64,000 nucleotides of DNA from Blastococcus haudaquaticus (GTDB lineage Bacteria; Actinomycetota; Actinomycetes; Mycobacteriales; Geodermatophilaceae): assembly GCF_900230285.1 (NCBI RefSeq), contig NZ_OCNK01000002.1:620001-684000 (forward strand), read 5' to 3'. A model generated the notes under the pieces. It worked only from the letters and a program-made list of their open reading frames with translations, was not told where the DNA came from and ran no database searches. Below are positions 1-64,000 of this stretch, in pieces. Position 1 is the first letter of the stretch. Each line of letters starts with the position of its first letter. A program made the position numbers and the translations under genes.

Positions 1-427
<427 letters not shown>

Positions 428-621
428 TCACTCCCCTGCGCCGACGGCTGTGTCGACTCCCGAACCTAGTCGGTGGTCGCAGGTCACACCCCCTACCGAC
501 GAGTACGGCTGCCGGCGACCGGACGTGGGTCAGGAGGGGCGGGAGTGGCAGATCACACGCACCCGGCGCCGGGTGACGGCGTGAGCCTTGTGTTCCGTCG
601 TCGACCACTGGAGAGTTGCCG

Positions 622-1986
622 GTGTCGCGGACCTCGCGGCCACACGACAGTGGGCGAGGAATGACGCAGGACGACGCGCGGTCGACGACGTATGCACCGG
701 ACGACTCCGACGGCGGGCTCGCCGGGCTCGGGTTCGCCGACAGCGACGGGCGGTCCCGCGAGGAAAGCCTCGGCGAGCGCCTGCTCGGATCCCTCCTCGA
801 CCGGGCCCACCTCATGCCGCCCCGGCTGGTCGGCCCGCTCGTCGCCCAGGAGATCGCGGAGATGGGTGGACGCGACGTCTCGATCTACCTGCAGGACTTC
901 GACCACGCCGTCCTCCAGCCCCTCCAGGGGCCGGGTCTCGTCGGCGAGACGGAGCCGATCGACTCCAGCCCTGCCGGAGCCGCCTTCCGGACGGACACGC
1001 GCCAGGAGGAGCCCTGTTCCGACGGGTCGGTCCGCCTGTTCCTCCCCATGCTCGACGGGTCCGACCGCGTCGGGGTGCTGGCGTTCACCCTTCCCGAGGT
1101 CGACGACAACGACCGGCGGCTGGCGCAGCGGATCGCGGGCCTGACCGCCGACCTCGTGATCACCAAGTCCGGCTACACCGACACCTTCGCCCGCACGCGG
1201 ATGACGGCCCCGATGAGCCTGTCGGCCCACCTGCAGTGGCAGATGCTGCCGCCGCTGGTGATGACCACGCCCGACGTCGCGCTCGCCGGGGCCCTGGAGC
1301 CGGCCTACGACGTCGGCGGGGACAGCTTCGACTACTCCCTCGACGAGCAGACCCTCCACGTCGCGGTGTTCGACGCGATGGGCCACGGGGTCGAGGCGGC
1401 CACCATGGCCACCCTGCTCATCGCCGCCTACCGGCACGGCCGGCTGAACCGCAGCGAGCTGCCGGAGATCTACGCCGAGATGGACCACGTCATGAGCACG
1501 TCCTATCCCGGACGGTTCGCGACGGCGCTCATCGGCCGGCTGGACACCCCCACCGGCCGGCTCACCTGGATCAACGCCGGGCATCCCGCGGCGCTTCTCG
1601 TCCGCGACGGCCGGGTCGTCGACGAGCTGGGCGGCCCCGTCGCGCGACCGGTGGGACTCGGCGAGGGCGACCCCGTCGTCCACTCCCTGCAGCTGCAGCC
1701 GGGGGACCGGCTGCTCTTCTTCACCGACGGCGTCGTCGAGGAGCGCCTCGCCGACGGCGAGCAGTTCGGCGAGCTCCGGCTGCGCGAGTTCATCGAGGAC
1801 AACGCAGTGCACGAGCTCCCGGTCGCCGAGACGGTGCGGCTGCTGTCGCGCGAGCTGCTCCAGGGGCGCGGCGGTCGGACCACCGACGACGCGTCCCTGC
1901 TCATGGTCGAGTGGCGGGGGCCGCCGCGGGACGACGAGCTGGCCCGCAGCCGCCGCGGCACGATGCCGGGCACCGTCCTGGCCTGA
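622..1986 (+). CDS. PP2C-family (SpoIIE-type) serine phosphatase with N-terminal GAF-like sensor
   Basis: Predicted cytoplasmic protein phosphatase of the RsbU/SpoIIE type, which in actinobacteria dephosphorylates anti-anti-sigma factors; the partner is unknown here. Residues about 40-190 look GAF-like. Residues about 200-435 hold the phosphatase: DVGGDSFDYSL at about 230 and DAMGHGVEAA at about 251 supply metal ligands, followed by FTDGVVEER at about 367 and DDASLLMVEW near 420. The GTG at 622 is preceded by GGAGAG six bases away. An upstream TTG (616) touches that ribosome site, and ATG 661 is a shorter alternative. No partner anti-sigma or STAS gene lies nearby. Confidence 0.9.
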   Translation: MSRTSRPHDSGRGMTQDDARSTTYAPDDSDGGLAGLGFADSDGRSREESLGERLLGSLLDRAHLMPPRLVGPLVAQEIAEMGGRDVSIYLQDFDHAVLQPLQGPGLVGETEPIDSSPAGAAFRTDTRQEEPCSDGSVRLFLPMLDGSDRVGVLAFTLPEVDDNDRRLAQRIAGLTADLVITKSGYTDTFARTRMTAPMSLSAHLQWQMLPPLVMTTPDVALAGALEPAYDVGGDSFDYSLDEQTLHVAVFDAMGHGVEAATMATLLIAAYRHGRLNRSELPEIYAEMDHVMSTSYPGRFATALIGRLDTPTGRLTWINAGHPAALLVRDGRVVDELGGPVARPVGLGEGDPVVHSLQLQPGDRLLFFTDGVVEERLADGEQFGELRLREFIEDNAVHELPVAETVRLLSRELLQGRGGRTTDDASLLMVEWRGPPRDDELARSRRGTMPGTVLA

Positions 1987-2004
1987 GCACGGCGCCGTGG
2001 GCCC

Positions 2005-3219
<1,215 letters not shown>

Positions 3220-3220
3220 T

Positions 3221-3242
3221 CATGCAGGCATTTGCCTGCATG
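3221..3242. promoter_or_regulatory. 22-bp palindrome, candidate ArsR operator
   Basis: Perfect 9-bp inverted repeat CATGCAGGC / GCCTGCATG with a 4-base spacer (ATTT), ending eight bases before the GTG start of the ArsR-SRPBCC gene. ArsR repressors bind such symmetric sites over their own promoters, so autoregulation is likely. Position and symmetry are seen; the binding is inference. Confidence 0.6.
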
Positions 3243-3250
3243 ATGGTCGT

Positions 3251-4066
3251 GTGCCTGACGACCTCACCCCGGTGTTCAAGGCACTGGCCGATCCGACCAG
3301 ACGTCACCTGCTGGACCGCCTGCACGAACGCAATGGCCAGACGCTCGGCGAGCTGTGCAACGCGCTGTCGATGGCCCGCCAGTCGGCGTCCCAGCACCTC
3401 GCCGTCCTCGAGGCGGCGAACCTGGTGAGCACGGTCTGGCACGGCCGGCAGAAGCTGCACTACCTCAACCCCGTCCCCCTGCACGAGGTGCAGGAACGGT
3501 GGATCTCCACGTTCGAGACCCCCCGGTTGCGCGCGCTCGGCGCGATCCGGCATTCCGCAGAGGAGAACGCGATGACAACCCCACCCACCTACGTCTACGT
3601 CACCTACATCAAGGCCAGCGCGGAGCAGGTGTGGACGGCGCTCACCGATGCCGACCTGACTGCTCGTTACTGGGGCCACCGCAACGAGTCCGACTGGCAG
3701 GAGGGCTCCACCTGGGAGCACGTGCGCACGGACGGGTCCGGGATCGCCGACGTCGCCGGCACCGTGCTCGAGGTCCGCCGGCCCGAGCGGCTGGTGATGA
3801 CGTTCCCCGGCTCCGACGAGCAGCGGAACGGCACCCCGTCCCGGGTCACCTTCACCATCGAGCCGCACGAGGACATCGTCCGGTTGACGGTCCGGCACGA
3901 GGACATCCCCACCGAGGCCGACCTGGCCGCGCTGTCCGCCGGCTGGCCCGCCGTCCTGGCCAACCTCAAGTCGCTGCTCGAGACCGGCGCCGTCCTGCCA
4001 CAGGCTCCCTGGGAGATGCACGCACGCCTCCGGGAGGAGCAGATGGCGCGCACGACCTCCCGGTGA
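3251..4066 (+). CDS. ArsR-family regulator fused to SRPBCC (AHSA1-like) domain
   Basis: A 271-residue two-domain protein. Residues 1-105 are an ArsR winged helix (VFKALADPTRRHLLDRL, then the recognition segment MARQSASQHLAVLEAANLV). No metal-binding Cys pair is visible. Residues 108-271 are an SRPBCC domain (YVTYIKASAEQVWTALTD, then ARYWGHRN), a hydrophobic-ligand fold. In many actinobacteria these are two adjacent genes. Here residue 108 is a Met (ATG 3572) preceded by its own AGAGGAG six bases away, as if a second cistron start survived the fusion. The GTG start at 3251 has no clear ribosome site and may be leaderless. The ligand is unknown. Confidence 0.9.
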   Translation: MPDDLTPVFKALADPTRRHLLDRLHERNGQTLGELCNALSMARQSASQHLAVLEAANLVSTVWHGRQKLHYLNPVPLHEVQERWISTFETPRLRALGAIRHSAEENAMTTPPTYVYVTYIKASAEQVWTALTDADLTARYWGHRNESDWQEGSTWEHVRTDGSGIADVAGTVLEVRRPERLVMTFPGSDEQRNGTPSRVTFTIEPHEDIVRLTVRHEDIPTEADLAALSAGWPAVLANLKSLLETGAVLPQAPWEMHARLREEQMARTTSR

Positions 4067-4074
4067 GCGACCGT

Positions 4075-4097
4075 CGCCCCGGCCGTTGACCGGGGCG
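4075..4097 (+). terminator. Hairpin after the ArsR fusion
   Basis: CGCCCCGG, a 7-base loop, then CCGGGGCG begin eight bases after the stop codon. There is no T-tract, as is common for actinobacterial terminators. It separates the regulator from the hydrolase at 4165. Confidence 0.45.
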
Positions 4098-4164
4098 GGC
4101 GACGCCCCCACGCTGAGGGGGCTCCCGGTCCCGGGGCGCGCCCGTCCCGAGCAACGGGGAGACC

Positions 4165-5052
4165 ATGACGACCACAGAGACGATCGAGGTGCCGCACCTC
4201 GGCACCTCGACGATCGGCTACGCCTTCGGCAGGCCGTACGACGCCACCCTCCCGACGCTCGTCCTGGTCAACTCGTTCACCACGTCCGCGGATCTGTACC
4301 GACACCAGTTCGCCGACCCGGACCTCTCCGCCGCCGCCAACCTGCTGGCCATCGAGCCCTACGGCCACGGCGCCACCCGCGCCTCCTACGAGCAGTTCAC
4401 CTACTGGGACTCGGCGATCGCCGACCTGCAGGTACTGGGAGCGCTCGACATCCCCGAGGCGTTCGTCCTCGGCACCTCGCAGGGCGGCTGGATCGCTGCC
4501 CGCATGGCGATGCTCGCGCCCGGCACCGTCAAGGGCATCATCCCGCTCGGCACGTCGATGGACTTCGAGAGTCCGCGCAGCCGCGACCTGGGCTGCTGGG
4601 ACGGCGTCGGGTTCTGCGCACCGGCCATCGGGGCACTCTCCGAGAACGTCGGGGACGACTGGGTGATCCCCACCGATCTCGTCGACGCCGTCCTGGCAGA
4701 GGGTCTCGGCGAGGACGTGTCGCCGGAGGAGCGCAGCTTCTGGCACGACACGCACCAGCGGAACTACGCCGGGGACGCGGGCCGGGAACGCCTGCGGATC
4801 GCCACGATCAACCTGAGCGCCCGCGACGGCCTGCACGACCGCCTGGACGGCGTCCGGTGCCCGGTCCTGTGGCTGCACGGCACGTCCGACCCGGTCTACT
4901 CGGTCGCCAACGCGGAGGAGGAGATCCAGCTCTTCGTCAACAGTCCCGCCGCCGAACTCCGGGTCGTCGACGGCGGCCGGCACTTCCTCAGCGCCTCGCA
5001 CCCCGCCGTCGTCAACGCCGCCGCGAGGGAGTTCGTCGAACGCTGGAAGTAG
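4165..5052 (+). CDS. Alpha/beta hydrolase
   Basis: Cytoplasmic alpha/beta hydrolase of 295 residues; substrate unknown. The nucleophile elbow GTSQGG at about 103-108 places the Ser at 105. The acid is probably the Asp in HGTSDPVYS, and the His lies in GGRHFLSASH near residue 272. The N-terminal LVLVNSFTTSADLY holds the place of the usual HG oxyanion motif. ATG 4165 is preceded by GGGGA. It follows the ArsR-SRPBCC gene after a hairpin, so a shared function is possible but not shown. Confidence 0.85.
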   Translation: MTTTETIEVPHLGTSTIGYAFGRPYDATLPTLVLVNSFTTSADLYRHQFADPDLSAAANLLAIEPYGHGATRASYEQFTYWDSAIADLQVLGALDIPEAFVLGTSQGGWIAARMAMLAPGTVKGIIPLGTSMDFESPRSRDLGCWDGVGFCAPAIGALSENVGDDWVIPTDLVDAVLAEGLGEDVSPEERSFWHDTHQRNYAGDAGRERLRIATINLSARDGLHDRLDGVRCPVLWLHGTSDPVYSVANAEEEIQLFVNSPAAELRVVDGGRHFLSASHPAVVNAAAREFVERWK

Positions 5053-5100
5053 GGACCCGCACGACCGGTCCGTCACCCTCCCCCACGGCTCGGACCCTGG

Positions 5101-6162
5101 TCACCCCAGCGGCGGGATGATCCGCTCGGCCGACAGGCGGTCGAACAGCTCCAGGAAGCGGTCCTCGGTGTCGAAGCAGTCGGCGAAGCCGGCTCGGCGC
5201 AGCTTGATCGTGGAGCTGACGTTGTCGAAGCCGGACGTGAAGATGAACTCCCCGAACTCCCAGCGCACCAGGTCGCCGTAGGGCGTGTCCACCAGCCCGT
5301 GCCGGCCGACCAGCCGCTCCCACACGTCCCGCCGACCAGCCATCGCCTCGGCCAGCGGAACCGGCTGCGGCTCGGCGTACTCCATCCCGAAGTGCCGGGC
5401 GAAGGCCGGGAACAGGTGCCGCCAGCGCACCTGGTCGCCGTTGGTGACGTTGAAGATCTCGCCGTCCGCTCGCGGCTCGCCGCCGGCCCACACGGTGGCC
5501 CGGGCCAGCAGTTCGGCGTCGGTGACCTGGTAGAGCGCGTCATAGGCCGCCAGGCTCCCGGGGAACCGGAGCGGTTGGCCGAGTGCCTTGGCGATCGCGG
5601 CGTAGACGGCGATGACCATGAGCAGGTTCATGGGGTTGCCGACCGCGTACCCGATGACGCCCTCGGGGCGGAAGACCGTCAGCCGGAATCCGCGCGCGGC
5701 CGCGACCTCGCGCAGCAGGTCCTCCTGGTCGTAGTAGAAGTTCGGCTGGATGATCCGCGGGTCGGTCTCCTTGGCCGGGGTGTTGAAGAAGCCCATGTGC
5801 GCCCCGTAGGCCTTGCCGCCCTGGTAGAGCGTGACGTGCTCGAGGGGCGCGCCGGCACCCGCGAGTCCGTCGAGGGTGTGGCGAAGCAGGGCGACGTTCG
5901 CGTCGGACGCCTCCCGCGCCGTGGCCCGTTCGGTGTAAGCGGCGAAGACGAGGTGCGTCACGTCGCCGAGCTCGCTCAGGCCGGCCCGGGCGGCGTCCGG
6001 ATCGCCGAGGTCGACCGGCAGGTGGTACCAGCTGGTGTTCCGCGGCCGGCGGCGGCTCACCCCCCGGACGCGCCAACCCGGCCGCTTCGCGTACTCCGCG
6101 GCCGCGTGCGCTCCGATGACGCCTCCCGCCCCGGTGATCAGGACACTGCCGTCAGCGCTCAT
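5101..6162 (-). CDS. PRISE-like NAD(P)-dependent reductase (atypical SDR)
   Basis: A 353-residue Rossmann reductase. VLITGAGGVIGAHAA at the N-terminus is the nucleotide-binding motif, and GVSRRRP follows the second strand as in progesterone 5-beta-reductase/iridoid synthase-like enzymes. YQGGKAYGAH, PNFYYDQEDLL and the long C-terminal domain with GGEPRADGEIFNVTNGD also fit that family, which reduces conjugated enones. The substrate cannot be read from sequence. ATG 6162 has GGAG five bases upstream; longer in-frame extensions upstream look non-coding. It is convergent with the hydrolase at 4165. Confidence 0.85.
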   Translation of the reverse strand: MSADGSVLITGAGGVIGAHAAAEYAKRPGWRVRGVSRRRPRNTSWYHLPVDLGDPDAARAGLSELGDVTHLVFAAYTERATAREASDANVALLRHTLDGLAGAGAPLEHVTLYQGGKAYGAHMGFFNTPAKETDPRIIQPNFYYDQEDLLREVAAARGFRLTVFRPEGVIGYAVGNPMNLLMVIAVYAAIAKALGQPLRFPGSLAAYDALYQVTDAELLARATVWAGGEPRADGEIFNVTNGDQVRWRHLFPAFARHFGMEYAEPQPVPLAEAMAGRRDVWERLVGRHGLVDTPYGDLVRWEFGEFIFTSGFDNVSSTIKLRRAGFADCFDTEDRFLELFDRLSAERIIPPLG

Positions 6163-6452
6163 CGCTGCTCCATCCGTTCTTCCGCGCCTCGCTCCGCGGC
6201 GTCGGTCTCCGACCGCCGTCCTCCGACGCATCCATGCCACCCCGCGCCGCGGCTAACCCTGGCGAACCTCCCGCCCCACCAGAACCCGCCAGGCGCACGG
6301 TCAACATCTGACGAACCGGACCAGTCCGTCTCGTCTTCGCTCCCCCTCGCGGACCCGCCTCCGGCCGCTTACCGTGGGTAGCAGAACGGGCGCGCAACGT
6401 TGCCGGCGATGAGCCGGCTCCGCGACCCGAGGACCGAACCGAGGAGTACCAC
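6163..6452. other. Intergenic region between divergent genes
   Basis: 290 bases without a convincing gene. It must hold the promoters of the reductase (minus) and of the HTH protein (plus). A TACCGTGGGTAG stretch near 6370 could be a -10 region for the plus-strand gene, but no clear -35 was found. Confidence 0.5.
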
Positions 6453-6827
6453 GTGTCCCTTCCCCAGCGCTCCGCCGCCCCCGCTCTCGTCCGGCCGGCC
6501 GCCTACGGCCAGCGTCCCGTCGACCGGTCCGCGGTGCCCGGCCTGCGTCCGATGGTCCAGCAGCCGATGGGAGCGCGCCCCATGGTCGTCCGCCCGGGGT
6601 CGGGGCATCCGACCGGGTCCGCACCGGTGCTGCAGCGACCGGCTCCGCGCGCGGTCTCGTTCCTGACCGTGACCGAGGTGGCGGCGATCATGCGGGTCTC
6701 GAAGATGACGGTGTACCGCCTGGTGCACGGCGGGGAGCTGTCCGCCGTCCGCGTCGGCCGGTCCTTCCGGGTTCCCGAGCCGGCCGTGCGCTCCTACCTG
6801 GCCGGCGCCCGCACCGACGTCGCCTGA
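6453..6827 (+). CDS. Helix-turn-helix DNA-binding protein (excisionase/BldC-like fold)
   Basis: A 124-residue protein with a disordered Pro/Arg-rich N-terminus (residues 1-65) and a single MerR-like winged helix: LTVTEVAAIMRVSKMTVYRL at about 71-90, then GGELSAVRVGRSFRVPEPAV. This is the HTH_17 fold of BldC and phage excisionases. The GTG start at 6453 follows GAGGAG with good spacing. There is no integrase nearby, so a BldC-like regulatory role is more likely than an excisionase. The long N-terminal tail is unusual for BldC proteins. Confidence 0.85.
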   Translation: MSLPQRSAAPALVRPAAYGQRPVDRSAVPGLRPMVQQPMGARPMVVRPGSGHPTGSAPVLQRPAPRAVSFLTVTEVAAIMRVSKMTVYRLVHGGELSAVRVGRSFRVPEPAVRSYLAGARTDVA

Positions 6828-6858
6828 CGACGAGCCGCCCGCGCGCGGGCGGCCACGG

Positions 6859-7647
6859 TCAGCTCGACCGCCCCATCCCTGCATGGTCCGCACGCTTGAT
6901 GTCGGTCCAGCCGGTCCAGCCGCGCTCCTCGAGGAGCCGCAGCAGGCGCGGCGCGCAGGGAAAGGAGTCGACGAATGCCGCATCGAGCAGGGCGATCAGC
7001 TCCTTGCTGATCGGCTCGCCCTCCTCCATCCCCGCGGACTGGGCCTCGGCCGCCTCGATGAAGGCGGTCACCCGGTCCGCGAGCGAAGGCAGCCGCGGGT
7101 CGTCGGGCGTGCAGTCCACGAGGTCCCCGAGATCGAGGTACAGCCGGCGCAGCGTCTCGTGCTCGATCTGGGCGTGCTTGATCGCCATGAAGGCCGACAC
7201 CTGGTCGGGGATCTGCGCCGCGATGAGGATCCAGCTGTCGCGCTCGATGTCGATCAGTTCCTGCCGGAACCCGAGCTCCCGCATGCGGTCGAGGTAGGCG
7301 ACCGCCTCTGGCGGCAATGCCAGGCTGTCGCCCGCGGCGAGCTGGGCGATGCGTTCCCGGGAACGCTGCCGTGCCCGGATCTCGGCGCGCAGGCGGCGGT
7401 CCACATCCCGGACCGCCTCCGCGAACTCCTCGGCGTCCGCCGCCACCAGCTCGTGCACCCGCGACAGTGGGACGCCGGCATCGGCAAGGGTGCGGATCTT
7501 GATCAGTTCCACGACCGCAGCCGCGTCGTACCGCCGGTAGCCGGAGCGGTCACGTTCCGGCTCGGGGAGCAGTCCCCGCGAGTGGTAGTGCCGGACGGCG
7601 CGGACCGTCACCCCGGCGTACGAGGCGAGCTGGCTGATGGTCAGCAC
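6859..7647 (-). CDS. MerR-family transcriptional regulator
   Basis: A 262-residue regulator. The N-terminus LTISQLASYAGVTVRAVRHY is the MerR winged helix, followed by HSRGLLPEPERDRSGYRRYD, and a helical effector domain continues to the C-terminus. The GTG start at 7647 gives the correct N-terminus; the longer upstream frame reads through non-coding sequence. It lies downstream of, and on the same strand as, the ABC exporter genes (8587 and 7815), so it probably controls that exporter in response to a drug or lipid. The last residues (GWTGWTDIKRADHAG) are not family-typical. Confidence 0.88.
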   Translation of the reverse strand: MLTISQLASYAGVTVRAVRHYHSRGLLPEPERDRSGYRRYDAAAVVELIKIRTLADAGVPLSRVHELVAADAEEFAEAVRDVDRRLRAEIRARQRSRERIAQLAAGDSLALPPEAVAYLDRMRELGFRQELIDIERDSWILIAAQIPDQVSAFMAIKHAQIEHETLRRLYLDLGDLVDCTPDDPRLPSLADRVTAFIEAAEAQSAGMEEGEPISKELIALLDAAFVDSFPCAPRLLRLLEERGWTGWTDIKRADHAGMGRSS

Positions 7648-7814
7648 GGGGACCGACCTGCCAGCCTCCGCGCGGCGTCGCGGACGGCCAGGTGGTCGCG
7701 AGGCAGCAGCACCCTCGTCCGCACCTCCATCGCGCTCCACTCCCTTCTGCCGCCGACGGTCCCGGTCAGGACGTCCCTCATGATCATCGCTCCTCTTCCG
7801 TCCGTCGGTCGGGC

Positions 7815-8576
7815 TCAGGCGATCTTCCGGCGGTAGGTGCTCATCGCCAGCGCGTAGGCGACGACGAGCAGACCGACGCACCAGGCGACGGCGATCCAGC
7901 CGTCGTTGCCGATCGCCTGCTCGCCGTAGAGGCCGCGGATGGTGTTCACGATCGAGGTGACGGGCTGGTTGTCGGCGAACCAGCGCACCGGCCCCGGCAT
8001 GCCGTCGGTGGGCACGAAGGCCGAGCTGATGAACGGCAGGAAGATGAGCGGGTAGGAGAACCCGCTCACCCCGTCGATCGAGCTGGCGGTCAGCCCGGGG
8101 ATGACCGCCAGCCAGGTCAGCGCGAGGGTGAACAGCACCAGGATGCCGAGGACGGCGAGCCAGGCGAGCACGCCGGCCCCGGAACGGAACCCCATCGCCA
8201 GGGCGACCAGGACGACGAGCACCAGCGAGATCAGGTTGGCCACGATCGAGGTCAGCACGTGGGCCCACAGCACGGACGACCGGGCGATCGGCATCGACTG
8301 GAACCGTTCGAAGAGGCCACCCGAGACGTCGGTGAAGAGCCGGAACGCGGTGTAGGCGATGCCCGAGGCGACGGTGATGAGCAGGATGCCCGGCAGCAGG
8401 TAGGTGACGTACTCGCCGCCGCCGACGTCGATCGCGCCTCCGAAGACGTAGACGAACAGCAGGAGCATGACGATCGGCGTGACGGCCGTGGTGATGATCG
8501 TGTCCGGACTGCGCAGGATGTGCCGCAGGGACCGCTTGAGCAGGACGGTGGTGTCGTGGAAGGCGTCGGTGGTCAT
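7815..8576 (-). CDS. ABC-2 type transporter permease (DrrB-like)
   Basis: A 253-residue membrane protein with about six hydrophobic segments, including TAVTPIVMLLLFVYVFGGA, YLLPGILLITVASGIAYTAF and the central PLIFLPFISSAFVPTDGMPG, which is the conserved ABC2_membrane loop. It forms the membrane channel of a drug or lipid exporter with the ATPase encoded ten bases upstream. A MerR gene follows downstream. The daunorubicin-type DrrB family is the closest recognisable group; the substrate is unknown. Confidence 0.9.
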   Translation of the reverse strand: MTTDAFHDTTVLLKRSLRHILRSPDTIITTAVTPIVMLLLFVYVFGGAIDVGGGEYVTYLLPGILLITVASGIAYTAFRLFTDVSGGLFERFQSMPIARSSVLWAHVLTSIVANLISLVLVVLVALAMGFRSGAGVLAWLAVLGILVLFTLALTWLAVIPGLTASSIDGVSGFSYPLIFLPFISSAFVPTDGMPGPVRWFADNQPVTSIVNTIRGLYGEQAIGNDGWIAVAWCVGLLVVAYALAMSTYRRKIA

Positions 8577-8586
8577 CGTCGGGTCC

Positions 8587-9354
8587 TTACTTTTCGCGGC
8601 CGTCGTAGCCGATGATTGCCAGGAAGATGTCCTCGAGCGTCGGCTGCTTCTCGACGTACTCGACCGTGGTCGGCGGGAGCAGCTGCTTGAGCTCGGCGAG
8701 GGTGCCGTCGGCGATGATCCGTCCCTCGTGGAGGATCGCGATCCGGTCGGCCAGCTGCTCGGCCTCGTCGAGGTACTGCGTGGTGAGCAGCACCGTGGTG
8801 CCCTGGCCGGCGAGCGTCCGGACCGTCTCCCAGACCTCGATCCGCGACTGCGGATCCAGGCCCGTCGTCGGCTCGTCGAGGAAGAGCACCGGCGGGTCGC
8901 CGATCAGGCTCATCGCGATGTCGAGGCGACGGCGCATCCCACCGGAGTAGGTCGCCACCCTGCGTCCGGCGGCTTCGGTCAGCCCGAACCGGGCGAGCAG
9001 GTCGTCCGCGACCCGACCCGCATCCTCGATGCGCCGCAGTTCGGCGACGAGTACGAGGTTCTCCCTCCCGGTCAGGATCTCGTCGACGGCGGCGAACTGT
9101 CCGGTGAGGCTGATCGAGGCGCGGACCTCCGCCGGTCGGCCGGCGACGTCGTACCCGTTGACGGCTGCGGTCCCGCCGTCGGCCTTGAGCAGCGTGGACA
9201 GGATCTTCACCGCCGTGGTCTTGCCGGCGCCGTTGGAGCCGAGCAGGGCGAAGATGGTGCCGGAGGGGACGCTCAGGTCGACGCCCCTGAGGACCGCGTG
9301 GTCGCCGTAGGACTTGGTGAGCCCGGCGATCTGGATGGCTGGTGTCGTGGTCAC
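8587..9354 (-). CDS. ABC transporter ATP-binding protein (DrrA-like)
   Basis: A 255-residue nucleotide-binding subunit. The Walker A segment LLGSNGAGKTT is at about 37-47, the Q-loop region TGQFAAVDEILTGREN follows, the signature YSGGM is at 136-140, and Walker B VLFLDEPT starts at 156. The C-terminal tail PTLEDIFLAIIG is typical of DrrA-type exporters. It is the first gene of a three-gene unit with the permease (10-bp gap) and a MerR regulator. ATP hydrolysis drives export across the cytoplasmic membrane. Confidence 0.93.
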   Translation of the reverse strand: MTTTPAIQIAGLTKSYGDHAVLRGVDLSVPSGTIFALLGSNGAGKTTAVKILSTLLKADGGTAAVNGYDVAGRPAEVRASISLTGQFAAVDEILTGRENLVLVAELRRIEDAGRVADDLLARFGLTEAAGRRVATYSGGMRRRLDIAMSLIGDPPVLFLDEPTTGLDPQSRIEVWETVRTLAGQGTTVLLTTQYLDEAEQLADRIAILHEGRIIADGTLAELKQLLPPTTVEYVEKQPTLEDIFLAIIGYDGREK

Positions 9355-9410
9355 GGCGACAGCGTGGAGCCCTGACCCTGCGTCAAGGTCAAGCGCGAAT
9401 CACCGGAGCA

Positions 9411-9596
9411 TCACCCGGACGGCGCACATCCATTCTCGCTGGGGAGCGTCGGGCTCTCGGCGTCGGCCGGCTGCGCACGGGTCCGCGGCCTGACGGGAGG
9501 CCGGACCGGGCGGGCAGGCAGTTCGCGACGCCGCCGGGCCTCGGCGGCGAGCTGCCGGGCCGCGATCACGCTGGCCGGTTCGCGGGCGGAGGTCAC
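9411..9596 (-). CDS. Possible small Arg-rich protein
   Basis: A 61-residue reading frame starting at a GTG a few bases after the stop of the VanZ-VanY gene. It is rich in Arg, Ala and Pro (AARQLAAEARRRRELPARP) and matches no family I know. Close spacing after the upstream gene and a steady amino-acid composition favour a real gene; short length and high GC argue against. Treat as tentative. Confidence 0.25.
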   Translation of the reverse strand: MTSAREPASVIAARQLAAEARRRRELPARPVRPPVRPRTRAQPADAESPTLPSENGCAPSG

Positions 9597-9600
9597 GCCG

Positions 9601-10680
9601 TCAGCCGGCGCTCGGTGCGGTGCCCGGCGCGGGGCACTCGCCGCCACGCTCGACGGCCAGCTCGAAGTGCCACATCTCGTTGCCGTACGTCTGGCAGAGG
9701 CCGTAGTCCGCCCCGTGCTGGGCCAGCCAGCTCATCGCGTCCGTGGGTCCGACGTCGACAGCGTCGCCCGTGACGTGGGCGGACTCGTCGGGACGGAGGA
9801 CCCACTCCCGCGCCGCCTCGACACTGCCGTACCGCTCCACCGCGGCGGCGAAGAGCGCCTGCTGGTAGGCAGCGCTGCGCCACCCGCTGGACACGTGGAA
9901 ATCGATCCGGTCGGCCGTCGCGTCGCGCGCCGCGTCCTGGACGGCGGTGCGCAGCGCGTCGTCGAGTCCGGTGATGGCCGGGACGTCGGCGAACGCCGAG
10001 AGCTCCTCGCCGTCGGCGACGTAGCCGTCCTCGACGGTCACCGCTCCCCCGGCCGGTGCGCCCGGAGCCGACGTACCGGCGAGGGCGGAGGAACCGGCGG
10101 ACGAGCACCCGACCGCGACGACGATGAGGCCGGGGACGGCGACCAGCGCGGGGTAGAGCCCCCGTCGTGGACGGCGCGCGCCGTCTCGCCGGGCCCGGTG
10201 CGAGGCAGCACGGACCACGGAGGTCAGCGCGACCCCGACCACCGCCCCGGCGGTGTTGGCGACGACGTCGACGGGGTCGGAGACCCGCCCGGGGAGCGCG
10301 AGCTGCGCCAGCTCGATCAGGACCGAGACCGTGACGCCGGAGGCCACCGGCAGCACGGTGCCGGAGCGCCGGAGGACGAGGGCGGCCAGCGCACCCACGG
10401 GCACGAAGAGCAGCGCGTTCGCCACGGCCTCGACCTGGGCCCGGTGCACCGTGCCGGGGAACGGCTCGGCCAGGGGCTCCGCCGCGGCCATCACCAGGGC
10501 CATCACGGTCCGGCGGCCGTCGGCGACGAACTCCACCGGACCGAGCGTGATGCCACCGACCGCGAGCAGCACAGCGACGACGGCCAGCACCAGCACGCCC
10601 GGACTCGAGGCGCTCGACCCGTCGTGGTCGTCGGGGCGCAGGATCACGCGGCTCCCGGACGGGTGGCGGGTGGTAGGCAT
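9601..10680 (-). CDS. VanZ-like membrane domain fused to VanY-like D-Ala-D-Ala carboxypeptidase
   Basis: A 359-residue fusion. Residues about 20-155 are VanZ-like, with three or four membrane segments and conserved ANALLFVPVGALAA and ELAQLALPGRVSDPVDVVAN. A further hydrophobic segment ending VGCSSAGS (about 175-198) could be a membrane anchor or lipobox-like site. Residues about 215-359 are an M15-type peptidase: SSGWRS, SAHVTGDAVDVG (zinc His and Asp, near 298) and MWHFE (zinc His, near 333). VanY trims the terminal D-Ala from peptidoglycan stems; VanZ gives teicoplanin tolerance. They are normally separate genes. ATG 10680 has GGAGGAG eight bases upstream. Confidence 0.88.
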   Translation of the reverse strand: MPTTRHPSGSRVILRPDDHDGSSASSPGVLVLAVVAVLLAVGGITLGPVEFVADGRRTVMALVMAAAEPLAEPFPGTVHRAQVEAVANALLFVPVGALAALVLRRSGTVLPVASGVTVSVLIELAQLALPGRVSDPVDVVANTAGAVVGVALTSVVRAASHRARRDGARRPRRGLYPALVAVPGLIVVAVGCSSAGSSALAGTSAPGAPAGGAVTVEDGYVADGEELSAFADVPAITGLDDALRTAVQDAARDATADRIDFHVSSGWRSAAYQQALFAAAVERYGSVEAAREWVLRPDESAHVTGDAVDVGPTDAMSWLAQHGADYGLCQTYGNEMWHFELAVERGGECPAPGTAPSAG

Positions 10681-10894
10681 GGGAGGACTCCTCCCCGCTC
10701 GGCAGAGCCGGTGCGGCATCGGGAACTGGTGGACCGATGCCAGTGCACGGGACCGGTGGTTGCACCGGCGTCTCCGATTTCGCATACACCCACGACATCC
10801 GGGCGCACCCGGCGCGGACTGCCCCTGTCGGCGGGCGCGATCCCCGCGCTGTCAGCGGCCGTGCGCCACCGGCCGTGGCGTTCGCCGCGTCACC

Positions 10895-12100
10895 TCACGT
10901 CCGCGGGGGGAACTCCACGAGCCGCACCGTCTCCGGCAGCGCCCTCAATGCGGCCAGCAGGGCGGGCGGCAGTGCGGCGTTCACGTCGGTCACGACGTAG
11001 CCGAGCTGCCCGCGGGTGGCGAGCACCTGACCGTCGACGTTCAGGCCGTGCTCGCCCACGAGGGCGTCGACGTTGGCGAGGACGCCGGGCACGTTGCGGT
11101 GCAGCAGCGCGAACCGGGCCGCCGAGGAGCCGTGCAGGGCCACCGCCGGCAGGTTGACGCTCAGCGTGGTCGTCCCGGTGCGGGTGAAGTCGGCCAGCTT
11201 GCCGGCGACGAACCGGCCGATGTCGTACTGCGCCTCCTGGGTCGACCCGCCGACGTGCGGGGTGAGGATGACGTTCGGCAGGCCCCGCAGCACGGAGCTG
11301 AACTCGTCACCCTGACTCTTCGGCTCGTCGGGGAAGACGTCGACGGCGGCACCGGCGATGTGGCCGCTGAGCACGTGCTCGCGGAGCGCCTCGTGGTCGA
11401 CGACGAACCCTCGGGACAGGTTCAGGAAGAGGCTGCGCCGGCGCATCCTGGCGAACTGCTCGGCGCCGAACATCCCGGCGTTGCCGGCGCGGCCGTCGAC
11501 GTGCAGGGTCACCGTCTCCGCTCGTTCCAGCAGTTCCTCGAGGCTGCCGCAGGGCTGCGCGTTGCCCAGGGCGAGCTTGTCCTCGAGGTCGTAGAACAGC
11601 ACCCGCATGCCCAGGGACTCGGCGAGCACCGACAGCTGGCTGCCGATGTTCCCGTAGCCGACGATGCCGAGAGTCCGCCCCCGGATCTCGTGGCTGCCGG
11701 TCGCCGACTTGTCCCAGACCCCTGCGTGCAGCGCGCGGTCCCGGTCGATCAACCGACGGGCCAGACTGATGATCTCGGCGATCGCCAGCTCCACGACGCT
11801 GCGGGTGTTGGAGTACGGCGCGTTGAAGACGGCGACACCGGCGCCGGCCGCCGCGGCGAGGTCGATCTGGTTGGTGCCGATGCAGAAGGCACCCACCGCC
11901 GCCAGGCCTGGCCGGCGCGCCAGCACGTCCGCGGTCACCTGCGTCTTCGACCGGATGCCCAGCAGGTCGACGCCGTCCAGCGCTGCGGTCAGGTCGTCCT
12001 CGTCCAGCGCACCGTGCACCGACTCGACCTCGAAGCCGGCCGAGGACAGGAGCTCGACGGCCACCGGGTCGATGTTCTCCAGCAGCAGAGCTGTGGGCAT
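10895..12100 (-). CDS. serA: D-3-phosphoglycerate dehydrogenase
   Basis: Catalyses the first step of serine biosynthesis, NAD-dependent oxidation of 3-phosphoglycerate. The 401-residue length and C-terminal ACT domain match the short E. coli-type SerA. The NAD motif GIVGYGNIGS is at 145-154, and the catalytic residues are Arg230 (NLSRGFVVD), Glu259 (FPDEP) and His282 (LTPHVGG). The ACT domain spans about 330-401 (RNVPGVLANVDALVGEHGLN) and suggests serine feedback inhibition. ATG 12100 is preceded by AAGGGGAG at five bases, which rules out the 17-residue longer form. Confidence 0.95.
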   Translation of the reverse strand: MPTALLLENIDPVAVELLSSAGFEVESVHGALDEDDLTAALDGVDLLGIRSKTQVTADVLARRPGLAAVGAFCIGTNQIDLAAAAGAGVAVFNAPYSNTRSVVELAIAEIISLARRLIDRDRALHAGVWDKSATGSHEIRGRTLGIVGYGNIGSQLSVLAESLGMRVLFYDLEDKLALGNAQPCGSLEELLERAETVTLHVDGRAGNAGMFGAEQFARMRRRSLFLNLSRGFVVDHEALREHVLSGHIAGAAVDVFPDEPKSQGDEFSSVLRGLPNVILTPHVGGSTQEAQYDIGRFVAGKLADFTRTGTTTLSVNLPAVALHGSSAARFALLHRNVPGVLANVDALVGEHGLNVDGQVLATRGQLGYVVTDVNAALPPALLAALRALPETVRLVEFPPRT

Positions 12101-12240
12101 GTCGCGCTCCCCTTCGTCCAGAAGCACGTCGCAGCCGAGCCTCTCCGCCATAGATTGTGGCGTACCGCGGAAAGCGGAGTCCTATCGGCAGCCGTCCGTG
12201 ACCGACAGCTCCCCCGACGCCGGAGCGCGGGCCGGCTCCG

Positions 12241-13302
12241 TCACGCGGCGCTCAGGGACAGCCAGGTGGCGACCATCAGGCCCGCGACGACCAGGCCGGA
12301 GAGCGCCAGCAGGAAGCGTTGGCCGGCCATCACCGCCACGAACTCGCGCAGGTAGGCGCTGGGCCAGTAGTAGAGGGCGGTGCGGCAGCCGATCGCCTGG
12401 GCGTCGATGCCGAGCGTCCGCGCCAGCATCGCCGCACGGGGGGCGTGGTAGTCGTTGGTGACCACCAGGTAGGGCTCCGGTATGCCGCGCCGGCGCAGCA
12501 GCTGCGCGCTGTAGCGCAGGTTCTCCTCCGTCGTCCGTGACCGGTCCTCGACCAGGACGTCGCTCGCCGCGACCCCGGTCCGTCGCAGCCACACCGCCAT
12601 CGCCTCCCCCTCGGGGTACGGCTCGTCGGCGCCCTGGCCGCCGCTGGCGACGATGGGGATCGTGCCGGCCCGCTCCGCGCGCTCCTCGACCGCGGCGACG
12701 GCCCGGCGCAGTCGCGCGGCGAGCAACGGCGGGACCTCTCCCCCGGCCAGGCCGGCTCCGAGCACGATCACGGCCCGGGCCGGAGCGCGCCGGGCCAGCC
12801 ATGCGTAGAGCGCGGTCTGCGTGACGAAGACCAGGAAGAGCAGGCCGATGCAGACCAGTGCCGCGAGCAGCCCGACGGCGACGGTGCCGGTCACCGGGTT
12901 CTCGTGCCGGACCAGCTCCAGCAGGACGACTGGCAGGACGATCGACGCCAGTCCGGTCAGCAGGGACAGCGCGTTCCCCAGGGAGCGGCTCTCCCGGCGC
13001 ACCATGAGGATCCCGTCGACGACCAGGAGAAGGGGCAGCAGCAGGAGGCCGAGCCCGATCACGCCCCACACCACCAGGGCGACGGCGTCGGCCAGCGTCT
13101 CCAGCACGCGGGACCGCGAGATCGAGATAGCGAGGAGACCGAGCAGGGTGTGCGCCGCGAGGACCGCGAGGAAGCCGTTGCGGAGCGAGCGTGGATCCCG
13201 CCTGAGCGACCACACCAGCGCTCCGGTCACGACGAGGGCACCGATGAGGGCGCCGAGGACCTGCCCGACGATTCCGGCCGTGGCGTCCACCTGCTGAGCC
13301 AA
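12241..13302 (-). CDS. YdcF-like (DUF218) membrane protein
   Basis: A 353-residue protein with about five N-terminal membrane segments (residues 10-165), a cytoplasmic DUF218 domain (RAVIVLGAGLAGGEVPPLLA, VASGGQGADEPYPEGEAM, RTTEENLRYSAQLL) and a terminal hydrophobic helix. DUF218/ElyC-like proteins act in envelope or cofactor metabolism, but the reaction is not established. The start is uncertain: the TTG at 13302 is three bases from GGAGG, and a GTG at 13290 is also in frame. It is divergent from the HdeD-lipase gene. Confidence 0.85.
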   Translation of the reverse strand: MAQQVDATAGIVGQVLGALIGALVVTGALVWSLRRDPRSLRNGFLAVLAAHTLLGLLAISISRSRVLETLADAVALVVWGVIGLGLLLLPLLLVVDGILMVRRESRSLGNALSLLTGLASIVLPVVLLELVRHENPVTGTVAVGLLAALVCIGLLFLVFVTQTALYAWLARRAPARAVIVLGAGLAGGEVPPLLAARLRRAVAAVEERAERAGTIPIVASGGQGADEPYPEGEAMAVWLRRTGVAASDVLVEDRSRTTEENLRYSAQLLRRRGIPEPYLVVTNDYHAPRAAMLARTLGIDAQAIGCRTALYYWPSAYLREFVAVMAGQRFLLALSGLVVAGLMVATWLSLSAA

Positions 13303-13359
13303 TCACCTCCGGCGAGCGTGCGGGCCGCCGGGCGGTCAGCACCGTCCTGAGCAGGTAAG

Positions 13360-13365
13360 TACGGT
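13360..13365 (+). promoter_or_regulatory. -10 element of a leaderless transcript
   Basis: TACGGT ends seven bases before ATG 13373, placing the transcription start on or next to the start codon. No ribosome-binding site precedes this ATG. Confidence 0.5.
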
Positions 13366-13372
13366 CCTGGGC

Positions 13373-15175
13373 ATGCCGACCCGCACGCCCTACCGCCGGC
13401 TGAGCCGGCGGATCCGGGCGCTGCCGGGACTCCTGGCCCGAGCGCCGTGGTGGGTGCTGGTGGTCGTCGGGGCAGTCACGACGGCGCTGGGCGTGGTCCT
13501 CGCCGTCCGACCACTGAGCTCGCTCACCGTCCTGGGCGTCTACACCGGCGTCAGCTGCATCCTGGCGGGGCTGGGCGACCTGATCGCGCGCCGCGACGGC
13601 AGCGGGAGGCTCGCACTCGTCGCCGGGATCGGCTGGGTCCTCGCGGGGGTGGCCGTACTCGCCTGGCTGGGTCGCAGCCTGGAGCTGCTCGGCCCGTCCG
13701 TGGCCGCGCTGCTGATCGCCTCCGGTGCCGTCCGGCTCCTCGACCTGCGCCGTGGGATGACCGCCGACCGGGTGCTGGGGGCCGCGTTCGGGCTCTCGGA
13801 GATCGCGTTCGGCGTGGTCGCGTTCGCGTGGCCGGACGCCACCCTGCTGGTCGTCGCGCTCCTCTTCGGGGTCCGTACCGCGGGGTTCGGTCTGTCGCTG
13901 GTCTGGCGGGGAATCGCCGCACGGCGCGGCTCGTCGGACACCACGACCCCGACAGCTCTGCACGGCAGGCCACGCGCCGTGCGCTGGGCGGCCGCGGGCG
14001 TCGTGCTGCTCGTGGCGGGCGCGACGCTGGTCGTCAGCGAGCAGTTCCGCCGTGGGATACCGGTGCTCGACGGGTTCTACGACGCGCCGGACGTCGTCCC
14101 CGACGACCCCGGTCAGCTGCTGCGCGCCGAGCGGTACGAGGGTGATCTGCCGGAGGGGCTGACGGCCCAGCGCATCCTCTACACGACGACGGCGGACGAC
14201 GGCGTCCCCGGCCTGGCCAGCGCCGTGATCGCCGTACCGGCCGAGCCGACCGGCCGTCCCACGCCGCTGATCGCCTGGGCGCACGGAACCGTCGGGGTCG
14301 CACGGGCGTGCGCACCCAGCCTGGGGCGCGACGCCATCTCCACCGAGGGGATGCCGGCCATGGACGCCCTGGCCCGCAACGGGTGGGGCATGGTCGCCAC
14401 GGACTACATCGGCCAAGGCACCGAGGGGACCTTCCCCTACCTGGTCGGGCAGGGCGAGGGGCGGTCGGTCCTCGACGCCGTCCGTGCTGCGCATCAGCTC
14501 CCCGACCTGGACCTCGCCCCGGAGACCGTCATCTGGGGTCACTCCCAGGGCGGGCACGCCGCGCTGTGGGCCGGTCAGCTCGCGCCGACGTACGCGCCCG
14601 ACGTCGAGGTCGTCGGGACCGCGGCGCTGTCCGCGGCGAGCGACCCGCTGGGCATGGCCGAGCTCGTCACGTCGCACCCCGGTGCGCTGGGAGCCAGCCT
14701 GGGGATCTCTTTCGTGCTGGCCGCCTACGCCCGGACCTACCCGGACATCTCCCTCGACGACGTCCACCCGGCGGCGCGGACACTGGTGGAGGAAGCCGCG
14801 GCCCGGTGCACCAGTGAGCCCGGCACCATCCTCACCATCCTCACCGGCGTCGCCGTCTCCAGGGACACCCCGATCCTCGTGGCCGACCCGGCCACCGGAG
14901 CGGTGGGCCGGCGACTGCGGGAGAACATCCCCCTGGGGCCGTGGCCCGCCCCGCTGTTCGTGGCACAGGGCACGACCGACGAGGTGATCGCCGCGCGCCT
15001 GCAGGACGACTACGTGGCCCGGCTCTGCGCGGCCGGCCGGCCGCTGCTCTACACGCGGTACGAAGGAAGGTCGCACATGGGCATCCTCGAGGCGGACTCA
15101 CCGCTCAACGCCGATCTGGAGCAGTGGACGGCGGATCGGCTCGACGGCCTCCCGCAGGAGGACACGTGTCCGTGA
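13373..15175 (+). CDS. HdeD (DUF308)-like membrane domain fused to secretory-lipase domain
   Basis: A 600-residue fusion. Residues about 25-185 hold six hydrophobic segments typical of HdeD/DUF308 (LVVVGAVTTALGVVLAV, then LVAGIGWVLAGVAVLAWLG). A further membrane segment (about 205-222) leads to an extracytoplasmic alpha/beta hydrolase of the secretory lipase family: YTTTADDGVPGLASAVIAVP, HGTVGVARACAPS, and the nucleophile elbow GHSQGG with Ser near 391. The acid and His are probably in AQGTTDEVI and SHMGIL. It is predicted to hydrolyse lipid or ester substrates at the outer membrane face. The stop overlaps the start of the PAP2 gene, so the two are translationally coupled. Confidence 0.87.
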   Translation: MPTRTPYRRLSRRIRALPGLLARAPWWVLVVVGAVTTALGVVLAVRPLSSLTVLGVYTGVSCILAGLGDLIARRDGSGRLALVAGIGWVLAGVAVLAWLGRSLELLGPSVAALLIASGAVRLLDLRRGMTADRVLGAAFGLSEIAFGVVAFAWPDATLLVVALLFGVRTAGFGLSLVWRGIAARRGSSDTTTPTALHGRPRAVRWAAAGVVLLVAGATLVVSEQFRRGIPVLDGFYDAPDVVPDDPGQLLRAERYEGDLPEGLTAQRILYTTTADDGVPGLASAVIAVPAEPTGRPTPLIAWAHGTVGVARACAPSLGRDAISTEGMPAMDALARNGWGMVATDYIGQGTEGTFPYLVGQGEGRSVLDAVRAAHQLPDLDLAPETVIWGHSQGGHAALWAGQLAPTYAPDVEVVGTAALSAASDPLGMAELVTSHPGALGASLGISFVLAAYARTYPDISLDDVHPAARTLVEEAAARCTSEPGTILTILTGVAVSRDTPILVADPATGAVGRRLRENIPLGPWPAPLFVAQGTTDEVIAARLQDDYVARLCAAGRPLLYTRYEGRSHMGILEADSPLNADLEQWTADRLDGLPQEDTCP

Positions 15176-16149
15176 CGGCCGGGGCATCGGACGACGGGAC
15201 CGCACGTCCGTCGGGCGGCACGAACCCGTCTCCTCGCCGATGGTGGGTGATCGCTGCGGTTGCCGCCGTCCTGTTCGCGGCCACGTACTGGACGGCCGTG
15301 TGGACCGTGACCGGGCAGCGCATCGAGAACGGCGCGCTGCGGGGTGCCGACCAGGCGTCGGAGGCGGCCCGTCTCGCCGCGTCGGACGAGCTGTCGTGGA
15401 TCACCCTGTCCTCGTTCGCCGTGCTCTGCGCGGTCCTCGTGCTGGCCGCCTGGTACCGCGGCGGGCTGCGGGTGGCCGTCGGCGTGGGGGTGATCCTGGC
15501 GGGATCGACCGCGGTCACGCAGACGCTGAAGCGGGTCGTCCTCCCCCGCCCGGACCTCGTCCCGGTCACCGGCGAGTACACCCACAACAGCTTCCCCAGC
15601 GGGCACACGACGATCGCCATGTCCCTGCTGTTCGCGCTGCTCATCGTGGTGCCGCACCGCTGGCGCGGGGTCGCCGTGGCCGTCGGAGCCGCCTTCGCCG
15701 TGGCGATCGGCGCCCAGACGGTCACCGCGAAGTGGCACCGCCTCAGCGACACCGTCGGCGCCGACCTGGTCGCGCTCGCCGTCACGTGCCTCGTCCTCGC
15801 CTGGCTGGCGCGAACCGGGTCGCTGCGACGGGCGCCCCGGCACCGACGGCTCGTGGACCGGACGATCGGTGCGGCATTCACGGCCGTCACCGCGCTCTCC
15901 CTGGTGACCGGAGGCCTCGTCCTGGTCCTGGGCGAGGTCCCCGTGGCCCCGGACCCGGTGCTGGACTACAACGTGTACCTCGCCTCGCACAGCCTGGCGC
16001 TGGCCGGCTCGTGCCTGGCCGCCCTCGTCGCATGGAGCAGCCTGCGCCGGCTCGAGGTGACGCCTCGCGCTGCGACGCAGGCAGGAAGCGCCGCCGCCCG
16101 TCCCGATCGGGCCGGCGAGCCAGGAGACGGCGCCCGGCGCGTGGGCTGA
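15166..16149 (+). CDS. PAP2-family membrane phosphatase
   Basis: A 327-residue membrane phosphatase. The three PAP2 motifs are visible: KRVVLPRP beginning at about Lys122, PSGHT near 144-148, and HRLSDTVGAD with His near 191. This family removes phosphate from lipid phosphates such as phosphatidate or undecaprenyl diphosphate. About six hydrophobic helices are present. GTG 15166 has GGAGG four bases upstream and overlaps the lipase stop by ten bases; a second GTG at 15172 is less well spaced. Coupling with a lipase suggests phospholipid turnover, which is inference. Confidence 0.9.
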   Translation: MSVTAGASDDGTARPSGGTNPSPRRWWVIAAVAAVLFAATYWTAVWTVTGQRIENGALRGADQASEAARLAASDELSWITLSSFAVLCAVLVLAAWYRGGLRVAVGVGVILAGSTAVTQTLKRVVLPRPDLVPVTGEYTHNSFPSGHTTIAMSLLFALLIVVPHRWRGVAVAVGAAFAVAIGAQTVTAKWHRLSDTVGADLVALAVTCLVLAWLARTGSLRRAPRHRRLVDRTIGAAFTAVTALSLVTGGLVLVLGEVPVAPDPVLDYNVYLASHSLALAGSCLAALVAWSSLRRLEVTPRAATQAGSAAARPDRAGEPGDGARRVG

Positions 16150-16209
16150 GGCCGAGCTCGAGCTGTCCTGGGCCTGGCGCTGCCGGAGGCCTCGGCGGTG
16201 AGGCCTGCC

Positions 16210-16215
16210 TACGCT
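16210..16215 (+). promoter_or_regulatory. -10 element of a leaderless transcript
   Basis: TACGCT ends six bases before GTG 16222 and supports that GTG as a leaderless start of the zinc-ribbon gene. Confidence 0.45.
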
Positions 16216-16221
16216 GGGCGC

Positions 16222-16425
16222 GTGTTCTTCCTCTTCGGGTTCGGCACCAAGCAGCAGGACCTCGGTCCGGGTGACGTCCGCCCGTGCCCGCGCTGCGGCA
16301 ACACCTCGCAGTGGACGCGGATGCGGCAGTTCCGGCAGCTCTCCGTGTTCTTCGTGCCGGTCGCCCGGTGGAGGCGGCGGCAGTTCGAGGTCTGCGGCAT
16401 CTGCGGCAACGCCATCGAGGTGTGA
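16222..16425 (+). CDS. Small zinc-ribbon protein
   Basis: A 67-residue protein beginning FFLFGFGTKQQDLG, followed by CPRC at about 26-29 and CGIC near 59-62, which would bind one zinc. The middle (RQFRQLSVFFVPVARWRRRQ) is basic and aromatic. Small proteins of this type are common in actinobacteria but have no assigned function. GTG 16222 is preferred over an in-frame GTG at 16198 because of the -10-like TACGCT six bases upstream. A frameshifted second copy lies 246 bases downstream. Confidence 0.8.
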   Translation: MFFLFGFGTKQQDLGPGDVRPCPRCGNTSQWTRMRQFRQLSVFFVPVARWRRRQFEVCGICGNAIEV

Positions 16426-16459
16426 GCACAGACGCACCCCCGACCGCTCCGAGCACCCC

Positions 16460-16625
16460 CAGCCTGACTCGCGCGCGAGCCGTCGGATCACCCGCGTCGG
16501 CGGTCCCGAGGTCCTCGAGGTCGAGGACCCTCGCCTGGCCGGAGGCCGGTCCTGGCCAGCAGCTCTACGGCGTCTCGACCGCCGGTGTGAACGACCCCCG
16601 TCACCCACCACCGGCGTGCGATTGA
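16460..16625 (+). repeat. Decayed 5' stub A of the quinone oxidoreductase gene
   Basis: This copy matches the promoter and first 45 codons of the gene at 46185. The -10 reads CAGCCT instead of TAGCCT, the start codon has become GCG (16473-16475), and one base is missing a few codons in (at about 16485), before the conserved GGPEVL region. The later CTCTACGGCGTCTCGACC and CACCCACCACCGG segments are clear. Similarity ends at the same point as in the other copies, and a TGA follows. Non-functional. Confidence 0.8.
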
Positions 16626-16670
16626 CCTGACCTGCGGGTCCGGTCCGCGAACGCTCCTGAGCTGGCTCGG

Positions 16671-16880
16671 CGATCTTCCTCTTTCGGCTTCGGCTTCGGC
16701 ACCACGCAACAGGACCTCGGCCCCGAGGAGGTCCGGACCAGCCCACCCTGTGACAACACGTCCCAGTGGACGCGGATCCGGCAGTTCAGTCAGTTCTCGG
16801 TGTTGTTCTCCGGTTCGTGCGAAGGAAGCCTTGGCAGCTCGAGATCCGCGGCATCTGCGGCGCCGCCGGTCGAGGTCTGA
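16671..16880 (+). pseudogene. Frameshifted duplicate of the zinc-ribbon gene
   Basis: The sequence repeats the zinc-ribbon gene of 16222: FGFGTTQQDLGPEEV and NTSQWTRIRQF are readable in one frame, LEIRGICGA in another, and the terminal VEV returns to the first. The first CPRC has become SPPC, the start region is altered and at least two frameshifts are present. With stub A before it and stub B after it, this looks like a duplicated zinc-ribbon/stub unit. Confidence 0.8.
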
Positions 16881-16912
16881 GGCGCTCACGCGACGCGACC
16901 GGGCGGGCCGCC

Positions 16913-17416
16913 TCAGCCGCCCGGCTGCCGACCGCCCGCTCCCACGGGGACCGCTGATTCAGCCGGCCGACCACGCCTTGCCGACCGTGCCACCCGGTAC
17001 ACGATCGCCGCCTGCAGCGCGTAGACCGCGGCCATCGCGACGAAGAGCGCCGAGAGCGCGACCCACTGGCCAGCGCTCAACGGTCCGACCGCCTCGAGGT
17101 CCGTCTGCGCGATGCCGGTGGCCTGCACGGGGATGGCGACCGCGCCGGCGCCGAAGACGAACATCGGCCAGCGAGCCCGGCTCCACGCGAGCGCGACCGC
17201 ACCCGGCGTGAGGAAGGCGACGTAGAAGAGCGCGATGAACGCCAGGCCGCTCCAGGTGAACGTCGGGGTTCCTTCGGCGACGACCACGATGACGCGCATC
17301 AGCGCCCGGGTGAGTACAGCCCCCAGCAGTCCGCCGAGCAGCGCCGCTGCAACCCCTCGGGCGAGAGCCCGCACCGACCGCTGCCCACCCATCCCCGACT
17401 CTCCGTCGACCTCCAT
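16913..17416 (-). CDS. Hypothetical membrane protein
   Basis: A 167-residue protein with four likely membrane helices: ARGVAAALLGGLLGAVLTRALM, GLAFIALFYVAFLTPGAVAL, WPMFVFGAGAVAIPVQATG and WVALSALFVAMAAVYALQAA. The C-terminus is polar and basic. I recognise no family. ATG 17416 has a TAGCGT twelve bases upstream and no ribosome site. ATG 17392, eight codons in, has GGAGAG six bases upstream and may be the true start. The gene separates the zinc-ribbon pseudogene from stub B. Confidence 0.7.
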   Translation of the reverse strand: MEVDGESGMGGQRSVRALARGVAAALLGGLLGAVLTRALMRVIVVVAEGTPTFTWSGLAFIALFYVAFLTPGAVALAWSRARWPMFVFGAGAVAIPVQATGIAQTDLEAVGPLSAGQWVALSALFVAMAAVYALQAAIVYRVARSARRGRPAESAVPVGAGGRQPGG

Positions 17417-17500
17417 GGCCGATGGACGCTAGGGGAGATCGGGGCGCCGGAGGGTGCCCTGACGCGCGGGACTTTTGCGCCGGGCACCTCACCTGGCGGG

Positions 17501-17653
17501 AAGCGTGCTGTGCAGATCAACCGTTTCGGCGGTCCCGAGGTCCTCGACGTCGTCGACGTCCCCGAGCCGGAGGCGGGCCCCGGACAGCTCTACGACGTCT
17601 CGACCGCCGGCGTGAACTACGCCGACACCCACCAGGGCCCGTCGGTCAACTGA
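17501..17653 (+). repeat. Stub B: 50-codon copy of the quinone oxidoreductase 5' end, start codon lost
   Basis: The frame is open from 17501 to a TGA at 17651, reading KRAVQINRFGGPEVLDVVDV and ending AGVNYADTHQGPSVN. The start codon is AAG; a GTG four codons in could replace it. The -10 position holds TCACCT, a weak match to TAGCCT. Similarity to the parent ends at the DTHQ codons. Probably dead, but the frame is intact. Confidence 0.8.
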
Positions 17654-17680
17654 GCTGACGAGCGCTGGACGGGCCGAAGG

Positions 17681-18043
17681 TCACGACTGAGGCGCGGGTT
17701 GGTCAGCCGAGGGCACGAGTCCGAGTTCGATCTTGTTCATGGTGTCCGCAAATGCCTCGGAGATGTCGATGCCGAGGCGGTCGGCGATGACGATCACCCA
17801 CCACAACGACTCGGACAGCTTGTGTGCCAGCTGCGCATCGACGTCGCCGTCGATGTCCCAGGTCCCCTCATGGGCCAGGATCAGTCGACCCACTGTGCCG
17901 ACGTCGTAGCTGAAGCCCAGCATGAGCTCCTGGAGCGTCCACACCTGGCCGTTCAGTCGTCGTTCGATGGCCTCGTAGAGGGCCCGAACCTCCATCGCCC
18001 GATGGCGTGCGGGCTCGAGATCGACCTGTCCGGGCTGGCTCAC
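17681..18043 (-). CDS. MazG-like nucleotide pyrophosphohydrolase domain protein
   Basis: A 120-residue all-helical protein. The C-terminal half, QLAHKLSESLWWVIVIADRL then GIDISEAFADTMNKIE, resembles the second helix pair of MazG-like dNTP pyrophosphatases, where an ELGDVLWY-type motif binds magnesium. Here the acidic residues are only partly kept (HKLSESLWW), so activity is uncertain. The GTG start at 18043 overlaps the stop of the XRE gene as GTGA, indicating translational coupling. It is the last gene of the SnoaL-XRE-MazG-like unit. Confidence 0.65.
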   Translation of the reverse strand: MSQPGQVDLEPARHRAMEVRALYEAIERRLNGQVWTLQELMLGFSYDVGTVGRLILAHEGTWDIDGDVDAQLAHKLSESLWWVIVIADRLGIDISEAFADTMNKIELGLVPSADQPAPQS

Positions 18044-18939
18044 GTCGACTCCTGGGTGCCTGTGACGTGGGAAGAGGGTCCGACTATCGGAAATCCGTTG
18101 CCCACGCGCTCGGTCGCTTCCATCGCACCGAGAAGGGCCAGAGCGTCCTCACTGGGACTGCCCGGCGCTGCGCTGGCCACGGTCAACTGCAGTCCCGGCG
18201 ACTCGCGTACGTCGAACGTCTGGTAGGACAGCTCGAGGTCACCGACGGCGGGGTGTCGGATGTGCATGTGCACGGTCGTGAGACCGGCGACCTCATGGGC
18301 GTCCCACATGGCGGCGAACGCTGGGCTGCGGACGTAGAGGCGGCGCACCAGGGCGGCAACCTCGGGGTGCGGCGGCGAGAAGCCCGCGGAGAGGCGTATG
18401 CCGCTGACCGATGCGTGAGCGACGTCGTCCCAGTGCACGAAGTACGTCGGCGCGGTCGGATCGAGGAACAGGTACTCCAGCACCTTGCCGTCGTGGTGGG
18501 CCGGAGCGATCAGCCCGGCCGCGATCTCGTTGGCCGCGATCACGCGGAAGGCGGGGTTCACGACGTAGGCCGCGGCCTTCGAGAACGAGTTCAGCAGCTG
18601 CCGCAGGTGTGGGCTCAGCTGCTCTTCGGTGGCTCGGGTCGTCGGGGCGAGCCGCGCCAGCCGGAAGGCATGCTCACGAGCGTCGGCGCCCAGTTGCAGG
18701 GCGCGGGCGACCGCCTCCATGAGCTGTGGGGACGGGGCGCGCTCGCGCCCTTGCTCGAGGCGGGCGTAATAGTCGGAGCTCACGCCGGCCAGCACGGCGA
18801 CTTCTTCGCGCCGCAGGCCGGTCACGCGTCGGCTGCCGACGCTGCGCAGCCCGGCCGCCTCGGGTGTGATCCGGGCGCGCTGGGCTCGGAGGAAGTCCCC
18901 GAGCTCGTTGTCTCTCGCCCCGGTGTGCGCTCCAGACAT
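18040..18939 (-). CDS. XRE-family regulator with MmyB-like ligand domain
   Basis: A 299-residue regulator. Residues about 12-80 form the HTH (FLRAQRARITPEAAG, then GLRREEVAVLAGVSSDYYAR and LEQGRERAPSPQL). Residues about 105-280 are the MmyB-like PAS-type domain (VVNPAFRVIAANEIAAGL, AVGDLELSYQTFDVRESPGL). In this family the domain is thought to bind small ligands, and the neighbours are often oxidoreductases. ATG 18939 has GGAGCTGA upstream. It sits two bases after the SnoaL-like gene and probably controls this unit and perhaps the divergent hydrolase at 19490. A broken paralogue lies at 26464. Confidence 0.88.
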   Translation of the reverse strand: MSGAHTGARDNELGDFLRAQRARITPEAAGLRSVGSRRVTGLRREEVAVLAGVSSDYYARLEQGRERAPSPQLMEAVARALQLGADAREHAFRLARLAPTTRATEEQLSPHLRQLLNSFSKAAAYVVNPAFRVIAANEIAAGLIAPAHHDGKVLEYLFLDPTAPTYFVHWDDVAHASVSGIRLSAGFSPPHPEVAALVRRLYVRSPAFAAMWDAHEVAGLTTVHMHIRHPAVGDLELSYQTFDVRESPGLQLTVASAAPGSPSEDALALLGAMEATERVGNGFPIVGPSSHVTGTQEST

Positions 18940-18941
18940 GG

Positions 18942-19334
18942 TCAGCTCCGTTCGGTGTTCACCATGACGAACCGGCTGCACCGGCCGGATTCCTCGAAGG
19001 TCACGGTCCAGCGGTTGTCGAAGTCGCCGAGCTTCGCGTACCGCCCGATCCCGGTGATGACGACGTCCCACCCGTCGATCGCGGCGATGGACCACTCGAA
19101 CTCCCATCCGCCACTCTGCCAGTCCCACCGGCTGCGCCAACCCTCGATAATCGCCTCCCGACCGATCCAGTCGGTGTCGTAGGGCGATTCGTGGTACTCG
19201 GCGTCGTCGGTGAAGAGGGACTCGATGTCGGCGCGGGCGCTGCTCCTCCATGCCTTCACGTAGTCCTCGACCCACCGGGTGACCGAGGCGGTCGTCGGGC
19301 CCGGCGGGACTGCATCCCCGGTGGCTGGCGTCAT
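18942..19334 (-). CDS. SnoaL-like / NTF2-fold protein
   Basis: A 130-residue single-domain protein: VTRWVEDYVKAWRSSARADI, SLFTDDAEYHESPYD, IEGWRSRWDWQSG and NRWTVTFEESGRCSRFVMV follow the cone-shaped NTF2 fold of SnoaL-like isomerases and of many small-molecule binders. Function unknown. It is first in a tight unit with an XRE regulator (2-bp gap) and a MazG-like protein, and divergent from the hydrolase at 19490. Confidence 0.85.
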   Translation of the reverse strand: MTPATGDAVPPGPTTASVTRWVEDYVKAWRSSARADIESLFTDDAEYHESPYDTDWIGREAIIEGWRSRWDWQSGGWEFEWSIAAIDGWDVVITGIGRYAKLGDFDNRWTVTFEESGRCSRFVMVNTERS

Positions 19335-19489
19335 GGGTCCGAGCCTGCCCGCGGGTGGAGACGCCAGCCAGGGTGCATTGCTCCTAGGGTGTCGCGCCCT
19401 TCACCGGCGAGCGCGACGCCAGGAGTCTCGGGAGCGGAGATCGTCTCCGATGGCCCCTCTCGCTCGCTCCCTGGAAGGTGCACCCAGCC

Positions 19490-20221
19490 ATGACCGATCC
19501 GGCCCCCACGCCCACCGTGGTCATCGTCCACGGCGCGTGGACCGACGCGAGCTCCTTCGCGGAAGTCCAGCGCCTCCTGTCCCAGGAGGGCTACGAAGTC
19601 CTCGCGTTCGCCAATCCGCTCCGCTCGCTCGCAGGCGACGCGGCCTACCTCGCCACGTTCCTCCGGACGCATACGAACGGGCCCGTCGTCCTCGTGGGCC
19701 ACTCCTACGGCGGTGCCGTCATCGGCGCCGCGGGCCTCGCCGCGACCGACGTGCGCGCCCTGGTGTACGTCAACGCGTTCGTGCCAGCGGAGGGCGAGAG
19801 CCTGCTCGACCTGCTCAACAGCGTCGGACCCGTCGACCCCGCTCAGCTGTTCGACATGGTGCCCTACCCCGGGGCCCCTGAGGGCGACGTCGACCTGTAC
19901 ATCCAGCGCGGGCCGTTCGAGCCGGCGTTCGCGACAGGCCTCTCCGAAGAGCTCCAGACGGAGTTCTACGCCAAGCAGCGCCCCATCACGTTCGCAGCGG
20001 TGGGCGCGCCGGCGGCCCCGGGCCAGGCCTGGGAGCAGCTCCCCTCCTGGTACGTCGCTGGACGGGTCGACGGGAGCATCCCGCTCGACCTGCAGTTGCG
20101 GATGGCCAAGCGCGCCGGAGCGACCGTCACCGAGGTCCAGGCCGGGCACCTGTCCATGGTCGATCACCCCCGAGAGGTGGCGGACGTGATCAAGGAAGCC
20201 GCACGCGGCACCGCGCAGTAG
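19490..20221 (+). CDS. Alpha/beta hydrolase (EstC-like)
   Basis: A 243-residue cytoplasmic hydrolase of the salicylate-esterase/EstC group: VVIVHGAWTDASSF (oxyanion loop), GHSYGG with Ser72, VYVNAFVPAEGESLLDLL, and a final AGHLSMVDHPREV carrying the His. A paralogue with the same motifs lies at 39384. ATG 19490 follows GGAAGG by about 11 bases. It is transcribed away from the SnoaL/XRE unit, which is the usual arrangement for a regulated enzyme. Confidence 0.88.
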   Translation: MTDPAPTPTVVIVHGAWTDASSFAEVQRLLSQEGYEVLAFANPLRSLAGDAAYLATFLRTHTNGPVVLVGHSYGGAVIGAAGLAATDVRALVYVNAFVPAEGESLLDLLNSVGPVDPAQLFDMVPYPGAPEGDVDLYIQRGPFEPAFATGLSEELQTEFYAKQRPITFAAVGAPAAPGQAWEQLPSWYVAGRVDGSIPLDLQLRMAKRAGATVTEVQAGHLSMVDHPREVADVIKEAARGTAQ

Positions 20222-20328
20222 GCGATGGCGCGTGGGGTGCTCGAACGACGGCACCCGCGCCTCGACTGCACCCACCCCAGCGAGTCCGAGCGCAACCGAC
20301 CTCTCTCAGCAGACAAGAAGGAGCACCC

Positions 20329-20916
20329 ATGCCCACCACGCGGTCCACCGAGCACCTGCACGCCGCCGACGACCCCGAGTACGTGCGAACGCCTCCGGTG
20401 ACCCATGTCGCCGTGCTGGGTGACGGGGCACCCGGGACCGACGAGTTCTACCGCAAGAAGGCTCTGGTGGCAGACATCGCCGACGAACTGACCCGAACCC
20501 GGTCTGCGCCGGTCGTGGAGATCCAGTACTGGTACCCGGAAGGTTCCACGCCCGTCGAGATTGCTGACTTCTACAGCGTGAACCCGGTTCCGTCCCTGCT
20601 CTACCGGGTCCTCTGCCAGGTTCCCGCAGGCACCACCCAGACGAACATCGAGGACGCCCGGGCCCGCGCAGCAAGTACCGCGGACACGCCGTCCGACGAG
20701 GTGGCCGTGCTCTCCATGCCCGAACAGGACGTCGTCCAGGTCATGCACCACGGCCCGTTCGCCGAAGAGCTCACCACGCTCGAGCTGCTCGGCGAGTTCG
20801 CCCGGCAGCAGGGCCTGCGTCGACGCGGGCCGCACCACGAGATCCACCTCGACGGCTTCACGCGCAGCACATCACAGGACACCCTCCGCACGATCTTGCG
20901 AGACCCCGTCGGGTGA
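20329..20916 (+). CDS. GyrI-like small-molecule-binding protein
   Basis: A 195-residue stand-alone GyrI/AraC-effector-like domain: HVAVLGDGAPGTDEFYRKK, VVEIQYWYPEGSTPVEIADF, VMHHGPFAEELTTLELLGEF and GPHHEIHLDGFTRS. Such proteins bind or hydrolyse hydrophobic drugs, and some degrade cyclopropanoid toxins. ATG 20329 has AAGGAG five bases upstream. It follows the EstC-like hydrolase by 107 bases and may be co-transcribed. Confidence 0.85.
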   Translation: MPTTRSTEHLHAADDPEYVRTPPVTHVAVLGDGAPGTDEFYRKKALVADIADELTRTRSAPVVEIQYWYPEGSTPVEIADFYSVNPVPSLLYRVLCQVPAGTTQTNIEDARARAASTADTPSDEVAVLSMPEQDVVQVMHHGPFAEELTTLELLGEFARQQGLRRRGPHHEIHLDGFTRSTSQDTLRTILRDPVG

Positions 20917-21241
20917 CCAGCTGTCCCGACACCGGCATGTGACGCGGGCACGACAGGGAGACGCACCCTCGCAGACAGAGTGGAACGCGGACGGCGTCGT
21001 TGACAGGGCGAGAGCAGGGCCCCTCGACGAAATTCCTCTGCGCCCAACGTGCCCGCACCACGCCCGCGGAAGGGCCGAAAGCGTCTCGGCGCCGGCGCAG
21101 TGGGGTAGACCTTCTCCACCCGGACCACGATCGCCGGGCGCAGTTGCTCGCGGGTCTGCCGCCGCTGCCTGTTGAGGACGTTCCCACTCAGTGCTGCTGC
21201 GGCGAGCACACCGCCCGTCACGTTCAGCGTGGGGAAGCCCA
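20917..21241. other. Intergenic stretch with a possible minus-strand gene remnant
   Basis: 325 bases without an intact gene. On the minus strand, from about 21241, the sequence reads NRQRRQTREQLRPAIVVRVE. This resembles the juxtamembrane segment (RQLREARKLREEQAQPYVV) of the intact protein at 43399-44232. The rest is not readable as that family, so this could be a 5' remnant of a paralogue or a coincidence. Confidence 0.3.
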
Positions 21242-21247
21242 TAGCCT
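21242..21247 (+). promoter_or_regulatory. -10 element (TAGCCT) of stub C
   Basis: TAGCCT ends seven bases before ATG 21255. The element and the following CTCCGTC are identical to those before the intact gene at 46185, so the promoter was copied together with the coding part. Confidence 0.55.
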
Positions 21248-21254
21248 CTCCGTC

Positions 21255-21404
21255 ATGCGCGCTGTGCAGATCACCCGCTTCGGCGGCCCCGAGGTCATGG
21301 ACGTCGTCGACCTCCCCGACCCAGCGCCTGGCGACGGGCAGAAGCTGTACGAGGTCAGCTCGGCAGGGGTCAACTTCGCCGACACCCACCACCGGCTGAC
21401 CTGA
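21255..21404 (+). CDS. Stub C: intact 49-codon mini-gene from the quinone oxidoreductase 5' end
   Basis: The frame encodes MRAVQITRFGGPEVMDVV, LPDPAPGDGQKLYEVSS and AGVNFADTHHRLT, then TGA. It is the N-terminal part of the GroES-like domain of the quinone oxidoreductase encoded at 46185 and cannot form the cofactor site or the Rossmann domain. The -10 element and ATG are preserved with 7-base leaderless spacing, so it may be expressed. Of all the copies it is closest to the parent, sharing EVMD, LPDP, LYEVSSAGVNFADTH and the upstream 16 bases. No later part of the oxidoreductase follows. Function as a protein is doubtful. Confidence 0.6.
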   Translation: MRAVQITRFGGPEVMDVVDLPDPAPGDGQKLYEVSSAGVNFADTHHRLT

Positions 21405-21691
21405 GAGGTACCTCAACTGGGCTGCACGCGCAGGGTCCACCTGGGCATCGTCGGTCAGTCGCGGACCGCCCTGCCGGCGGTGCGCTGATTAACTACCGGC
21501 GTCGCAGCCCACCCCTCTCGTAGCGGCTCCACCTCGATCGCCCCACGAGGTGATCGACGGCAGCACCGCACTCTTCGGCCGCACCGGAATCACGGCCAGC
21601 GCCTATGCGCCCGGCGCCATGATGGTCGGCACGGACGGCGATGGATCCGGCCACGATGGCCGGAACACTGATCGAGTCCTCGACACGGGCA
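21405..21691. other. Intergenic region, no gene recognised
   Basis: 287 bases between stub C and a small membrane-protein gene on the opposite strand. Short open frames exist on both strands but none has a ribosome site with family-like sequence. A few A/T-rich bases near 21487 (GATTAACTA) stand out in the GC-rich context. Confidence 0.4.
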
Positions 21692-21943
21692 TCAACGTCG
21701 CGCCAGGAGCCGGGCGCGGATCCGGTGCAGACGCGGCATGAGGCCGTACATGACGATCGGCACTGCCACTGTCGCGACGACGAACGTCCGTAGAACGATC
21801 GGGACGTCGGTCAAGAGGCTGCCGAACGCCACGTTGAGGACGGTGAGCGTCGGTACGACAGCGAGCCAGATCATCAGCGCGAGCTGGTGCCTGGACGGCG
21901 GCGGAGCCGGTGTGGGACGGGGGGCAGAACGGTCACTGGACAT
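21692..21943 (-). CDS. Small two-helix membrane protein
   Basis: An 83-residue protein with a Pro-rich N-terminus and two membrane helices, LALMIWLAVVPTLTVLNVAF and VLRTFVVATVAVPIVMYGLM, ending in a basic tail (PRLHRIRARLLARR). Short membrane proteins of this shape often accompany redox enzymes. The ATG at 21943 has AAGGAG eight bases upstream. It lies 36 bases after the FAD oxidoreductase on the same strand, so the two probably form an operon. Confidence 0.75.
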   Translation of the reverse strand: MSSDRSAPRPTPAPPPSRHQLALMIWLAVVPTLTVLNVAFGSLLTDVPIVLRTFVVATVAVPIVMYGLMPRLHRIRARLLARR

Positions 21944-21979
21944 GGGGGCACTCCTTGAGATGGCGAGATGTGGTGGGAG

Positions 21980-22975
21980 CTAGAGGCCGTGCCGGCGAGC
22001 GCCGAGCACGGTCCGGGTGACGGCGGACTCCGTCGCACCGGCGAACACACCGGCTGCGGCGTGCCGGCTGTCGACGGCGCGCTCGACGTCCTCCTGGACG
22101 AGGTCGGCGTTGATGGCGATCGCGGCTGCGGACCCGGCCCCGGCGGAGGTGATCACCTGCGCGCGAGGATCGACGACGTTGCCGGCGGCCCAGACGCCGA
22201 AGGCGCTGGTGCGGCCGGTGGGATCGACGGACACCGAACCGGCCTCGTCCACGGCGCAGCCCAGGCCGGTCAGCAGACAGTCACTGGAGGGCGCGCTGAC
22301 GGGGCGGACGAACACCGCCGTCCGTTCGATGATCCGGCCGTCGGCCAGCTCGACGCCGGTCAACCGGTCCGCCTCGACCACCAGACGCGCTACCTCACCC
22401 CGGACGAGCTGGATGCCGCGCGCCTCGAGCTGAACCCGTTCGGCTGTCGTCAGGGCGGAGGTGTGGGCGAAGAAGACCACGTCGTCCGACCACTGCCGCA
22501 CGAGCTGGGCGTGCTGCACGGATCCCGGCGCGCCGGCCAGCACCCCGAGCGGCTGGTCCCGCACCTCCCACCCGTGGCAGTAGGGACAGTGCAGGAGGTC
22601 TCGGCCCCATCGCTCCCGGACCCCGGGTACTCCCGGCAGGTCGTCGCCGACACCCGTCGCGACCAGGATCCGCCGCGCCCGCAGCAACCGGCCACCGGAC
22701 AGGTGGACGAGGAAGCCGGGATCGATCCGCGTGACCCGGTCGTCCACCAGCTCGACGCCGTAGCCGGCCACCTCCCTGCGACCGGTGGTCGCGAAGTCAG
22801 CGGGCGCCATCCCGTCGCGGGTCAGGAAACCCTGCATGTGCGCCGCGGGCGCGTTGCGCGGCTCGCCGGAATCGACGACCGCGACGCGACGCCGTGCCCG
22901 ACCCAGCACGAGCGCCGCACTCAGGCCCGCCGCTCCCCCACCTATGACAACTACGTCGTGGACCTTCGCCTCCAT
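21980..22975 (-). CDS. FAD-dependent oxidoreductase, thioredoxin reductase-like
   Basis: A 331-residue flavoprotein. VVVIGGGAAGLSAALVLG (residues 8-25) binds FAD, CPYC at 130-133 is placed like the thioredoxin-reductase active-site pair, and GVWAAGNVVDPRAQVITSAG near 280 is the second FAD motif. The CPYCHGWEVRD type is found in actinobacterial thioredoxin reductase homologues and in the small-thiol oxidases of natural-product clusters. ATG 22975 has a long GGAGGTGATC Shine-Dalgarno. The XRE-cupin regulator is divergent, 91 bases away, and likely regulates it. A small membrane protein follows. Confidence 0.9.
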   Translation of the reverse strand: MEAKVHDVVVIGGGAAGLSAALVLGRARRRVAVVDSGEPRNAPAAHMQGFLTRDGMAPADFATTGRREVAGYGVELVDDRVTRIDPGFLVHLSGGRLLRARRILVATGVGDDLPGVPGVRERWGRDLLHCPYCHGWEVRDQPLGVLAGAPGSVQHAQLVRQWSDDVVFFAHTSALTTAERVQLEARGIQLVRGEVARLVVEADRLTGVELADGRIIERTAVFVRPVSAPSSDCLLTGLGCAVDEAGSVSVDPTGRTSAFGVWAAGNVVDPRAQVITSAGAGSAAAIAINADLVQEDVERAVDSRHAAAGVFAGATESAVTRTVLGARRHGL

Positions 22976-23066
22976 GACGATCACCTCCGCCGGAAGCGTG
23001 CGGCGGGGGTGCGAACCTGACAACAACCGTTGCCGTTTCCGGGAATGTGGTGGTGGACTGGCCGCC

Positions 23067-23663
23067 ATGCAGGACTCGACGGTGGTGGCGAAGGCATTGG
23101 CGGATGTGGGCCCCCGGCTGCGACGGGTGCGGACCCAGCGGGACATCACGCTGACCCAGCTCGCCGCCGCCACCGGCATCTCGAAGAGCACGCTGTCCCG
23201 GCTCGAGAGCGGCCAGCGCAGACCCAGCCTCGAGCTGCTCCTGCCGATCGCCCTCGCCCACAAGATTCCGCTCGACGAGCTGATCGGCTCTCCGGAGGTG
23301 GGGGATCCGCGGGTCCGATTCCGGCCGCGCAACCGCAACGGCCGCGTCGTGGTCCCGCTGACCGGGCAGCCCGGTGCCCTGCAGGCGTGGAAGGTGGTAC
23401 TCCCTCCCGAGCAGGGCGAACCGGAGCTGCGCACCCATGAGGGCTACGAGTGGCTCTACGTGCTGTCCGGACGGATGCGACTGGTCCTGGCCGACCACGA
23501 CATCACGATGGGCGCCGGGGAGGCCGCCGAGTTCGACACCCGGGTCCCGCACTGGTTCGGGCCCGCCGGCGACCAGGCCGTGGAGATCCTCAGCCTGTTC
23601 GGCCGCCAAGGCGAGCGCATCCACGTCCGCGCCGCCCCCCGGCGCAGTGACGGCGGCGCGTGA
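23067..23663 (+). CDS. XRE-family regulator with C-terminal cupin domain
   Basis: A 198-residue regulator. The HTH lies at about 15-70 (RLRRVRTQRDITLTQLAAAT, ISKSTLSRLESGQRRPSLEL), and the cupin at about 105-190 (LRTHEGYEWLYVLSGRMRLV, GEAAEFDTRVPHWFGPAG, with two metal-type His residues). Such proteins sense small metabolites and often control a divergent oxidoreductase, as arranged here. The start ATG 23067 is the first Met before the HTH; it lacks a strong ribosome site. Confidence 0.9.
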   Translation: MQDSTVVAKALADVGPRLRRVRTQRDITLTQLAAATGISKSTLSRLESGQRRPSLELLLPIALAHKIPLDELIGSPEVGDPRVRFRPRNRNGRVVVPLTGQPGALQAWKVVLPPEQGEPELRTHEGYEWLYVLSGRMRLVLADHDITMGAGEAAEFDTRVPHWFGPAGDQAVEILSLFGRQGERIHVRAAPRRSDGGA

Positions 23664-23696
23664 GCACCCGTTCCAGCGTTCGGGGACGGGTGCTCA
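23661..23696 (+). terminator. Hairpin overlapping the XRE-cupin stop codon
   Basis: An 11-bp perfect stem (TGAGCACCCGT / ACGGGTGCTCA) with a 14-base loop begins at the TGA stop codon itself. It is a strong rho-independent-like terminator without a T-tract. Confidence 0.65.
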
Positions 23697-23954
23697 GCTC
23701 CCCGCCCGTCCGGCTCGACACAGGACGACCGGCAGGCGTCCAGCACGGCGGCGACGAGACCGACCGGATCGAGTCCTGACCCGGGAAGGAGCAACAGCAC
23801 TCGCGTCGAGCCGGCACCGGTTGAACGGCTCACGATCCAGCACGACAGCCGCCAAGTGGCGGAAGACCCCCGCCGTCTGGCGCTGGGCCCGCACGTCCGG
23901 CGCATTGAGGATGGTGACGACGGTCACGATCGGCCGTCCCATTCAGGAGGACCC
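23697..23954. other. Intergenic region before the esterase
   Basis: 258 bases. A minus-strand open frame starting MGRPIVTVVTILNAPDVRAQ looks mildly protein-like but has no family match and no good ribosome site, so it is not called. The region should hold the promoter of the esterase operon. Confidence 0.35.
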
Positions 23955-24959
23955 GTGACACTGACGTCACCCACCCCAGCCACTGGCGCGGCCGCGGCCC
24001 GGCCACCCTTCGATCCCGAGATCGCGGCCGCACTCGATGTGCTGGCCGGGCTCATCCCACCCGCCCTCACCGCGGACATGATCCCGCTGCTACGCCAGCC
24101 CAACCCTGCGATGCCGCCGATCACCGACGAGGAACTCAGCCGGGGTGGCACCTTCGCCGTCACGACCCGGTCGGTACCCGGCCCGGAGGGCGCGCCGGAC
24201 GTCGAGGTCATCGTCTGCCTGCCCACCGAGGCGACCGCGCCGGTCGCGGCCGTGCTCCACACGCACGGCGGCGGCATGATCATCGGCGACGCCCGCACCG
24301 GTCTGACCGAGGTCATGGGGTGGGCCGCCGAGCTGCAGCTCGCCGTCGTGTCCGTGAACTACCGGCTGGCCCCGGAGACGCCGCACCCGGGTCCGGTCGA
24401 GGACTGTTATGCCGCGCTGCTCTGGACCGCTCGCAACGCCGCCGACCTGGGCATCGACCCCGAACGGATCGTGGTGGCCGGGGCCAGCGCGGGTGGGGGC
24501 CTGGCGGCGGCCCTGGCGCTGATGGCCCGCGACCGCGGCGACGTCTCCCTCGCCGGGCAGCTCTTGATCTACCCGATGCTGGACGACCGCAACGACACGC
24601 TCTCGGCGCACCAGATGCGTGGGGTCGGCGTCTGGGACCAGGTCTCCAACGACACCGGCTGGACGGCGCTGCTCGGGGACCGACGAGGCGGTCCGGATGT
24701 CCCGCCGTACGCCGCCCCGGCCCGGGCCACCGACCTGTCGGGCCTGCCACCGGCATTCATCGACGTGGCATCGACGGAGACCTTCCGGGACGAGGACGTC
24801 ACGTACGCCACCCGGATCTGGCAGGCCGGCGGCGTCGCCGAGTTGCACGTGTGGCCCGGCGGCTGCCACGGCTTCGACACGTTCGTGCCGGATGCCCGGA
24901 TCTCCCGGGAGGCCCGGGCTGCCCGCTTGCGGTGGCTGCGCCAGCTGCTCGCGTCGTGA
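23955..24959 (+). CDS. Alpha/beta hydrolase, hormone-sensitive-lipase family esterase
   Basis: A 334-residue esterase. LHTHGGGMIIGDARTG is the HGGG oxyanion motif, GASAGGGL places the nucleophile Ser at about 178, and WPGGCHGFDTF carries the catalytic His. The Asp lies in the FIDVASTETFRDED segment. This family hydrolyses short-chain esters. GTG 23955 is preceded by AGGAGG at four bases. The PucR-like gene follows after 40 bases in the same direction and probably shares its transcript. Confidence 0.92.
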   Translation: MTLTSPTPATGAAAARPPFDPEIAAALDVLAGLIPPALTADMIPLLRQPNPAMPPITDEELSRGGTFAVTTRSVPGPEGAPDVEVIVCLPTEATAPVAAVLHTHGGGMIIGDARTGLTEVMGWAAELQLAVVSVNYRLAPETPHPGPVEDCYAALLWTARNAADLGIDPERIVVAGASAGGGLAAALALMARDRGDVSLAGQLLIYPMLDDRNDTLSAHQMRGVGVWDQVSNDTGWTALLGDRRGGPDVPPYAAPARATDLSGLPPAFIDVASTETFRDEDVTYATRIWQAGGVAELHVWPGGCHGFDTFVPDARISREARAARLRWLRQLLAS

Positions 24960-24999
24960 AGCCCTGGTCACCGCGGACCAGAGGGTCCACAGTGGGCCG

Positions 25000-25977
25000 G
25001 TGAACGACCTCGCGCTCCGCCTTGCTGCCCTGGACCCCGAGGCGGGCGCGGCGGTCCGGGTGATCGGGCACTTCGATGCCCTGACCGAGGCGCGCGCAGA
25101 CCTGCGGTCCATCGTCCGCGACGCGGCCGGGCTCGCCGGCTGTCCGGCCCGGCTGGTCGACCCGGCGCGCGGCCTCCTCGTGCGCGTCCCCGCCGACGGC
25201 GCGGTCAACGCCGCATCGGACCCGGTCGTCGACCCGGCGTGGCCGTCCACCCCGGTGCCTGGCACCGACGCCGTGCTCTGGCTCGAGCAACCCGGCCCAC
25301 CGGGGACGGTGCAGGCCGTCGTCCTGGAGCGGGCGGCGGCCGCCGTCCGGACCGTGCTCCAGCGGACCCGGTCGCGGCGTCCGGTCGACGACCCGGCCTC
25401 GGTGGAGCTCGTACTGGACGCCACCGCCCCTGAATCCGACCGGCTGGCCGCCGCCCGCCGGCTCGGGGTGGCGACGACGGGGCGCGCGGTCGCCCTCGCC
25501 GGGGGCCGCTACCTCGTGGTGGGGATCGACGGCGTCCTGCCTGAGGGAGTGCGGGCGGGGGTCGGGCCGGCCGCCGCGGTGGTCGACCTACCGGCCTCGG
25601 GCGAGCACGCCCGGCTGGCGCTGCGGCTCACCGCCGAAGGCACCGAGGACGACCCCGGCCCGCGGGTCGTGCATGCCGACCAACTGGGCGCCCTGCCGCT
25701 GCTCGTGCGGGCTGCCGACGGCGCAGCAGTGCCCGACGTCCGAGCGCTCGAGCACGCCGCGACCATCGGGCCGTGGGCCCTGGCCACGCTGGACGCCGTC
25801 GCCAGCGCGACGAGCCTGCGCGACGCCGCCCGAGCACTGCACCTTCACCACTCCACACTTCAAGATCGGCTGTCGCACGCGGAGACCGCGCTCGGCTGGG
25901 ATGTCCGTGAGCCGGCTGGTCGACTGCGACTGCAACTGGCTCTCGTCTTGCGCCGGGCAGCCCGCCATCAGCGCTGA
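25000..25977 (+). CDS. PucR-like HTH transcriptional regulator
   Basis: A 325-residue protein. The C-terminal 65 residues (GPWALATLDAVASATSLRDA, then ARALHLHHSTLQDRL and AETALGWDVREPAGRLRLQL) are the HTH_30 domain of PucR/CdaR regulators. The N-terminal 250 residues (RSIVRDAAGLAGCPARLVDP and after) are the usual poorly conserved sensor part. GTG 25000 was chosen because the protein-like sequence begins there; there is no strong ribosome site. It is probably co-transcribed with the esterase and may regulate it. Confidence 0.82.
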   Translation: MNDLALRLAALDPEAGAAVRVIGHFDALTEARADLRSIVRDAAGLAGCPARLVDPARGLLVRVPADGAVNAASDPVVDPAWPSTPVPGTDAVLWLEQPGPPGTVQAVVLERAAAAVRTVLQRTRSRRPVDDPASVELVLDATAPESDRLAAARRLGVATTGRAVALAGGRYLVVGIDGVLPEGVRAGVGPAAAVVDLPASGEHARLALRLTAEGTEDDPGPRVVHADQLGALPLLVRAADGAAVPDVRALEHAATIGPWALATLDAVASATSLRDAARALHLHHSTLQDRLSHAETALGWDVREPAGRLRLQLALVLRRAARHQR

Positions 25978-26046
25978 GTTACGCGGGCGTCCCCGCTGAC
26001 CACGTGCCCGGCCCGAACCGGCGCGGACGCCTTGCTCTCCACGCCT

Positions 26047-26205
26047 CAGCCTCACGAGCACGCGTGCGGTCCGGATCACCCGCTTGGGCGGGCCCGGAAG
26101 TCCTCGAGGTCGTCGCGGTGCCCGATCCGGTTCCCGGAGAGGGTCGGCAGCTCTACGAGGTGAGCGCCGCAGGAGTGAACGTCGCCGACACCCATCACCG
26201 CCTGT
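26047..26205 (+). repeat. Decayed stub D of the quinone oxidoreductase 5' end
   Basis: -10 reads CAGCCT (26047-26052), and the start codon at 26060 is ACG. TRAVRITRLGG is readable, then one extra G shifts the frame, after which EVLEVVAVPDPVPGEGRQLY and EVSAAGVNVADTHHRL continue. Similarity stops at the same DTHHR codons as in the other copies. Non-functional. Confidence 0.8.
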
Positions 26206-26277
26206 GGGCCGGCCGACCTCGGAGCCGGAAGCAGTCCACAGCGGACCGCGGGACGAGATCGCCGGCCCGGCCGCGCA

Positions 26278-26430
26278 TCAGCGGTCGAATGTCCAGAGGT
26301 CTGCCATGGCCTGATCCAGGAGCTCGGCCAGCGACTGGTCCCCGAACCGGATCGCCGTCCGCGGGCTGCCGCCATGCAGGCGAAGGCCGCTCCCACGATC
26401 GCCTCGGGCGAGGGATCCGTGGCGGCGCGG
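26278..26430 (-). pseudogene. Possible C-terminal remnant of a TetR regulator
   Basis: On the minus strand, PEAIVGAAFACMAA is followed after a frame change by IRFGDQSLAELLDQAMADLW, then a stop. This order resembles the last helices of TetR-family regulators. No N-terminal HTH is present. The assignment is weak. Confidence 0.35.
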
Positions 26431-26463
26431 GGGCGACCGGCCCCCCAACTGGGACGACGCCGC

Positions 26464-26801
26464 GGACACCTCGTCGCCCTGTTGCGGACCGAGGCCGGCC
26501 GCGACCCCACAACAGGTCCCTGACCGCGTTGGTCGGTGAGCTGAGCACCCGCAGCCACGACTTCGCCACCCGCTGGGCGCGTCATGACGTCCGGCTGCAC
26601 AGCACCGGCGTGAAGCGCTTCAGTCATCCCGTCGTCGGTGAGCTGGCGTTGGCCTTCGACGCGACGGAACTCCCAGCCGAACGGGGCCTGACCCTCACCG
26701 CCTACAGCGCCGAGCCCGGCACGCCGGCGGAGGAGAAGCTGCGCCTGCTGGCCAGCTGGCCAGCAACGGTCGACCCCCCTGGAGGCCACGCCAGCACCTG
26801 A
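26464..26801 (+). pseudogene. Remnant of an XRE/MmyB-type regulator (C-terminal third)
   Basis: The frame reads LVALLRTEAGRDPTTGP, hits a TGA, and resumes one frame over as LTALVGELSTRSHDFATRWA, then VKRFSHPVVGELALAFDATE, LTLTAYSAEPGTPAEEKL and LLASWPAT. This is the end of the MmyB-like ligand domain seen in the intact regulator at 18040. The HTH and first half are missing. It lies just after stub D, among other debris. Confidence 0.7.
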
Positions 26802-26945
26802 TCGGAGTCGAGCTGACGGCCAAGGGACTCCGTGGGCGTCCAGCGACGCAGGCAACCTGACCCCGCCCCCGTGCGCACTGTCTGGGGAGGCGCGACCAGC
26901 ACAGCTCGCGCCGATGTGACCGGCGGAGCCGCGGCCCACCCCTGC

Positions 26946-27650
26946 TTACCGAGGAAGGTCTCGCGACGACGTCCCGTCGGCGGGGTCGGGCACGAAGGCG
27001 CGGGCCAGCGTGCGGACCGCGCGGGCGGCCTCGTCCGCGACGAGGTCGCCCTCGGCGGCGAAGCCGCGCAGATCGACCGGAAATCCGCGCGTGAAGCCAC
27101 CGCGCGGCAGGTAGGCGAATCCGTGGACGGCGGCGGTGAAGCTGCGCAGCAGCGGATTGGCGGTCATCACGTCGCCGGTGACGGTGACGGCCGGCCACAG
27201 CAGGTGGTCGAACATCGCCCGGGTGACCGCGCGACGCTCCTCGTCGGGGAAGTCCTGCAGCTCGTCGGCGAGGATCAGCTCGAACGTCGCTCCGTGGGCG
27301 AGCGTGAAGCGAACGTAGACGGCCGCCAGTGCGGCCAGCGTCTCGATCGCCTGCGTGACCGGGTCACCCTCGCCGGTCGCGCGCACCTGCTCGGCCGCCG
27401 CCCGCATCTGCTCTGATAGCCGCTGCCCGGCCACGGTTGCCGCCGCGGACAGCAGTGCGGTGCGGCCGGCGAAGTGCCGGTAGGGAGCTGCGGAGCTGAC
27501 CCCGACGCGGCGGGCGGCCTCGGCCATCGACACGCCGGCGACGCCCTTCGTCGCGACCAGCTCGAGCGCCGCGTCCACCAGGGCCGCCCGCAGGTCGCCG
27601 TGATGGTAGGTGGCCCGTCGCCCCACTGCACCCCCTTCGTCGCTGCCCAT
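26946..27650 (-). CDS. TetR/AcrR-family repressor
   Basis: A 234-residue repressor. The N-terminal HTH reads LRAALVDAALELVATKGVAG, SMAEAARRVGVSSAAPYRHF and AGRTALLSAAA. The C-terminal ligand domain includes YVRFTLAHGATFELILADEL and the PRGGFTRGFPVDLRG tail. It is divergent from the aldo-keto reductase operon, and a 20-bp palindrome overlapping that operon's promoter lies 33 bases from this start. It probably represses both itself and the reductases until a substrate (perhaps a reactive carbonyl) binds. Confidence 0.9.
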   Translation of the reverse strand: MGSDEGGAVGRRATYHHGDLRAALVDAALELVATKGVAGVSMAEAARRVGVSSAAPYRHFAGRTALLSAAATVAGQRLSEQMRAAAEQVRATGEGDPVTQAIETLAALAAVYVRFTLAHGATFELILADELQDFPDEERRAVTRAMFDHLLWPAVTVTGDVMTANPLLRSFTAAVHGFAYLPRGGFTRGFPVDLRGFAAEGDLVADEAARAVRTLARAFVPDPADGTSSRDLPR

Positions 27651-27675
27651 GGTGCCGGTCTCCTCAGGGCTGGCT

Positions 27676-27704
27676 TTGACATGATGTTAGATGGCTCTTA
27701 CATT
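27676..27704 (+). promoter_or_regulatory. Near-consensus promoter overlapped by a TetR-type operator
   Basis: TTGACA (27676-27681), a 17-base spacer and TACATT (27699-27704) form an almost perfect sigma-70 promoter facing the aldo-keto reductase genes. A palindrome with half-sites ATGTTAGA and TCTTACAT (7 of 8 bases symmetric, 27684-27703) covers the spacer and -10, where a bound repressor would block polymerase. Confidence 0.75.
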
Positions 27705-27877
27705 CGAGTCGAGGCGCTCCGGCGTTCGGCCGGAGCCGCCCCGGGACGCAGCTGGTGGAACACCCGCCGGACGACGACGTCGCTGCGCCCGACCGCCCAT
27801 CAGTGCTGACCGGCAGCGGGCACCGGCCCCGGGAGCGGGCGAGCCCTGTCGGCAGAAAAGGAGTTGCTGAGTTGTCC

Positions 27878-28768
27878 ATGCAGATCCCCGCGTACACGCT
27901 GAACAACGGCGTGCAACTGCCCGTCGTCGGCTTCGGCGTCTTCCAGGCCGCTCCCGAGCAGACTGTTGCCGCCGTGAGCACGGCACTGGAGGCCGGCTAC
28001 CGGCACATCGACACCGCCGCGGGCTACGGCAACGAGCGCGAGGTCGGAGAGGCGATCCGGCGCTCGGGTGTGGACCGGTCGGAGGTCTTCCTCGAGACGA
28101 AGGTCTGGATCTCCGACTACGGCTACGACGAGACCCTGCATGCGTTCGACAAGAGCGCCGCGAAGCTGGGCGTCGACCAGATCGACCTGCTGATCCTGCA
28201 CCAGCCGCTGCCCAGTGAGTTCGAGCGCACCATGGACGCCTATCGGGCGCTGGAGCGGTTGCTGGCGGACGGCAAGGTGCGCGCGATCGGCGTCAGCAAC
28301 TTCATGGCCGAGCACCTGGACCGGCTGCTGGCCGAGACGTCGGTGGTGCCGGCGGTCAACCAGGTCGAGGTGCACCCCTACTTCCGGCAGTCCGCGGTGC
28401 TCGCCGCCAACGCCGAGAACGGGATCCTCTCCCAGGCCTGGTCCCCGATCGGCGGCATCACCTTCTACCCAGGCTGGGGCGAGGACCGGAAGAGCGTCCT
28501 GGCCGACGCCACCATCGGCGAGATCGCGGCCGCGCACGGGAAGTCGCCCGCGCAGGTCATGCTGCGCTGGCACCTGCAGCAGGGCCGCCAGGTCATCCCG
28601 AAGTCGGTGACGCCGTCCCGGATCGCTGCGAACCTCGACGTCTTCGGCTTCGACCTCACCGCCGACCAGCTGACCGCGATCGACGCACTCGACACCGGTG
28701 TCCGCGGCGGCCCGGAGCCGACCGACATCACCCGCGAGGCCCACGGCTTCGCGATCCCCGAGGCCTGA
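27878..28768 (+). CDS. Aldo/keto reductase
   Basis: A 296-residue NADPH-dependent reductase of the 2,5-diketo-gluconate reductase type. All four catalytic residues are present: Asp45 and Tyr50 (HIDTAAGYGNEREVG), Lys75 (LETKVW) and His108 (LILHQPLP). The cofactor motif IPKSVTPSRIAANLDVF is near the C-terminus. A ribosome site AAGGAG lies 14 bases before ATG 27878 and eight before an in-frame TTG at 27872, so translation may begin at the TTG. It is first in a two-gene operon with a paralogue and is controlled by the divergent TetR. Confidence 0.92.
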   Translation: MQIPAYTLNNGVQLPVVGFGVFQAAPEQTVAAVSTALEAGYRHIDTAAGYGNEREVGEAIRRSGVDRSEVFLETKVWISDYGYDETLHAFDKSAAKLGVDQIDLLILHQPLPSEFERTMDAYRALERLLADGKVRAIGVSNFMAEHLDRLLAETSVVPAVNQVEVHPYFRQSAVLAANAENGILSQAWSPIGGITFYPGWGEDRKSVLADATIGEIAAAHGKSPAQVMLRWHLQQGRQVIPKSVTPSRIAANLDVFGFDLTADQLTAIDALDTGVRGGPEPTDITREAHGFAIPEA

Positions 28769-28798
28769 GCACCCCCCCTGCGGAGAGGAACCCCTGAG

Positions 28799-29656
28799 AT
28801 GTTGCCACAGATCCCCACCGTTCCGTTGAACAACGGCGTGCAGATGCCGGTCCTCGGCTTCGGCGTCTTCCAGGTCCCGGCAGCCGAGACCGAGCGGGCC
28901 GTCAGCGACGCGCTCGCCGCCGGCTACCGGCACATCGACACCGCCGCCGCCTACCAGAACGAGGAGGCCGTCGGGCGCGCCATCGCCAGCAGCGGCATCC
29001 CCCGCGACGAACTGTTCATCACCACGAAGCTCTGGGTCGCCGACGCCGGCGAGGAGAACGCCAAGCGTGCGTTCGAGACGTCACTGCGCAAGCTCGGCCT
29101 CGACGTCCTCGACCTGTACCTGATCCACCAGCCCTTCGGCGACTACTACGGCTCCTGGCGGGCGATGCAGGACCTGCACCGGCAAGGCCTCATCCGCGCC
29201 ATCGGGGTGTCCAACTTCTACCCCGACCGGCTGGTCGACCTCATCGACCACAACGACGTCGTCCCAGCGGTGAACCAGATCGAGACTCACCCCTTCTTCC
29301 AGCGCACCGCCGACCAGACGCTCATGACCGAGCTCGGCGTCCAGATCGAGTCGTGGGGGCCGCTGGGCCAGGGCCGCGACGACCTGTTCACCAACCCGGT
29401 GCTCACCGCGATCGCCGAGGCGCACGGCAAGACCGTCGCCCAGGTGGTGCTGCGCTGGCTCATCCAGCGCGGCGTCGTCGTCATCCCGAAGTCCGTGCGG
29501 CCGGAGCGGATGGCCGAGAACCTCGACGTCTTCGACGTCCAGCTCAGCGATGACGAGATGGCCCGCATCGCCACCCTGGACACCGGCGCCAGCACCGCCT
29601 TCGACCACCACGATCCCGCGAGCGTGCACTGGCTTGGCACCGCCCGCTTCGACTGA
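28799..29656 (+). CDS. Aldo/keto reductase (tandem paralogue)
   Basis: A 285-residue paralogue of the upstream enzyme. The catalytic residues Asp47, Tyr52, Lys77 and His110 are kept ([35 protein letters not shown]), as is [17 protein letters not shown]. The N-termini are alike ([17 protein letters not shown]), so a tandem duplication is likely, although substrate-loop sequences have diverged. ATG 28799 has GGAGAGG upstream, 30 bases after the first gene's stop. A strong hairpin ends the operon. Confidence 0.92.
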
Positions 29657-29691
29657 GCAGCGCCGGACGGCGGGCGTCCGTCCGGCGCTGC
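29657..29691 (+). terminator. Strong hairpin terminator of the aldo-keto reductase operon
   Basis: A perfect 14-bp stem (GCAGCGCCGGACGG / CCGTCCGGCGCTGC) with a 7-base loop begins directly after the stop codon. No T-tract follows. Confidence 0.75.
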
Positions 29692-29779
29692 CCGCCGCTG
29701 ACGTACCTCGCGGCCCGGGCCGACGTCGCAGCGGGCCGCCCGCGGACCGAGCACGTTCCCTCAGAGAGAAGACCACCCC

Positions 29780-30922
29780 GTGCCCTCATCCGAGCCCGCC
29801 CCCGTCGAGACCGGCACCGCTGCCGGCGCGGGGAGGCGCGCGGTCGTCGTCGGGGCGTCGCTGGCCGGGTTGATGTCCTCGCTGGCCTTGGCCGACAGCG
29901 GATGGCACGTCACCGTGCTGGAGCGGGCAGGCGCTCGCCGTTGCAGCGGAGCGGCCCTGGCAGTCGACCCCGCCGATCTCGTCCGGCTGCTCGGACCCAC
30001 GGCGTCCGCGACCGTGCTGTCCCGGCTCGGCACCGACGTCAGCGACGTCAGCGCCGGCCTGCCGGCGACCTGGCAGGCCCTGCACACCGGGCTGCAGGCA
30101 GCCGCCGACGCGCACCACCGGATCGTGCTGCACCACCACTCCCCCGTCGTCGACGTCGGGCAGGACGAGGAACGCGCCTGGGCGATCGACGCATCCGGTC
30201 CGACGCACACCGCGGACTTTCTCGTGGGCGCAGACGGGTACCGCTCCGTGGTGCGCTCCGCGGTCTCGCCGGACAAGCCGGATGCACGCTTCGCCGGGTA
30301 CGTCCTTTGGCTCGGCGTCGCAGCCGAGCGCGACCTCGGACTCGTGCGATGGCCGAGCGGCCTGGACATCCGCGACAGCGGCGACCATCTGCTGTTGGGT
30401 TACCCACTGCCCGGAGTGGACGGCTCCCGGACGCCGGGGAACCGTCGGCTCGGTTGGGCCTGGTACGACGCCACCCGCAATCAAATGTTCCGGCGCGCCG
30501 GCGCGGTCGTGGGCAGCGGGGTGCGTTACTCACTGCGGCCGGCGGACATCCCGGAGCGGACCTACGCGGAGCTGGCCGCCGAGGCCGGCCGTCGCTGGCC
30601 TGCTCCTTGGGCACAGGCCATCGGGAACAGCGTCGCCCGGCACGACGTCACCGCCACGCCCATCAGCGAGTACCTGCCCGACCGGCTCGTGCGCGGCCGG
30701 CTGGCCCTGGTCGGGGATGCCGCCCATGTGCCGACCCCCATGACCGGGAGCGGATTCGCGGCGTCCCTCGCGGACGCCGAGGCGCTCGCCCATGCCCTCG
30801 CTGAGTGCGACAGCGCCCGGGCACCAGACGGCCTGAGGGCCTACGAGAAGCGGCGCCTCGCCCCGGCACGGTCGCTGGTGCTGTCCGGTCAGCAGTTCAG
30901 CCGATCCTTCGCCGGCCGTTGA
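29780..30922 (+). CDS. FAD-dependent monooxygenase
   Basis: A 380-residue flavin monooxygenase of the p-hydroxybenzoate hydroxylase superfamily. AVVVGASLAGLMSSLALADS (about 21-40) binds FAD, ADFLVGADGYRSVVR is the conserved DG motif, and LVGDAAHVPTPMTGSGF near 312-328 is the GD motif. The length and the YVLWLGVA / RLGWAWY segments resemble 2,6-dihydroxypyridine hydroxylase-like enzymes. It would hydroxylate an aromatic or heterocyclic ring with NAD(P)H and O2. The GTG start at 29780 lies ten bases after an AGAGAGAAG purine run. It follows the reductase operon but sits behind a terminator. Confidence 0.9.
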   Translation: MPSSEPAPVETGTAAGAGRRAVVVGASLAGLMSSLALADSGWHVTVLERAGARRCSGAALAVDPADLVRLLGPTASATVLSRLGTDVSDVSAGLPATWQALHTGLQAAADAHHRIVLHHHSPVVDVGQDEERAWAIDASGPTHTADFLVGADGYRSVVRSAVSPDKPDARFAGYVLWLGVAAERDLGLVRWPSGLDIRDSGDHLLLGYPLPGVDGSRTPGNRRLGWAWYDATRNQMFRRAGAVVGSGVRYSLRPADIPERTYAELAAEAGRRWPAPWAQAIGNSVARHDVTATPISEYLPDRLVRGRLALVGDAAHVPTPMTGSGFAASLADAEALAHALAECDSARAPDGLRAYEKRRLAPARSLVLSGQQFSRSFAGR

Positions 30923-31054
30923 GGCGCCCGCCGGGCCCACAGTGATCGAACCGAGACCCGGACCGACCACCGGAGCTGCCCCGCTCGTCGGATCAGGTCC
31001 TCGAGGACGAAGGCGTTGACCTCGGCGTGTCGCCCGCACCATCGCCCGCGTCCC

Positions 31055-31281
31055 CAGGTCGCCTACGCCGCCAGCAGGGCGGGCCCCATCGGACTCACCC
31101 GCGACCTCGCCCAGCAGTGGCCGGCCGCAGGGGACTCGGGTCATCGCACTGCCTCCAAGCTCCTCCTCCTCCGAGATGACCGATCAATCCCCCGAGGGCT
31201 ACGTGGAGCCGCTTCTTCCTCGTCAGCGACGCCGCCGGTCGCGTGACCGGCGCGACCATCCCGGTCGAGGGCGGGCTGACA
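31055..31281 (+). pseudogene. Remnant of a short-chain dehydrogenase (C-terminal half)
   Basis: In shifting frames the sequence reads QVAYAASRAGPIGLTRDLAQ, then VIALPPSSSSSEMTDQSPEG, then FLVSDAAGRVTGATIPVEGG and LT. These match the catalytic YxxxK helix, the PG loop and the C-terminal GG motif of a classical SDR, with Lys replaced by Arg. The N-terminal Rossmann half and the catalytic Ser are gone and at least two frameshifts are present. The strip from here to 31587 shows no other gene. Confidence 0.7.
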
Positions 31282-31587
31282 GAAGCTGACATGTCGACCG
31301 GACCGCGATGCTGCGCCGGCTCGGCTCCCCGCGAGGAGCCCAGCCTGCTTCTGTCCGCTGTCCGGACGCAAGCGGATGACCTGAGCGCCGCCGATCACCC
31401 GCGAGCAGGTCCAGCAGGCGGGGCGGCGTACGGCGTCACCGTCGACGGCGCCGCCCTGGCCAGTGGCGGCACGCTGCGCCGACACCTGAGGGGCGATGAC
31501 CAGCAGGTCGACCGCCCTCGCCTTTGCATGGCGGCGATCGCAGAGGACGGCGCGCTATCGCCGAGCGGCCACACCTAGCCTGCTCAC
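31282..31587. other. Intergenic region, no gene recognised
   Basis: 306 bases between the SDR remnant and stub E. No open frame here has family-like sequence. The only element I can name is the TAGCCT promoter of stub E at 31576-31581. Confidence 0.4.
31576..31581 (+). promoter_or_regulatory. -10 element (TAGCCT) of stub E
   Basis: TAGCCT ends six bases before ATG 31588, the same arrangement as in stub C and before the intact gene at 46185. Confidence 0.5.
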
Positions 31588-31737
31588 ATGCGTGCTGTGC
31601 AGATCACCGAATTCGGTGGCCCCGAGGTTTTGAAGGTCGTCGACGTCCCCGAGCCCGAGGCCGGCCCCGGCCGGACGCTCCACGACGTCTCCGCGGCCGG
31701 TGTCAACTACGCCGACACCCACCACCGGGAGTCGTGA
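31588..31737 (+). CDS. Stub E: intact 49-codon mini-gene from the quinone oxidoreductase 5' end
   Basis: The open frame reads MRAVQITEFGGPEVLKVV, DVPEPEAGPGRTLHDVSA and AGVNYADTHHRES, then TGA. Start codon and -10 are preserved. It belongs with copies A, B and F (VPEPEAGPG type) rather than with the parent at 46185 (LPDP type), so it is not a recent copy of that gene. No downstream part of an oxidoreductase follows. It may be transcribed; a stable protein is unlikely. Confidence 0.6.
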   Translation: MRAVQITEFGGPEVLKVVDVPEPEAGPGRTLHDVSAAGVNYADTHHRES

Positions 31738-32057
31738 AGGGCCTATCCGGAGGACAGCTGACCGACTGCGGACTCAGCGTCGCGCCAGCACCGGGATCAA
31801 CCGCAGGGACGTCGCTCGACGTCTGCGAAGAGGAGGAGGTCCCCGAGCCCGGAAGCGTTACCCGTGCGAGGCAGAGTGGGGCGCCAACAGCGAAGAACGA
31901 GCCTCCGTCGGCCCCCGCAGGCAGACCAGCACCTCGGCGATGATCCACCGCCGAGAGCACCGGAGTCGATCACCATCAGGACGGCGCCTCGATCTCCACG
32001 AGGGGACGACCAACAGAGCGGATCTCATTCCCGCGACCCGTTCTCCGGACGGCTCCG
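31738..32057. other. Intergenic region, no gene recognised
   Basis: 320 bases between stub E and the 3' end of a small minus-strand gene. No reading frame has a ribosome site together with protein-like composition. No repeat or hairpin stands out. Confidence 0.4.
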
Positions 32058-32252
32058 TCACGGGCTTCCGCCCATGCGATCGGTGAGCTCGTCCAGGTCG
32101 ATGCCGACCGACTCGAAGGCAGCAGCGGCGACTCCGAAGTCGACCGGGTAGTGGAGGGCGAGCAGCCGGGCTTCGTGCTCCGCGCTGAGACCCATGAGCG
32201 GCAGCAGGTGCATGACGTGCTCCCGGGTGATGCACAAGCGCGTCAGGTCCAT
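32058..32252 (-). CDS. Small acidic protein of unknown function
   Basis: A 64-residue protein (MDLTRLCITREHVMHLLPLM, ALHYPVDFGVAAAAFESVGI, DLDELTDRMGGSP), predicted helical, with one Cys. ATG 32252 has GAGGAGG five bases upstream, which, with the balanced composition, supports a real gene. I recognise no domain. A second small protein with Cys residues lies 176 bases upstream on the same strand. Confidence 0.7.
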   Translation of the reverse strand: MDLTRLCITREHVMHLLPLMGLSAEHEARLLALHYPVDFGVAAAAFESVGIDLDELTDRMGGSP

Positions 32253-32428
32253 GACGGCCTCCTCGGATGACGCCCCTGCGGTCGTCCACCGCCCAGGGTC
32301 GCGGCACCGGACGAGGACGACCACGAGGGACTCAGGCAGAAGTGTCGGCCTGCGTGCCGGCCACGATCGCCGTCGGAAGGACGGCGCAGGGCAGCGGATC
32401 CGCGCGCGACCCCGTCAGGCGTCGCCGC

Positions 32429-32623
32429 TCACGACGCCGTGCCGTGAGCTGCACCTGGCACCACCCCGGCCAGGGCCGCGATCTCCTCGGAGGGCATCAG
32501 GAACCAGTGCCGGCGAACGCAGTAGACCTTGACGTGGTCGACCGGTCCGTGGGTGCTGTCCACAGGAAGCCGCCACTCGATCTCGGCAGGGGCACAGCAC
32601 TCGGGACAAGCCGTCAGTTCCAT
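32429..32623 (-). CDS. Small Cys-containing protein, possible zinc binder
   Basis: A 64-residue protein: MELTACPECCAPAEIEWRL, then GPVDHVKVYCVRRHWFLMPS. The CPECC and the later Cys/His (YCVRRHW) could form a single zinc site. A purine-rich GAAGGCGGAG precedes the ATG by two bases. Function is unknown. It is possibly in one unit with the small protein at 32058. Confidence 0.7.
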   Translation of the reverse strand: MELTACPECCAPAEIEWRLPVDSTHGPVDHVKVYCVRRHWFLMPSEEIAALAGVVPGAAHGTAS

Positions 32624-32861
32624 GACTCCGCCTTCTCATCCGTCGTCGTAGGCACGAGCCGTCGTCCAGGTCGACGCCTCCGGCCTGCCGTCCCCCCTGT
32701 GACCGGGTGACCGAACGATGTGTGACACCCCGGGTGTGCGCCGCCCGGGTGGTCGCGGCGACGGCCTCGAGCCCCCCGGAGCGCAGGGGCGGCTGTCACA
32801 GATCAGCGCGGTGCCCGGTCATATGAGTCACCGAAGTCACTCCGAGACAGAAGAGGTCAAC

Positions 32862-33596
32862 ATGCGCATCGCAGTCGCCGGCTCGACCGGTCTGGTCGGT
32901 TCCCAGGTCGTCGCCGTCGCCAAGGCAGCCGGCCACTCCGTCGTGGGTCTCGCGCGCGAGGACGGGGTCGACCTCACGTCGCCCGTCGGCCTCGATGAAC
33001 GCCTGGCGGGCGTAGAGGCACTCGTCGACGTGACGCAGAGCCCCACCATCGACATCGAGGCGGTGAAGTTCTTCGAGACCGTCGCCGCGAACCTCGGGGA
33101 CGCCGCCACCAGCGCCGGCGTCAGCCGCACCGTCCTGCTGTCGATCATCGGCGTCGACCGCGTCCCTCAGTACGACTACTACGTCGCCAAGGTGGCGCAG
33201 GAGCGGACCCACCGGGTCCACTCCCCGGGACTCCACGTCCTGCGCGCCGCCCAGTTCCTCGACTTTCCCGGTATGGCCATCCGCTGGGGACGGGACGGCG
33301 ACACGACCACGGTGGACGATCTGCTGTCCCAGCCGGTCGCCGTCGGGGAGATCGCCAGGGTCCTGGTCGAGCTGGCCACGGGTGAGCGGGACGACGACGT
33401 CATCGAGCTGGCCGGCCCTCGACAGGAGCGCATCGTCGACCTCGCCCGCCGCCTGGTCGCGCACAGCGGCGAGCACCTCACCGTCATCGCCCGCGATGTT
33501 CCGGAGCCGATGCGGAACGGGGCACTCCTGCCGGGTTCCGGCGCGATCATCGCCGGGCCGACGTTCGACGAGTGGCTCAGCAGGCAGCCTGCCTGA
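32862..33596 (+). CDS. NAD(P)-binding atypical SDR (NmrA/SDR_a5-like)
   Basis: A 244-residue Rossmann protein: MRIAVAGSTGLVGSQVVAVA is the nucleotide-binding motif, LLSIIGVDRVPQYDYYVAKV carries a YYxAK-type active-site helix, and ELAGPRQERIVDLARRLV follows. These proteins are reductases or redox-sensing NAD(P)H binders; the substrate is unknown. ATG 32862 follows GAAGAGG by five bases. A strong hairpin lies 72 bases after the stop. It lies just upstream of the ECF sigma gene but is probably a separate transcript. Confidence 0.88.
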   Translation: MRIAVAGSTGLVGSQVVAVAKAAGHSVVGLAREDGVDLTSPVGLDERLAGVEALVDVTQSPTIDIEAVKFFETVAANLGDAATSAGVSRTVLLSIIGVDRVPQYDYYVAKVAQERTHRVHSPGLHVLRAAQFLDFPGMAIRWGRDGDTTTVDDLLSQPVAVGEIARVLVELATGERDDDVIELAGPRQERIVDLARRLVAHSGEHLTVIARDVPEPMRNGALLPGSGAIIAGPTFDEWLSRQPA

Positions 33597-33667
33597 CCCC
33601 CCACCACTTGCGTGGGCACGTGCTCCGACGCGCCCACGCCGGTTGTCCCGCACAGCACCGCTGCCCT

Positions 33668-33704
33668 CGGCGGGTGCGCACGCCCACCACGTGCGCACCC
33701 GCCG
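33668..33704 (+). terminator. Strong hairpin terminator
   Basis: A perfect 14-bp stem (CGGCGGGTGCGCAC / GTGCGCACCCGCCG) with a 9-base loop follows the SDR-like gene. Confidence 0.7.
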
Positions 33705-33868
33705 ATCGCGTGTCTCCGTCCCCCTTCCTCGCCGACGCGCGCGGGGACGCGGGCACGTCTCGACCAGGCAGGTCACCAGGCATCTCACTGGCGACTCGGG
33801 TCCCCCTCCTGAACCAGTGTTGCTCCAGGCGGCACAACCGGCCGCCTCGAGCAACAGGAGGGCCTGAC

Positions 33869-34561
33869 ATGGACACGCTCACAGGCGCAGATCCCGGAGC
33901 GGCAGGCGCGGAGCACCCGGAGCCCGGCGCCCCGCGACCACCGCGCGACGACGACCTCCGGCAGGCCGTCGTCGTCTTCATGGCCCAGCGGCCACACCTG
34001 CTCGCGACGGTCCGCAGGATCCTCGGCAGCGCGAGCGAGGCGGAAGACGTCGTCCAGGAGACCTGGTTGCGGTGGCAACGCACCGACCGGCGGACGGTGG
34101 CCAACCCGCCGGCCTTCCTGGCGACCGCGGCCACCAGGCTGGCGATCAACACGATCCAGTCGGCGAGGAGCCGGCGGGAGGCGCCCAGCACGCCGTGGCT
34201 CGACGACGTGGCGCTCCCCGCAGGGGACGCCGAGTCGACGGCTGAGCGCGCCGAGGCCGTCGAGCTGGCGTTGCGCGTCGTGCTGGAACGCCTGACGCCT
34301 GCAGAACGCGCCGCGTACGTCCTTCGCACCGGCTTCGACTACCCCTATGCGGACATCGCCTCCGCCCTCCGCCGGAGCGCGCCCAACGCCAGGCAGCTCG
34401 TCAGCCGAGCACACACGCGCATCCTCTCGGGCGCGGGACGACCCGTCAGCGCCGGTGCGCACCGCCAGCTCGTCGGCGCGTTCACCGCAGCCGCGCGGAA
34501 CGGCGAGTTCACCCGGCTCGAGGCCCTCCTGACGGCGCCCGTCCGACCAGCAGCCGTCTGA
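33869..34561 (+). CDS. ECF sigma factor (SigJ/ECF41-like) with truncated SnoaL domain
   Basis: A 230-residue sigma factor. Region 2 is at about 30-100 (FMAQRPHLLATVRRILGSAS, EAEDVVQETWLRWQ, PPAFLATAATRLAINTIQSA) and region 4 at about 120-190 (LERLTPAERAAYVLRTGFDY, ALRRSAPNARQLVSRAHTRI). SigJ-like factors normally continue with a full SnoaL-like domain of about 100 residues that modulates activity. Here only its first helix (LVGAFTAAARNGEFTRLEAL) remains before the stop. The ATG has AGGAG nearby. No anti-sigma gene is present. A CBS gene follows after 25 bases, so the three genes to 36589 look like one operon. Confidence 0.88.
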   Translation: MDTLTGADPGAAGAEHPEPGAPRPPRDDDLRQAVVVFMAQRPHLLATVRRILGSASEAEDVVQETWLRWQRTDRRTVANPPAFLATAATRLAINTIQSARSRREAPSTPWLDDVALPAGDAESTAERAEAVELALRVVLERLTPAERAAYVLRTGFDYPYADIASALRRSAPNARQLVSRAHTRILSGAGRPVSAGAHRQLVGAFTAAARNGEFTRLEALLTAPVRPAAV

Positions 34562-34586
34562 CCAGCACGAAGCCGAGGAGCTGACC

Positions 34587-35048
34587 ATGGACACGAACGT
34601 CCCCCCGACGACCACCTTGAGCGTCGGGCCTGCTGCAGCGACACCGAGGGGGTGTACGACGGTCGCGGACGTGATGGCCGTGCCGATCGCGACGATCGAG
34701 CCGGAGGCTCACCTCGCTGCCGCCAGCTACCTGATCAAGCGCTCCCGGGCGTCGGTACTCGTCGTGACCGGCGACGGCGGCCAGCCGGTCGCCACTGTCA
34801 CCGCCGTCGACATCGGCCGTGCCATCGCGGACGGGCGGGATGTGGAGCTCACGCGGATCCGGCAGGTCGTCACGCGGAAGCCACCGACCGTCGAGGTCCA
34901 CGCGACCGCGGCCGACGCGGTCCGGTTGATGCTGGCCGCGGGGGTCCAGTGCCTGCCGGTCCTGGACGGGAGCAGGCTGGTGGGAACGGTGCAGCTCGAC
35001 GACCTGCGCCCGGCGGTCCGCATGCCGGAACCGCAGGTGCACCGGTGA
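34587..35048 (+). CDS. CBS-domain pair protein
   Basis: A 153-residue protein made of two CBS repeats: VADVMAVPIATIEPEAHLAA to about residue 80 and IRQVVTRKPPTVEVHATAAD to about 148 (GVQCLPVLDGSRLVGTVQLD). CBS pairs bind adenosyl nucleotides and act as energy or redox sensors. ATG 34587 is preceded by GAGGAG. It lies between an ECF sigma gene and an HTH-STAND gene, and its TGA overlaps the GTG of the latter, which suggests a sensing role in that operon (inference). Confidence 0.88.
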   Translation: MDTNVPPTTTLSVGPAAATPRGCTTVADVMAVPIATIEPEAHLAAASYLIKRSRASVLVVTGDGGQPVATVTAVDIGRAIADGRDVELTRIRQVVTRKPPTVEVHATAADAVRLMLAAGVQCLPVLDGSRLVGTVQLDDLRPAVRMPEPQVHR

Positions 35049-36589
35049 CGCCGGTGCTGCCGGTGACGCCGCCCGCGGGGCGTCGGCGGAGGAAGGACCG
35101 CTCGCACGGCGAACGGGGACGAGCGCTTGGACGGACCCCGCTCCGAGTGGAGTCCGTGGAGGCAGGTCGCCAGGCGGACAGCCCCGACGGCCGGGCTGCT
35201 GGTGCTGAGTCCGAGCCGGCTGGTGGGACGGCGATCCCCGTACACCCCCGGGCCGACGTGGGGGACGAGCCCCTCGGCGCCCTGATCCGTCGACTGCGCC
35301 TCGACGCCGACCTCACCCTGGAGCGGCTGTCCGAAGCATCCGGGATCAGCGACCGGGCGCTGAGCGACATCGAGCGGGGCGCCGCACGCGGGCCTCAGCA
35401 CCGGACCGTGGTCGCGATCGCGGCGGCGCTCGGAGTGGGTGAGATCGAGCGCGCGGCCATGTTCCGCGCTGCCCGGGACGGACGACGCAGGACCGCCCCT
35501 CCCGCTCGGCTGCCCCTGCCGCCGGCCGTTGCCGATTTCGTGGGCCGGGACGCAGAACTCGCCAGGACGACAGCTGCGTTGGCCTCCCCCGGGGACCTCC
35601 GACCGCCGCTCACGGTGATCACCGGCCCGCCCGGCTACGGCAAGACGAGCCTGGCGGTCCGCGCCGCAGCTTCCCTGCGCGACCGGTTCCCGGAGCAGCT
35701 CTTCCTCCGGCTGGGTGGGTGCTCCCCGGAGCCCCTCCCCGCCGAGGCCGTCGCCTTCCGCATCATCCGCGCGCTGACGGGGCGGGCGGGCAGCGACCCG
35801 CACCAGGTGCGGCAGGTGCTCGCCGATCGGCGCGTCCTGCTGGTCCTGGACGACACGGCGAGCGAGGCGCAGGTCCGGAAGGTGTTCCCTTCGCGGGGGC
35901 CGGCCGCCGTCCTGGTGACCAGCCGCCGCTCGTTGGCCGGGCTCGACGGCGCCCAGCGTGTACCCGTGGACCGCCTGCCTCGCGCGGATGCTCTCCGCTT
36001 GCTCGCTGGCGCCATCCCGACCGAGCAACGGGTCCGGGCGGACCTGAGCGAGCTGGCCCGCCTGTGCGACGACGTTCCGCTGGCGCTGCGCATCGCGGCC
36101 AATCGGGTGGCCAGCCATCCGGCGCTGACGGTCGCGGGGCTGGCAGCCCGCCTGAACGCCGACGACCGGCGCATGGCCGCGCTGACGGCGGGCGACGTGA
36201 GCATGGCGGCTGCCATCCGGCCGTCCGTCACCCAGCTCAGCCCTGGAGCCCAGCTGCTGTTCCGTCGACTGGCGGCCGCCGCCGGCCCCGTCTTCAACAG
36301 CGACCTGGCGGCGTGCCTCCTCAGCGCGCCGCTGCGGCGCGCGGAGGAGCTCCTCGACGAGCTCGTCGACAGCTCCCTCGTCCAGCCCGCGGCCGGGGAC
36401 CGGTACGGCCTGGCCGACCTGCTCAGGTCGTACGCGCGAGCGGAACTGCCGCAGGAACCAGCGCGCACGCACCCGGCGGTCCCGGCACCTGCCGGCGAAC
36501 GGTCCCTGACGACCGCCCACGAGCGCCCGCGCCCGCAATCGCCGGCCGTGGCTACGGCAGAGCCTTCTCCAGCTCTCTCCGCGAGCTGA
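35045..36589 (+). CDS. HTH-STAND NTPase regulator (AfsR/NB-ARC-like, short)
   Basis: A 514-residue protein if GTG 35045 is the start (a 4-base GTGA overlap with the CBS gene). In-frame GTGs at 35063, 35149 and 35257 are alternatives because the first 75 residues look disordered. An XRE-type HTH (LGALIRRLRLDADLTLERLS, SDRALSDIERGAARGPQHRT) is followed by an NB-ARC-like NTPase: Walker A GPPGYGKTS near 194-202, Walker B VLLVLDD, a sensor VLVTSRRSLAGLDGAQRVPV, GLPL-like DDVPLALRIAANRV and a winged-helix segment. The TPR repeats usual in AfsR-type proteins are missing. It overlaps the LuxR gene by 38 bases tail to tail. Confidence 0.83.
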   Translation: MTPVLPVTPPAGRRRRKDRSHGERGRALGRTPLRVESVEAGRQADSPDGRAAGAESEPAGGTAIPVHPRADVGDEPLGALIRRLRLDADLTLERLSEASGISDRALSDIERGAARGPQHRTVVAIAAALGVGEIERAAMFRAARDGRRRTAPPARLPLPPAVADFVGRDAELARTTAALASPGDLRPPLTVITGPPGYGKTSLAVRAAASLRDRFPEQLFLRLGGCSPEPLPAEAVAFRIIRALTGRAGSDPHQVRQVLADRRVLLVLDDTASEAQVRKVFPSRGPAAVLVTSRRSLAGLDGAQRVPVDRLPRADALRLLAGAIPTEQRVRADLSELARLCDDVPLALRIAANRVASHPALTVAGLAARLNADDRRMAALTAGDVSMAAAIRPSVTQLSPGAQLLFRRLAAAAGPVFNSDLAACLLSAPLRRAEELLDELVDSSLVQPAAGDRYGLADLLRSYARAELPQEPARTHPAVPAPAGERSLTTAHERPRPQSPAVATAEPSPALSAS

Positions 36590-39296
36590 TGCCGAGCTTG
36601 GTGAACACCTTGCGCAGGTGCCACTCGACCGTCCGGCGGCTCAGGTACAGCTGGGCGCCGATCTCGGGATTGGTGAGCCCCTCGACGGCGAGCCGCGCGA
36701 TCTGCGCCTCCTGCGCGGTGAGCTCCTCGAGCGAACCGGCGTCCCGCCTGTGCACGGTCGCGCCGGTCGCGAGCAACTCGCGCCCGGCTCGCTCGGCGAA
36801 GGCCCTGGCGCCCATGCCGCTGAACAGGTCGTCGGCGCGGCGCAACTGGTCCCGCGCCTCCACCCGGCGGTTCTCCCGGCGCAGCCATTCCCCGTACAGC
36901 AGGTGGGCACGACCCAGCTGCGGCGCGGCCCGGCTGCCGGACAACCGCTCGACGGCGTCGCGGTAGAGCGCCTCGGCGTCCGGGCCCTCGCAGACGAGGG
37001 CGCGGCATCGCGCCTCGATACCGAGCGCCCATTCGGTTCCGTTGCTCCCGATCCGTGCCACCAGTCGGCCGAGGGCCTCCACCGCGACGTCGCGGTGCCC
37101 GCTGCGGACCGCGGCCTCGATCAGCTCCACGAGGGCCCAGTTCGCGAGGATGATCTCGTCGTGCCGGCACGCGCGCTGGGCGGCGGCGAGCGCCGCGTCG
37201 TAACGCCCGAGGCCGTTCTCGAGCACCGCGGTGGCCAGCTCGACCAGCGTGATGGCCCTGCCCTCGCCGCGGTCGGTCGCGGCCCGGACGGCGGTCCGGA
37301 ACACCTCGGATGCCTGGTCCACCTCGCCGCGCCAGGCGCTGAGGATCAGTGCGGTGTGGATGATCGGCGCGTTCCCCGTGACCTCGGTGATGACGTCGAC
37401 CTCGTCCAGGGACGCGGCGGCGCCGGCGAAGTCGCCTTCGTGGACCTGTTCGTCCGCGAGGCAGGCGAGCGCGACGGCGAGCAGGGTCAAAGCCCCGGCC
37501 TCGCGGGCGACCCTCACCTGCCGCCGAGCCAGGTCGTGCCACGCATCGTCGTCCCACACCGTCGGAGCGCCCCGGGAAGCGATCCACAGCCAGCGGTGAT
37601 CGGCCTCGCCGATGTCGTCGCGGCGGAAGGCGTCGAGAGCGTTCCGCATCAGGGCGGCGCTCGCCGCGTCGCCCTCGGCGAACCACGTAGCCATGGCCAT
37701 CAGCCACAGATCCATCGGCCGCTCACCCGGAGGCGCCGAACGGGCTGCCTCGGCCACCTCCCTCCCCCGGCCGGCGGGGGCGAGACGCCCGGAGAACACC
37801 ACGGCGGAGCAGGCCTCGAGGAAGGTTTCGCGGGCCAGGTCGGCATCCAGGGGGACCAGGCGTCTGCCCGCCTCCAGGAGCGGGAGGACGGCGTCGTTGC
37901 CGCGGGCCTTGGCGAACAGGATGACCGCCCGGAGCCGCTCCAGACGGGCGCGGTCGAGTTCGAGTAGCGGGCCGATCTCCGCGACGGCGAGCAGCTCGGA
38001 CGCGGAGTCCGGGGAACCCGCATCGAAGGTGGCCTGGGCTGCCATCAGCGCTCGCCGCACCCGCCGCCGGGGGTCCGGCGTGAGCTCGGTTGCGCACTCG
38101 AGGAACGCCGCCGCAGCGGCCAGCCCGCCCCTGCGTTGCGCCCGGGCCGCGGAGCGCTCCAGCTCCTCGGCGACCGCCTCGTCCGGTGCACCAGCGGCGT
38201 GCGCGCGGTGCCAGGTCCACCGGTCGGGATCGGCTTCGCGATCCGTGGCGTCGGCCAGCGCGCCGTGGACGGCGTGGCGTTCATGCGCCGGCGCGGTCCG
38301 GTAGATGGCCGACCGCACGAGAGGATGCCGGAACCTCACGCGGACGCCGATGTCGATCAGCCCGTCGGCCACCGCCGGCGCCGCCGCGTCGGTGCCGATG
38401 CCCAGCCGGGCGGCCGCGCGCCACAGGAGGCCGGCGTCCCCGAGCGGTTCGGCGGCCGCGGCGAGCAGGAGCCGCCGCGTGTCGGCCGGGAGCGGATCCA
38501 GACGCCGGACGAAGCTCTGCTCGATACGGCCGGTGAGGTGCCCCGCGTCGGTGACGCCGAACCCGCCGGCGAGCTCCGTGGGGGCCCACCCCCGCGGTAC
38601 CTCGAGCAGCGCCAGCGGGTTGCCCCTGGCCTCGGCGACGATCCGGTCCCGCACCCTCGGGTCGAGCGGCCCCGGTAGCGCCGACGCCAGGAGCATCCGG
38701 GCGTCGTCCTCACCGATCCCCTGCAGCACCATGCCGGGCAAACCGTCCAGCTGGTGCTCGTCGCTCGGCTCCCGCACCGCGAACACCATGGCGACCGGGT
38801 CGGCCAGCAGGCGCCGGGCCGCGAAGGCCATGGCCTGCACCGATGCCCGATCCAGCCACTGCGCGTCGTCGACCAGGCAGATCAGCGGCTTCTCCGCCGC
38901 CGCGTCGGACAGCAGCGTCAGTACGGCGAGCCCCACGACGAACCGGTCCGGTGCCGTCTCCCGGTCTCGGAGGCCGAACACGCTCCGGAGCGCGTCGCGC
39001 TGCGGAGCGGGCAGGCGCTCGAGGCGGGCCAGCATCGGTGCGCAGAGCTGGTGGAGCCCGGCGAAGGCAATCTCCATCTCCGACTCGACACCGCCCACCC
39101 GGGCGATCCGGCACTCAGCCGCCCGTTCGGCGACGTGGTCCAGCAGAGCCGACTTGCCGATCCCCGGTTCCCCACGCAGCACGAGCACGGAGCTGCGGCC
39201 GGCGTGGAGTCCGTCGACCAGGCGGTCCAGCACGGCGATTTCCCGGGTTCGGCCGCGCAGCGCAGCCCGGCCGGACCCGCCTCCGGGAAAGGGCAT
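36552..39296 (-). CDS. LuxR-family regulator with N-terminal AAA/STAND ATPase (LAL/MalT type)
   Basis: A 914-residue regulator. Walker A RGEPGIGKSA at about 42-51, Walker B LICLVDDAQWLD, a sensor region AMVFAVREPSD, a long helical/TPR-like middle (FLECATELTPDPRRRVRRAL and on), and a C-terminal LuxR HTH (ELTAQEAQIARLAVEGLTNP, YLSRRTVEWHLRKVFTKL). Such LAL proteins activate large pathways on ligand binding. ATG 39296 is chosen because TACGAT ends five bases upstream, as for leaderless starts; ATG 39335 would add 13 residues. No obvious structural-gene cluster lies nearby apart from the two hydrolases beyond it. Confidence 0.92.
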   Translation of the reverse strand: MPFPGGGSGRAALRGRTREIAVLDRLVDGLHAGRSSVLVLRGEPGIGKSALLDHVAERAAECRIARVGGVESEMEIAFAGLHQLCAPMLARLERLPAPQRDALRSVFGLRDRETAPDRFVVGLAVLTLLSDAAAEKPLICLVDDAQWLDRASVQAMAFAARRLLADPVAMVFAVREPSDEHQLDGLPGMVLQGIGEDDARMLLASALPGPLDPRVRDRIVAEARGNPLALLEVPRGWAPTELAGGFGVTDAGHLTGRIEQSFVRRLDPLPADTRRLLLAAAAEPLGDAGLLWRAAARLGIGTDAAAPAVADGLIDIGVRVRFRHPLVRSAIYRTAPAHERHAVHGALADATDREADPDRWTWHRAHAAGAPDEAVAEELERSAARAQRRGGLAAAAAFLECATELTPDPRRRVRRALMAAQATFDAGSPDSASELLAVAEIGPLLELDRARLERLRAVILFAKARGNDAVLPLLEAGRRLVPLDADLARETFLEACSAVVFSGRLAPAGRGREVAEAARSAPPGERPMDLWLMAMATWFAEGDAASAALMRNALDAFRRDDIGEADHRWLWIASRGAPTVWDDDAWHDLARRQVRVAREAGALTLLAVALACLADEQVHEGDFAGAAASLDEVDVITEVTGNAPIIHTALILSAWRGEVDQASEVFRTAVRAATDRGEGRAITLVELATAVLENGLGRYDAALAAAQRACRHDEIILANWALVELIEAAVRSGHRDVAVEALGRLVARIGSNGTEWALGIEARCRALVCEGPDAEALYRDAVERLSGSRAAPQLGRAHLLYGEWLRRENRRVEARDQLRRADDLFSGMGARAFAERAGRELLATGATVHRRDAGSLEELTAQEAQIARLAVEGLTNPEIGAQLYLSRRTVEWHLRKVFTKLGISSRRELEKALP

Positions 39297-39383
39297 GGGG
39301 GATCGTATGAGCGGCCTCCGGGCTGCGACAACCATCGGGCGAGCCCCCGCCGGCGCGCCGACGGGGGCACCCGGTCAGCTCCC

Positions 39384-40106
39384 TCAGGGCGTGGCTGCCT
39401 CGAGGGCCTCGAGAATCGTGGCGGTGACCGCCTCGGGCTGGGACACCGCGAGGGCGTGCGACGCACCGGCGACCTCCCGGACGCCCTTGGCCCCGGCACG
39501 ATCGACCATGAAGCGCTGGAGCTCCGCCGGGATGTTCTCGTCGGCGTCGCCGTACACGAACCAGCTCGGCAGCCGGTGCCACGCCGCCTCGGCCGACGGG
39601 AGGCCCTCGGTCAGGGCGGCCTCGGTCACCGGGCGCTGGGTGACCGCCATGACGACCGCCCTGGCGACCGGCACGTCGCCCGCGAACTGGGCGGGGAATG
39701 CGTCCTCGGCGATCCGCAGTTCGTTCCCGCCGGTCGACACCGGGTAGCCGACGAGCGCATCGGCAAGGGTGCTGCCGGGGAACATCCCGGAGAGGGCGAT
39801 GGCGGACTCCCCCGACTCGGGGCAGAAGGCGCCGACGTAGACGAGGGCCACGACGGCGTGGTTGCCGGAGGCGGCCTCGGTGATGACCAGGCCGCCGTAG
39901 GAGTGACCTACGAGGACGATCGGTCCGGCGATCCCGGCCAGCACGTCCCTCAGGTAGGCGGCGTCGCCGGAGACGCTGCGCAGCGGGTTGGCGACGGCGA
40001 TCACGTCGACCGACCGGGCGTGCAGTCGCTCCACGACGGCGTTCCAGCTCGCGGACTCGGCGAAGGCGCCGTGGACGAGGACTACGGTAGGGGCGTTCTG
40101 AGACAT
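39384..40106 (-). CDS. Alpha/beta hydrolase (EstC-like)
   Basis: A 240-residue hydrolase: VVLVHGAFAESASWNAVVER, GHSYGG with Ser69, ALVYVGAFCPESGESAIALS and the His in ASHALAVSQPEAV. It is a paralogue of the protein at 19490. GGAACGGAG precedes ATG 40106. It begins 14 bases after the stop of the HSL-family esterase and is probably in one operon with it. Confidence 0.9.
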   Translation of the reverse strand: MSQNAPTVVLVHGAFAESASWNAVVERLHARSVDVIAVANPLRSVSGDAAYLRDVLAGIAGPIVLVGHSYGGLVITEAASGNHAVVALVYVGAFCPESGESAIALSGMFPGSTLADALVGYPVSTGGNELRIAEDAFPAQFAGDVPVARAVVMAVTQRPVTEAALTEGLPSAEAAWHRLPSWFVYGDADENIPAELQRFMVDRAGAKGVREVAGASHALAVSQPEAVTATILEALEAATP

Positions 40107-40120
40107 GGCGGACTCCGTTC

Positions 40121-41071
40121 CTAGAGGGTGCCGAGAGCGGTGCGGAGGACGTGGATCGCCTGCTGGACGGCGGCGCTGGTCGCCTGCGACGGTCGCAGCG
40201 GGTTGAGCATCATGAAGTCGTGGATCGTCGCGTTGTAGCGGACGCTCGTTGTGGGCACGCCGGCGTCGAGGAGCCGCCGTGCGTAGGCCTCCCCCTCGTC
40301 GCGCAGCACGTCGTTCTCGTCCACGATCAGGAAGGCGGGAGGCAGGCCGGCGAGCTGCTCCCGCGTGGCCCGCAGCGGTGAGGCCGTGATCTCCGCCCGC
40401 GCCTGCTCCTCCGGGGCGTAGCAGTCCCAGAACCAGGCCATCGCCTTCGCGGTCAGGTGGGGACCGTCGGCGAACTGGACGTAGCTGGCGGTGTCCTGGG
40501 CGGCGTCGGTGACGGGGTAGTACATCGACTGGTGCACGAAGGCCACGTCGCCGCGCTGCTTGGCCATCAGGGTCAGGGCCGTGGTCATGTTCCCGCCGAC
40601 CGAGTCACCGGCCACTGCCATCCGGGAGGCGTCCAACCCCTCCGAAGCGCCGTGCGCGGTGATCCAGCGTGCGGTGGCGTACGCCTGCTCGATCGCCACC
40701 GGGTAGCGCGCCTCGGGCGAGCGGTCGTACTCGACGAACACGACCGCGGCCCGCGCGCCGGAGGCGAGTTCGCGCACCAGCCGGTCGTGGGTGTCGGCAT
40801 TGCCGAGGACCCATCCCCCACCGTGGACGTACAGGACGACCGGGAGGTCGCCGAGCGCGCGCGTCGGCTTCACGATCCGGACCCGCACGTCACCCACCTC
40901 GGCGGGGACGGTGATCCACTTCTCGTCGACGACCGGCTTGTCGACGAGGACCGCCTGCAGGTCGTCCAGGACCTTGCGAGCTCCCTCCGGTCCGAGTTCG
41001 TAGAGGAACGGCGGCACGGCAGTCGCCTCGGCGAACGCCTGAGCCTCCGGTTCGAGGACGGGCTTGGTCAT
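40121..41071 (-). CDS. Alpha/beta hydrolase, hormone-sensitive-lipase family esterase
   Basis: A 316-residue esterase: HGGGW at 83-87, GDSVGG at 155-160 (Ser157), a likely acid in FLIVDENDVLRDEGEAYARR, and a His in ATIHDFMML. ATG 41071 has GAGGAG seven bases upstream, excluding a 40-residue N-terminal extension. It is first in a two-gene unit with the EstC-like hydrolase. It is more distant from the esterase at 23955, which has GASAGG instead of GDSVGG. Confidence 0.92.
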   Translation of the reverse strand: MTKPVLEPEAQAFAEATAVPPFLYELGPEGARKVLDDLQAVLVDKPVVDEKWITVPAEVGDVRVRIVKPTRALGDLPVVLYVHGGGWVLGNADTHDRLVRELASGARAAVVFVEYDRSPEARYPVAIEQAYATARWITAHGASEGLDASRMAVAGDSVGGNMTTALTLMAKQRGDVAFVHQSMYYPVTDAAQDTASYVQFADGPHLTAKAMAWFWDCYAPEEQARAEITASPLRATREQLAGLPPAFLIVDENDVLRDEGEAYARRLLDAGVPTTSVRYNATIHDFMMLNPLRPSQATSAAVQQAIHVLRTALGTL

Positions 41072-41219
41072 GGTGTGGCTCCTCGGTCGAGCGGTAGGTG
41101 GACGTGCCCGACGAGCGTCACCTCGCGCCCGTGCCGAGGACCACGAGGAAGTCGCGCAGAAACACCGCTCCTGCGCCCTGGGCGCGCACACCGGCGAGAC
41201 GGCCCACCGCCATGCGCGG

Positions 41220-42449
41220 TCAGGTCCGCGGCGGATCCGACTCCCGGCCGCGTCGTCGCGACGAGGCCACGGCGCTCGCCACGACGAGGAACGTGCAGAC
41301 CGCGGCGATCATCAGCACCACAACGGCCAGACCCGTCGTCGGGGCGAGCGCCGGCAGGAGCAGCACCACCACCGCGGCTCCCAGAACGAGCACCGGGTGG
41401 ACCGGCTGCGCGGCCAGCGGCAGGTGGACCGCCCAGAGCAGCGCGAGGAAGAGGGCCACCGGCACGGCGACGGCGTAGCCGACACCCACGGCGGAGATCT
41501 CGAGGTGGTGCCCGGCGCCCTCGACTGCGACCTCGAGGCCGGCTCCCACGGCAGCGGCCGCCGCGAAGATGCCGTAGTGGCCGTACCCCCAGAGGAACGA
41601 CCGCTCCCGGTTTTCGGCCAGCCCGGGGCCGCTGCGCTGCAGGAAGTAGAGCCACCAGAGGGCGAAGAGGAGCACCAGCCCCGCTCCGGCGACGGTCACT
41701 AGCGACCAGTTGAGGCCGCCCGTCGAAAACGCCGCCTGGAACCCCGTCGAAGCGGCGAGCACGCTTTCCCCGAGGACGATGATCACGAAGAGGCCGTACC
41801 GCTCGGCGATGTGATGGGGGTGCCAGCTCGTGGGCCGGGCCCGCTCCGCCCATCGCGGGACGGCGAGCTCCGCGACGACGAGGCCGATGAACACCGGGAC
41901 CAGCGCGCCGTCGCGGAGCTCTCCGCCTTCTGCGAGCACCAGGCGGAGGAGCCAGCCGACCTCCAGCACCGAGATGCCAGCGGCGTACCGGAATGCCGTG
42001 CGCCGCCCGACCGGGTGCTCGATCCCCGCCCGGACCCACTGCGCGACGAGCGCGGCTCGCATGACGAGGTAGCCGACCGTGACGGCACGGTAGTCCGAGT
42101 CCGTGAAGACGGCGGGCACTCCGGCGGCGAGCACCAGCACGCCGGCCATCTGGACCATCGTCAGGAGCCGGTAGGGGACGTCGTCGGTGTCGTAGGACGA
42201 GGCGAACCAGGTGAAGTTCATCCACGCCCACCAGATGGCGAAGAACACCTGCAGGAAGGGCAGCACCTGCTGGAGGGCGTGGCCGTCGGCTATCCCGTGC
42301 GCGAGCTGTACGGTGACGCTCGCGATGGCCACGACGAAGGTGAGATCGAACAGGAGCTCGAGCGGGCTGGCGGCGCGGTGCGGCTCATCGATGGCGCGCT
42401 CGGTCATGCGGACGTGACCCCACCTGCTCGAGGCCGCCTCGCCCGTCAC
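41220..42449 (-). CDS. Low-temperature-requirement A (LtrA)-like membrane protein
   Basis: A 409-residue protein with about ten to twelve membrane helices. The family hallmark is at the N-terminus: SPLELLFDLTFVVAIASVTV, then FFAIWWAWMNFTWFASSYDT, and HIAERYGLFVIIVLGESVLA in the middle. LtrA-family function is unresolved. The GTG start at 42449 lies six bases from a -10-like TAGGCT and has no ribosome site, so it is probably leaderless; ATG 42407 is an alternative. Confidence 0.92.
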   Translation of the reverse strand: MTGEAASSRWGHVRMTERAIDEPHRAASPLELLFDLTFVVAIASVTVQLAHGIADGHALQQVLPFLQVFFAIWWAWMNFTWFASSYDTDDVPYRLLTMVQMAGVLVLAAGVPAVFTDSDYRAVTVGYLVMRAALVAQWVRAGIEHPVGRRTAFRYAAGISVLEVGWLLRLVLAEGGELRDGALVPVFIGLVVAELAVPRWAERARPTSWHPHHIAERYGLFVIIVLGESVLAASTGFQAAFSTGGLNWSLVTVAGAGLVLLFALWWLYFLQRSGPGLAENRERSFLWGYGHYGIFAAAAAVGAGLEVAVEGAGHHLEISAVGVGYAVAVPVALFLALLWAVHLPLAAQPVHPVLVLGAAVVVLLLPALAPTTGLAVVVLMIAAVCTFLVVASAVASSRRRGRESDPPRT

Positions 42450-42455
42450 GCGGAC

Positions 42456-42461
42456 AGCCTA
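42456..42461 (-). promoter_or_regulatory. -10 element of a leaderless ltrA-like transcript
   Basis: On the minus strand TAGGCT ends six bases before GTG 42449. Confidence 0.5.
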
Positions 42462-42702
42462 GGGACTGCCCCCACGAGACGGTTCCTCCGTCGGTCCGCT
42501 GTCGGGACCGGCACCGCCGTGGCGGCCGGGCCTGACGTACGGCTGGGCACCACGTCCGACCGCCGGGGACGTCGCGTCCTCACCTGCTCGAACGGCACCA
42601 AAGTCCCCGGACGATGGCTTTCTACCGCCCTGTGACACAGACGCCGGAGGACCCGCCCGATAGTGCACCGACCGCCCTGCCGGAACCCAGCCAGGCGGGC
42701 CT

Positions 42703-42867
42703 TGGCCTGGCCGCCAGGCGTGCCGTGCAGATCACCCGCTTCGGCGGTCCGGAGGTCCTGGACGTCGTCGACGTCCCCGAGCCGAGGCGGGGGACGGTCA
42801 GAGGCTCTACGGCGTCTCCACCGCCGGCATCAACTGCGCCGACACCCACCACCGACGCGAGCGTTAA
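42703..42867 (+). repeat. Decayed stub F of the quinone oxidoreductase 5' end
   Basis: The -10 reads TGGCCT (42703-42708), and the start codon is AGG (42716). RRAVQITRFGGPEVLDVVDV is intact, then one base is missing in the PEPEAG region, after which RLYGVSTAGINCADTHHRRE continues to a TAA. Same end point as the others. Non-functional. Confidence 0.8.
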
Positions 42868-43111
42868 CTCTCACGCCCTTGCGTCTTGTCCGCGGTTGAC
42901 AGCCCGCGTCGAGCGGAGGTGAACGGTGTGCTCACCGTCTCGCCCCTTCCCATGCTCGGGGCAGCCATAGTTCGGTGCGATAGCCGAGTGTTGATAGCAG
43001 GCAGGCCGGCAGCGAACAGCTGAGGCCTGACCGGTGGCCGCCACCGCCTGGGGCCGCGCATAGGTCCTGTCACGCCTCCGCCTAAGCAGCTGTTTGCGGC
43101 GTGTCGCTGGC
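42868..43111. other. Intergenic region, no gene recognised
   Basis: Together with the direct-repeat promoter below it forms a gap of 289 bases. GC content drops noticeably here (GATAGCCGAGTGTTGATAGC and similar), marking the left side of a lower-GC stretch that runs to about 45.9 kb. Confidence 0.45.
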
Positions 43112-43149
43112 TGTCCACTTCCGTGAACACCCCTGTGTCCACTTACCGT
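43112..43149 (+). promoter_or_regulatory. Direct repeats and -10 before the 43157 gene
   Basis: TGTCCACTT occurs at 43112-43120 and again at 43136-43144, 24 bases apart, immediately before a -10-like TACCGT (43144-43149) that ends seven bases before ATG 43157. The spacing puts the copies near -45 and -21, a plausible activator or repressor site. Confidence 0.45.
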
Positions 43150-43156
43150 CCGGCGC

Positions 43157-43378
43157 ATGGACAGGTGGACAAACGTCGTGGTCAACGTCGAAGGCAGTCA
43201 GTTGGTGCTGACGCCCTCAGTGACCGGCTTGCAGACGAACTTGTTGCACAGCGGACTACGGAACGTCTTGGCGCTGCTCGACGAACTCGGGTTGCAGGGC
43301 TGGGAGGTGACTGCCGTTCGGGAGGATGAGTACTGGCTGAAGAAGCCCATTCCCGAAGGGCACAGCCGAGCCTGGTAG
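43157..43378 (+). CDS. Small DUF4177-like protein
   Basis: A 73-residue protein. The core VLALLDELGLQGWEVTAVRE followed by DEYWLKKP matches the LNELGxEGWELVxV pattern of DUF4177-type proteins; function is unknown. ATG 43157 is supported by a TACCGT seven bases upstream (leaderless). It lies at the left end of the lower-GC segment, next to an uncharacterised membrane-anchored gene on the other strand. Confidence 0.75.
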   Translation: MDRWTNVVVNVEGSQLVLTPSVTGLQTNLLHSGLRNVLALLDELGLQGWEVTAVREDEYWLKKPIPEGHSRAW

Positions 43379-43398
43379 CCGGGCGAGCGCTAGCTAGG

Positions 43399-44232
43399 TT
43401 AAGACGGCACGTCGGGCTTAGGATCGACAGCTTCCGCCTCGGACGATTGCCCGGGAGCCCGGCTGTACTCCTGGCCGGGCAGCAATTGCCGCGTCAACTC
43501 CTCATGCTTCGCCTTGGCTGTCGCCCTTGCCTCCCGCTGCCGCTGATCGGCGGCATCTCCATCTCGCACGAACACAGCCATCCCGCCACGTCCGCTGTTT
43601 TGGAAGCTCTTCACCGTTCGGCGAATCTCCTGCAAAGCGGTGGCGATCTCATGCACTCCCTTGGTCACGAGCCATTCGCGGGTGGAGAAGTCGCGCCAGT
43701 CAAGAACCGACGGCGTGCTCGGCAGTGGCTTGCCCTTACTGTCCTGATAGGTCACCAGAACGTCATGACGGTCGGGCAGGTCGGGGAAGTCAACGCGCGC
43801 AGTGCCGAGGTCCCACCAGGTCCGCCACTCCTGCCCGGGCACCAAAGCTGGGATCTGCGCAGGCAGATGAACCTGCTCGGGCTCGCGTCCAGCGTGACCG
43901 CTTCGCATCAACGACGGCTGCACTGTCAACTCGACGTCACGAGCCACCGTCGTTCCAAAGTTTCTAATAACGATGTCAACAGACTGATCGTGGCCGGGGG
44001 TCTTTTCGGCGTAGCAGACCACGTATGGCTGAGCTTGCTCCTCTCGAAGCTTGCGCGCTTCGCGGAGTTGTCGCCATGCCACCAGGCCAGCGGCGACCGC
44101 GATAAAGGCGGTCACATTTGTCCCGAAAGCCGACCAATCGTCCGGCGTCCATACCGTGAAGGCCGGAAGCCAGTCCAGGTTCAACGCGTGTCCCCCGCTC
44201 GGTCGTTCAGCACTAGCTGAGGACGATGCCAT
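43399..44232 (-). CDS. Hypothetical membrane-anchored protein
   Basis: A 277-residue protein with one membrane helix at about 35-53 (FGTNVTAFIAVAAGLVAW) followed at once by the charged coil RQLREARKLREEQAQPYVVC. A soluble domain follows (IVIRNFGTTVARDVELTVQP, PALVPGQEWRTWWDLG) that looks like an immunoglobulin-like beta fold, then a helical charged C-terminus (RQREARATAKAKHEELTRQL). I know similar uncharacterised actinobacterial proteins but no function. Codon use is less GC3-rich than in the flanks, as for its neighbours. Confidence 0.75.
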   Translation of the reverse strand: MASSSASAERPSGGHALNLDWLPAFTVWTPDDWSAFGTNVTAFIAVAAGLVAWRQLREARKLREEQAQPYVVCYAEKTPGHDQSVDIVIRNFGTTVARDVELTVQPSLMRSGHAGREPEQVHLPAQIPALVPGQEWRTWWDLGTARVDFPDLPDRHDVLVTYQDSKGKPLPSTPSVLDWRDFSTREWLVTKGVHEIATALQEIRRTVKSFQNSGRGGMAVFVRDGDAADQRQREARATAKAKHEELTRQLLPGQEYSRAPGQSSEAEAVDPKPDVPS

Positions 44233-44468
44233 GAGCCACCGACAACACCCGGAGGTGGCGGCCGCGACAGCCGGCCAACCTGCCGACGTCCGCTTCTAGG
44301 GGCCGGGCGCAGCCGCTGGCGGCATCCGGATGCGCATTCCGGTGTGCTTGTCTCCGCCGAGGACGGGGAAGCGGTTGCCTACGCGCTATGGAAGCTGCAG
44401 GAGCGCGGCCGCATGTTCGTGGACCCCGGCGTTGACGGCTCCCCGAAATCCGCGGAGGATTTGCGTCC

Positions 44469-45323
44469 ATGGGCGAGTCGCACGAGGAAATGCTTCGTCA
44501 CTACGAGCCGGGCGGACTTCTGCCGCGAATCGTGGCGGGGTTGCAAGCTCTCGGCAAGGACCTGGACTCGGTCACGCACGAAGATCTCGCGCCGGCCGAC
44601 GAGTTTCACTCCGCGGGACGTTCGGCCACGCGCGCATTGGTGGAGCTTGCAAAGATTCCGCCAGGATCGCGAGTGCTCGACGTGGGCAGCGGGTTGGGCG
44701 GCCCGGCGCGTTACCTCGCCGCAACTTTGGGTTGCGACGTGACAGGCATCGATCTTTCGCCTGAATTCTGCGGGGTGGCCAACGCCCTTTCTCGGATGAC
44801 GCGGTTGTCCGATCGCACGCGCTTTCAGGCGGGTGATGCCCTGGAGCTTCCGTTCGTCGCGTCCAGCTTCGACGTGGTGTGGACGATACAAATGCAGATG
44901 AACATCCGGGACAAGCGCCGCCTGTATTCCGGAATCGCCCGGGTACTCAGGCCGGGCGGGCTGTTCGTCTGCCAGGAAATCTCCGCGGGGAACGGCGAGC
45001 CGATCGAGCTTCCGGTCCCATGGGCGAGCCGCCCCAACCAGAGCCATCTGGCCGATGCGGAATCCCTCCGCGGGTTGATCCGCGGTGCAGGTCTCCTGGA
45101 GCGCACCTGGCGCGACATTACCGCCGACATCGTGGCGGCGCGCAAGGCACAGCAGGCGAACGCGCAAGCATCGGGTGCGAGCGGCTCCAGCGCCCCCCCT
45201 CCTCCGCTTGGAATGCATCTCGTGCTGGGAGAACAGGCAGCCGTCAAGATGAGTAACTCCGGGCGCAACACCGACGCCGGGCGCACGGTGTTCATCCAGG
45301 GCGTATTCGACAAGCCTGGCTAG
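44469..45323 (+). CDS. Class I SAM-dependent methyltransferase, foreign-looking
   Basis: A 284-residue methyltransferase: SAM motif VLDVGSGLGG at 69-78, GCDVTGIDLSPEF (acidic loop), AGDALELPFVASSFDVVWTI and RVLRPGGLFVCQEIS, as in Methyltransf_11 proteins acting on lipids or small molecules. GGAGG lies about ten bases before the ATG. Codon use (TTG, GCA, TTT, AAT, GCG mixes) and base content differ from the surrounding genes and look proteobacterial or otherwise foreign. The gene is followed within 100 bases by a broken IS1380 transposase, suggesting that it arrived by transfer. Confidence 0.85.
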   Translation: MGESHEEMLRHYEPGGLLPRIVAGLQALGKDLDSVTHEDLAPADEFHSAGRSATRALVELAKIPPGSRVLDVGSGLGGPARYLAATLGCDVTGIDLSPEFCGVANALSRMTRLSDRTRFQAGDALELPFVASSFDVVWTIQMQMNIRDKRRLYSGIARVLRPGGLFVCQEISAGNGEPIELPVPWASRPNQSHLADAESLRGLIRGAGLLERTWRDITADIVAARKAQQANAQASGASGSSAPPPPLGMHLVLGEQAAVKMSNSGRNTDAGRTVFIQGVFDKPG

Positions 45324-45414
45324 TGGTCCGATCCGCTGATCCCGCTGGAAGACTCGGCCGAAAAGCAAAAGGCCCCGCGCGACGCTGGAGGCAAATCGAT
45401 CGCTTGTCGTCCGT

Positions 45415-45900
45415 CTCCTTCTCCGAGTGCGCCGTGACCAGGGTGGCGTCAACGTCGATCGCCACCGGCGACGAAGCATCCGCGGCGTGATCGGGGGCGT
45501 GCTCACCGGCCAGTGACCATGCCCGCGCACGGGCGGTCGCGCGCGCAGTGTTGATCGCCGCCAGCGCAGCCGGGGCGTCAGCGGCCAGGGCGTCGATGCA
45601 CCGCGACACGGTCGGGTCCGAGGCGACCAGTCCGAACACCTCCGGGCAGGCACGGAGCTGGGCGATGCCGGCCAGACAGTCCCCGCCCATGGCCAAGCTG
45701 ACCGCCACATCCAGCACGATCTTGGCCGGGTCATGGATCGCCAGCGGCTTGCGCCAGGGCGCCAGCACCTTCGACAGCCCGGCCGTGAGGCCGACGGTCT
45801 GCGCGGTGCGCAACAGCAGCGTCGCCCCGGCATGCGGCACGACGCTCGACCCGCCGCCATCGACTGTGAGCACCGGGTACGGCCCGGTAGTCTTCTTCAC
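45415..45900 (-). pseudogene. Truncated IS1380-family transposase
   Basis: The N-terminal 160 residues of an IS1380-type transposase are clear: PYPVLTVDGGGSSVVPHAGA, ATLLLRTAQTVGLTAGLSKV, PAKIVLDVAVSLAMGGDCLA and AIDVDATLVTAHSEKE, the last including the catalytic Asp strand. Similarity stops at HSEKE, after which the frame runs into unrelated sequence toward the methyltransferase gene. About two thirds of the transposase is missing. I could not identify the terminal inverted repeats. Confidence 0.85.
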
Positions 45901-46171
45901 CAGAAAGGTGCTCCGGTTCCCGCTCGGATCAAGGCCTAGCCAATCTCGATCTTGCAGGTCAGGGGCACCTTTCCTACGTCTGGAGCCGAACGATCACGGC
46001 TCGGCGAGAAAGCCCCGGGTTAGTCGCGGCCTGGCCCAGCACCCCAGCTGAGTGAGCTTGCCCCTGCCGGTCGAAGAGGTAAGAGCTGCGCGGCGGGCGC
46101 ACCCGTCGACACACACCCGTGAAGGGTCCCTGCGGCGACCACACGCAGAGGAACTCCCGCGGAGCACGCCA
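45901..46171. other. Intergenic region between IS remnant and quinone oxidoreductase
   Basis: 271 bases with no gene. It should contain one end of the IS1380 element upstream of the transposase start, but no inverted repeat could be assigned by eye. Confidence 0.4.
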
Positions 46172-46177
46172 TAGCCT
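46172..46177 (+). promoter_or_regulatory. -10 element (TAGCCT) of the quinone oxidoreductase gene
   Basis: TAGCCT ends seven bases before ATG 46185. The same element precedes every partial copy of this gene in the window. Confidence 0.6.
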
Positions 46178-46184
46178 CTCCGTC

Positions 46185-47156
46185 ATGCGCGCTGTCCAGA
46201 TCACCCGCTTCGGCGGCCCGGAGGTCATGGACCTCGTCGACCTGCCTGATCCCCTCCGGGGCGAAGGCCAGCGGCTCTACGAGGTGAGCTCCGCAGGAGT
46301 TAACTTTGCAGACACCCACCAGATCGAGAACTCCTACCTGGCGCAGCAGCAGCTGCCGCTGATCCCCGGCGCGGAGTTCGTCGGCACCCCGGCCGGCGGC
46401 GGGCAGCGGGTCGTCGGGCTCCTCGACGGCGGCGGCTACGCGGAGAAGGTCGCCGCGCACGACGCCCTCACCTGGGCGGTGCCCGACGGCGTGAGCGACG
46501 AGCAGGCATTGTCCGTCGTCCTGCAGGGCTCTACGGCGTGGCACCTGCTGCGCACCAGCACGCACCTGGCCGAGGGTGAGTCGGTCGTCGTCATCGCGGG
46601 CGCCGGCGGCGTGGGCAGCCTCGCCGTCCAGCTGGCCAAGCGCTGGGGCGCGGGCCGGGTCATCGCCACCGCGTCCAGCCCGGAGAAGCGCGCGCTCTGC
46701 GAGGAGCTCGGCGCCGACGCCACCGTCGACCCGGCCCTCGCCGAGGACGACCCCAAGGCCTTCACCACCGCCCTCCGCGAGGCCAACGGCGGGAGACGAG
46801 TCGACATCGTCCTGGAGATGACCGGCGGCAAGGTGTTCGACGGCGCCATGTCGGCGCTCGCCCCCTTCGGCCGGCTGGCCGCCTACGGCATGGCCGGCCG
46901 GGTGCCCCCGAAGCCCGTGCAGGCGCCGTCGCTCATGGGCACCAGCCGCGCCGTCATCGGCTTCTGGCTCGCCCACTGCATGGCCCGTCCGCAGATGATG
47001 GACGCCGCCATGCACGAGCTGCTGCCGATGGTCGCCGACGGCGTGCTGAAGCCCGTGGTCGGCGGCCGCTATCCGCTGTCGGAGGTCCGCCGGGCGCACG
47101 AGGACCTGCTCGCCCGCCGCTCCACCGGCAAGCTCGTCGTCGACCCTCGCAGCTGA
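46185..47156 (+). CDS. Quinone oxidoreductase / zinc-less alcohol dehydrogenase family (intact parent of the stubs)
   Basis: A 323-residue medium-chain oxidoreductase. The GroES-like domain covers residues 1-110 (MRAVQITRFGGPEVMDLVDL, LYEVSSAGVNFADTHQIENS, LIPGAEFVG) and the NADPH domain follows with AGAGGVGS at 138-145 and ATASSPEKRALCEELGADAT. Zinc ligands are absent, as in Qor-type enzymes that reduce quinones or enals with NADPH. The start is probably leaderless. Six partial copies of the first 45 codons lie upstream on the same strand. A CocE hydrolase gene follows 24 bases after the stop. Confidence 0.93.
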   Translation: MRAVQITRFGGPEVMDLVDLPDPLRGEGQRLYEVSSAGVNFADTHQIENSYLAQQQLPLIPGAEFVGTPAGGGQRVVGLLDGGGYAEKVAAHDALTWAVPDGVSDEQALSVVLQGSTAWHLLRTSTHLAEGESVVVIAGAGGVGSLAVQLAKRWGAGRVIATASSPEKRALCEELGADATVDPALAEDDPKAFTTALREANGGRRVDIVLEMTGGKVFDGAMSALAPFGRLAAYGMAGRVPPKPVQAPSLMGTSRAVIGFWLAHCMARPQMMDAAMHELLPMVADGVLKPVVGGRYPLSEVRRAHEDLLARRSTGKLVVDPRS

Positions 47157-47180
47157 GCCGAGCCTTCCTGGAGGCAGTAC

Positions 47181-48869
47181 GTGAACTCCGACGACGACGT
47201 CGACCTGCTGTTCCGTGCTCCGCGGAGCACGCCGGAGTCGAGGGCGGGCCGGCCCCCGCGCTACCGCACGGAGCAGCGGCCGGGCATGGTCATCGAGTGG
47301 GACGTCGCCGTCCCCGTCGGGGCCGCCGGCGAGTTGATCTACGTCGACGTCTACCGGCCGGACACCGACGTCCCCGCGGCACCGCTGATCAGCTGGTCGC
47401 CGTACGGCAAGCACAACCCCGCACCCATCGGCGTCATCTACCCGGACGCCGGCGTGCTGCCCGAGCACACCGGCGAGCTGACGACGTTCGAGGCCCCCGA
47501 CCCGGAGTACTGGGTGCCCCACGGCTACGCGCTCGTCATCGCCGACATCCCGGGCACCTGGTACGGCGAGGGTCGGGCGACGTACTGCTCACCGCAGGAG
47601 GCCCAGGCGTTCGCGGACCTGATCGAGTGGGCGGGGACGCAGCCGTGGAGCGCCGGCAAGGTCGGGCTCTCCGGCGTCTCGTACCTGACGGTGTCGCAGT
47701 GGCGGGTCGCCGAGCTGAACCCACCGCACCTCGCCGCGATCAACCCCTGGGAAGGGTGGAGCGACACCTACCGGGAGGTCGCCCGCCACGGCGGCATCCC
47801 GGAGACCTCGTTCTGGCCCTACATCCAGGAGCGCTGGGGCGCGAGCGCCACCGAGATCGAGGACCTCGAGGCGGAGACGGCGGCGCACCCGTTCTACGAC
47901 GCGTTCTGGCAGTCGAAGAGCGCCCGGCTGGAGGAGATCCTGGTCCCGGCGTTCGTGGTGGCCAGCTGGTCGGACCAGGGACTGCACACCCGCGGCACCC
48001 TCGAGGGCTTCCGGCGGATGTCCTCACCCCAGAAGTGGCTCGACGTGCACGGCCGGAAGAAGTGGGCCTACTACTACGAGCCCGAGCAGGTCGAGCGGCA
48101 GCGGGCGTTCTTCGACCACTTCCTGCTCGGCAGGGACACCGGGATCGAGGACTGGCCGCGGGTGCGCGTCGAGGTCCGCGACTCCTACTACGCCGGCGAG
48201 CACCGGACCGCCACGGAGTGGCCGCTGGAGGACGTCGAGTACCGCAAGCTCCACCTCCGGGCCGGCGACGGCTCCCTCGGCTGGTCCCCCGTCGACGAGG
48301 AGGAGAGCGTGGCCTACGACGGCCTGGGCAGTGGGTTGCACCCCCGTCGGGCCACCTTCGAGATCGCGTTCCCGGAAGCGGTGGAGCTCGTCGGCCACAT
48401 CACGGCCTCGTTGCACATGTCCACCTCCGACGGCAGCGACATGGACGTCTTCGTGGCGCTGTTCAAGCTGGATGCCGAGGGCCGGCCGGTCGGCTTCCCC
48501 TATTTCGCCCAGTTCGAGGACGGTCCCGTCGCCGTCGGCTGGCAGCGGGCCTCCCACCGGGAGCTGGACGAGGAGCGCTCCACCGAGTACCTGCCGGTGC
48601 TCGCCCACCAGCGCGAGCTGCCCGTCCAGCCCGACGAGGTCGTCCGCCTCGACATCGAGGTCTGGCCTTCGGGCACCCGCTTCGAGGCCGGTGAGCGGCT
48701 CCTGCTCGTCGTCCAGGGCAGCGACGTCATGCGCTATCCGAAGCCCCTCACCTACGCCCGCCACGAGGACACGGTGAACCGGGGCACGCATCGCGTGCAC
48801 ACCGGCGGCCGGTACGAGTCCCATCTCCTGGTGCCCGTCGTCTCGCCCACCGGGAGGACGACCGGCTAG
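47181..48869 (+). CDS. CocE/NonD-family hydrolase (X-Pro dipeptidyl-peptidase S15 type)
   Basis: A 562-residue alpha/beta hydrolase. The N-terminal catalytic domain has LISWSPYGKHNP, GYALVIADIPGTWYGEGRAT and the nucleophile region GKVGLSGVSYLTVSQW. The C-terminal jelly-roll domain begins near AVELVGHITASLHMSTSDGS. Members cleave cocaine-like esters, beta-lactam amides or X-Pro peptides; the natural substrate is unknown. GTG 47181 follows GGAGG by seven bases. It is close behind the quinone oxidoreductase and may share its transcript. Its last four bases overlap the VWA gene on the other strand. Confidence 0.9.
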   Translation: MNSDDDVDLLFRAPRSTPESRAGRPPRYRTEQRPGMVIEWDVAVPVGAAGELIYVDVYRPDTDVPAAPLISWSPYGKHNPAPIGVIYPDAGVLPEHTGELTTFEAPDPEYWVPHGYALVIADIPGTWYGEGRATYCSPQEAQAFADLIEWAGTQPWSAGKVGLSGVSYLTVSQWRVAELNPPHLAAINPWEGWSDTYREVARHGGIPETSFWPYIQERWGASATEIEDLEAETAAHPFYDAFWQSKSARLEEILVPAFVVASWSDQGLHTRGTLEGFRRMSSPQKWLDVHGRKKWAYYYEPEQVERQRAFFDHFLLGRDTGIEDWPRVRVEVRDSYYAGEHRTATEWPLEDVEYRKLHLRAGDGSLGWSPVDEEESVAYDGLGSGLHPRRATFEIAFPEAVELVGHITASLHMSTSDGSDMDVFVALFKLDAEGRPVGFPYFAQFEDGPVAVGWQRASHRELDEERSTEYLPVLAHQRELPVQPDEVVRLDIEVWPSGTRFEAGERLLLVVQGSDVMRYPKPLTYARHEDTVNRGTHRVHTGGRYESHLLVPVVSPTGRTTG

Positions 48870-49822
48870 ACCAGGCGGTTGGTCCAGAGCAGGCTGAGGA
48901 CGACGCCGATCAACAGCACGAGGACACCGCCGCGGACGAACCAGTAGCTCACGTCCTGGGGCTCGGTCGTGTAGCCGATCTGGCTGCCCAGGTCCTCGTA
49001 GACCTGCTCCAGCTCGGCGGCGCTGGCCGCCTCGCTGTAGCTGCCGCCGGTCGAGTCGGCGATCTCCTCGAGCGTCGACCGGTCGACCGGCACCGGCACC
49101 GTCTCGCCGTCCAGGTCGAGGGTGCCGTAGTCGGTGCCGAAGGCGATCGTGGAGACCGGCACCCCGGCGGCGCGGGCGGCGTCGATGGCCTGGGTGTCCT
49201 CACGGCCGACGGTGTTGTAGCCGTCGGAGAGCAGCACGATGCGGGCCGGCGCCGCCTCCTCCTCCCCCGCGTCCAGGGACGACTGGAAGTTCTCGATCGC
49301 GCTCAGCGAGGTGAACACCGCCTCGCCGATCGCCGTCGCCTCGGCGAGGTCGAGGTTGTCGATCGCCCCGGCGACCTGGGCCCGGTCGGTCGTCGGCGGG
49401 ACGACGGTGGTGGCCGTGCCGGCGAACGACACCAGCCCCAGGTTGATCCGCTCGGGCAGGACGTCGACGAACTCCTTGGCGGCGGTCTGCATCGCCTGGA
49501 AGCGGTCGGGCGCGATGTCGGTGGCCTGCATCGACAGCGACACGTCCACGGCCATGATCACCGTCGCCCGCTCCCGCGGCACCCGCACCTCGGTGCTCGG
49601 CACCGCCAGGGACACGACGAGCGCCGCCAGACCGAGCGCGACGATGCCGAAGGCGAGGTGCCGCTTCCAGCCCGGCCGCTTGGGCACCAGCGAGCCGAGC
49701 AGTGCCACGTTGGTGAACCGGGCGGCGTACGCCTTCCGGCGCAGCTGGAGGACGACGTACACCGCGACGAGCGCGGCCACGAGGAGCAGGGCCAGGAGCC
49801 ACAGCGGTGCCTGGAAGGTCAT
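48866..49822 (-). CDS. VWA-domain membrane protein (BatA-like)
   Basis: A 318-residue protein with membrane helices at 6-26 and about 57-75, a VWA domain with MIDAS DVSLS at 93-97 (VIMAVDVSLSMQATD, LVSFAGTATTVVPPTTD, IVLLSDGYNT), and a final helix (YWFVRGGVLVLLIGVVLSLL). With MoxR and DUF58 it forms the widespread MoxR-type chaperone system thought to fold or activate metal or envelope proteins. The ATG overlaps the DUF58 stop as ATGA. Confidence 0.92.
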   Translation of the reverse strand: MTFQAPLWLLALLLVAALVAVYVVLQLRRKAYAARFTNVALLGSLVPKRPGWKRHLAFGIVALGLAALVVSLAVPSTEVRVPRERATVIMAVDVSLSMQATDIAPDRFQAMQTAAKEFVDVLPERINLGLVSFAGTATTVVPPTTDRAQVAGAIDNLDLAEATAIGEAVFTSLSAIENFQSSLDAGEEEAAPARIVLLSDGYNTVGREDTQAIDAARAAGVPVSTIAFGTDYGTLDLDGETVPVPVDRSTLEEIADSTGGSYSEAASAAELEQVYEDLGSQIGYTTEPQDVSYWFVRGGVLVLLIGVVLSLLWTNRLV

Positions 49823-50862
49823 CGGGAAGCCCCTCCGCTACCGGCACGCCGGCGTTCGGCCACGAATCGGACGACGTCCATCAGCCAGTCCCGGTCGGTG
49901 CGCAGCCGTAGGTGCCCCGCACCCGTCCGGCGCAGTGCCTGGGCGACCTGCTCCCGCTGCGCGGCGGCCCCTTCGGCGAACCGGGCGCGGAACTCGGCGT
50001 CGCCGGTGGGCACCTCGAGGGTCTGTCCCGTCTCCGGGTCGACGACGGTCAGCAGGCCGACGTCGGGGAGCTCCAGCTCGCGCGGGTCGACGACCTCGAC
50101 CGCGAGCAGCTCGTGCCGGGCCGACAGCCCGCGCAGCGGCCGCTCCCAGTCGCTGTCGCCGAGGAAGTCCGAGATCACCACGACCAGGCCCCGACGGCGC
50201 TCGGGTCGGCGGAGCGTCTCCAGCGCCGCGGCCAGGTCGCCGCGGCGCCCGCTGGACGCCCGCGGCGTCGCGACCACCGAGCGCAGCAGCCGCTCGGCGG
50301 CCAGCCGACCCGGCATCGCCGGATAGCGGTCGACCCGCTCCCCCGTGGTGACGACGGCGCCCAGCCGGTTGCCCCCGTGCACGGTCAGGTGCCCGACGGC
50401 GGCGAGCCCCGCGATGGCGAGGTCGCGCTTCTGGCAGTTGGCGGTGCCGAAGTCCAGGCTCGCGGAGAGGTCGACGACCGCCCAGGTCTCCAGCTCGCGG
50501 TCGGCGATGGTCATCCGGACGTGCGGCACCTGGGTGCGCGCGGTGACCGGCCAGTCCATCCGCCGCACGTCGTCACCGGGGTGATAGGTCCGCGAGTCCC
50601 CCGCCTCGGAGCCGGAGCCCGGAACGAGCCCGAGGTGATCGCCCTGCAGCAGGCCGTCGAGCCGGCGCCGCACGGTCAGCTCGAGCCGGCGCAGCAGCAC
50701 GTCCGCGGGGCCGTCGGTGAAGCGCGGCGGGGCGCCGTCCCCGTCCTCCCCCGGCTGGGCTCCCGACCCGGGCGTGGCCGGGTGCAGCAGCAATCCCGGG
50801 TGGGCGGGGGCCGGAGGCGGCTCCTCCGGTGTCTCTTCCCGGGAGCGGCGACGCAGGATCAC
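49819..50862 (-). CDS. DUF58-domain protein
   Basis: A 347-residue soluble protein with the DUF58 core RTYHPGDDVRRMDWPVTART, then ELETWAVVDLSASLDFGTAN, a degenerate VWA-like strand. The N-terminus is Pro-rich. DUF58 proteins lie between MoxR ATPases and VWA proteins and probably act as adaptors. Its ATG overlaps the MoxR stop and its stop overlaps the VWA start by four bases each, so the three are translationally coupled. Confidence 0.92.
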   Translation of the reverse strand: MILRRRSREETPEEPPPAPAHPGLLLHPATPGSGAQPGEDGDGAPPRFTDGPADVLLRRLELTVRRRLDGLLQGDHLGLVPGSGSEAGDSRTYHPGDDVRRMDWPVTARTQVPHVRMTIADRELETWAVVDLSASLDFGTANCQKRDLAIAGLAAVGHLTVHGGNRLGAVVTTGERVDRYPAMPGRLAAERLLRSVVATPRASSGRRGDLAAALETLRRPERRRGLVVVISDFLGDSDWERPLRGLSARHELLAVEVVDPRELELPDVGLLTVVDPETGQTLEVPTGDAEFRARFAEGAAAQREQVAQALRRTGAGHLRLRTDRDWLMDVVRFVAERRRAGSGGASR

Positions 50863-52100
50863 GCCGGGTGCGGCCCTTGCGCGTAACCGTTGGCAGCGGG
50901 ACCGCCCTGGGGCTGCTGGCCGGCCGCGTGCGCACCGTTACCGTGCTGGGGGGCCGGTCCCTGCGGAGCGGGCTGCATGGGCTGGCGGGGACCGAACTGC
51001 GGCATCGGCGGCGCCTGCGGCACCTGCGGTCCACCAGGCGTGCCCGGCCCGAAGCCGGTGGCGTTCTGCCGGGGCGCGACCTGGGGCAGCGGCACCGTCT
51101 GCACGATCCGCTTGACGATGTGGTCGGCCGGGACGCCGTCGGCCAGGGCGTCGTAGGAGAGCACCAGCCGGTGCCGCAGCACGTCGGCGGTGATGTCGAG
51201 GACGTCCTGGGGCAGCACGTAGTCGCGGCCACGGACCAGGGCCAGTGCCCGGCTGGCCGCGATCAGGCCGAGCGAGGCACGCGGGCTGGCGCCGTAGGAC
51301 ACCCACGTCGCGACGTCGTCCATGCCGTGCTCCCGCGGCGTGCGGGTGGCCACCACCAGGCGGACGACGTAGTCGACGAGCGCGTGGTGCACGAAGACCT
51401 GCGAGGCGGTCCTCTGCAGCCGGCGCAGCTCGTCGGGGCCGAGCACGGTCTCGGCCACGGGCGGTTCGGAGCCCATGCGGTAGACGATCTCCCGCTCCTC
51501 CTCGGGGCTCGGGTAGTCGACGAGCACCTTCATGAGGAAGCGGTCGCGCTGCGCCTCGGGCAGCGGGTAGACGCCCTCGGACTCGATCGGGTTCTGGGTG
51601 GCGAGCACCAGGAACGGGTCGGGCAGCGGGTGCGTCACGCCACCGATGGAGACCTGGCGCTCGGCCATGACCTCGAGCAGTGCCGACTGGACCTTGGCCG
51701 GCGCGCGGTTGATCTCGTCGGTGAGGACGAAGTTGGCGAAGACGGGGCCCAGCTCGGTCTCGAACGCGTCCTGGCCGGCCTTGTAGATCCGGGTGCCGAT
51801 GATGTCGGCCGGGACCAGGTCGGGGGTGAACTGGAGACGGGCGAACTTGCCCCCGACGGCGGTGGCCAGCGTCTCGACCGCGAGGGTCTTGGCGACACCC
51901 GGGACGCCCTCGAGGAGCACGTGCCCACGGGCCAGCAGGGCGACGAGCATGCGCTCGACGAGGCGGTCCTGCCCGACGATGACCCGCTTGATCTCGAACA
52001 GCACGCGCTCCAGCCGGGCCGCGTCGGCCGACGGTGGGACCGGCGAGCCGGGGCGGGCGGACTGTGAGTCTGACGTGGTCTCGATCGGCGCGCTGCTCAC
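50859..52100 (-). CDS. MoxR-family AAA+ ATPase with Gly/Pro/Gln-rich tail
   Basis: A 413-residue ATPase. Walker A GVPGVAKT is at 65-72 and Walker B FVLTDEIN at 124-131, then VMAERQVSIGGVTHPLPDPF and LATQNPIESEGVYPLPEAQR, all hallmark MoxR sequence. The last 75 residues are a low-complexity Gln/Pro/Gly tail (PQAPPMPQFGPRQPMQPAPQ) absent from most MoxR proteins; it may mediate binding. GTG 52100 has AGGGAG five bases upstream. It is the first gene of the MoxR-DUF58-VWA operon. Confidence 0.94.
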   Translation of the reverse strand: MSSAPIETTSDSQSARPGSPVPPSADAARLERVLFEIKRVIVGQDRLVERMLVALLARGHVLLEGVPGVAKTLAVETLATAVGGKFARLQFTPDLVPADIIGTRIYKAGQDAFETELGPVFANFVLTDEINRAPAKVQSALLEVMAERQVSIGGVTHPLPDPFLVLATQNPIESEGVYPLPEAQRDRFLMKVLVDYPSPEEEREIVYRMGSEPPVAETVLGPDELRRLQRTASQVFVHHALVDYVVRLVVATRTPREHGMDDVATWVSYGASPRASLGLIAASRALALVRGRDYVLPQDVLDITADVLRHRLVLSYDALADGVPADHIVKRIVQTVPLPQVAPRQNATGFGPGTPGGPQVPQAPPMPQFGPRQPMQPAPQGPAPQHGNGAHAAGQQPQGGPAANGYAQGPHPA

Positions 52101-52304
52101 GGTGCTCCCTGGTCGTGCCGGCCGACGCCGCTCGCGGGAGCGGTGGTCGGCGGGGCGGCAGGACCGTCCCCCGTGCCAGTGTCCTACATCCCTGGGACCG
52201 GCGACCGGCATCCACCGGAGCGACCCCTGAGAGTTCCCTGGGAACCACCGGAGCCCATGCACAACCCCTGCCGAGCGGGCCGTGGGACTGCTAGCCTGGG
52301 CAGC
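52101..52304. other. Promoter region of the moxR operon
   Basis: With the hairpin that follows, this makes a 322-base gap. It should hold the moxR promoter on the minus strand; no clear -35/-10 pair was found by eye, and no gene is present. Confidence 0.4.
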
Positions 52305-52338
52305 GCGTCGGGCAGCTCCCCCCGTGGCTGCCCGACGC
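52305..52338 (-). terminator. Hairpin terminator after the NlpC/P60 gene
   Basis: A perfect 12-bp stem (GCGTCGGGCAGC / GCTGCCCGACGC) with a 10-base loop, 84 bases past the NlpC/P60 stop on the minus strand, separates it from the moxR operon. Confidence 0.65.
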
Positions 52339-52422
52339 CCAATCTTCGTGGCTCGTGCCCGGTCCGACCGCGCGGAGTCCCCTGGCCGTCCCACGCCTCG
52401 CGGCGAGCAGGACGGGGCCCCG

Positions 52423-53721
52423 TCAGGCCGTCGGCCGACCCGCTCCGATGTAGCCCCGCCAGCGCATGGCCGACTCCTTGACGACCGAGCCGCTCTGCGG
52501 CGCCTCGAGGATGCGGTCGTTGCCCAGCCAGATGGCCACGTGGTGGATCGTGTCGGCGTCCGACGTGTCCGTCGCCCAGAAGACGAGGTCGCCGGGGCGC
52601 AGGTCACTGCTCGACACCTTCGGCAGGGCGCTGTACTGCGCACGGCTGTTGCGCGGGATCGAGATGCCGGCCTCCGCGTACGCGTACTGGGTCAGGCCAC
52701 TGCAGTCGAAGCCGTGGACGCCCTCGTCGACACCCCAGCCCCAACCCGGGCCGTTGGTGCCCCCGCCGCCCCAGGCATAGGGCGTGCCCTTGTACGCGGC
52801 AGCGGCGGCGATCGCCGTCTGGGCGGCAGAGGCGTTGCCGGCGCCGGCCGGCGTCTGGTTGCCCGACGGCGCCGGGCGCGCGGCGACCGGCTTGGGGGCA
52901 ACGGTGACCGGCGTGACCTGGGCCGCGCGGTCCGCGGCGGCCTGCTCGCCCACCAGCGACTGGAGCTCGGCCTGCTGGGTGGCGAGCTGCGTCTCCAGCT
53001 CGGCCTGCCGGGCGTCGAGGGAGGCCGCCTCGCGGCGGGCTTCCACCTCGGCGGCCTGCGCGACGACGAGGGTGGCCTCGGCGTGCTCCTTGAGGTCCGC
53101 CACCTGCTCGACGCCGGCCCGGGCGACCTCGTCCGCCTCGGCCGCCTGCACCTGCAGGACGGCCACCACGCCGACGACGTCGCTCCGGTGGGAGCCCGCG
53201 GCCTCGAGCAGCGCGGCGCGCTGGACCAGCTCACCGGGGTCGGCGGCGGTGATGAGCGCGGCCGCGCCCGAGTACGTGCTGCCCTGCATGTAGCTGCGGC
53301 GTGCGAAGGCGACCAGCTGCGCACGGGCCACCTCCAGGTCGGCGGCGGCCTGGGCGGCGGCGGCTGCGGCGGCTTCCGCCTCCCGCTGCGCGACCACGTA
53401 GGCCGCCTCGGTCGCCTGGTACTCGTCCAGCGCGATGAGAGACCTCGCACGGGCGCCGTCGAGGGCGTCCTGTGCCGCGGCGAGCTGGCCCGACAGCCGC
53501 CCGATCTCCGCCTGTACCCGGTCGGCGGCGGCCTGCGCCTGCGAGATCTGGGTGTCGCTGGGACGTGGAGTGGCCTCGGCGACCGCCGGCGTCAACCCGA
53601 CCGCGACGGCGGCCGCGATGCCGATCCCGCAGAGGCGTGCCAGCGCGCGGACAGCGCTCGGCGTCGTCCCCGCAACCGCCTGGCGGCGTGCGTTCCGTAC
53701 GGATGTGCTCCGCGAATGCAC
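52423..53721 (-). CDS. Secreted NlpC/P60 endopeptidase with coiled coil (RipA-like)
   Basis: A 432-residue exported peptidoglycan hydrolase. A signal peptide ends near AVAEATP (about 50). Residues about 55-275 are a long coiled coil with the FARRSYMQGSTYSGAAALIT segment also seen in the Rpf-like protein at 2035. A Pro-rich linker is followed by NlpC/P60 (about 310-432): HGFDCSGLTQYAYA carries the catalytic Cys near 338 and IHHVAIWLG the His near 391. RipA-type enzymes cleave stem peptides at the septum. The two coiled-coil proteins in this window could act on the same wall sites. Confidence 0.93.
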   Translation of the reverse strand: MHSRSTSVRNARRQAVAGTTPSAVRALARLCGIGIAAAVAVGLTPAVAEATPRPSDTQISQAQAAADRVQAEIGRLSGQLAAAQDALDGARARSLIALDEYQATEAAYVVAQREAEAAAAAAAQAAADLEVARAQLVAFARRSYMQGSTYSGAAALITAADPGELVQRAALLEAAGSHRSDVVGVVAVLQVQAAEADEVARAGVEQVADLKEHAEATLVVAQAAEVEARREAASLDARQAELETQLATQQAELQSLVGEQAAADRAAQVTPVTVAPKPVAARPAPSGNQTPAGAGNASAAQTAIAAAAAYKGTPYAWGGGGTNGPGWGWGVDEGVHGFDCSGLTQYAYAEAGISIPRNSRAQYSALPKVSSSDLRPGDLVFWATDTSDADTIHHVAIWLGNDRILEAPQSGSVVKESAMRWRGYIGAGRPTA

Positions 53722-53836
53722 CGAACCGACCTCTTCCGGCGCGTGCGACCCCAGCAGGGTCGGCGCCTCTCGACTCGGGACGCCCGGACGGGCGTTCCCG
53801 TGGTCGAGATCGACCGCTCCGGGCGGTCCGTTGAGC

Positions 53837-53862
53837 GCGCCTCACCCCTCGGGGTGAGGCGC
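53837..53862. terminator. Palindromic hairpin between ligase and NlpC/P60 genes
   Basis: A perfect 12-bp inverted repeat (GCGCCTCACCCC / GGGGTGAGGCGC) with a 2-base centre, about 80 bases after the acyl-CoA ligase stop. No T-tract on either side. A terminator is the likeliest role, but its position before the NlpC/P60 gene would also allow an operator. Confidence 0.55.
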
Positions 53863-53940
53863 CACGGTCAGGTGACACCCGGCCCCGCTGCAGGGGCCCG
53901 CTCGAGCGGAGCGAGGAGGGGGGGCAGCGGGGTCCTTCGA

Positions 53941-55476
53941 TCAGTTGATCTGGCGCTCGGAGTCCTTCCAGAACGACTCGCGCAGCTTGAACTTCTGGAT
54001 CTTGCCCGTGGCGGTACGGGCCAGCTCGTCGCGGAACTCGACCCGCTTGGGGATCTTGTAGCCGGCGATCCGCCCGCGGCAGTGCGCGACGAGGTCCTCG
54101 GCGGTCACGGTCTCGCCCGCGGCCAGGACGACGAGTGCGGTCACCATCTCCCCCCACTTCTCGTCCGGGACGCCGATGACCGCGACCTCGGCGACCGCCG
54201 GGTGGCTGAAGACGGCGTCCTCCACCTCGATGGAGGAGACGTTCTCGCCGCCGGTGATGATCACGTCCTTCTTGCGGTCGGAGATCGTGAGGAAGCCGCC
54301 GTCGTCGATGCTGCCGCCGTCGCCGGTGTGGAACCAGCCGTCCTCCAGTGCCTCCGCGGAGGCGTCGGGGTTCTCCCAGTAGCCGGCCAGCACCGTGTTG
54401 CCCTGCGCGAGCACCTCGCCGGAGTCGCTGACCTTCAGGCGGGTGCCCAGAGCCGGCACGCCCGCCCGAGACAGCTTCTTCGCCTTCTCCTCCGGGTCGA
54501 GGTCGTCGTACTCCGCCCGCGGCCGGTTGATGGTGAGCAGCGGGGCGGTCTCGGTGAGGCCGTAGATCTGGTTGAACTCCCAGCCGAGCTCGGCCTCGAC
54601 CCGGGCGATGGTCTTCGACGGCGGAGGAGCTCCCGCGACGACGATCCGCACCTTGTCGCGTCCCGGGATCTCGCCGTCCCAGTCGGCGGCGGCGTCGAGG
54701 ACGGCGTTCCAGACCGCGGGCGCCCCGGCCATCATCGTCACGCTGTGCCGCTCGACCCGGCGCAGGATCTCCGCGCCGTCGACCTTGCGCAGCACCACCT
54801 GCGTCGCCCCGAGCCCGGCCATCGTGTACGGCAGCCCCCAGCCGTTGCAGTGGAACATCGGCAGCGTGTGCAGGTAGACGTCGCGGTCGCTGACCTGCAT
54901 GTGCATGCCGAACGTGACGGCGTTGACCCAGAGGTTGCGGTGGGTCATCTGCACGCCCTTGGGCCGCGCCGTGGTGCCGCTCGTGTAGTTGATGGTGGCG
55001 GTCGCGTCCTCGTCCAGCGCCGACCACGGGCGCGGCTCGACGTCGAAGCGGAGCAGTTGCTCGTACTCCTCCCCCGTGCCGAACCGGTGCTCGGCCTCCA
55101 CACCCTTGAGCGAGGACTCCAGGTCCGGGTCGACCAGCAGCACCCGCGCGCCGGAGTGGCCGACGATGTAGCTGACCTCCTCGGGCGAGAGCCGGAAGTT
55201 GATCGGCACGGCCACCCGTCCCGACGAGGGCACGGAGAGCAGCAGCTCCAGCAGGCGGCCGGCGTTGTGGCTGACGATCGCCACCCGCTCGCCCTCGGCG
55301 ATGCCGAGCTCGTCCAGACCGGCCTGCAGGGCGCGGCCCCGCCGGGCGACCTCGCGGTAGCTCACCTCGCCGAGGGCGGGCGCGGGCTGGGTGGGCTCGT
55401 CGACGATGCCGACCCGGTCGCCGTAGACGAGCTCCGCGCGGTCGAGGAAGTCGCGGGTGGTCAAAGGCACGCGCAT
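53941..55476 (-). CDS. Acyl-CoA synthetase (AMP-dependent, FadD-like)
   Basis: A 511-residue ligase that would activate a carboxylic acid as acyl-AMP and transfer it to CoA. The AMP-binding loop TSGTTARPKG is at about 163-172, with the motif YGLTETAPL near 300, then DGWFHTGDGGSIDDGGFLTI and RKKDVIITGGENVSSIEVED. The C-terminal catalytic Lys is in ARTATGKIQKFKLRE. Chain length cannot be read; the size fits medium-chain or long-chain enzymes. ATG 55476 lies downstream of a 102-base gap from the Sir2 gene. Confidence 0.93.
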   Translation of the reverse strand: MRVPLTTRDFLDRAELVYGDRVGIVDEPTQPAPALGEVSYREVARRGRALQAGLDELGIAEGERVAIVSHNAGRLLELLLSVPSSGRVAVPINFRLSPEEVSYIVGHSGARVLLVDPDLESSLKGVEAEHRFGTGEEYEQLLRFDVEPRPWSALDEDATATINYTSGTTARPKGVQMTHRNLWVNAVTFGMHMQVSDRDVYLHTLPMFHCNGWGLPYTMAGLGATQVVLRKVDGAEILRRVERHSVTMMAGAPAVWNAVLDAAADWDGEIPGRDKVRIVVAGAPPPSKTIARVEAELGWEFNQIYGLTETAPLLTINRPRAEYDDLDPEEKAKKLSRAGVPALGTRLKVSDSGEVLAQGNTVLAGYWENPDASAEALEDGWFHTGDGGSIDDGGFLTISDRKKDVIITGGENVSSIEVEDAVFSHPAVAEVAVIGVPDEKWGEMVTALVVLAAGETVTAEDLVAHCRGRIAGYKIPKRVEFRDELARTATGKIQKFKLRESFWKDSERQIN

Positions 55477-55578
55477 GGCCGCTCCCGGGTGCTCAGGCTG
55501 TGGTGCCCGTCACGCTAGCCGTCGCCGGGACGGTCGACGAGGTCAGGCCGGTGGCCGCCCCGTGCGGCCGGCTGCGGG

Positions 55579-56334
55579 TCATGCCCCGACGAGCCGCGGC
55601 AGGGAGGTCCCGATCGGCTCCCGGACGACGAGGTCGGCGACGTCGTCGTAGGGCGTCGGCTCACCGTTGACGACGACGAGCCGGGCGCCGGCCCGGACGG
55701 CGATGTCGGCCAGCCCCGCGGCCGGCCACACCTGCAGCGAGGTGCCGACGGCGAGGAAGACGTCGCAGTCGGCGGCGGCCGCGGTGCACGCCTCGACCAC
55801 GCGCTCGTCGAGCAGCTGGCCGAAGTAGACCGTGGCGGTCTTGAGGATGCCGCCGCACCGCCGGCAGCCGGGGTCCGGTTCGCCCCCGCCGACCCGGTCG
55901 AGCGCCTCGCGGATCGAGGTCCGGTCCCCGCAGTCGGTGCAGACCACCTCGTGCACGGTGCCGTGGATCTCGTGCACGAGGCCGGGGCCGGAGCCGGCCG
56001 CCTGGTGGAGGCCGTCGATGTTCTGGGTGACCAGTGCCTGCAGGCGCCCCTGCCGCTCCAGGTCGACCAGTGCCCGGTGGCCGGCGTTGGGCTGCGGGTC
56101 GGCCTCCTGCATCGCCTGGCGCAGGAGCCAGGACCGCCGCCGGATCTCCGGATCGGCCAGGTAGTACGACAGCGTCACGAGCTTCTCGGCGTCCGGGTCC
56201 TTGGTCCAGACGCCGTCCGGGCCGCGGTAGTCCGGGATGCCGCTCTCCGTGGAGATGCCGGCGCCGGTGAGGACGACGATCCGCCGCGCCTCGGTCAGCC
56301 AGTCGGGCAGGTCATGGGGAACGGCTCCGGTCAC
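55579..56334 (-). CDS. Sir2-family NAD-dependent protein deacylase
   Basis: A 251-residue sirtuin. GAGIS at 24-28 then GIPDYRGPDGVW binds NAD, TQNIDGLH is at 103-110, and the catalytic His124 is in VHEIHGT. The zinc Cys residues are C132, C135, C157 and C160. Sirtuins remove acyl groups from lysines; acyl-CoA synthetases are classic bacterial targets, and one lies next to it (53941), though no link is shown. The GTG start overlaps the PAP2 stop as GTGA. Confidence 0.94.
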   Translation of the reverse strand: MTGAVPHDLPDWLTEARRIVVLTGAGISTESGIPDYRGPDGVWTKDPDAEKLVTLSYYLADPEIRRRSWLLRQAMQEADPQPNAGHRALVDLERQGRLQALVTQNIDGLHQAAGSGPGLVHEIHGTVHEVVCTDCGDRTSIREALDRVGGGEPDPGCRRCGGILKTATVYFGQLLDERVVEACTAAAADCDVFLAVGTSLQVWPAAGLADIAVRAGARLVVVNGEPTPYDDVADLVVREPIGTSLPRLVGA

Positions 56335-57341
56335 GCCTCCACGGTAGGAGCCGCGACCCGCCCTCGGAGCCGCTGGACCAGCGGCCGGGTACGGGCGGCG
56401 AGGAGGACGACCCCGCCGGCGTAGGCAGCGCCCAGCAGCGTGTCGACGACGTAGTGCTCCCCCGACCACACGAGCACCAGCGCCATCGTCGGCCCGTAGG
56501 CGAGCAGGATCAGCCGCTGCCACCTGCGCCGCGCCATCGGCAGGAGCACCAGACAGGTCAGGACGGCGAAGGCGGTGTGCAGGGAGGGCACCGCGGCCAC
56601 CTGGTTCACCTGCCCCTGGCTGTCGGCGAGCAGGGCACCCGCGCGGGGCAGGCCCAGCACCTCCCAGCCCGCACCGCTCAGCCGGCGCACCGGCTCGATG
56701 ACGCCGTCCTTGGCGGCCAGCCACGGCGGCGCCGCCGGGTAGAGCACATAGGTGAGGAGGCCGGCCGCGGACAGGGCGATGACCAGTCGCGCGTACCGCA
56801 CCCAGCGCTGCCGGTCGCGGATCCACAGAACCGCCAGGACCACCGGCGTCACCACGAAGTGGCTGGCGTAGACGAGCGTCGCCACGGCCTCCCACCAGGC
56901 GGCGTCCCAGTGGGCCTGCAGCACGACGGTGGGCAGGTTGCCCGCGCCCAGCCACCGGTCGGCCGCGGCCGGTTCGGTCACGTGCACCGGAGCGCCGAAC
57001 CCGTCGGCAAGCCCGCGGCTCGCGTCGTAGGCCAGGAGCAGGGCCACCAGCGGCAGCCAGTCCGCGAGCAGGCGGCCGAGGCGACGCACGCCGTCGACCA
57101 CCGCGAGGACGGCCAGCCCGGCGACCACCCAACCCAGCAGGACGATGCGGTCGGTCGGCAGCCCCTCGAGCACGCAGGTGCCGGCGAAGGACGCGAGGAG
57201 GGCCACGCCCAGGAGCCGGCGCACCGTCCGGCGCAGGTTCCCCCTGGTTCCCGCCGGCGGGGCGGGCAGTATCTCCACGGGGAGGGGCGTGCGCGGCGCA
57301 GGGATCGCCGCGGCGACCGCTGGTGACTCGACCACCGTCAT
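56331..57341 (-). CDS. PAP2-superfamily membrane phosphatase (inositol phosphotransferase-like)
   Basis: A 336-residue membrane protein with about seven helices. The PAP2_3 motifs are AAVPSLHTAF (with the preceding QGQVNQV) and SGEHYVVDTLLGAAYAGG, containing the two catalytic His residues. This branch includes AUR1-like inositol-phosphate transferases and some phosphatidylinositol enzymes. The ATG at 57341 has no strong ribosome site; a TAGCGT lies eight bases upstream. Coupled by a 4-base overlap to sir2 downstream. Confidence 0.88.
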   Translation of the reverse strand: MTVVESPAVAAAIPAPRTPLPVEILPAPPAGTRGNLRRTVRRLLGVALLASFAGTCVLEGLPTDRIVLLGWVVAGLAVLAVVDGVRRLGRLLADWLPLVALLLAYDASRGLADGFGAPVHVTEPAAADRWLGAGNLPTVVLQAHWDAAWWEAVATLVYASHFVVTPVVLAVLWIRDRQRWVRYARLVIALSAAGLLTYVLYPAAPPWLAAKDGVIEPVRRLSGAGWEVLGLPRAGALLADSQGQVNQVAAVPSLHTAFAVLTCLVLLPMARRRWQRLILLAYGPTMALVLVWSGEHYVVDTLLGAAYAGGVVLLAARTRPLVQRLRGRVAAPTVEA

Positions 57342-57452
57342 GGCGGGGCACGCTATGGGGCTCGGCGTCCCGTTCCCAGGAATTCGGCCGCGGTTCACCC
57401 TGCGGCGCCGACCTGCGGGGCGACAGTGACCGGTGGGCCCCGTGGTGACCGG

Positions 57453-57472
57453 CCGGTGACGGAGGTCACCGG
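57453..57472. promoter_or_regulatory. Palindrome upstream of aconitase
   Basis: Perfect 8-bp half-sites CCGGTGAC / GTCACCGG with a 4-base spacer, about 130 bases before the aconitase start and 110 before the divergent PAP2 start. A GGTGACCGG just before it repeats part of the half-site. Candidate repressor site; the regulator is unknown. Confidence 0.45.
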
Positions 57473-57600
57473 GTGAAGGAAGGGTGGCCTGACCCGGTGC
57501 TCCTGGCGCCGAACTGGGATGATCGGGGGTGGACACGAGCGCGTGTACCAGCCGCGAGGAACCAGCACGCGACGAACCAGCGAGGGGTAGGCGCAGAAGA

Positions 57601-60432
<2,832 letters not shown>

Positions 60433-60445
60433 TCAGGGCTCTGTC

Positions 60446-61201
60446 ATGGATCTGGGTCTGGGCGGTCGCGGATACCTGCTCACCGGCGCGAGCCGCGGGC
60501 TGGGATTCGCGACCGCCCGGGCCCTGGTCGACGACGGCGCCCGGGTGCTGATCAGCTCCCGGAGCGCCGGCTCCCTCGACGCCGCCGTCTCCTCCCTGGG
60601 GACGGCGGCGTCGGGCGTTCCGGCCGACCTCGCCGACCCGGAGGCTGCTGAACGGCTGGTCGCCGAGGCCCGCGAGCGGCTGGGCCAGGTGGACGGCGCG
60701 CTCGTCTCCGTCGGCGGGCCCGCGCCCGGCACCGTGCTGGAGACCGTCGAGGACGACTGGCGGGCCGGCGTGGAGAACGTGCTCCTCGGCCCGCTGCGGC
60801 TGGTCCGGGCGCTCGTCCCGCACCTGTCCGACGGCGCCGTGATCGCCTTCGTGCTGTCCACCTCGGTGCGGCAGCCGATCGGCCACCTGGCCATCTCCAA
60901 CGGCCTGCGCCCGGGGCTGGCCATGACCGCGAAGGCGCTCGCCGACGAACTCGGGCCGAAGGGCATCCGGGTGCTCGGCCTGCTTCCCGGCACGATCGCC
61001 ACCGACCGGATCGCCGAGATCGAGGCGGCCTCCGGCGACGCCGGCGCCATGCGGGCCCGAACCGAGGCCGGCATCCCGCTCCGGAGGGTCGGCCGTCCCG
61101 AGGAGTTCGGCCGGGTCGCCGCCTTCGCGCTCTCCCCCGCCGCGTCCTACCTGACGGGAACGATGATCGCCGTCGACGGCGGCGTCACCCGCGCGCTGTG
61201 A
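60446..61201 (+). CDS. Short-chain dehydrogenase lacking the YxxxK pair
   Basis: A 251-residue SDR. LLTGASRGLGFATARALVDD binds the cofactor, SVGGPAPGTVLETVEDDW replaces the NAG strand, and the C-terminus VTRAL follows IAVDGG. The helix that should carry YxxxK reads HLAISNGLRPGLAMTAKAL, so Tyr is replaced by Ile/Ser and Lys by Arg. Such SNxLR-type SDRs form a known divergent subgroup whose activity is unclear. ATG 60446 lies 13 bases after aconitase, and its stop overlaps the next gene's GTG, so the three may be one operon. Confidence 0.88.
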   Translation: MDLGLGGRGYLLTGASRGLGFATARALVDDGARVLISSRSAGSLDAAVSSLGTAASGVPADLADPEAAERLVAEARERLGQVDGALVSVGGPAPGTVLETVEDDWRAGVENVLLGPLRLVRALVPHLSDGAVIAFVLSTSVRQPIGHLAISNGLRPGLAMTAKALADELGPKGIRVLGLLPGTIATDRIAEIEAASGDAGAMRARTEAGIPLRRVGRPEEFGRVAAFALSPAASYLTGTMIAVDGGVTRAL

Positions 61202-61923
61202 ACTCAGCCGGCCTCGCACCCGTCCTGGTCGCCTGCGCGCACGGCACCCGCAATCCCACCGGCCGTCGGCTGATCGCCGAGCTGGCCCTCGCCGCCCGCG
61301 CGCAGCGCCCCGGCCTGGTCACCACCGCTGCCTTCGTCGACGTGCAGCCGCCGACCGTCGTCGACGTGGTCGCCGGGCTCTCGGCCGAGGGTCGGCCCGC
61401 CGTCGTCGTGCCGCTCCTGCTGTCCGGCGGCTACCACGTGCACGTGGACATCGCCGGCGCCGTGGCCGACGCCGAGTCCGCGGTCGCGGCGCGCCCGCTG
61501 GGGCCCGACCCGCGACTCGCCGAGGTGTTGCACGACCGGCTGGTCGAGGCGGGTGCCGACCCTCAGGACCCGCGCACCGCCGTCGTGCTGGCCGCCGCAG
61601 GCTCCAGCGACCCGCGCTCCGTCGCGGACGTGGAGGACACCGCCGCGTTGCTGCAGCGCTCGTGGGCCGGCCCGGTGACCACCGGCTACGGCTCCGCAGC
61701 CCAGCCGCCGGTGCCCGACGCCGTGGCTGCCGCCCGCACGGGCGGGGCGGACCGCGTCGTGGTCGCCGCCTACCTGCTGGCGCCCGGGCACTTCCACGAC
61801 AAGCTGGGCGGGGCGGGCGCCGACGTCGTCACCGCACCCCTGCTGCCCGACGACCGCATCGCGGCCGTGCTGCTCAACCGCTACGACGCCGTCGTCGCCA
61901 AGCCACTCGACGCCACGTCGTAG
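61198..61923 (+). CDS. CbiX/SirB-like sirohydrochlorin chelatase family protein
   Basis: A 241-residue two-lobed protein. Lobe one has VACAHGTRNPTGRRLIAELA and GGYHVHVDIAGAV; lobe two has AAAGSSDPRSVADVEDTAAL and APGHFHDKLGGAGAD. The paired His residues are the metal-insertion sites in this family, which puts Fe or Co into sirohydrochlorin for siroheme or B12. The GTG start overlaps the SDR stop (GTGA). No nitrite or sulfite reductase gene is in the window, so the exact metal and pathway are not known. Confidence 0.9.
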   Translation: MNSAGLAPVLVACAHGTRNPTGRRLIAELALAARAQRPGLVTTAAFVDVQPPTVVDVVAGLSAEGRPAVVVPLLLSGGYHVHVDIAGAVADAESAVAARPLGPDPRLAEVLHDRLVEAGADPQDPRTAVVLAAAGSSDPRSVADVEDTAALLQRSWAGPVTTGYGSAAQPPVPDAVAAARTGGADRVVVAAYLLAPGHFHDKLGGAGADVVTAPLLPDDRIAAVLLNRYDAVVAKPLDATS

Positions 61924-62214
61924 CATCGGGAGGGTCGGTCAGCGGATCGGCAGCAGATTCGAGGAGCGGGCGGGTGCGCAGCGCCGCCGCGGGATGCGAG
62001 GTGGCCACCATGGCCTGCTCGACCGCGCGCCGGACCTGCGTCCGGCGCCCCTGAATCCCCTCACCTGATGCACGCCTCCGTCCCCGGACGGGGACGTGCC
62101 GTGAGGGCGCGGGCGGACGCGATCTCGCTCGTCCCCTCCTCGCCGACCGCCGCGGCGCCGCCAATGCGCGCGCCCGTGGCCGGCGGGCTTCCTGCTGACC
62201 GAGAGCTGAACCCG
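61924..62214. other. Intergenic region, no gene recognised
   Basis: 291 bases. A minus-strand frame containing VRRAVEQAMVATSHPAAALR looks weakly protein-like, but it runs into poor sequence at both ends and is not called. Confidence 0.4.
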
Positions 62215-62721
62215 ATGAATTCCCTGACCGAGAAGCAGATCCGCGCGTCGCTCGTCAACGCCAGCCGTCGCGAGGCCGCCTCGGCGGTCCTCCCCGACCT
62301 GGCAGAGCTGCCCTGGGAGCGGCTGGACTACCTGGGCTGGCGCGACCGCAGGGCACCGCTCACCGGCTACGTCGTCGTCGAACTGGACGGCGACCCGACC
62401 GGAGTCCTGCTGAGGGCCAGCCCGGCGCCGTCCAGCGGGAGGCGGCGCAAGGCGATGTGCGTCTGGTGCCGAGACGTGGCGACGGTCGAGGCGACGCTGT
62501 ACGTTGCCCGCCGAGGCGGCGCGTCCGGGCGAGCCGGCAACACCATCGGCACGCTGATCTGCGAGGACTTCACCTGCTCGCGGAACGCGCGGCGGCCCCC
62601 GACGAGCGCGGAGTCGGGAACCGGTATCGAGGCTGTTGCCGACCAGGTCGTGGCCGAGCGGATCGCCGGGCTGCGCGAGCGGTCCGCCCAGTTCGTCCGC
62701 GACGTCGCCGCGACCGGCTGA
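62215..62721 (+). CDS. FBP-domain (treble-clef zinc finger) protein
   Basis: A 168-residue protein of the actinobacterial FBP (fibronectin-binding-like) C-terminal zinc-finger family: LPWERLDYLGWRDRRAPLTG, then C82 and C85 (MCVWCRDV) and C116 and C121 (ICEDFTC), followed by SRNARR. EF-G-binding FusB-type proteins share this zinc fold, so a ribosome or EF-G link is possible but unproven. ATG 62215 has GAGAG upstream. It is convergent with the sulfurtransferase across a shared hairpin. Confidence 0.88.
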   Translation: MNSLTEKQIRASLVNASRREAASAVLPDLAELPWERLDYLGWRDRRAPLTGYVVVELDGDPTGVLLRASPAPSSGRRRKAMCVWCRDVATVEATLYVARRGGASGRAGNTIGTLICEDFTCSRNARRPPTSAESGTGIEAVADQVVAERIAGLRERSAQFVRDVAATG

Positions 62722-62727
62722 GGTCGC

Positions 62728-62762
62728 GCCCCTGACCCGTGTCGACGACGCGGGTCAGGGGC
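62728..62762. terminator. Bidirectional hairpin between convergent genes
   Basis: A perfect 12-bp stem (GCCCCTGACCCG / CGGGTCAGGGGC) with an 11-base loop, starting seven bases after the FBP-domain stop. Its right arm covers the last codons of the sulfurtransferase gene. Confidence 0.7.
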
Positions 62763-63573
62763 CGGTGTCGGCGGGACGATCGAGGTCGGCCGACCACTGG
62801 GACCAGGAACCCGGCCACAGCGCCGCCTCGATGCCGGCCGATGCCAGCGCGGCCACCTCGTGCGCCGCGGTGACCCCGGAGCCGCAGTAGACGCCGACCG
62901 GACCGCCGTCGCCGACACCGAGCGCCGCGAACCGCTCCCGCAAGGCACCCGGCGGGAGGAAGGTGCCCTCCGGCGCCAGGTTGTCCGTCGTCGGCGCGCT
63001 CACCGCGCCGGGCACGTGGCCGGCCCGGGGGTCGATCGGCTCGACCTCGCCCCGGAAGCGCTCACCCGCGCGGGCGTCGAGCAGCACCCCGGACGTCGGC
63101 AGCGCCGCCGCGTCGTCGATGGACAGCACCGGCATGCCGCCGCCGCTCAGCACCACGTCCCCCGGCGTGGGGACGACGTCGCCCGCTTCCACCGGTCCCC
63201 CGGCGCGGCGCCAGGCGTCGAGTCCGCCGTCCAGCAGCCGGACGTCGTTCAGGCCACCCCAGCGCAGCAGCCACCACGCGCGGGCCGCCGCCAGGCCGCC
63301 CGTCGCGTCGTAGACGACGACGGCGTCGTCCCGGCCGATCCCCCACCGCCGCGCACACGCTTGCAGCCGCTGTAACGAGGGCAGCGGGTGGCGTCCCTGC
63401 GCGGTGGACGGCGGATCGGCGAGCTCGGTCTCCAGGTCGACGAAGACGGCACCGGGAAGGTGCGCTCCCAGGTAGTGCTCGCGCCCGTGCGGGTCGCCGA
63501 GTGCCCAGCGGACGTCCAGCAGCACCGCCCGACCGCCCCGCCGCAGGTCGTCGGCCGAGATCAGGACACTCAT
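62755..63573 (-). CDS. Sulfurtransferase (rhodanese / 3-mercaptopyruvate type)
   Basis: A 272-residue two-domain rhodanese. The inactive N-terminal domain contains VLLDVRWALGDPHGREHYLG and LPGAVFVDLETELADPP; the C-terminal domain carries the active-site loop CGSGVT with Cys230. CGSGVT is typical of 3-mercaptopyruvate sulfurtransferases rather than thiosulfate enzymes (CRKGVT). The usual size is 270-300. The ATG at 63573 is preceded by few purines. It ends inside the shared terminator hairpin. Confidence 0.93.
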   Translation of the reverse strand: MSVLISADDLRRGGRAVLLDVRWALGDPHGREHYLGAHLPGAVFVDLETELADPPSTAQGRHPLPSLQRLQACARRWGIGRDDAVVVYDATGGLAAARAWWLLRWGGLNDVRLLDGGLDAWRRAGGPVEAGDVVPTPGDVVLSGGGMPVLSIDDAAALPTSGVLLDARAGERFRGEVEPIDPRAGHVPGAVSAPTTDNLAPEGTFLPPGALRERFAALGVGDGGPVGVYCGSGVTAAHEVAALASAGIEAALWPGSWSQWSADLDRPADTGP

Positions 63574-63679
63574 CGCGGTGATGCGATGGCGCCGCGATGC
63601 GTCAGGCGGCGGTCATCGGCGACCGTATGACCGCCCTGATGCGCATCTCGGCGGCAACCGCCCCCGCGGCGGGCTCCGC

Positions 63680-64000
63680 TCACTGGGGGGCGAGCAGGCC
63701 GCGCAGTTCCTGGGTGAGCGCCTCGCGTTCGTCGGGGAAGCCGTGGAAGGCCGCCGGCGTCGACTGGAACAGGGAGATGCGCCAGCGGCCACCACCCTCG
63801 TCGACCGCGACCAGGGTGTGCACGGTGTGCAGGTCCGGGTCGAGGTCGCTCTCGCCGGGCGGGATCATCCCGGCGTGCGCGAGCAGGACGGCCACGCCCG
63901 GCGCGATCGGCCGTACGGAGCGCACGATCCCGACGTAGGACTGCGTCTGGTGGCTGCCGAAGATCGCCCGCAGATCGGCGGCGATCGACAGCCGGCCGCG
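63680..64000 (-). CDS. SgcJ/EcaC-type NTF2-like protein (5' end outside window)
   Basis: Only the C-terminal 106 residues are present: RLSIAADLRAIFGSHQTQSY, VGIVRSVRPIAPGVAVLLAH, DLDPDLHTVHTLVAVDEGGG and RWRISLFQSTPAAF. This is the second half of the NTF2-fold SgcJ/EcaC family, found beside oxidoreductases and in enediyne clusters; no activity is established. The start lies beyond the right edge. Confidence 0.85.
   Translation of the reverse strand, partial: RGRLSIAADLRAIFGSHQTQSYVGIVRSVRPIAPGVAVLLAHAGMIPPGESDLDPDLHTVHTLVAVDEGGGRWRISLFQSTPAAFHGFPDEREALTQELRGLLAPQ

Follow-up and report, generated by a model that had tools for sequence, protein, structure and literature searches.

How did the beginning of one enzyme gene come to stand six further times, in series and on one strand, upstream of the gene itself? 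The question is raised by a locus of Blastococcus haudaquaticus (assembly GCF_900230285.1, contig NZ_OCNK01000002.1, positions 620,001-684,000, forward strand); these 64,000 nt, the whole stretch of DNA that was analysed, are referred to here as the window. The gene, called QOR below, encodes a zinc-binding dehydrogenase/quinone-oxidoreductase-like protein. The best explanation, to which we assign a probability of about 0.72, is an integron-like cassette array docked in this host gene and moved by a recombinase supplied in trans.

Stubs and cassettes upstream of QOR

The features of the locus are as follows, with stub scores given in nhmmer bits and cassette contents taken from Pfam matches.

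16451..16614, + strand: stub 1, decayed (119 bits; core with two mismatches)
16611..17634: cassette 1, 1.0 kb from one core to the next; a second copy of the zinc ribbon at about 16688-16880; right end is promoter plus 45 codons
17466..17637, + strand: stub 2 (141 bits)
17635..17659, + strand: left-end motif of cassette 2, type A, GTCGGTCAACTGAGCTGAC; equivalents begin at 16611, 21392, 26198, 31725 and 42852
17635..21391: cassette 2; MLTR/HTH regulator, SnoaL_2, alpha/beta hydrolase, GyrI-like
21222..21396, + strand: stub 3 (160 bits)
21392..26197: cassette 3; Pyr_redox_2, HTH-cupin regulator, Abhydrolase_3, PucR-type HTH
26024..26201, + strand: stub 4 (142 bits)
26198..31724: cassette 4; TetR, two aldo/keto reductases, FAD_binding_3
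31553..31728, + strand: stub 5 (146 bits)
31725..42851: cassette 5, 11 kb; NAD-binding protein, sigma-70-like, CBS, HTH-NB-ARC, LuxR/AAA, two hydrolases, LtrA
42682..42855, + strand: stub 6 (149 bits)
42852..46321: cassette 6, QOR-proximal, core to core; right end is the first 45 codons that QOR now uses
46185..47156, + strand: intact QOR, the docking gene, 323 aa (PF00107/PF13602/PF08240)
46317..46322, + strand: inferred crossover interval, an attB-like site, QOR nt 133-138 (CACCAG), at the divergence step in 40 QOR pairs

The six 5' stubs share the strand of the lone intact copy and all lie upstream of it. The positions given for the seven copies in a preliminary description of the locus were confirmed, with an alignment running from a TAGCCT-like -10 element through about 45 codons; beyond this block the copies aligned poorly. 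QOR is single-copy in the genome (one match at E<=1e-90), and a paralog of 39% identity is encoded elsewhere. When the intact 5' end was searched against all 4.51 Mb of the genome, it recovered six of the seven copies at E 1.5e-11 or better, every one on the + strand and at the QOR locus, the next-best match being 31 nt long with E 4.8e-5. A consensus query recovered all seven and no further site in this genome at E 1e-6. Weaker short matches (38-105 nt, E 4e-9 to 4e-7) were seen elsewhere in genomes of the genus.

The core reads GCAGACACCCACCA in intact QOR. Allowing up to two mismatches, the core pattern occurred 10 times in the window when compared with 1.45 expected from shuffling; seven of these matches were the QOR copies and three lay at other places. 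The core had been described as present at every stub, which held exactly for four of the six, while the stub at 26060 has CATCA and the one at 16473 is degraded (CCCGTCACCCACCA). Similarly, the CCGG reported after the core in five of six stubs was found as CCG in five, with strict CCGG in three and GGG at 17501.

Across the loci read, cassette units are small, with a median of 3.3 kb (117 units), and longer intervals also occur, such as about 39 kb between stubs in G038. The zinc-ribbon copy in cassette 1 is 77% identical over 194 nt to the zinc-ribbon gene. The module of cassette 2 also lies between stubs in G018, which belongs to another genus (94.9% over 2588 nt and 88% over 1139 nt), and the right half of cassette 3 is common to G084 at 86%. 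Modules are shared between genera and appear to move from one to another. The methyltransferase assigned earlier to the last module was not confirmed, the reverse-strand ORFs 43399-44232 and 44379-45860 being without a Pfam match. The Rfam scan of positions 16000-47500 and the tRNA scan of the whole window gave no match. A DUF429-RelA/SpoT gene among the mobile cargo matches a candidate phage-defence model.

Crossover site, shared left end and distribution

The position of the crossover was sought in 40 QOR pairs from 31 genomes that have similar bodies and different starts. Relative to the family mean, their divergence was 0.81-1.45 in each 12-nt bin of nt 1-132, fell to 0.03 at nt 133-144, and stood at 0.14-0.64 in the bins up to nt 240 and at 0.35 beyond. 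Owing to this drop after nt 132, the crossover was placed between nt 132 and 139 (CACCAG); the core, proposed earlier as the crossover site, was thus borne out and narrowed to this interval. A crossover so fixed supports site-specific insertion. Mean GC3 in 91 QORs rose from 0.887 (codons 36-45) to 0.993 (codons 46-55), with dips to 0.93 elsewhere in the gene.

On the other side of the core, 98 full-length stubs of 136 matches yielded a left-end consensus of about 25 bp, CCGGCTGTCGtgcaACtgACCTGAG, with a per-position majority of 37-88% versus 33-45% in the flanks, and the other left ends in the window fit it to varying degrees. A shared end after the core, as the preliminary description had suspected, does exist; its extent across the family is about 25 bp instead of CCGG. 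Outside Geodermatophilaceae, among the matches listed, the alignment stops at query positions 151-156, which is the core.

The pattern recurs across Geodermatophilaceae. In 91 fetched loci with full QOR, 110 stubs of 35 bits or more were found, all upstream of QOR and on its strand, with none on the minus strand; a lone minus-strand match in G029 (21 bits) fell below the cut. At least one stub was present in 50 of the 91 loci, an undercount because some stubs are located on a different contig (G003, G004) or past the end of the sequence read, and the longest series reached 10 stubs (G084). Empty sites, which had been predicted to join the zinc-ribbon gene directly to QOR, were found in two relatives, in which a divergent DAHP-synthase gene is the neighbour and the gap to QOR measures 84 bp (G077) or 481 bp (G012) with no stub. 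The zinc-ribbon gene as ancestral neighbour was unsupported, its distance varying across 11 fetched loci including that of the window. No stub stood between the flanks in 13 of the 31 loci having both, and the gaps measured between 84 bp and 18.4 kb. Some cargo is therefore present without stubs, and these loci count against a simple insertion model.

Repeated insertion at one codon predicted a chimeric QOR, a shared end, empty sites and single-orientation stubs confined to the upstream side; all four were found, and this interpretation, given by the preliminary description, is supported. The site on the incoming circular DNA would consist of a promoter and the first 45 QOR codons ending in GCCGACACCCACCA, followed by CCGGCTGTCG...ACCTGAG, and would recombine with QOR codons 44-46. 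Crossover within CACCAG would leave the old gene start and the element's left end behind as a stub, and would at the same time replace the promoter and first 45 codons of QOR by new ones, so that the enzyme gene survives. Repeats of such insertion would build a same-orientation array with a site at each module boundary. That the DNA passes through a circle and that the recombinase is supplied in trans is what we infer. Age polarity of the stubs was not clear, which also counts against a simple model: decay showed no clear rise with distance from QOR (rho -0.03, n=126); within genomes the mean rho was -0.35 (18 genomes).

Alternative explanations

Ordinary islands (ICE, IME or prophage) that enter a gene at its 5' end, as at dusA and at prfC, another gene with islands inserted there, could have built the array if their integrases were later lost; we consider this unlikely. 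The geometry is indeed that of dusA-specific islands and prophages, which according to PMC4482086 enter the 5' end of the gene, replace its start and leave a remnant 5' end, just as the gene start here comes from the element, the crossover is fixed and a remnant remains. Unlike those islands, for which PMC4482086 describes a cognate integrase family, the QOR arrays reach 10 stubs in series and have no integrase nearby among the matches listed. As the preliminary description had noted for the window, none was visible: in 38 genomes (20 + 18), no PF00589 match among those listed lay within 96 kb on the array contig, several of these contigs being only 31-83 kb long. Among 70 gene clusters listed, with the Pfam scan covering part, none was common to most modules, and the proteins scanned included none recognisable as the product of a transfer gene. 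The small unit size also argues against islands, though the 39-kb interval in G038 is of a different order.

Homologous recombination between the divergent starts of stubs and QOR (about 160 bp of homology) could shuffle or insert modules with no site-specific enzyme, and common modules do lose identity within the right stub, which also speaks against the simple insertion model. Identity between G100 and G102 held at 94-100% through about nt 24 of the right stub and was 76-88% thereafter, and that between the window and G018 went from 75-82% at 21000-21149 to 90-92% at 21150-21249 and back to 74-84% over the remainder of the stub. In module pairs at least 90% identical (51 pairs, 21 units), right stubs were 81% and left stubs 79% identical, versus 80% in random stub pairs; across 86 pairs, module identity correlated weakly with right-stub identity (rho 0.22) and not with left-stub identity. 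The correlation between 5' windows and the gene body, which was about 0 for codons 1-15 and reached 0.15-0.29 for codons 21-45, could likewise be a gradient, although it is ambiguous because conserved codons have few variable sites. Against this explanation, divergence in the 40 QOR pairs did not decay toward the core and instead changed in a step after nt 132, the last mismatch fell at nt 132 in 9 of 18 hand-picked pairs, and the identical 25-bp left end on unrelated cargo is left unexplained. Homologous recombination, raised like the mini-gene repeat below in the preliminary description, fares worse than repeated insertion as the sole cause, an improbable one in our judgement, and may act additionally.

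Integron-type cassettes recombining through folded single-stranded attC-like hairpins share the array logic, and the type A consensus forms a stable bottom-strand fold (-14.3 kcal/mol, z -4.1, 0/200 shuffles). The other typed consensus folded poorly (z 0.33 and -1.30), and the modelled circular sites of 117 units gave -9.70 on the bottom strand versus -9.61 (sd 0.11) when the halves were re-paired and -9.45 after shuffling, while chromosomal stub sites averaged -10.33 kcal/mol. Such a hairpin as a general feature thus failed the 117-unit test despite one well-folding consensus. Both PF00589 proteins of the window's genome also scored below the integron-integrase cut-off (122.5 and 111.2 bits versus 265), and recombination of this kind is very improbable. 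A proliferating mini-gene repeat (a promoter and an ORF of about 47 aa ending DTHHRLS*) would fit the open 137-nt frame with usable start kept in 60 of 98 full-length stubs, an observation that agrees with repeated insertion too, and the in-frame TGA often given by the left end, and is nevertheless the least credible explanation because stubs occur at one locus in one orientation, upstream of QOR only in the window's genome and with 0/110 on the other strand in 91 loci, and QOR itself is chimeric at the core.

Candidate recombinase and related systems

With a cassette array moved in trans as the preferred reading, the most plausible recombinase that can be named is the host pair XerC/XerD, put forward tentatively. 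The genome encodes two PF00589 proteins (E<=0.1), closest to the XerD and XerC models and short of the equivalog cut-offs by 3 and 29 bits; serine-type PF00239 was absent from this genome, the one searched. The stub consensus matched the left arm of the genome's own dif at 8/11 positions (about 0.013 expected over some 12 placements at the crossover) and the right arm at 4-5/11 with an 8-bp centre. Three other placements in the block reached the same dif-like total of 12/22, and the window's intact QOR site agreed with the left arm at only 6/11.

No circle or excision junction was seen. Viral contigs were rejected as the mobile form, two exact core matches scoring low against the stub model (13.5 and 10.3 bits) and the 5'-stub pattern occurring in none. 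Six plasmid and two phage records had a match; the two regions read from these (Nonomuraea, Streptantibioticus) gave no support for an extrachromosomal form, containing one full-length and one partial QOR-like match.

Integrons and CALINs are made of same-orientation cargo units with one recombination site each beside a fixed docking site, and the QOR array shares this arrangement. It differs in its dock, a host enzyme gene, in its site, which does not in general form an attC-like hairpin, and in that the window's genome showed no IntI. The sites of dif/pdif modules alternate in orientation, whereas those of the QOR arrays are direct, chromosomal, intragenic and only partly dif-like. The QOR arrays resemble Xer-mobilised elements (IMEX, dif modules) in that the matches listed include no integrase of their own and that host XerC/XerD are present. 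Acinetobacter dif/pdif modules, likewise cargo bounded by short sites, are described in PMC6449649 as adaptive, undetected in related genera and tied to host Xer for movement. The ssrA islands of Dehalococcoides, as PMC3146451 presents them, are serial on one side of the gene and bounded by a direct repeat of the gene end, with an integration module in 16 of 31 and absent from the rest. The serial units and the conserved motif beside the repeat resemble the QOR arrays. Those islands, however, target the 3' end of tmRNA, and 16 of them encode serine recombinases (PMC3146451), in contrast to the QOR arrays, where the target is codon 45 of a protein-coding gene and no recombinase was seen. The literature search, with most subscription journals outside its coverage, found no paper on the QOR array.

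From the array, serial gene capture can be read off in actinobacteria of desert and stone, a family of soil and rock bacteria in which accessory genes, the DUF429-RelA/SpoT gene included, appear to be carried between genera. It makes testable which recombinase moves cassettes that encode none. Family-wide chromosomal cassette capture with one codon of QOR, an enzyme gene of housekeeping type, as the dock and host XerC/XerD as the sole recombinase, an integron without an integrase, is possible though doubtful. If host Xer proves to be the enzyme, its role in gene capture would reach beyond dif sites and plasmids, into a coding gene.

The proposed docking gene and its stubs

The window contained one intact quinone-oxidoreductase-like gene (QOR):

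46185-47156, intact QOR, the single intact copy in the window

Six partial copies (stubs), all upstream of it and on the same strand, each comprised the start region and about 45 codons, preceded by a TAGCCT-like -10 element or what is left of one. The preliminary description of these as stubs of one oxidoreductase gene held for their number, strand and position, but not for a uniform end, as the match terminated in every stub at GCCGACACCCACCA (the core) or, in some, at a close variant of it. A search of the whole genome with the QOR start block detected no strong match beyond the array and the intact gene. The modules measured 1.0 to 11.1 kb from core to core and carried regulators, oxidoreductases, hydrolases, a sigma/CBS/NB-ARC group, a LuxR protein and LtrA. 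No integrase had been noticed among them, and the window proteins scanned indeed gave no recombinase family match. A zinc-ribbon gene (16222-16425) had a second copy, 77% identical, directly after stub 1 (16688-16880), an arrangement that would fit joint duplication or acquisition of the zinc ribbon and stub 1.

The QOR start block was matched at E 1e-10 in 100 of the 112 family genomes, which include Blastococcus, Geodermatophilus, Modestobacter and Klenkia (the intact gene counted as one match; at most 7 candidates scored per genome). The region 5' of QOR was retrieved from most of the matching genomes, with 91 full QOR genes. At a cut-off of 35 bits, at least 110 stubs were counted upstream of these, with at least one stub in at least 50 of the 91 loci and a maximum of 10 (genome G084); these counts are lower bounds because in most loci the sequence read reached about 19 kb 5' of QOR and arrays split between contigs (genomes G003 and G004) were scored as zero. 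No opposite-strand stub of 35 bits or more was detected across the 91 loci (median downstream span read, 1.2 kb), confirming the single orientation upstream of QOR. At the order level, a match was obtained in 169 of 397 genomes (two candidates scored per genome), and among the matches listed outside the family it ended at query 151-156, namely at the core, without continuing into the left end of the element.

Position of the crossover

If every insertion brings in a new QOR start, closely related genomes should have QOR genes that diverge up to the crossover and are alike beyond it. Forty pairs from 31 genomes, with body identity of at least 92% and divergence in nt 1-132 of at least 12%, were picked for their differing starts and not by the shape of the curve. 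Taken relative to the family mean, divergence stayed at 0.81-1.45 throughout the 12-nt bins covering nt 1-132 and fell to 0.03 at nt 133-144; the bins from there to nt 240 gave 0.14-0.64, and the remainder of the gene 0.35. The fall toward the core expected if crossovers were spread over the gene start was absent in these pairs. Since nt 133-138 were almost invariant throughout the family and nt 139-140 were variable there (0.21 and 0.47) but not within the 40 pairs, the insertion crossover appears, from these alignments, to lie between nt 132 and nt 139. Among 18 hand-picked pairs, 9 had nt 132 as their final mismatch ahead of the break. The mean GC3 of the 91 genes rose from 0.887 (codons 36-45) to 0.993 (codons 46-55), a measure that dips to 0.93 elsewhere too. 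With the divergence step after nt 132, the repeated insertion at one codon proposed earlier, here as a serial and site-specific process at QOR codons 44-46, is well supported.

QOR codons 5-7 (CAGATCACC; 46197-46205) showed almost no synonymous variation in the 91 genes, and the identity in two shared modules drops just 3' of this stretch, which is possibly a second DNA-level site.

Element ends, shared modules and empty sites

Comparison of 98 full-length stubs, from 136 hits other than the intact QOR, identified about 25 bp in common beyond the core, CCGGCTGTCG followed by a GCCAACTGACCTGAG-like or TGAGAnCTACCTGAG-like sequence, with a per-position majority of 37-88% compared to 33-45% in the flank. 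Of the 98, 60 retained a usable start and an uninterrupted frame of 137 nt. Six were frameshifted, six contained a stop, four were in frame with another length, the start was poor in one, and 21 were not parseable. No clear age gradient in stub decay was seen. A gene was called in 99 units and none in 18 more; in 72 of the 99, the first gene 3' of the stub was directed back at it, indicating that the cargo is not generally transcribed from the promoter in the stub.

The module at 17635-21391 was also found between two stubs in G018, a genome of another genus (94.9% over 2588 nt and 88% over 1139 nt), and in many genomes, spread over several genera, a 1.9-kb DUF429-RelA/SpoT block showed about 92-96% identity. 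This DUF429 + RelA/SpoT protein gene, whose identity between genera is unusually high, occurred in the arrays of G002, G016, G021, G023, G034, G100, G101 and others (sequence L053, 11682-13418), and its protein matches the candidate defence model PDC-S44. A double-GTPase-like protein (PF19993; sequence L060, 13797-15304) with a 120-aa partner was present in eight genomes, in six of them inside arrays.

In the module shared by G100 and G102, the identity held at 94-100% as far as approximately nt 24 in the right stub and was 76-88% thereafter; in that shared by the window and G018, it was 75-82% just 5' of the stub, 90-92% at the stub start and 74-84% in the remainder. For 51 module pairs (21 units) with at least 90% identity, right stubs averaged 81% and left stubs 79%, about the same as random stub pairs (80%, sd 4.8). 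These values count against a simple core-to-core unit, and homologous recombination exchanging sequence inside stubs may also act.

A search of relatives for an empty site, with the zinc-ribbon gene directly before QOR, had been proposed as a check. QOR sites free of stubs do exist, but the adjoining gene was a divergent DAHP-synthase gene (PF00793) rather than the zinc ribbon, separated from QOR by 84 bp (G077) and 481 bp (G012) without a stub; the same gene was 26 kb from QOR in G001, with four stubs between (distances measured from where the protein match ends). Among the 31 loci that contain both genes, 13 lacked any intervening stub of 20 bits, with gaps up to 18.4 kb, so that some of this DNA is unexplained by stubs or the stubs have decayed. 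DAHP synthase is likely the ancestral neighbour of QOR; in the window's genome it sits apart from QOR, on another contig (C7, 19214-20437; sequence L264), which suggests a rearrangement there.

Candidate enzyme and known systems

The tyrosine recombinase family PF00589 was searched in 20 + 18 genomes, in which several array contigs were only 31-83 kb long, and none of the matches listed lay closer than 96 kb (G001) on the contig of an array. At E 0.1, exactly two members were found in the window's genome, as also in G091; their closest models were XerD (326.5 bits against a cut-off of 329.6) and XerC (306.3 against 335.15). The serine recombinase family PF00239 was not found in the window's genome at E 0.001, and none of the 70 gene clusters listed was common to most modules. 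Movement of the cassettes by an enzyme supplied in trans is therefore likely, with Xer as a candidate.

The crossover is flanked by the inverted repeat GCCGACA/TGTCGGC, a feature shared with the core sites of tyrosine recombinases. We take the dif of the window's genome, located by a pattern search, to be TGCGCCGATAA TGCACA TTATGTCAACT. The left arm of the stub consensus at the crossover, TTCGCCGACAC, agreed with it at 8 of 11 positions, where roughly 12 placements at the crossover would be expected to yield about 0.013 matches of this kind. The right arm agreed at 4-5 of 11, the centre being 8 bp long, and three other placements in the block reached the same total of 12/22. The left arm at the intact QOR site agreed at 6 of 11. 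This likeness of the crossover site to dif is suggestive only. An 8-bp centre, as in the dif-type alignment of the stub site, is known from cer (PMC5357621). According to the same source, the attP of TLCphi agrees with dif in the centre and on the XerC side, not on the XerD side, which resembles the relation of the stub site to the QOR site.

The QOR cassette array works like both an integron array and dif modules. Neither IntI in the window's genome nor, over 117 units, general attC-like folding was found, and the array is classed as a variant of serial site-specific cassette accretion.
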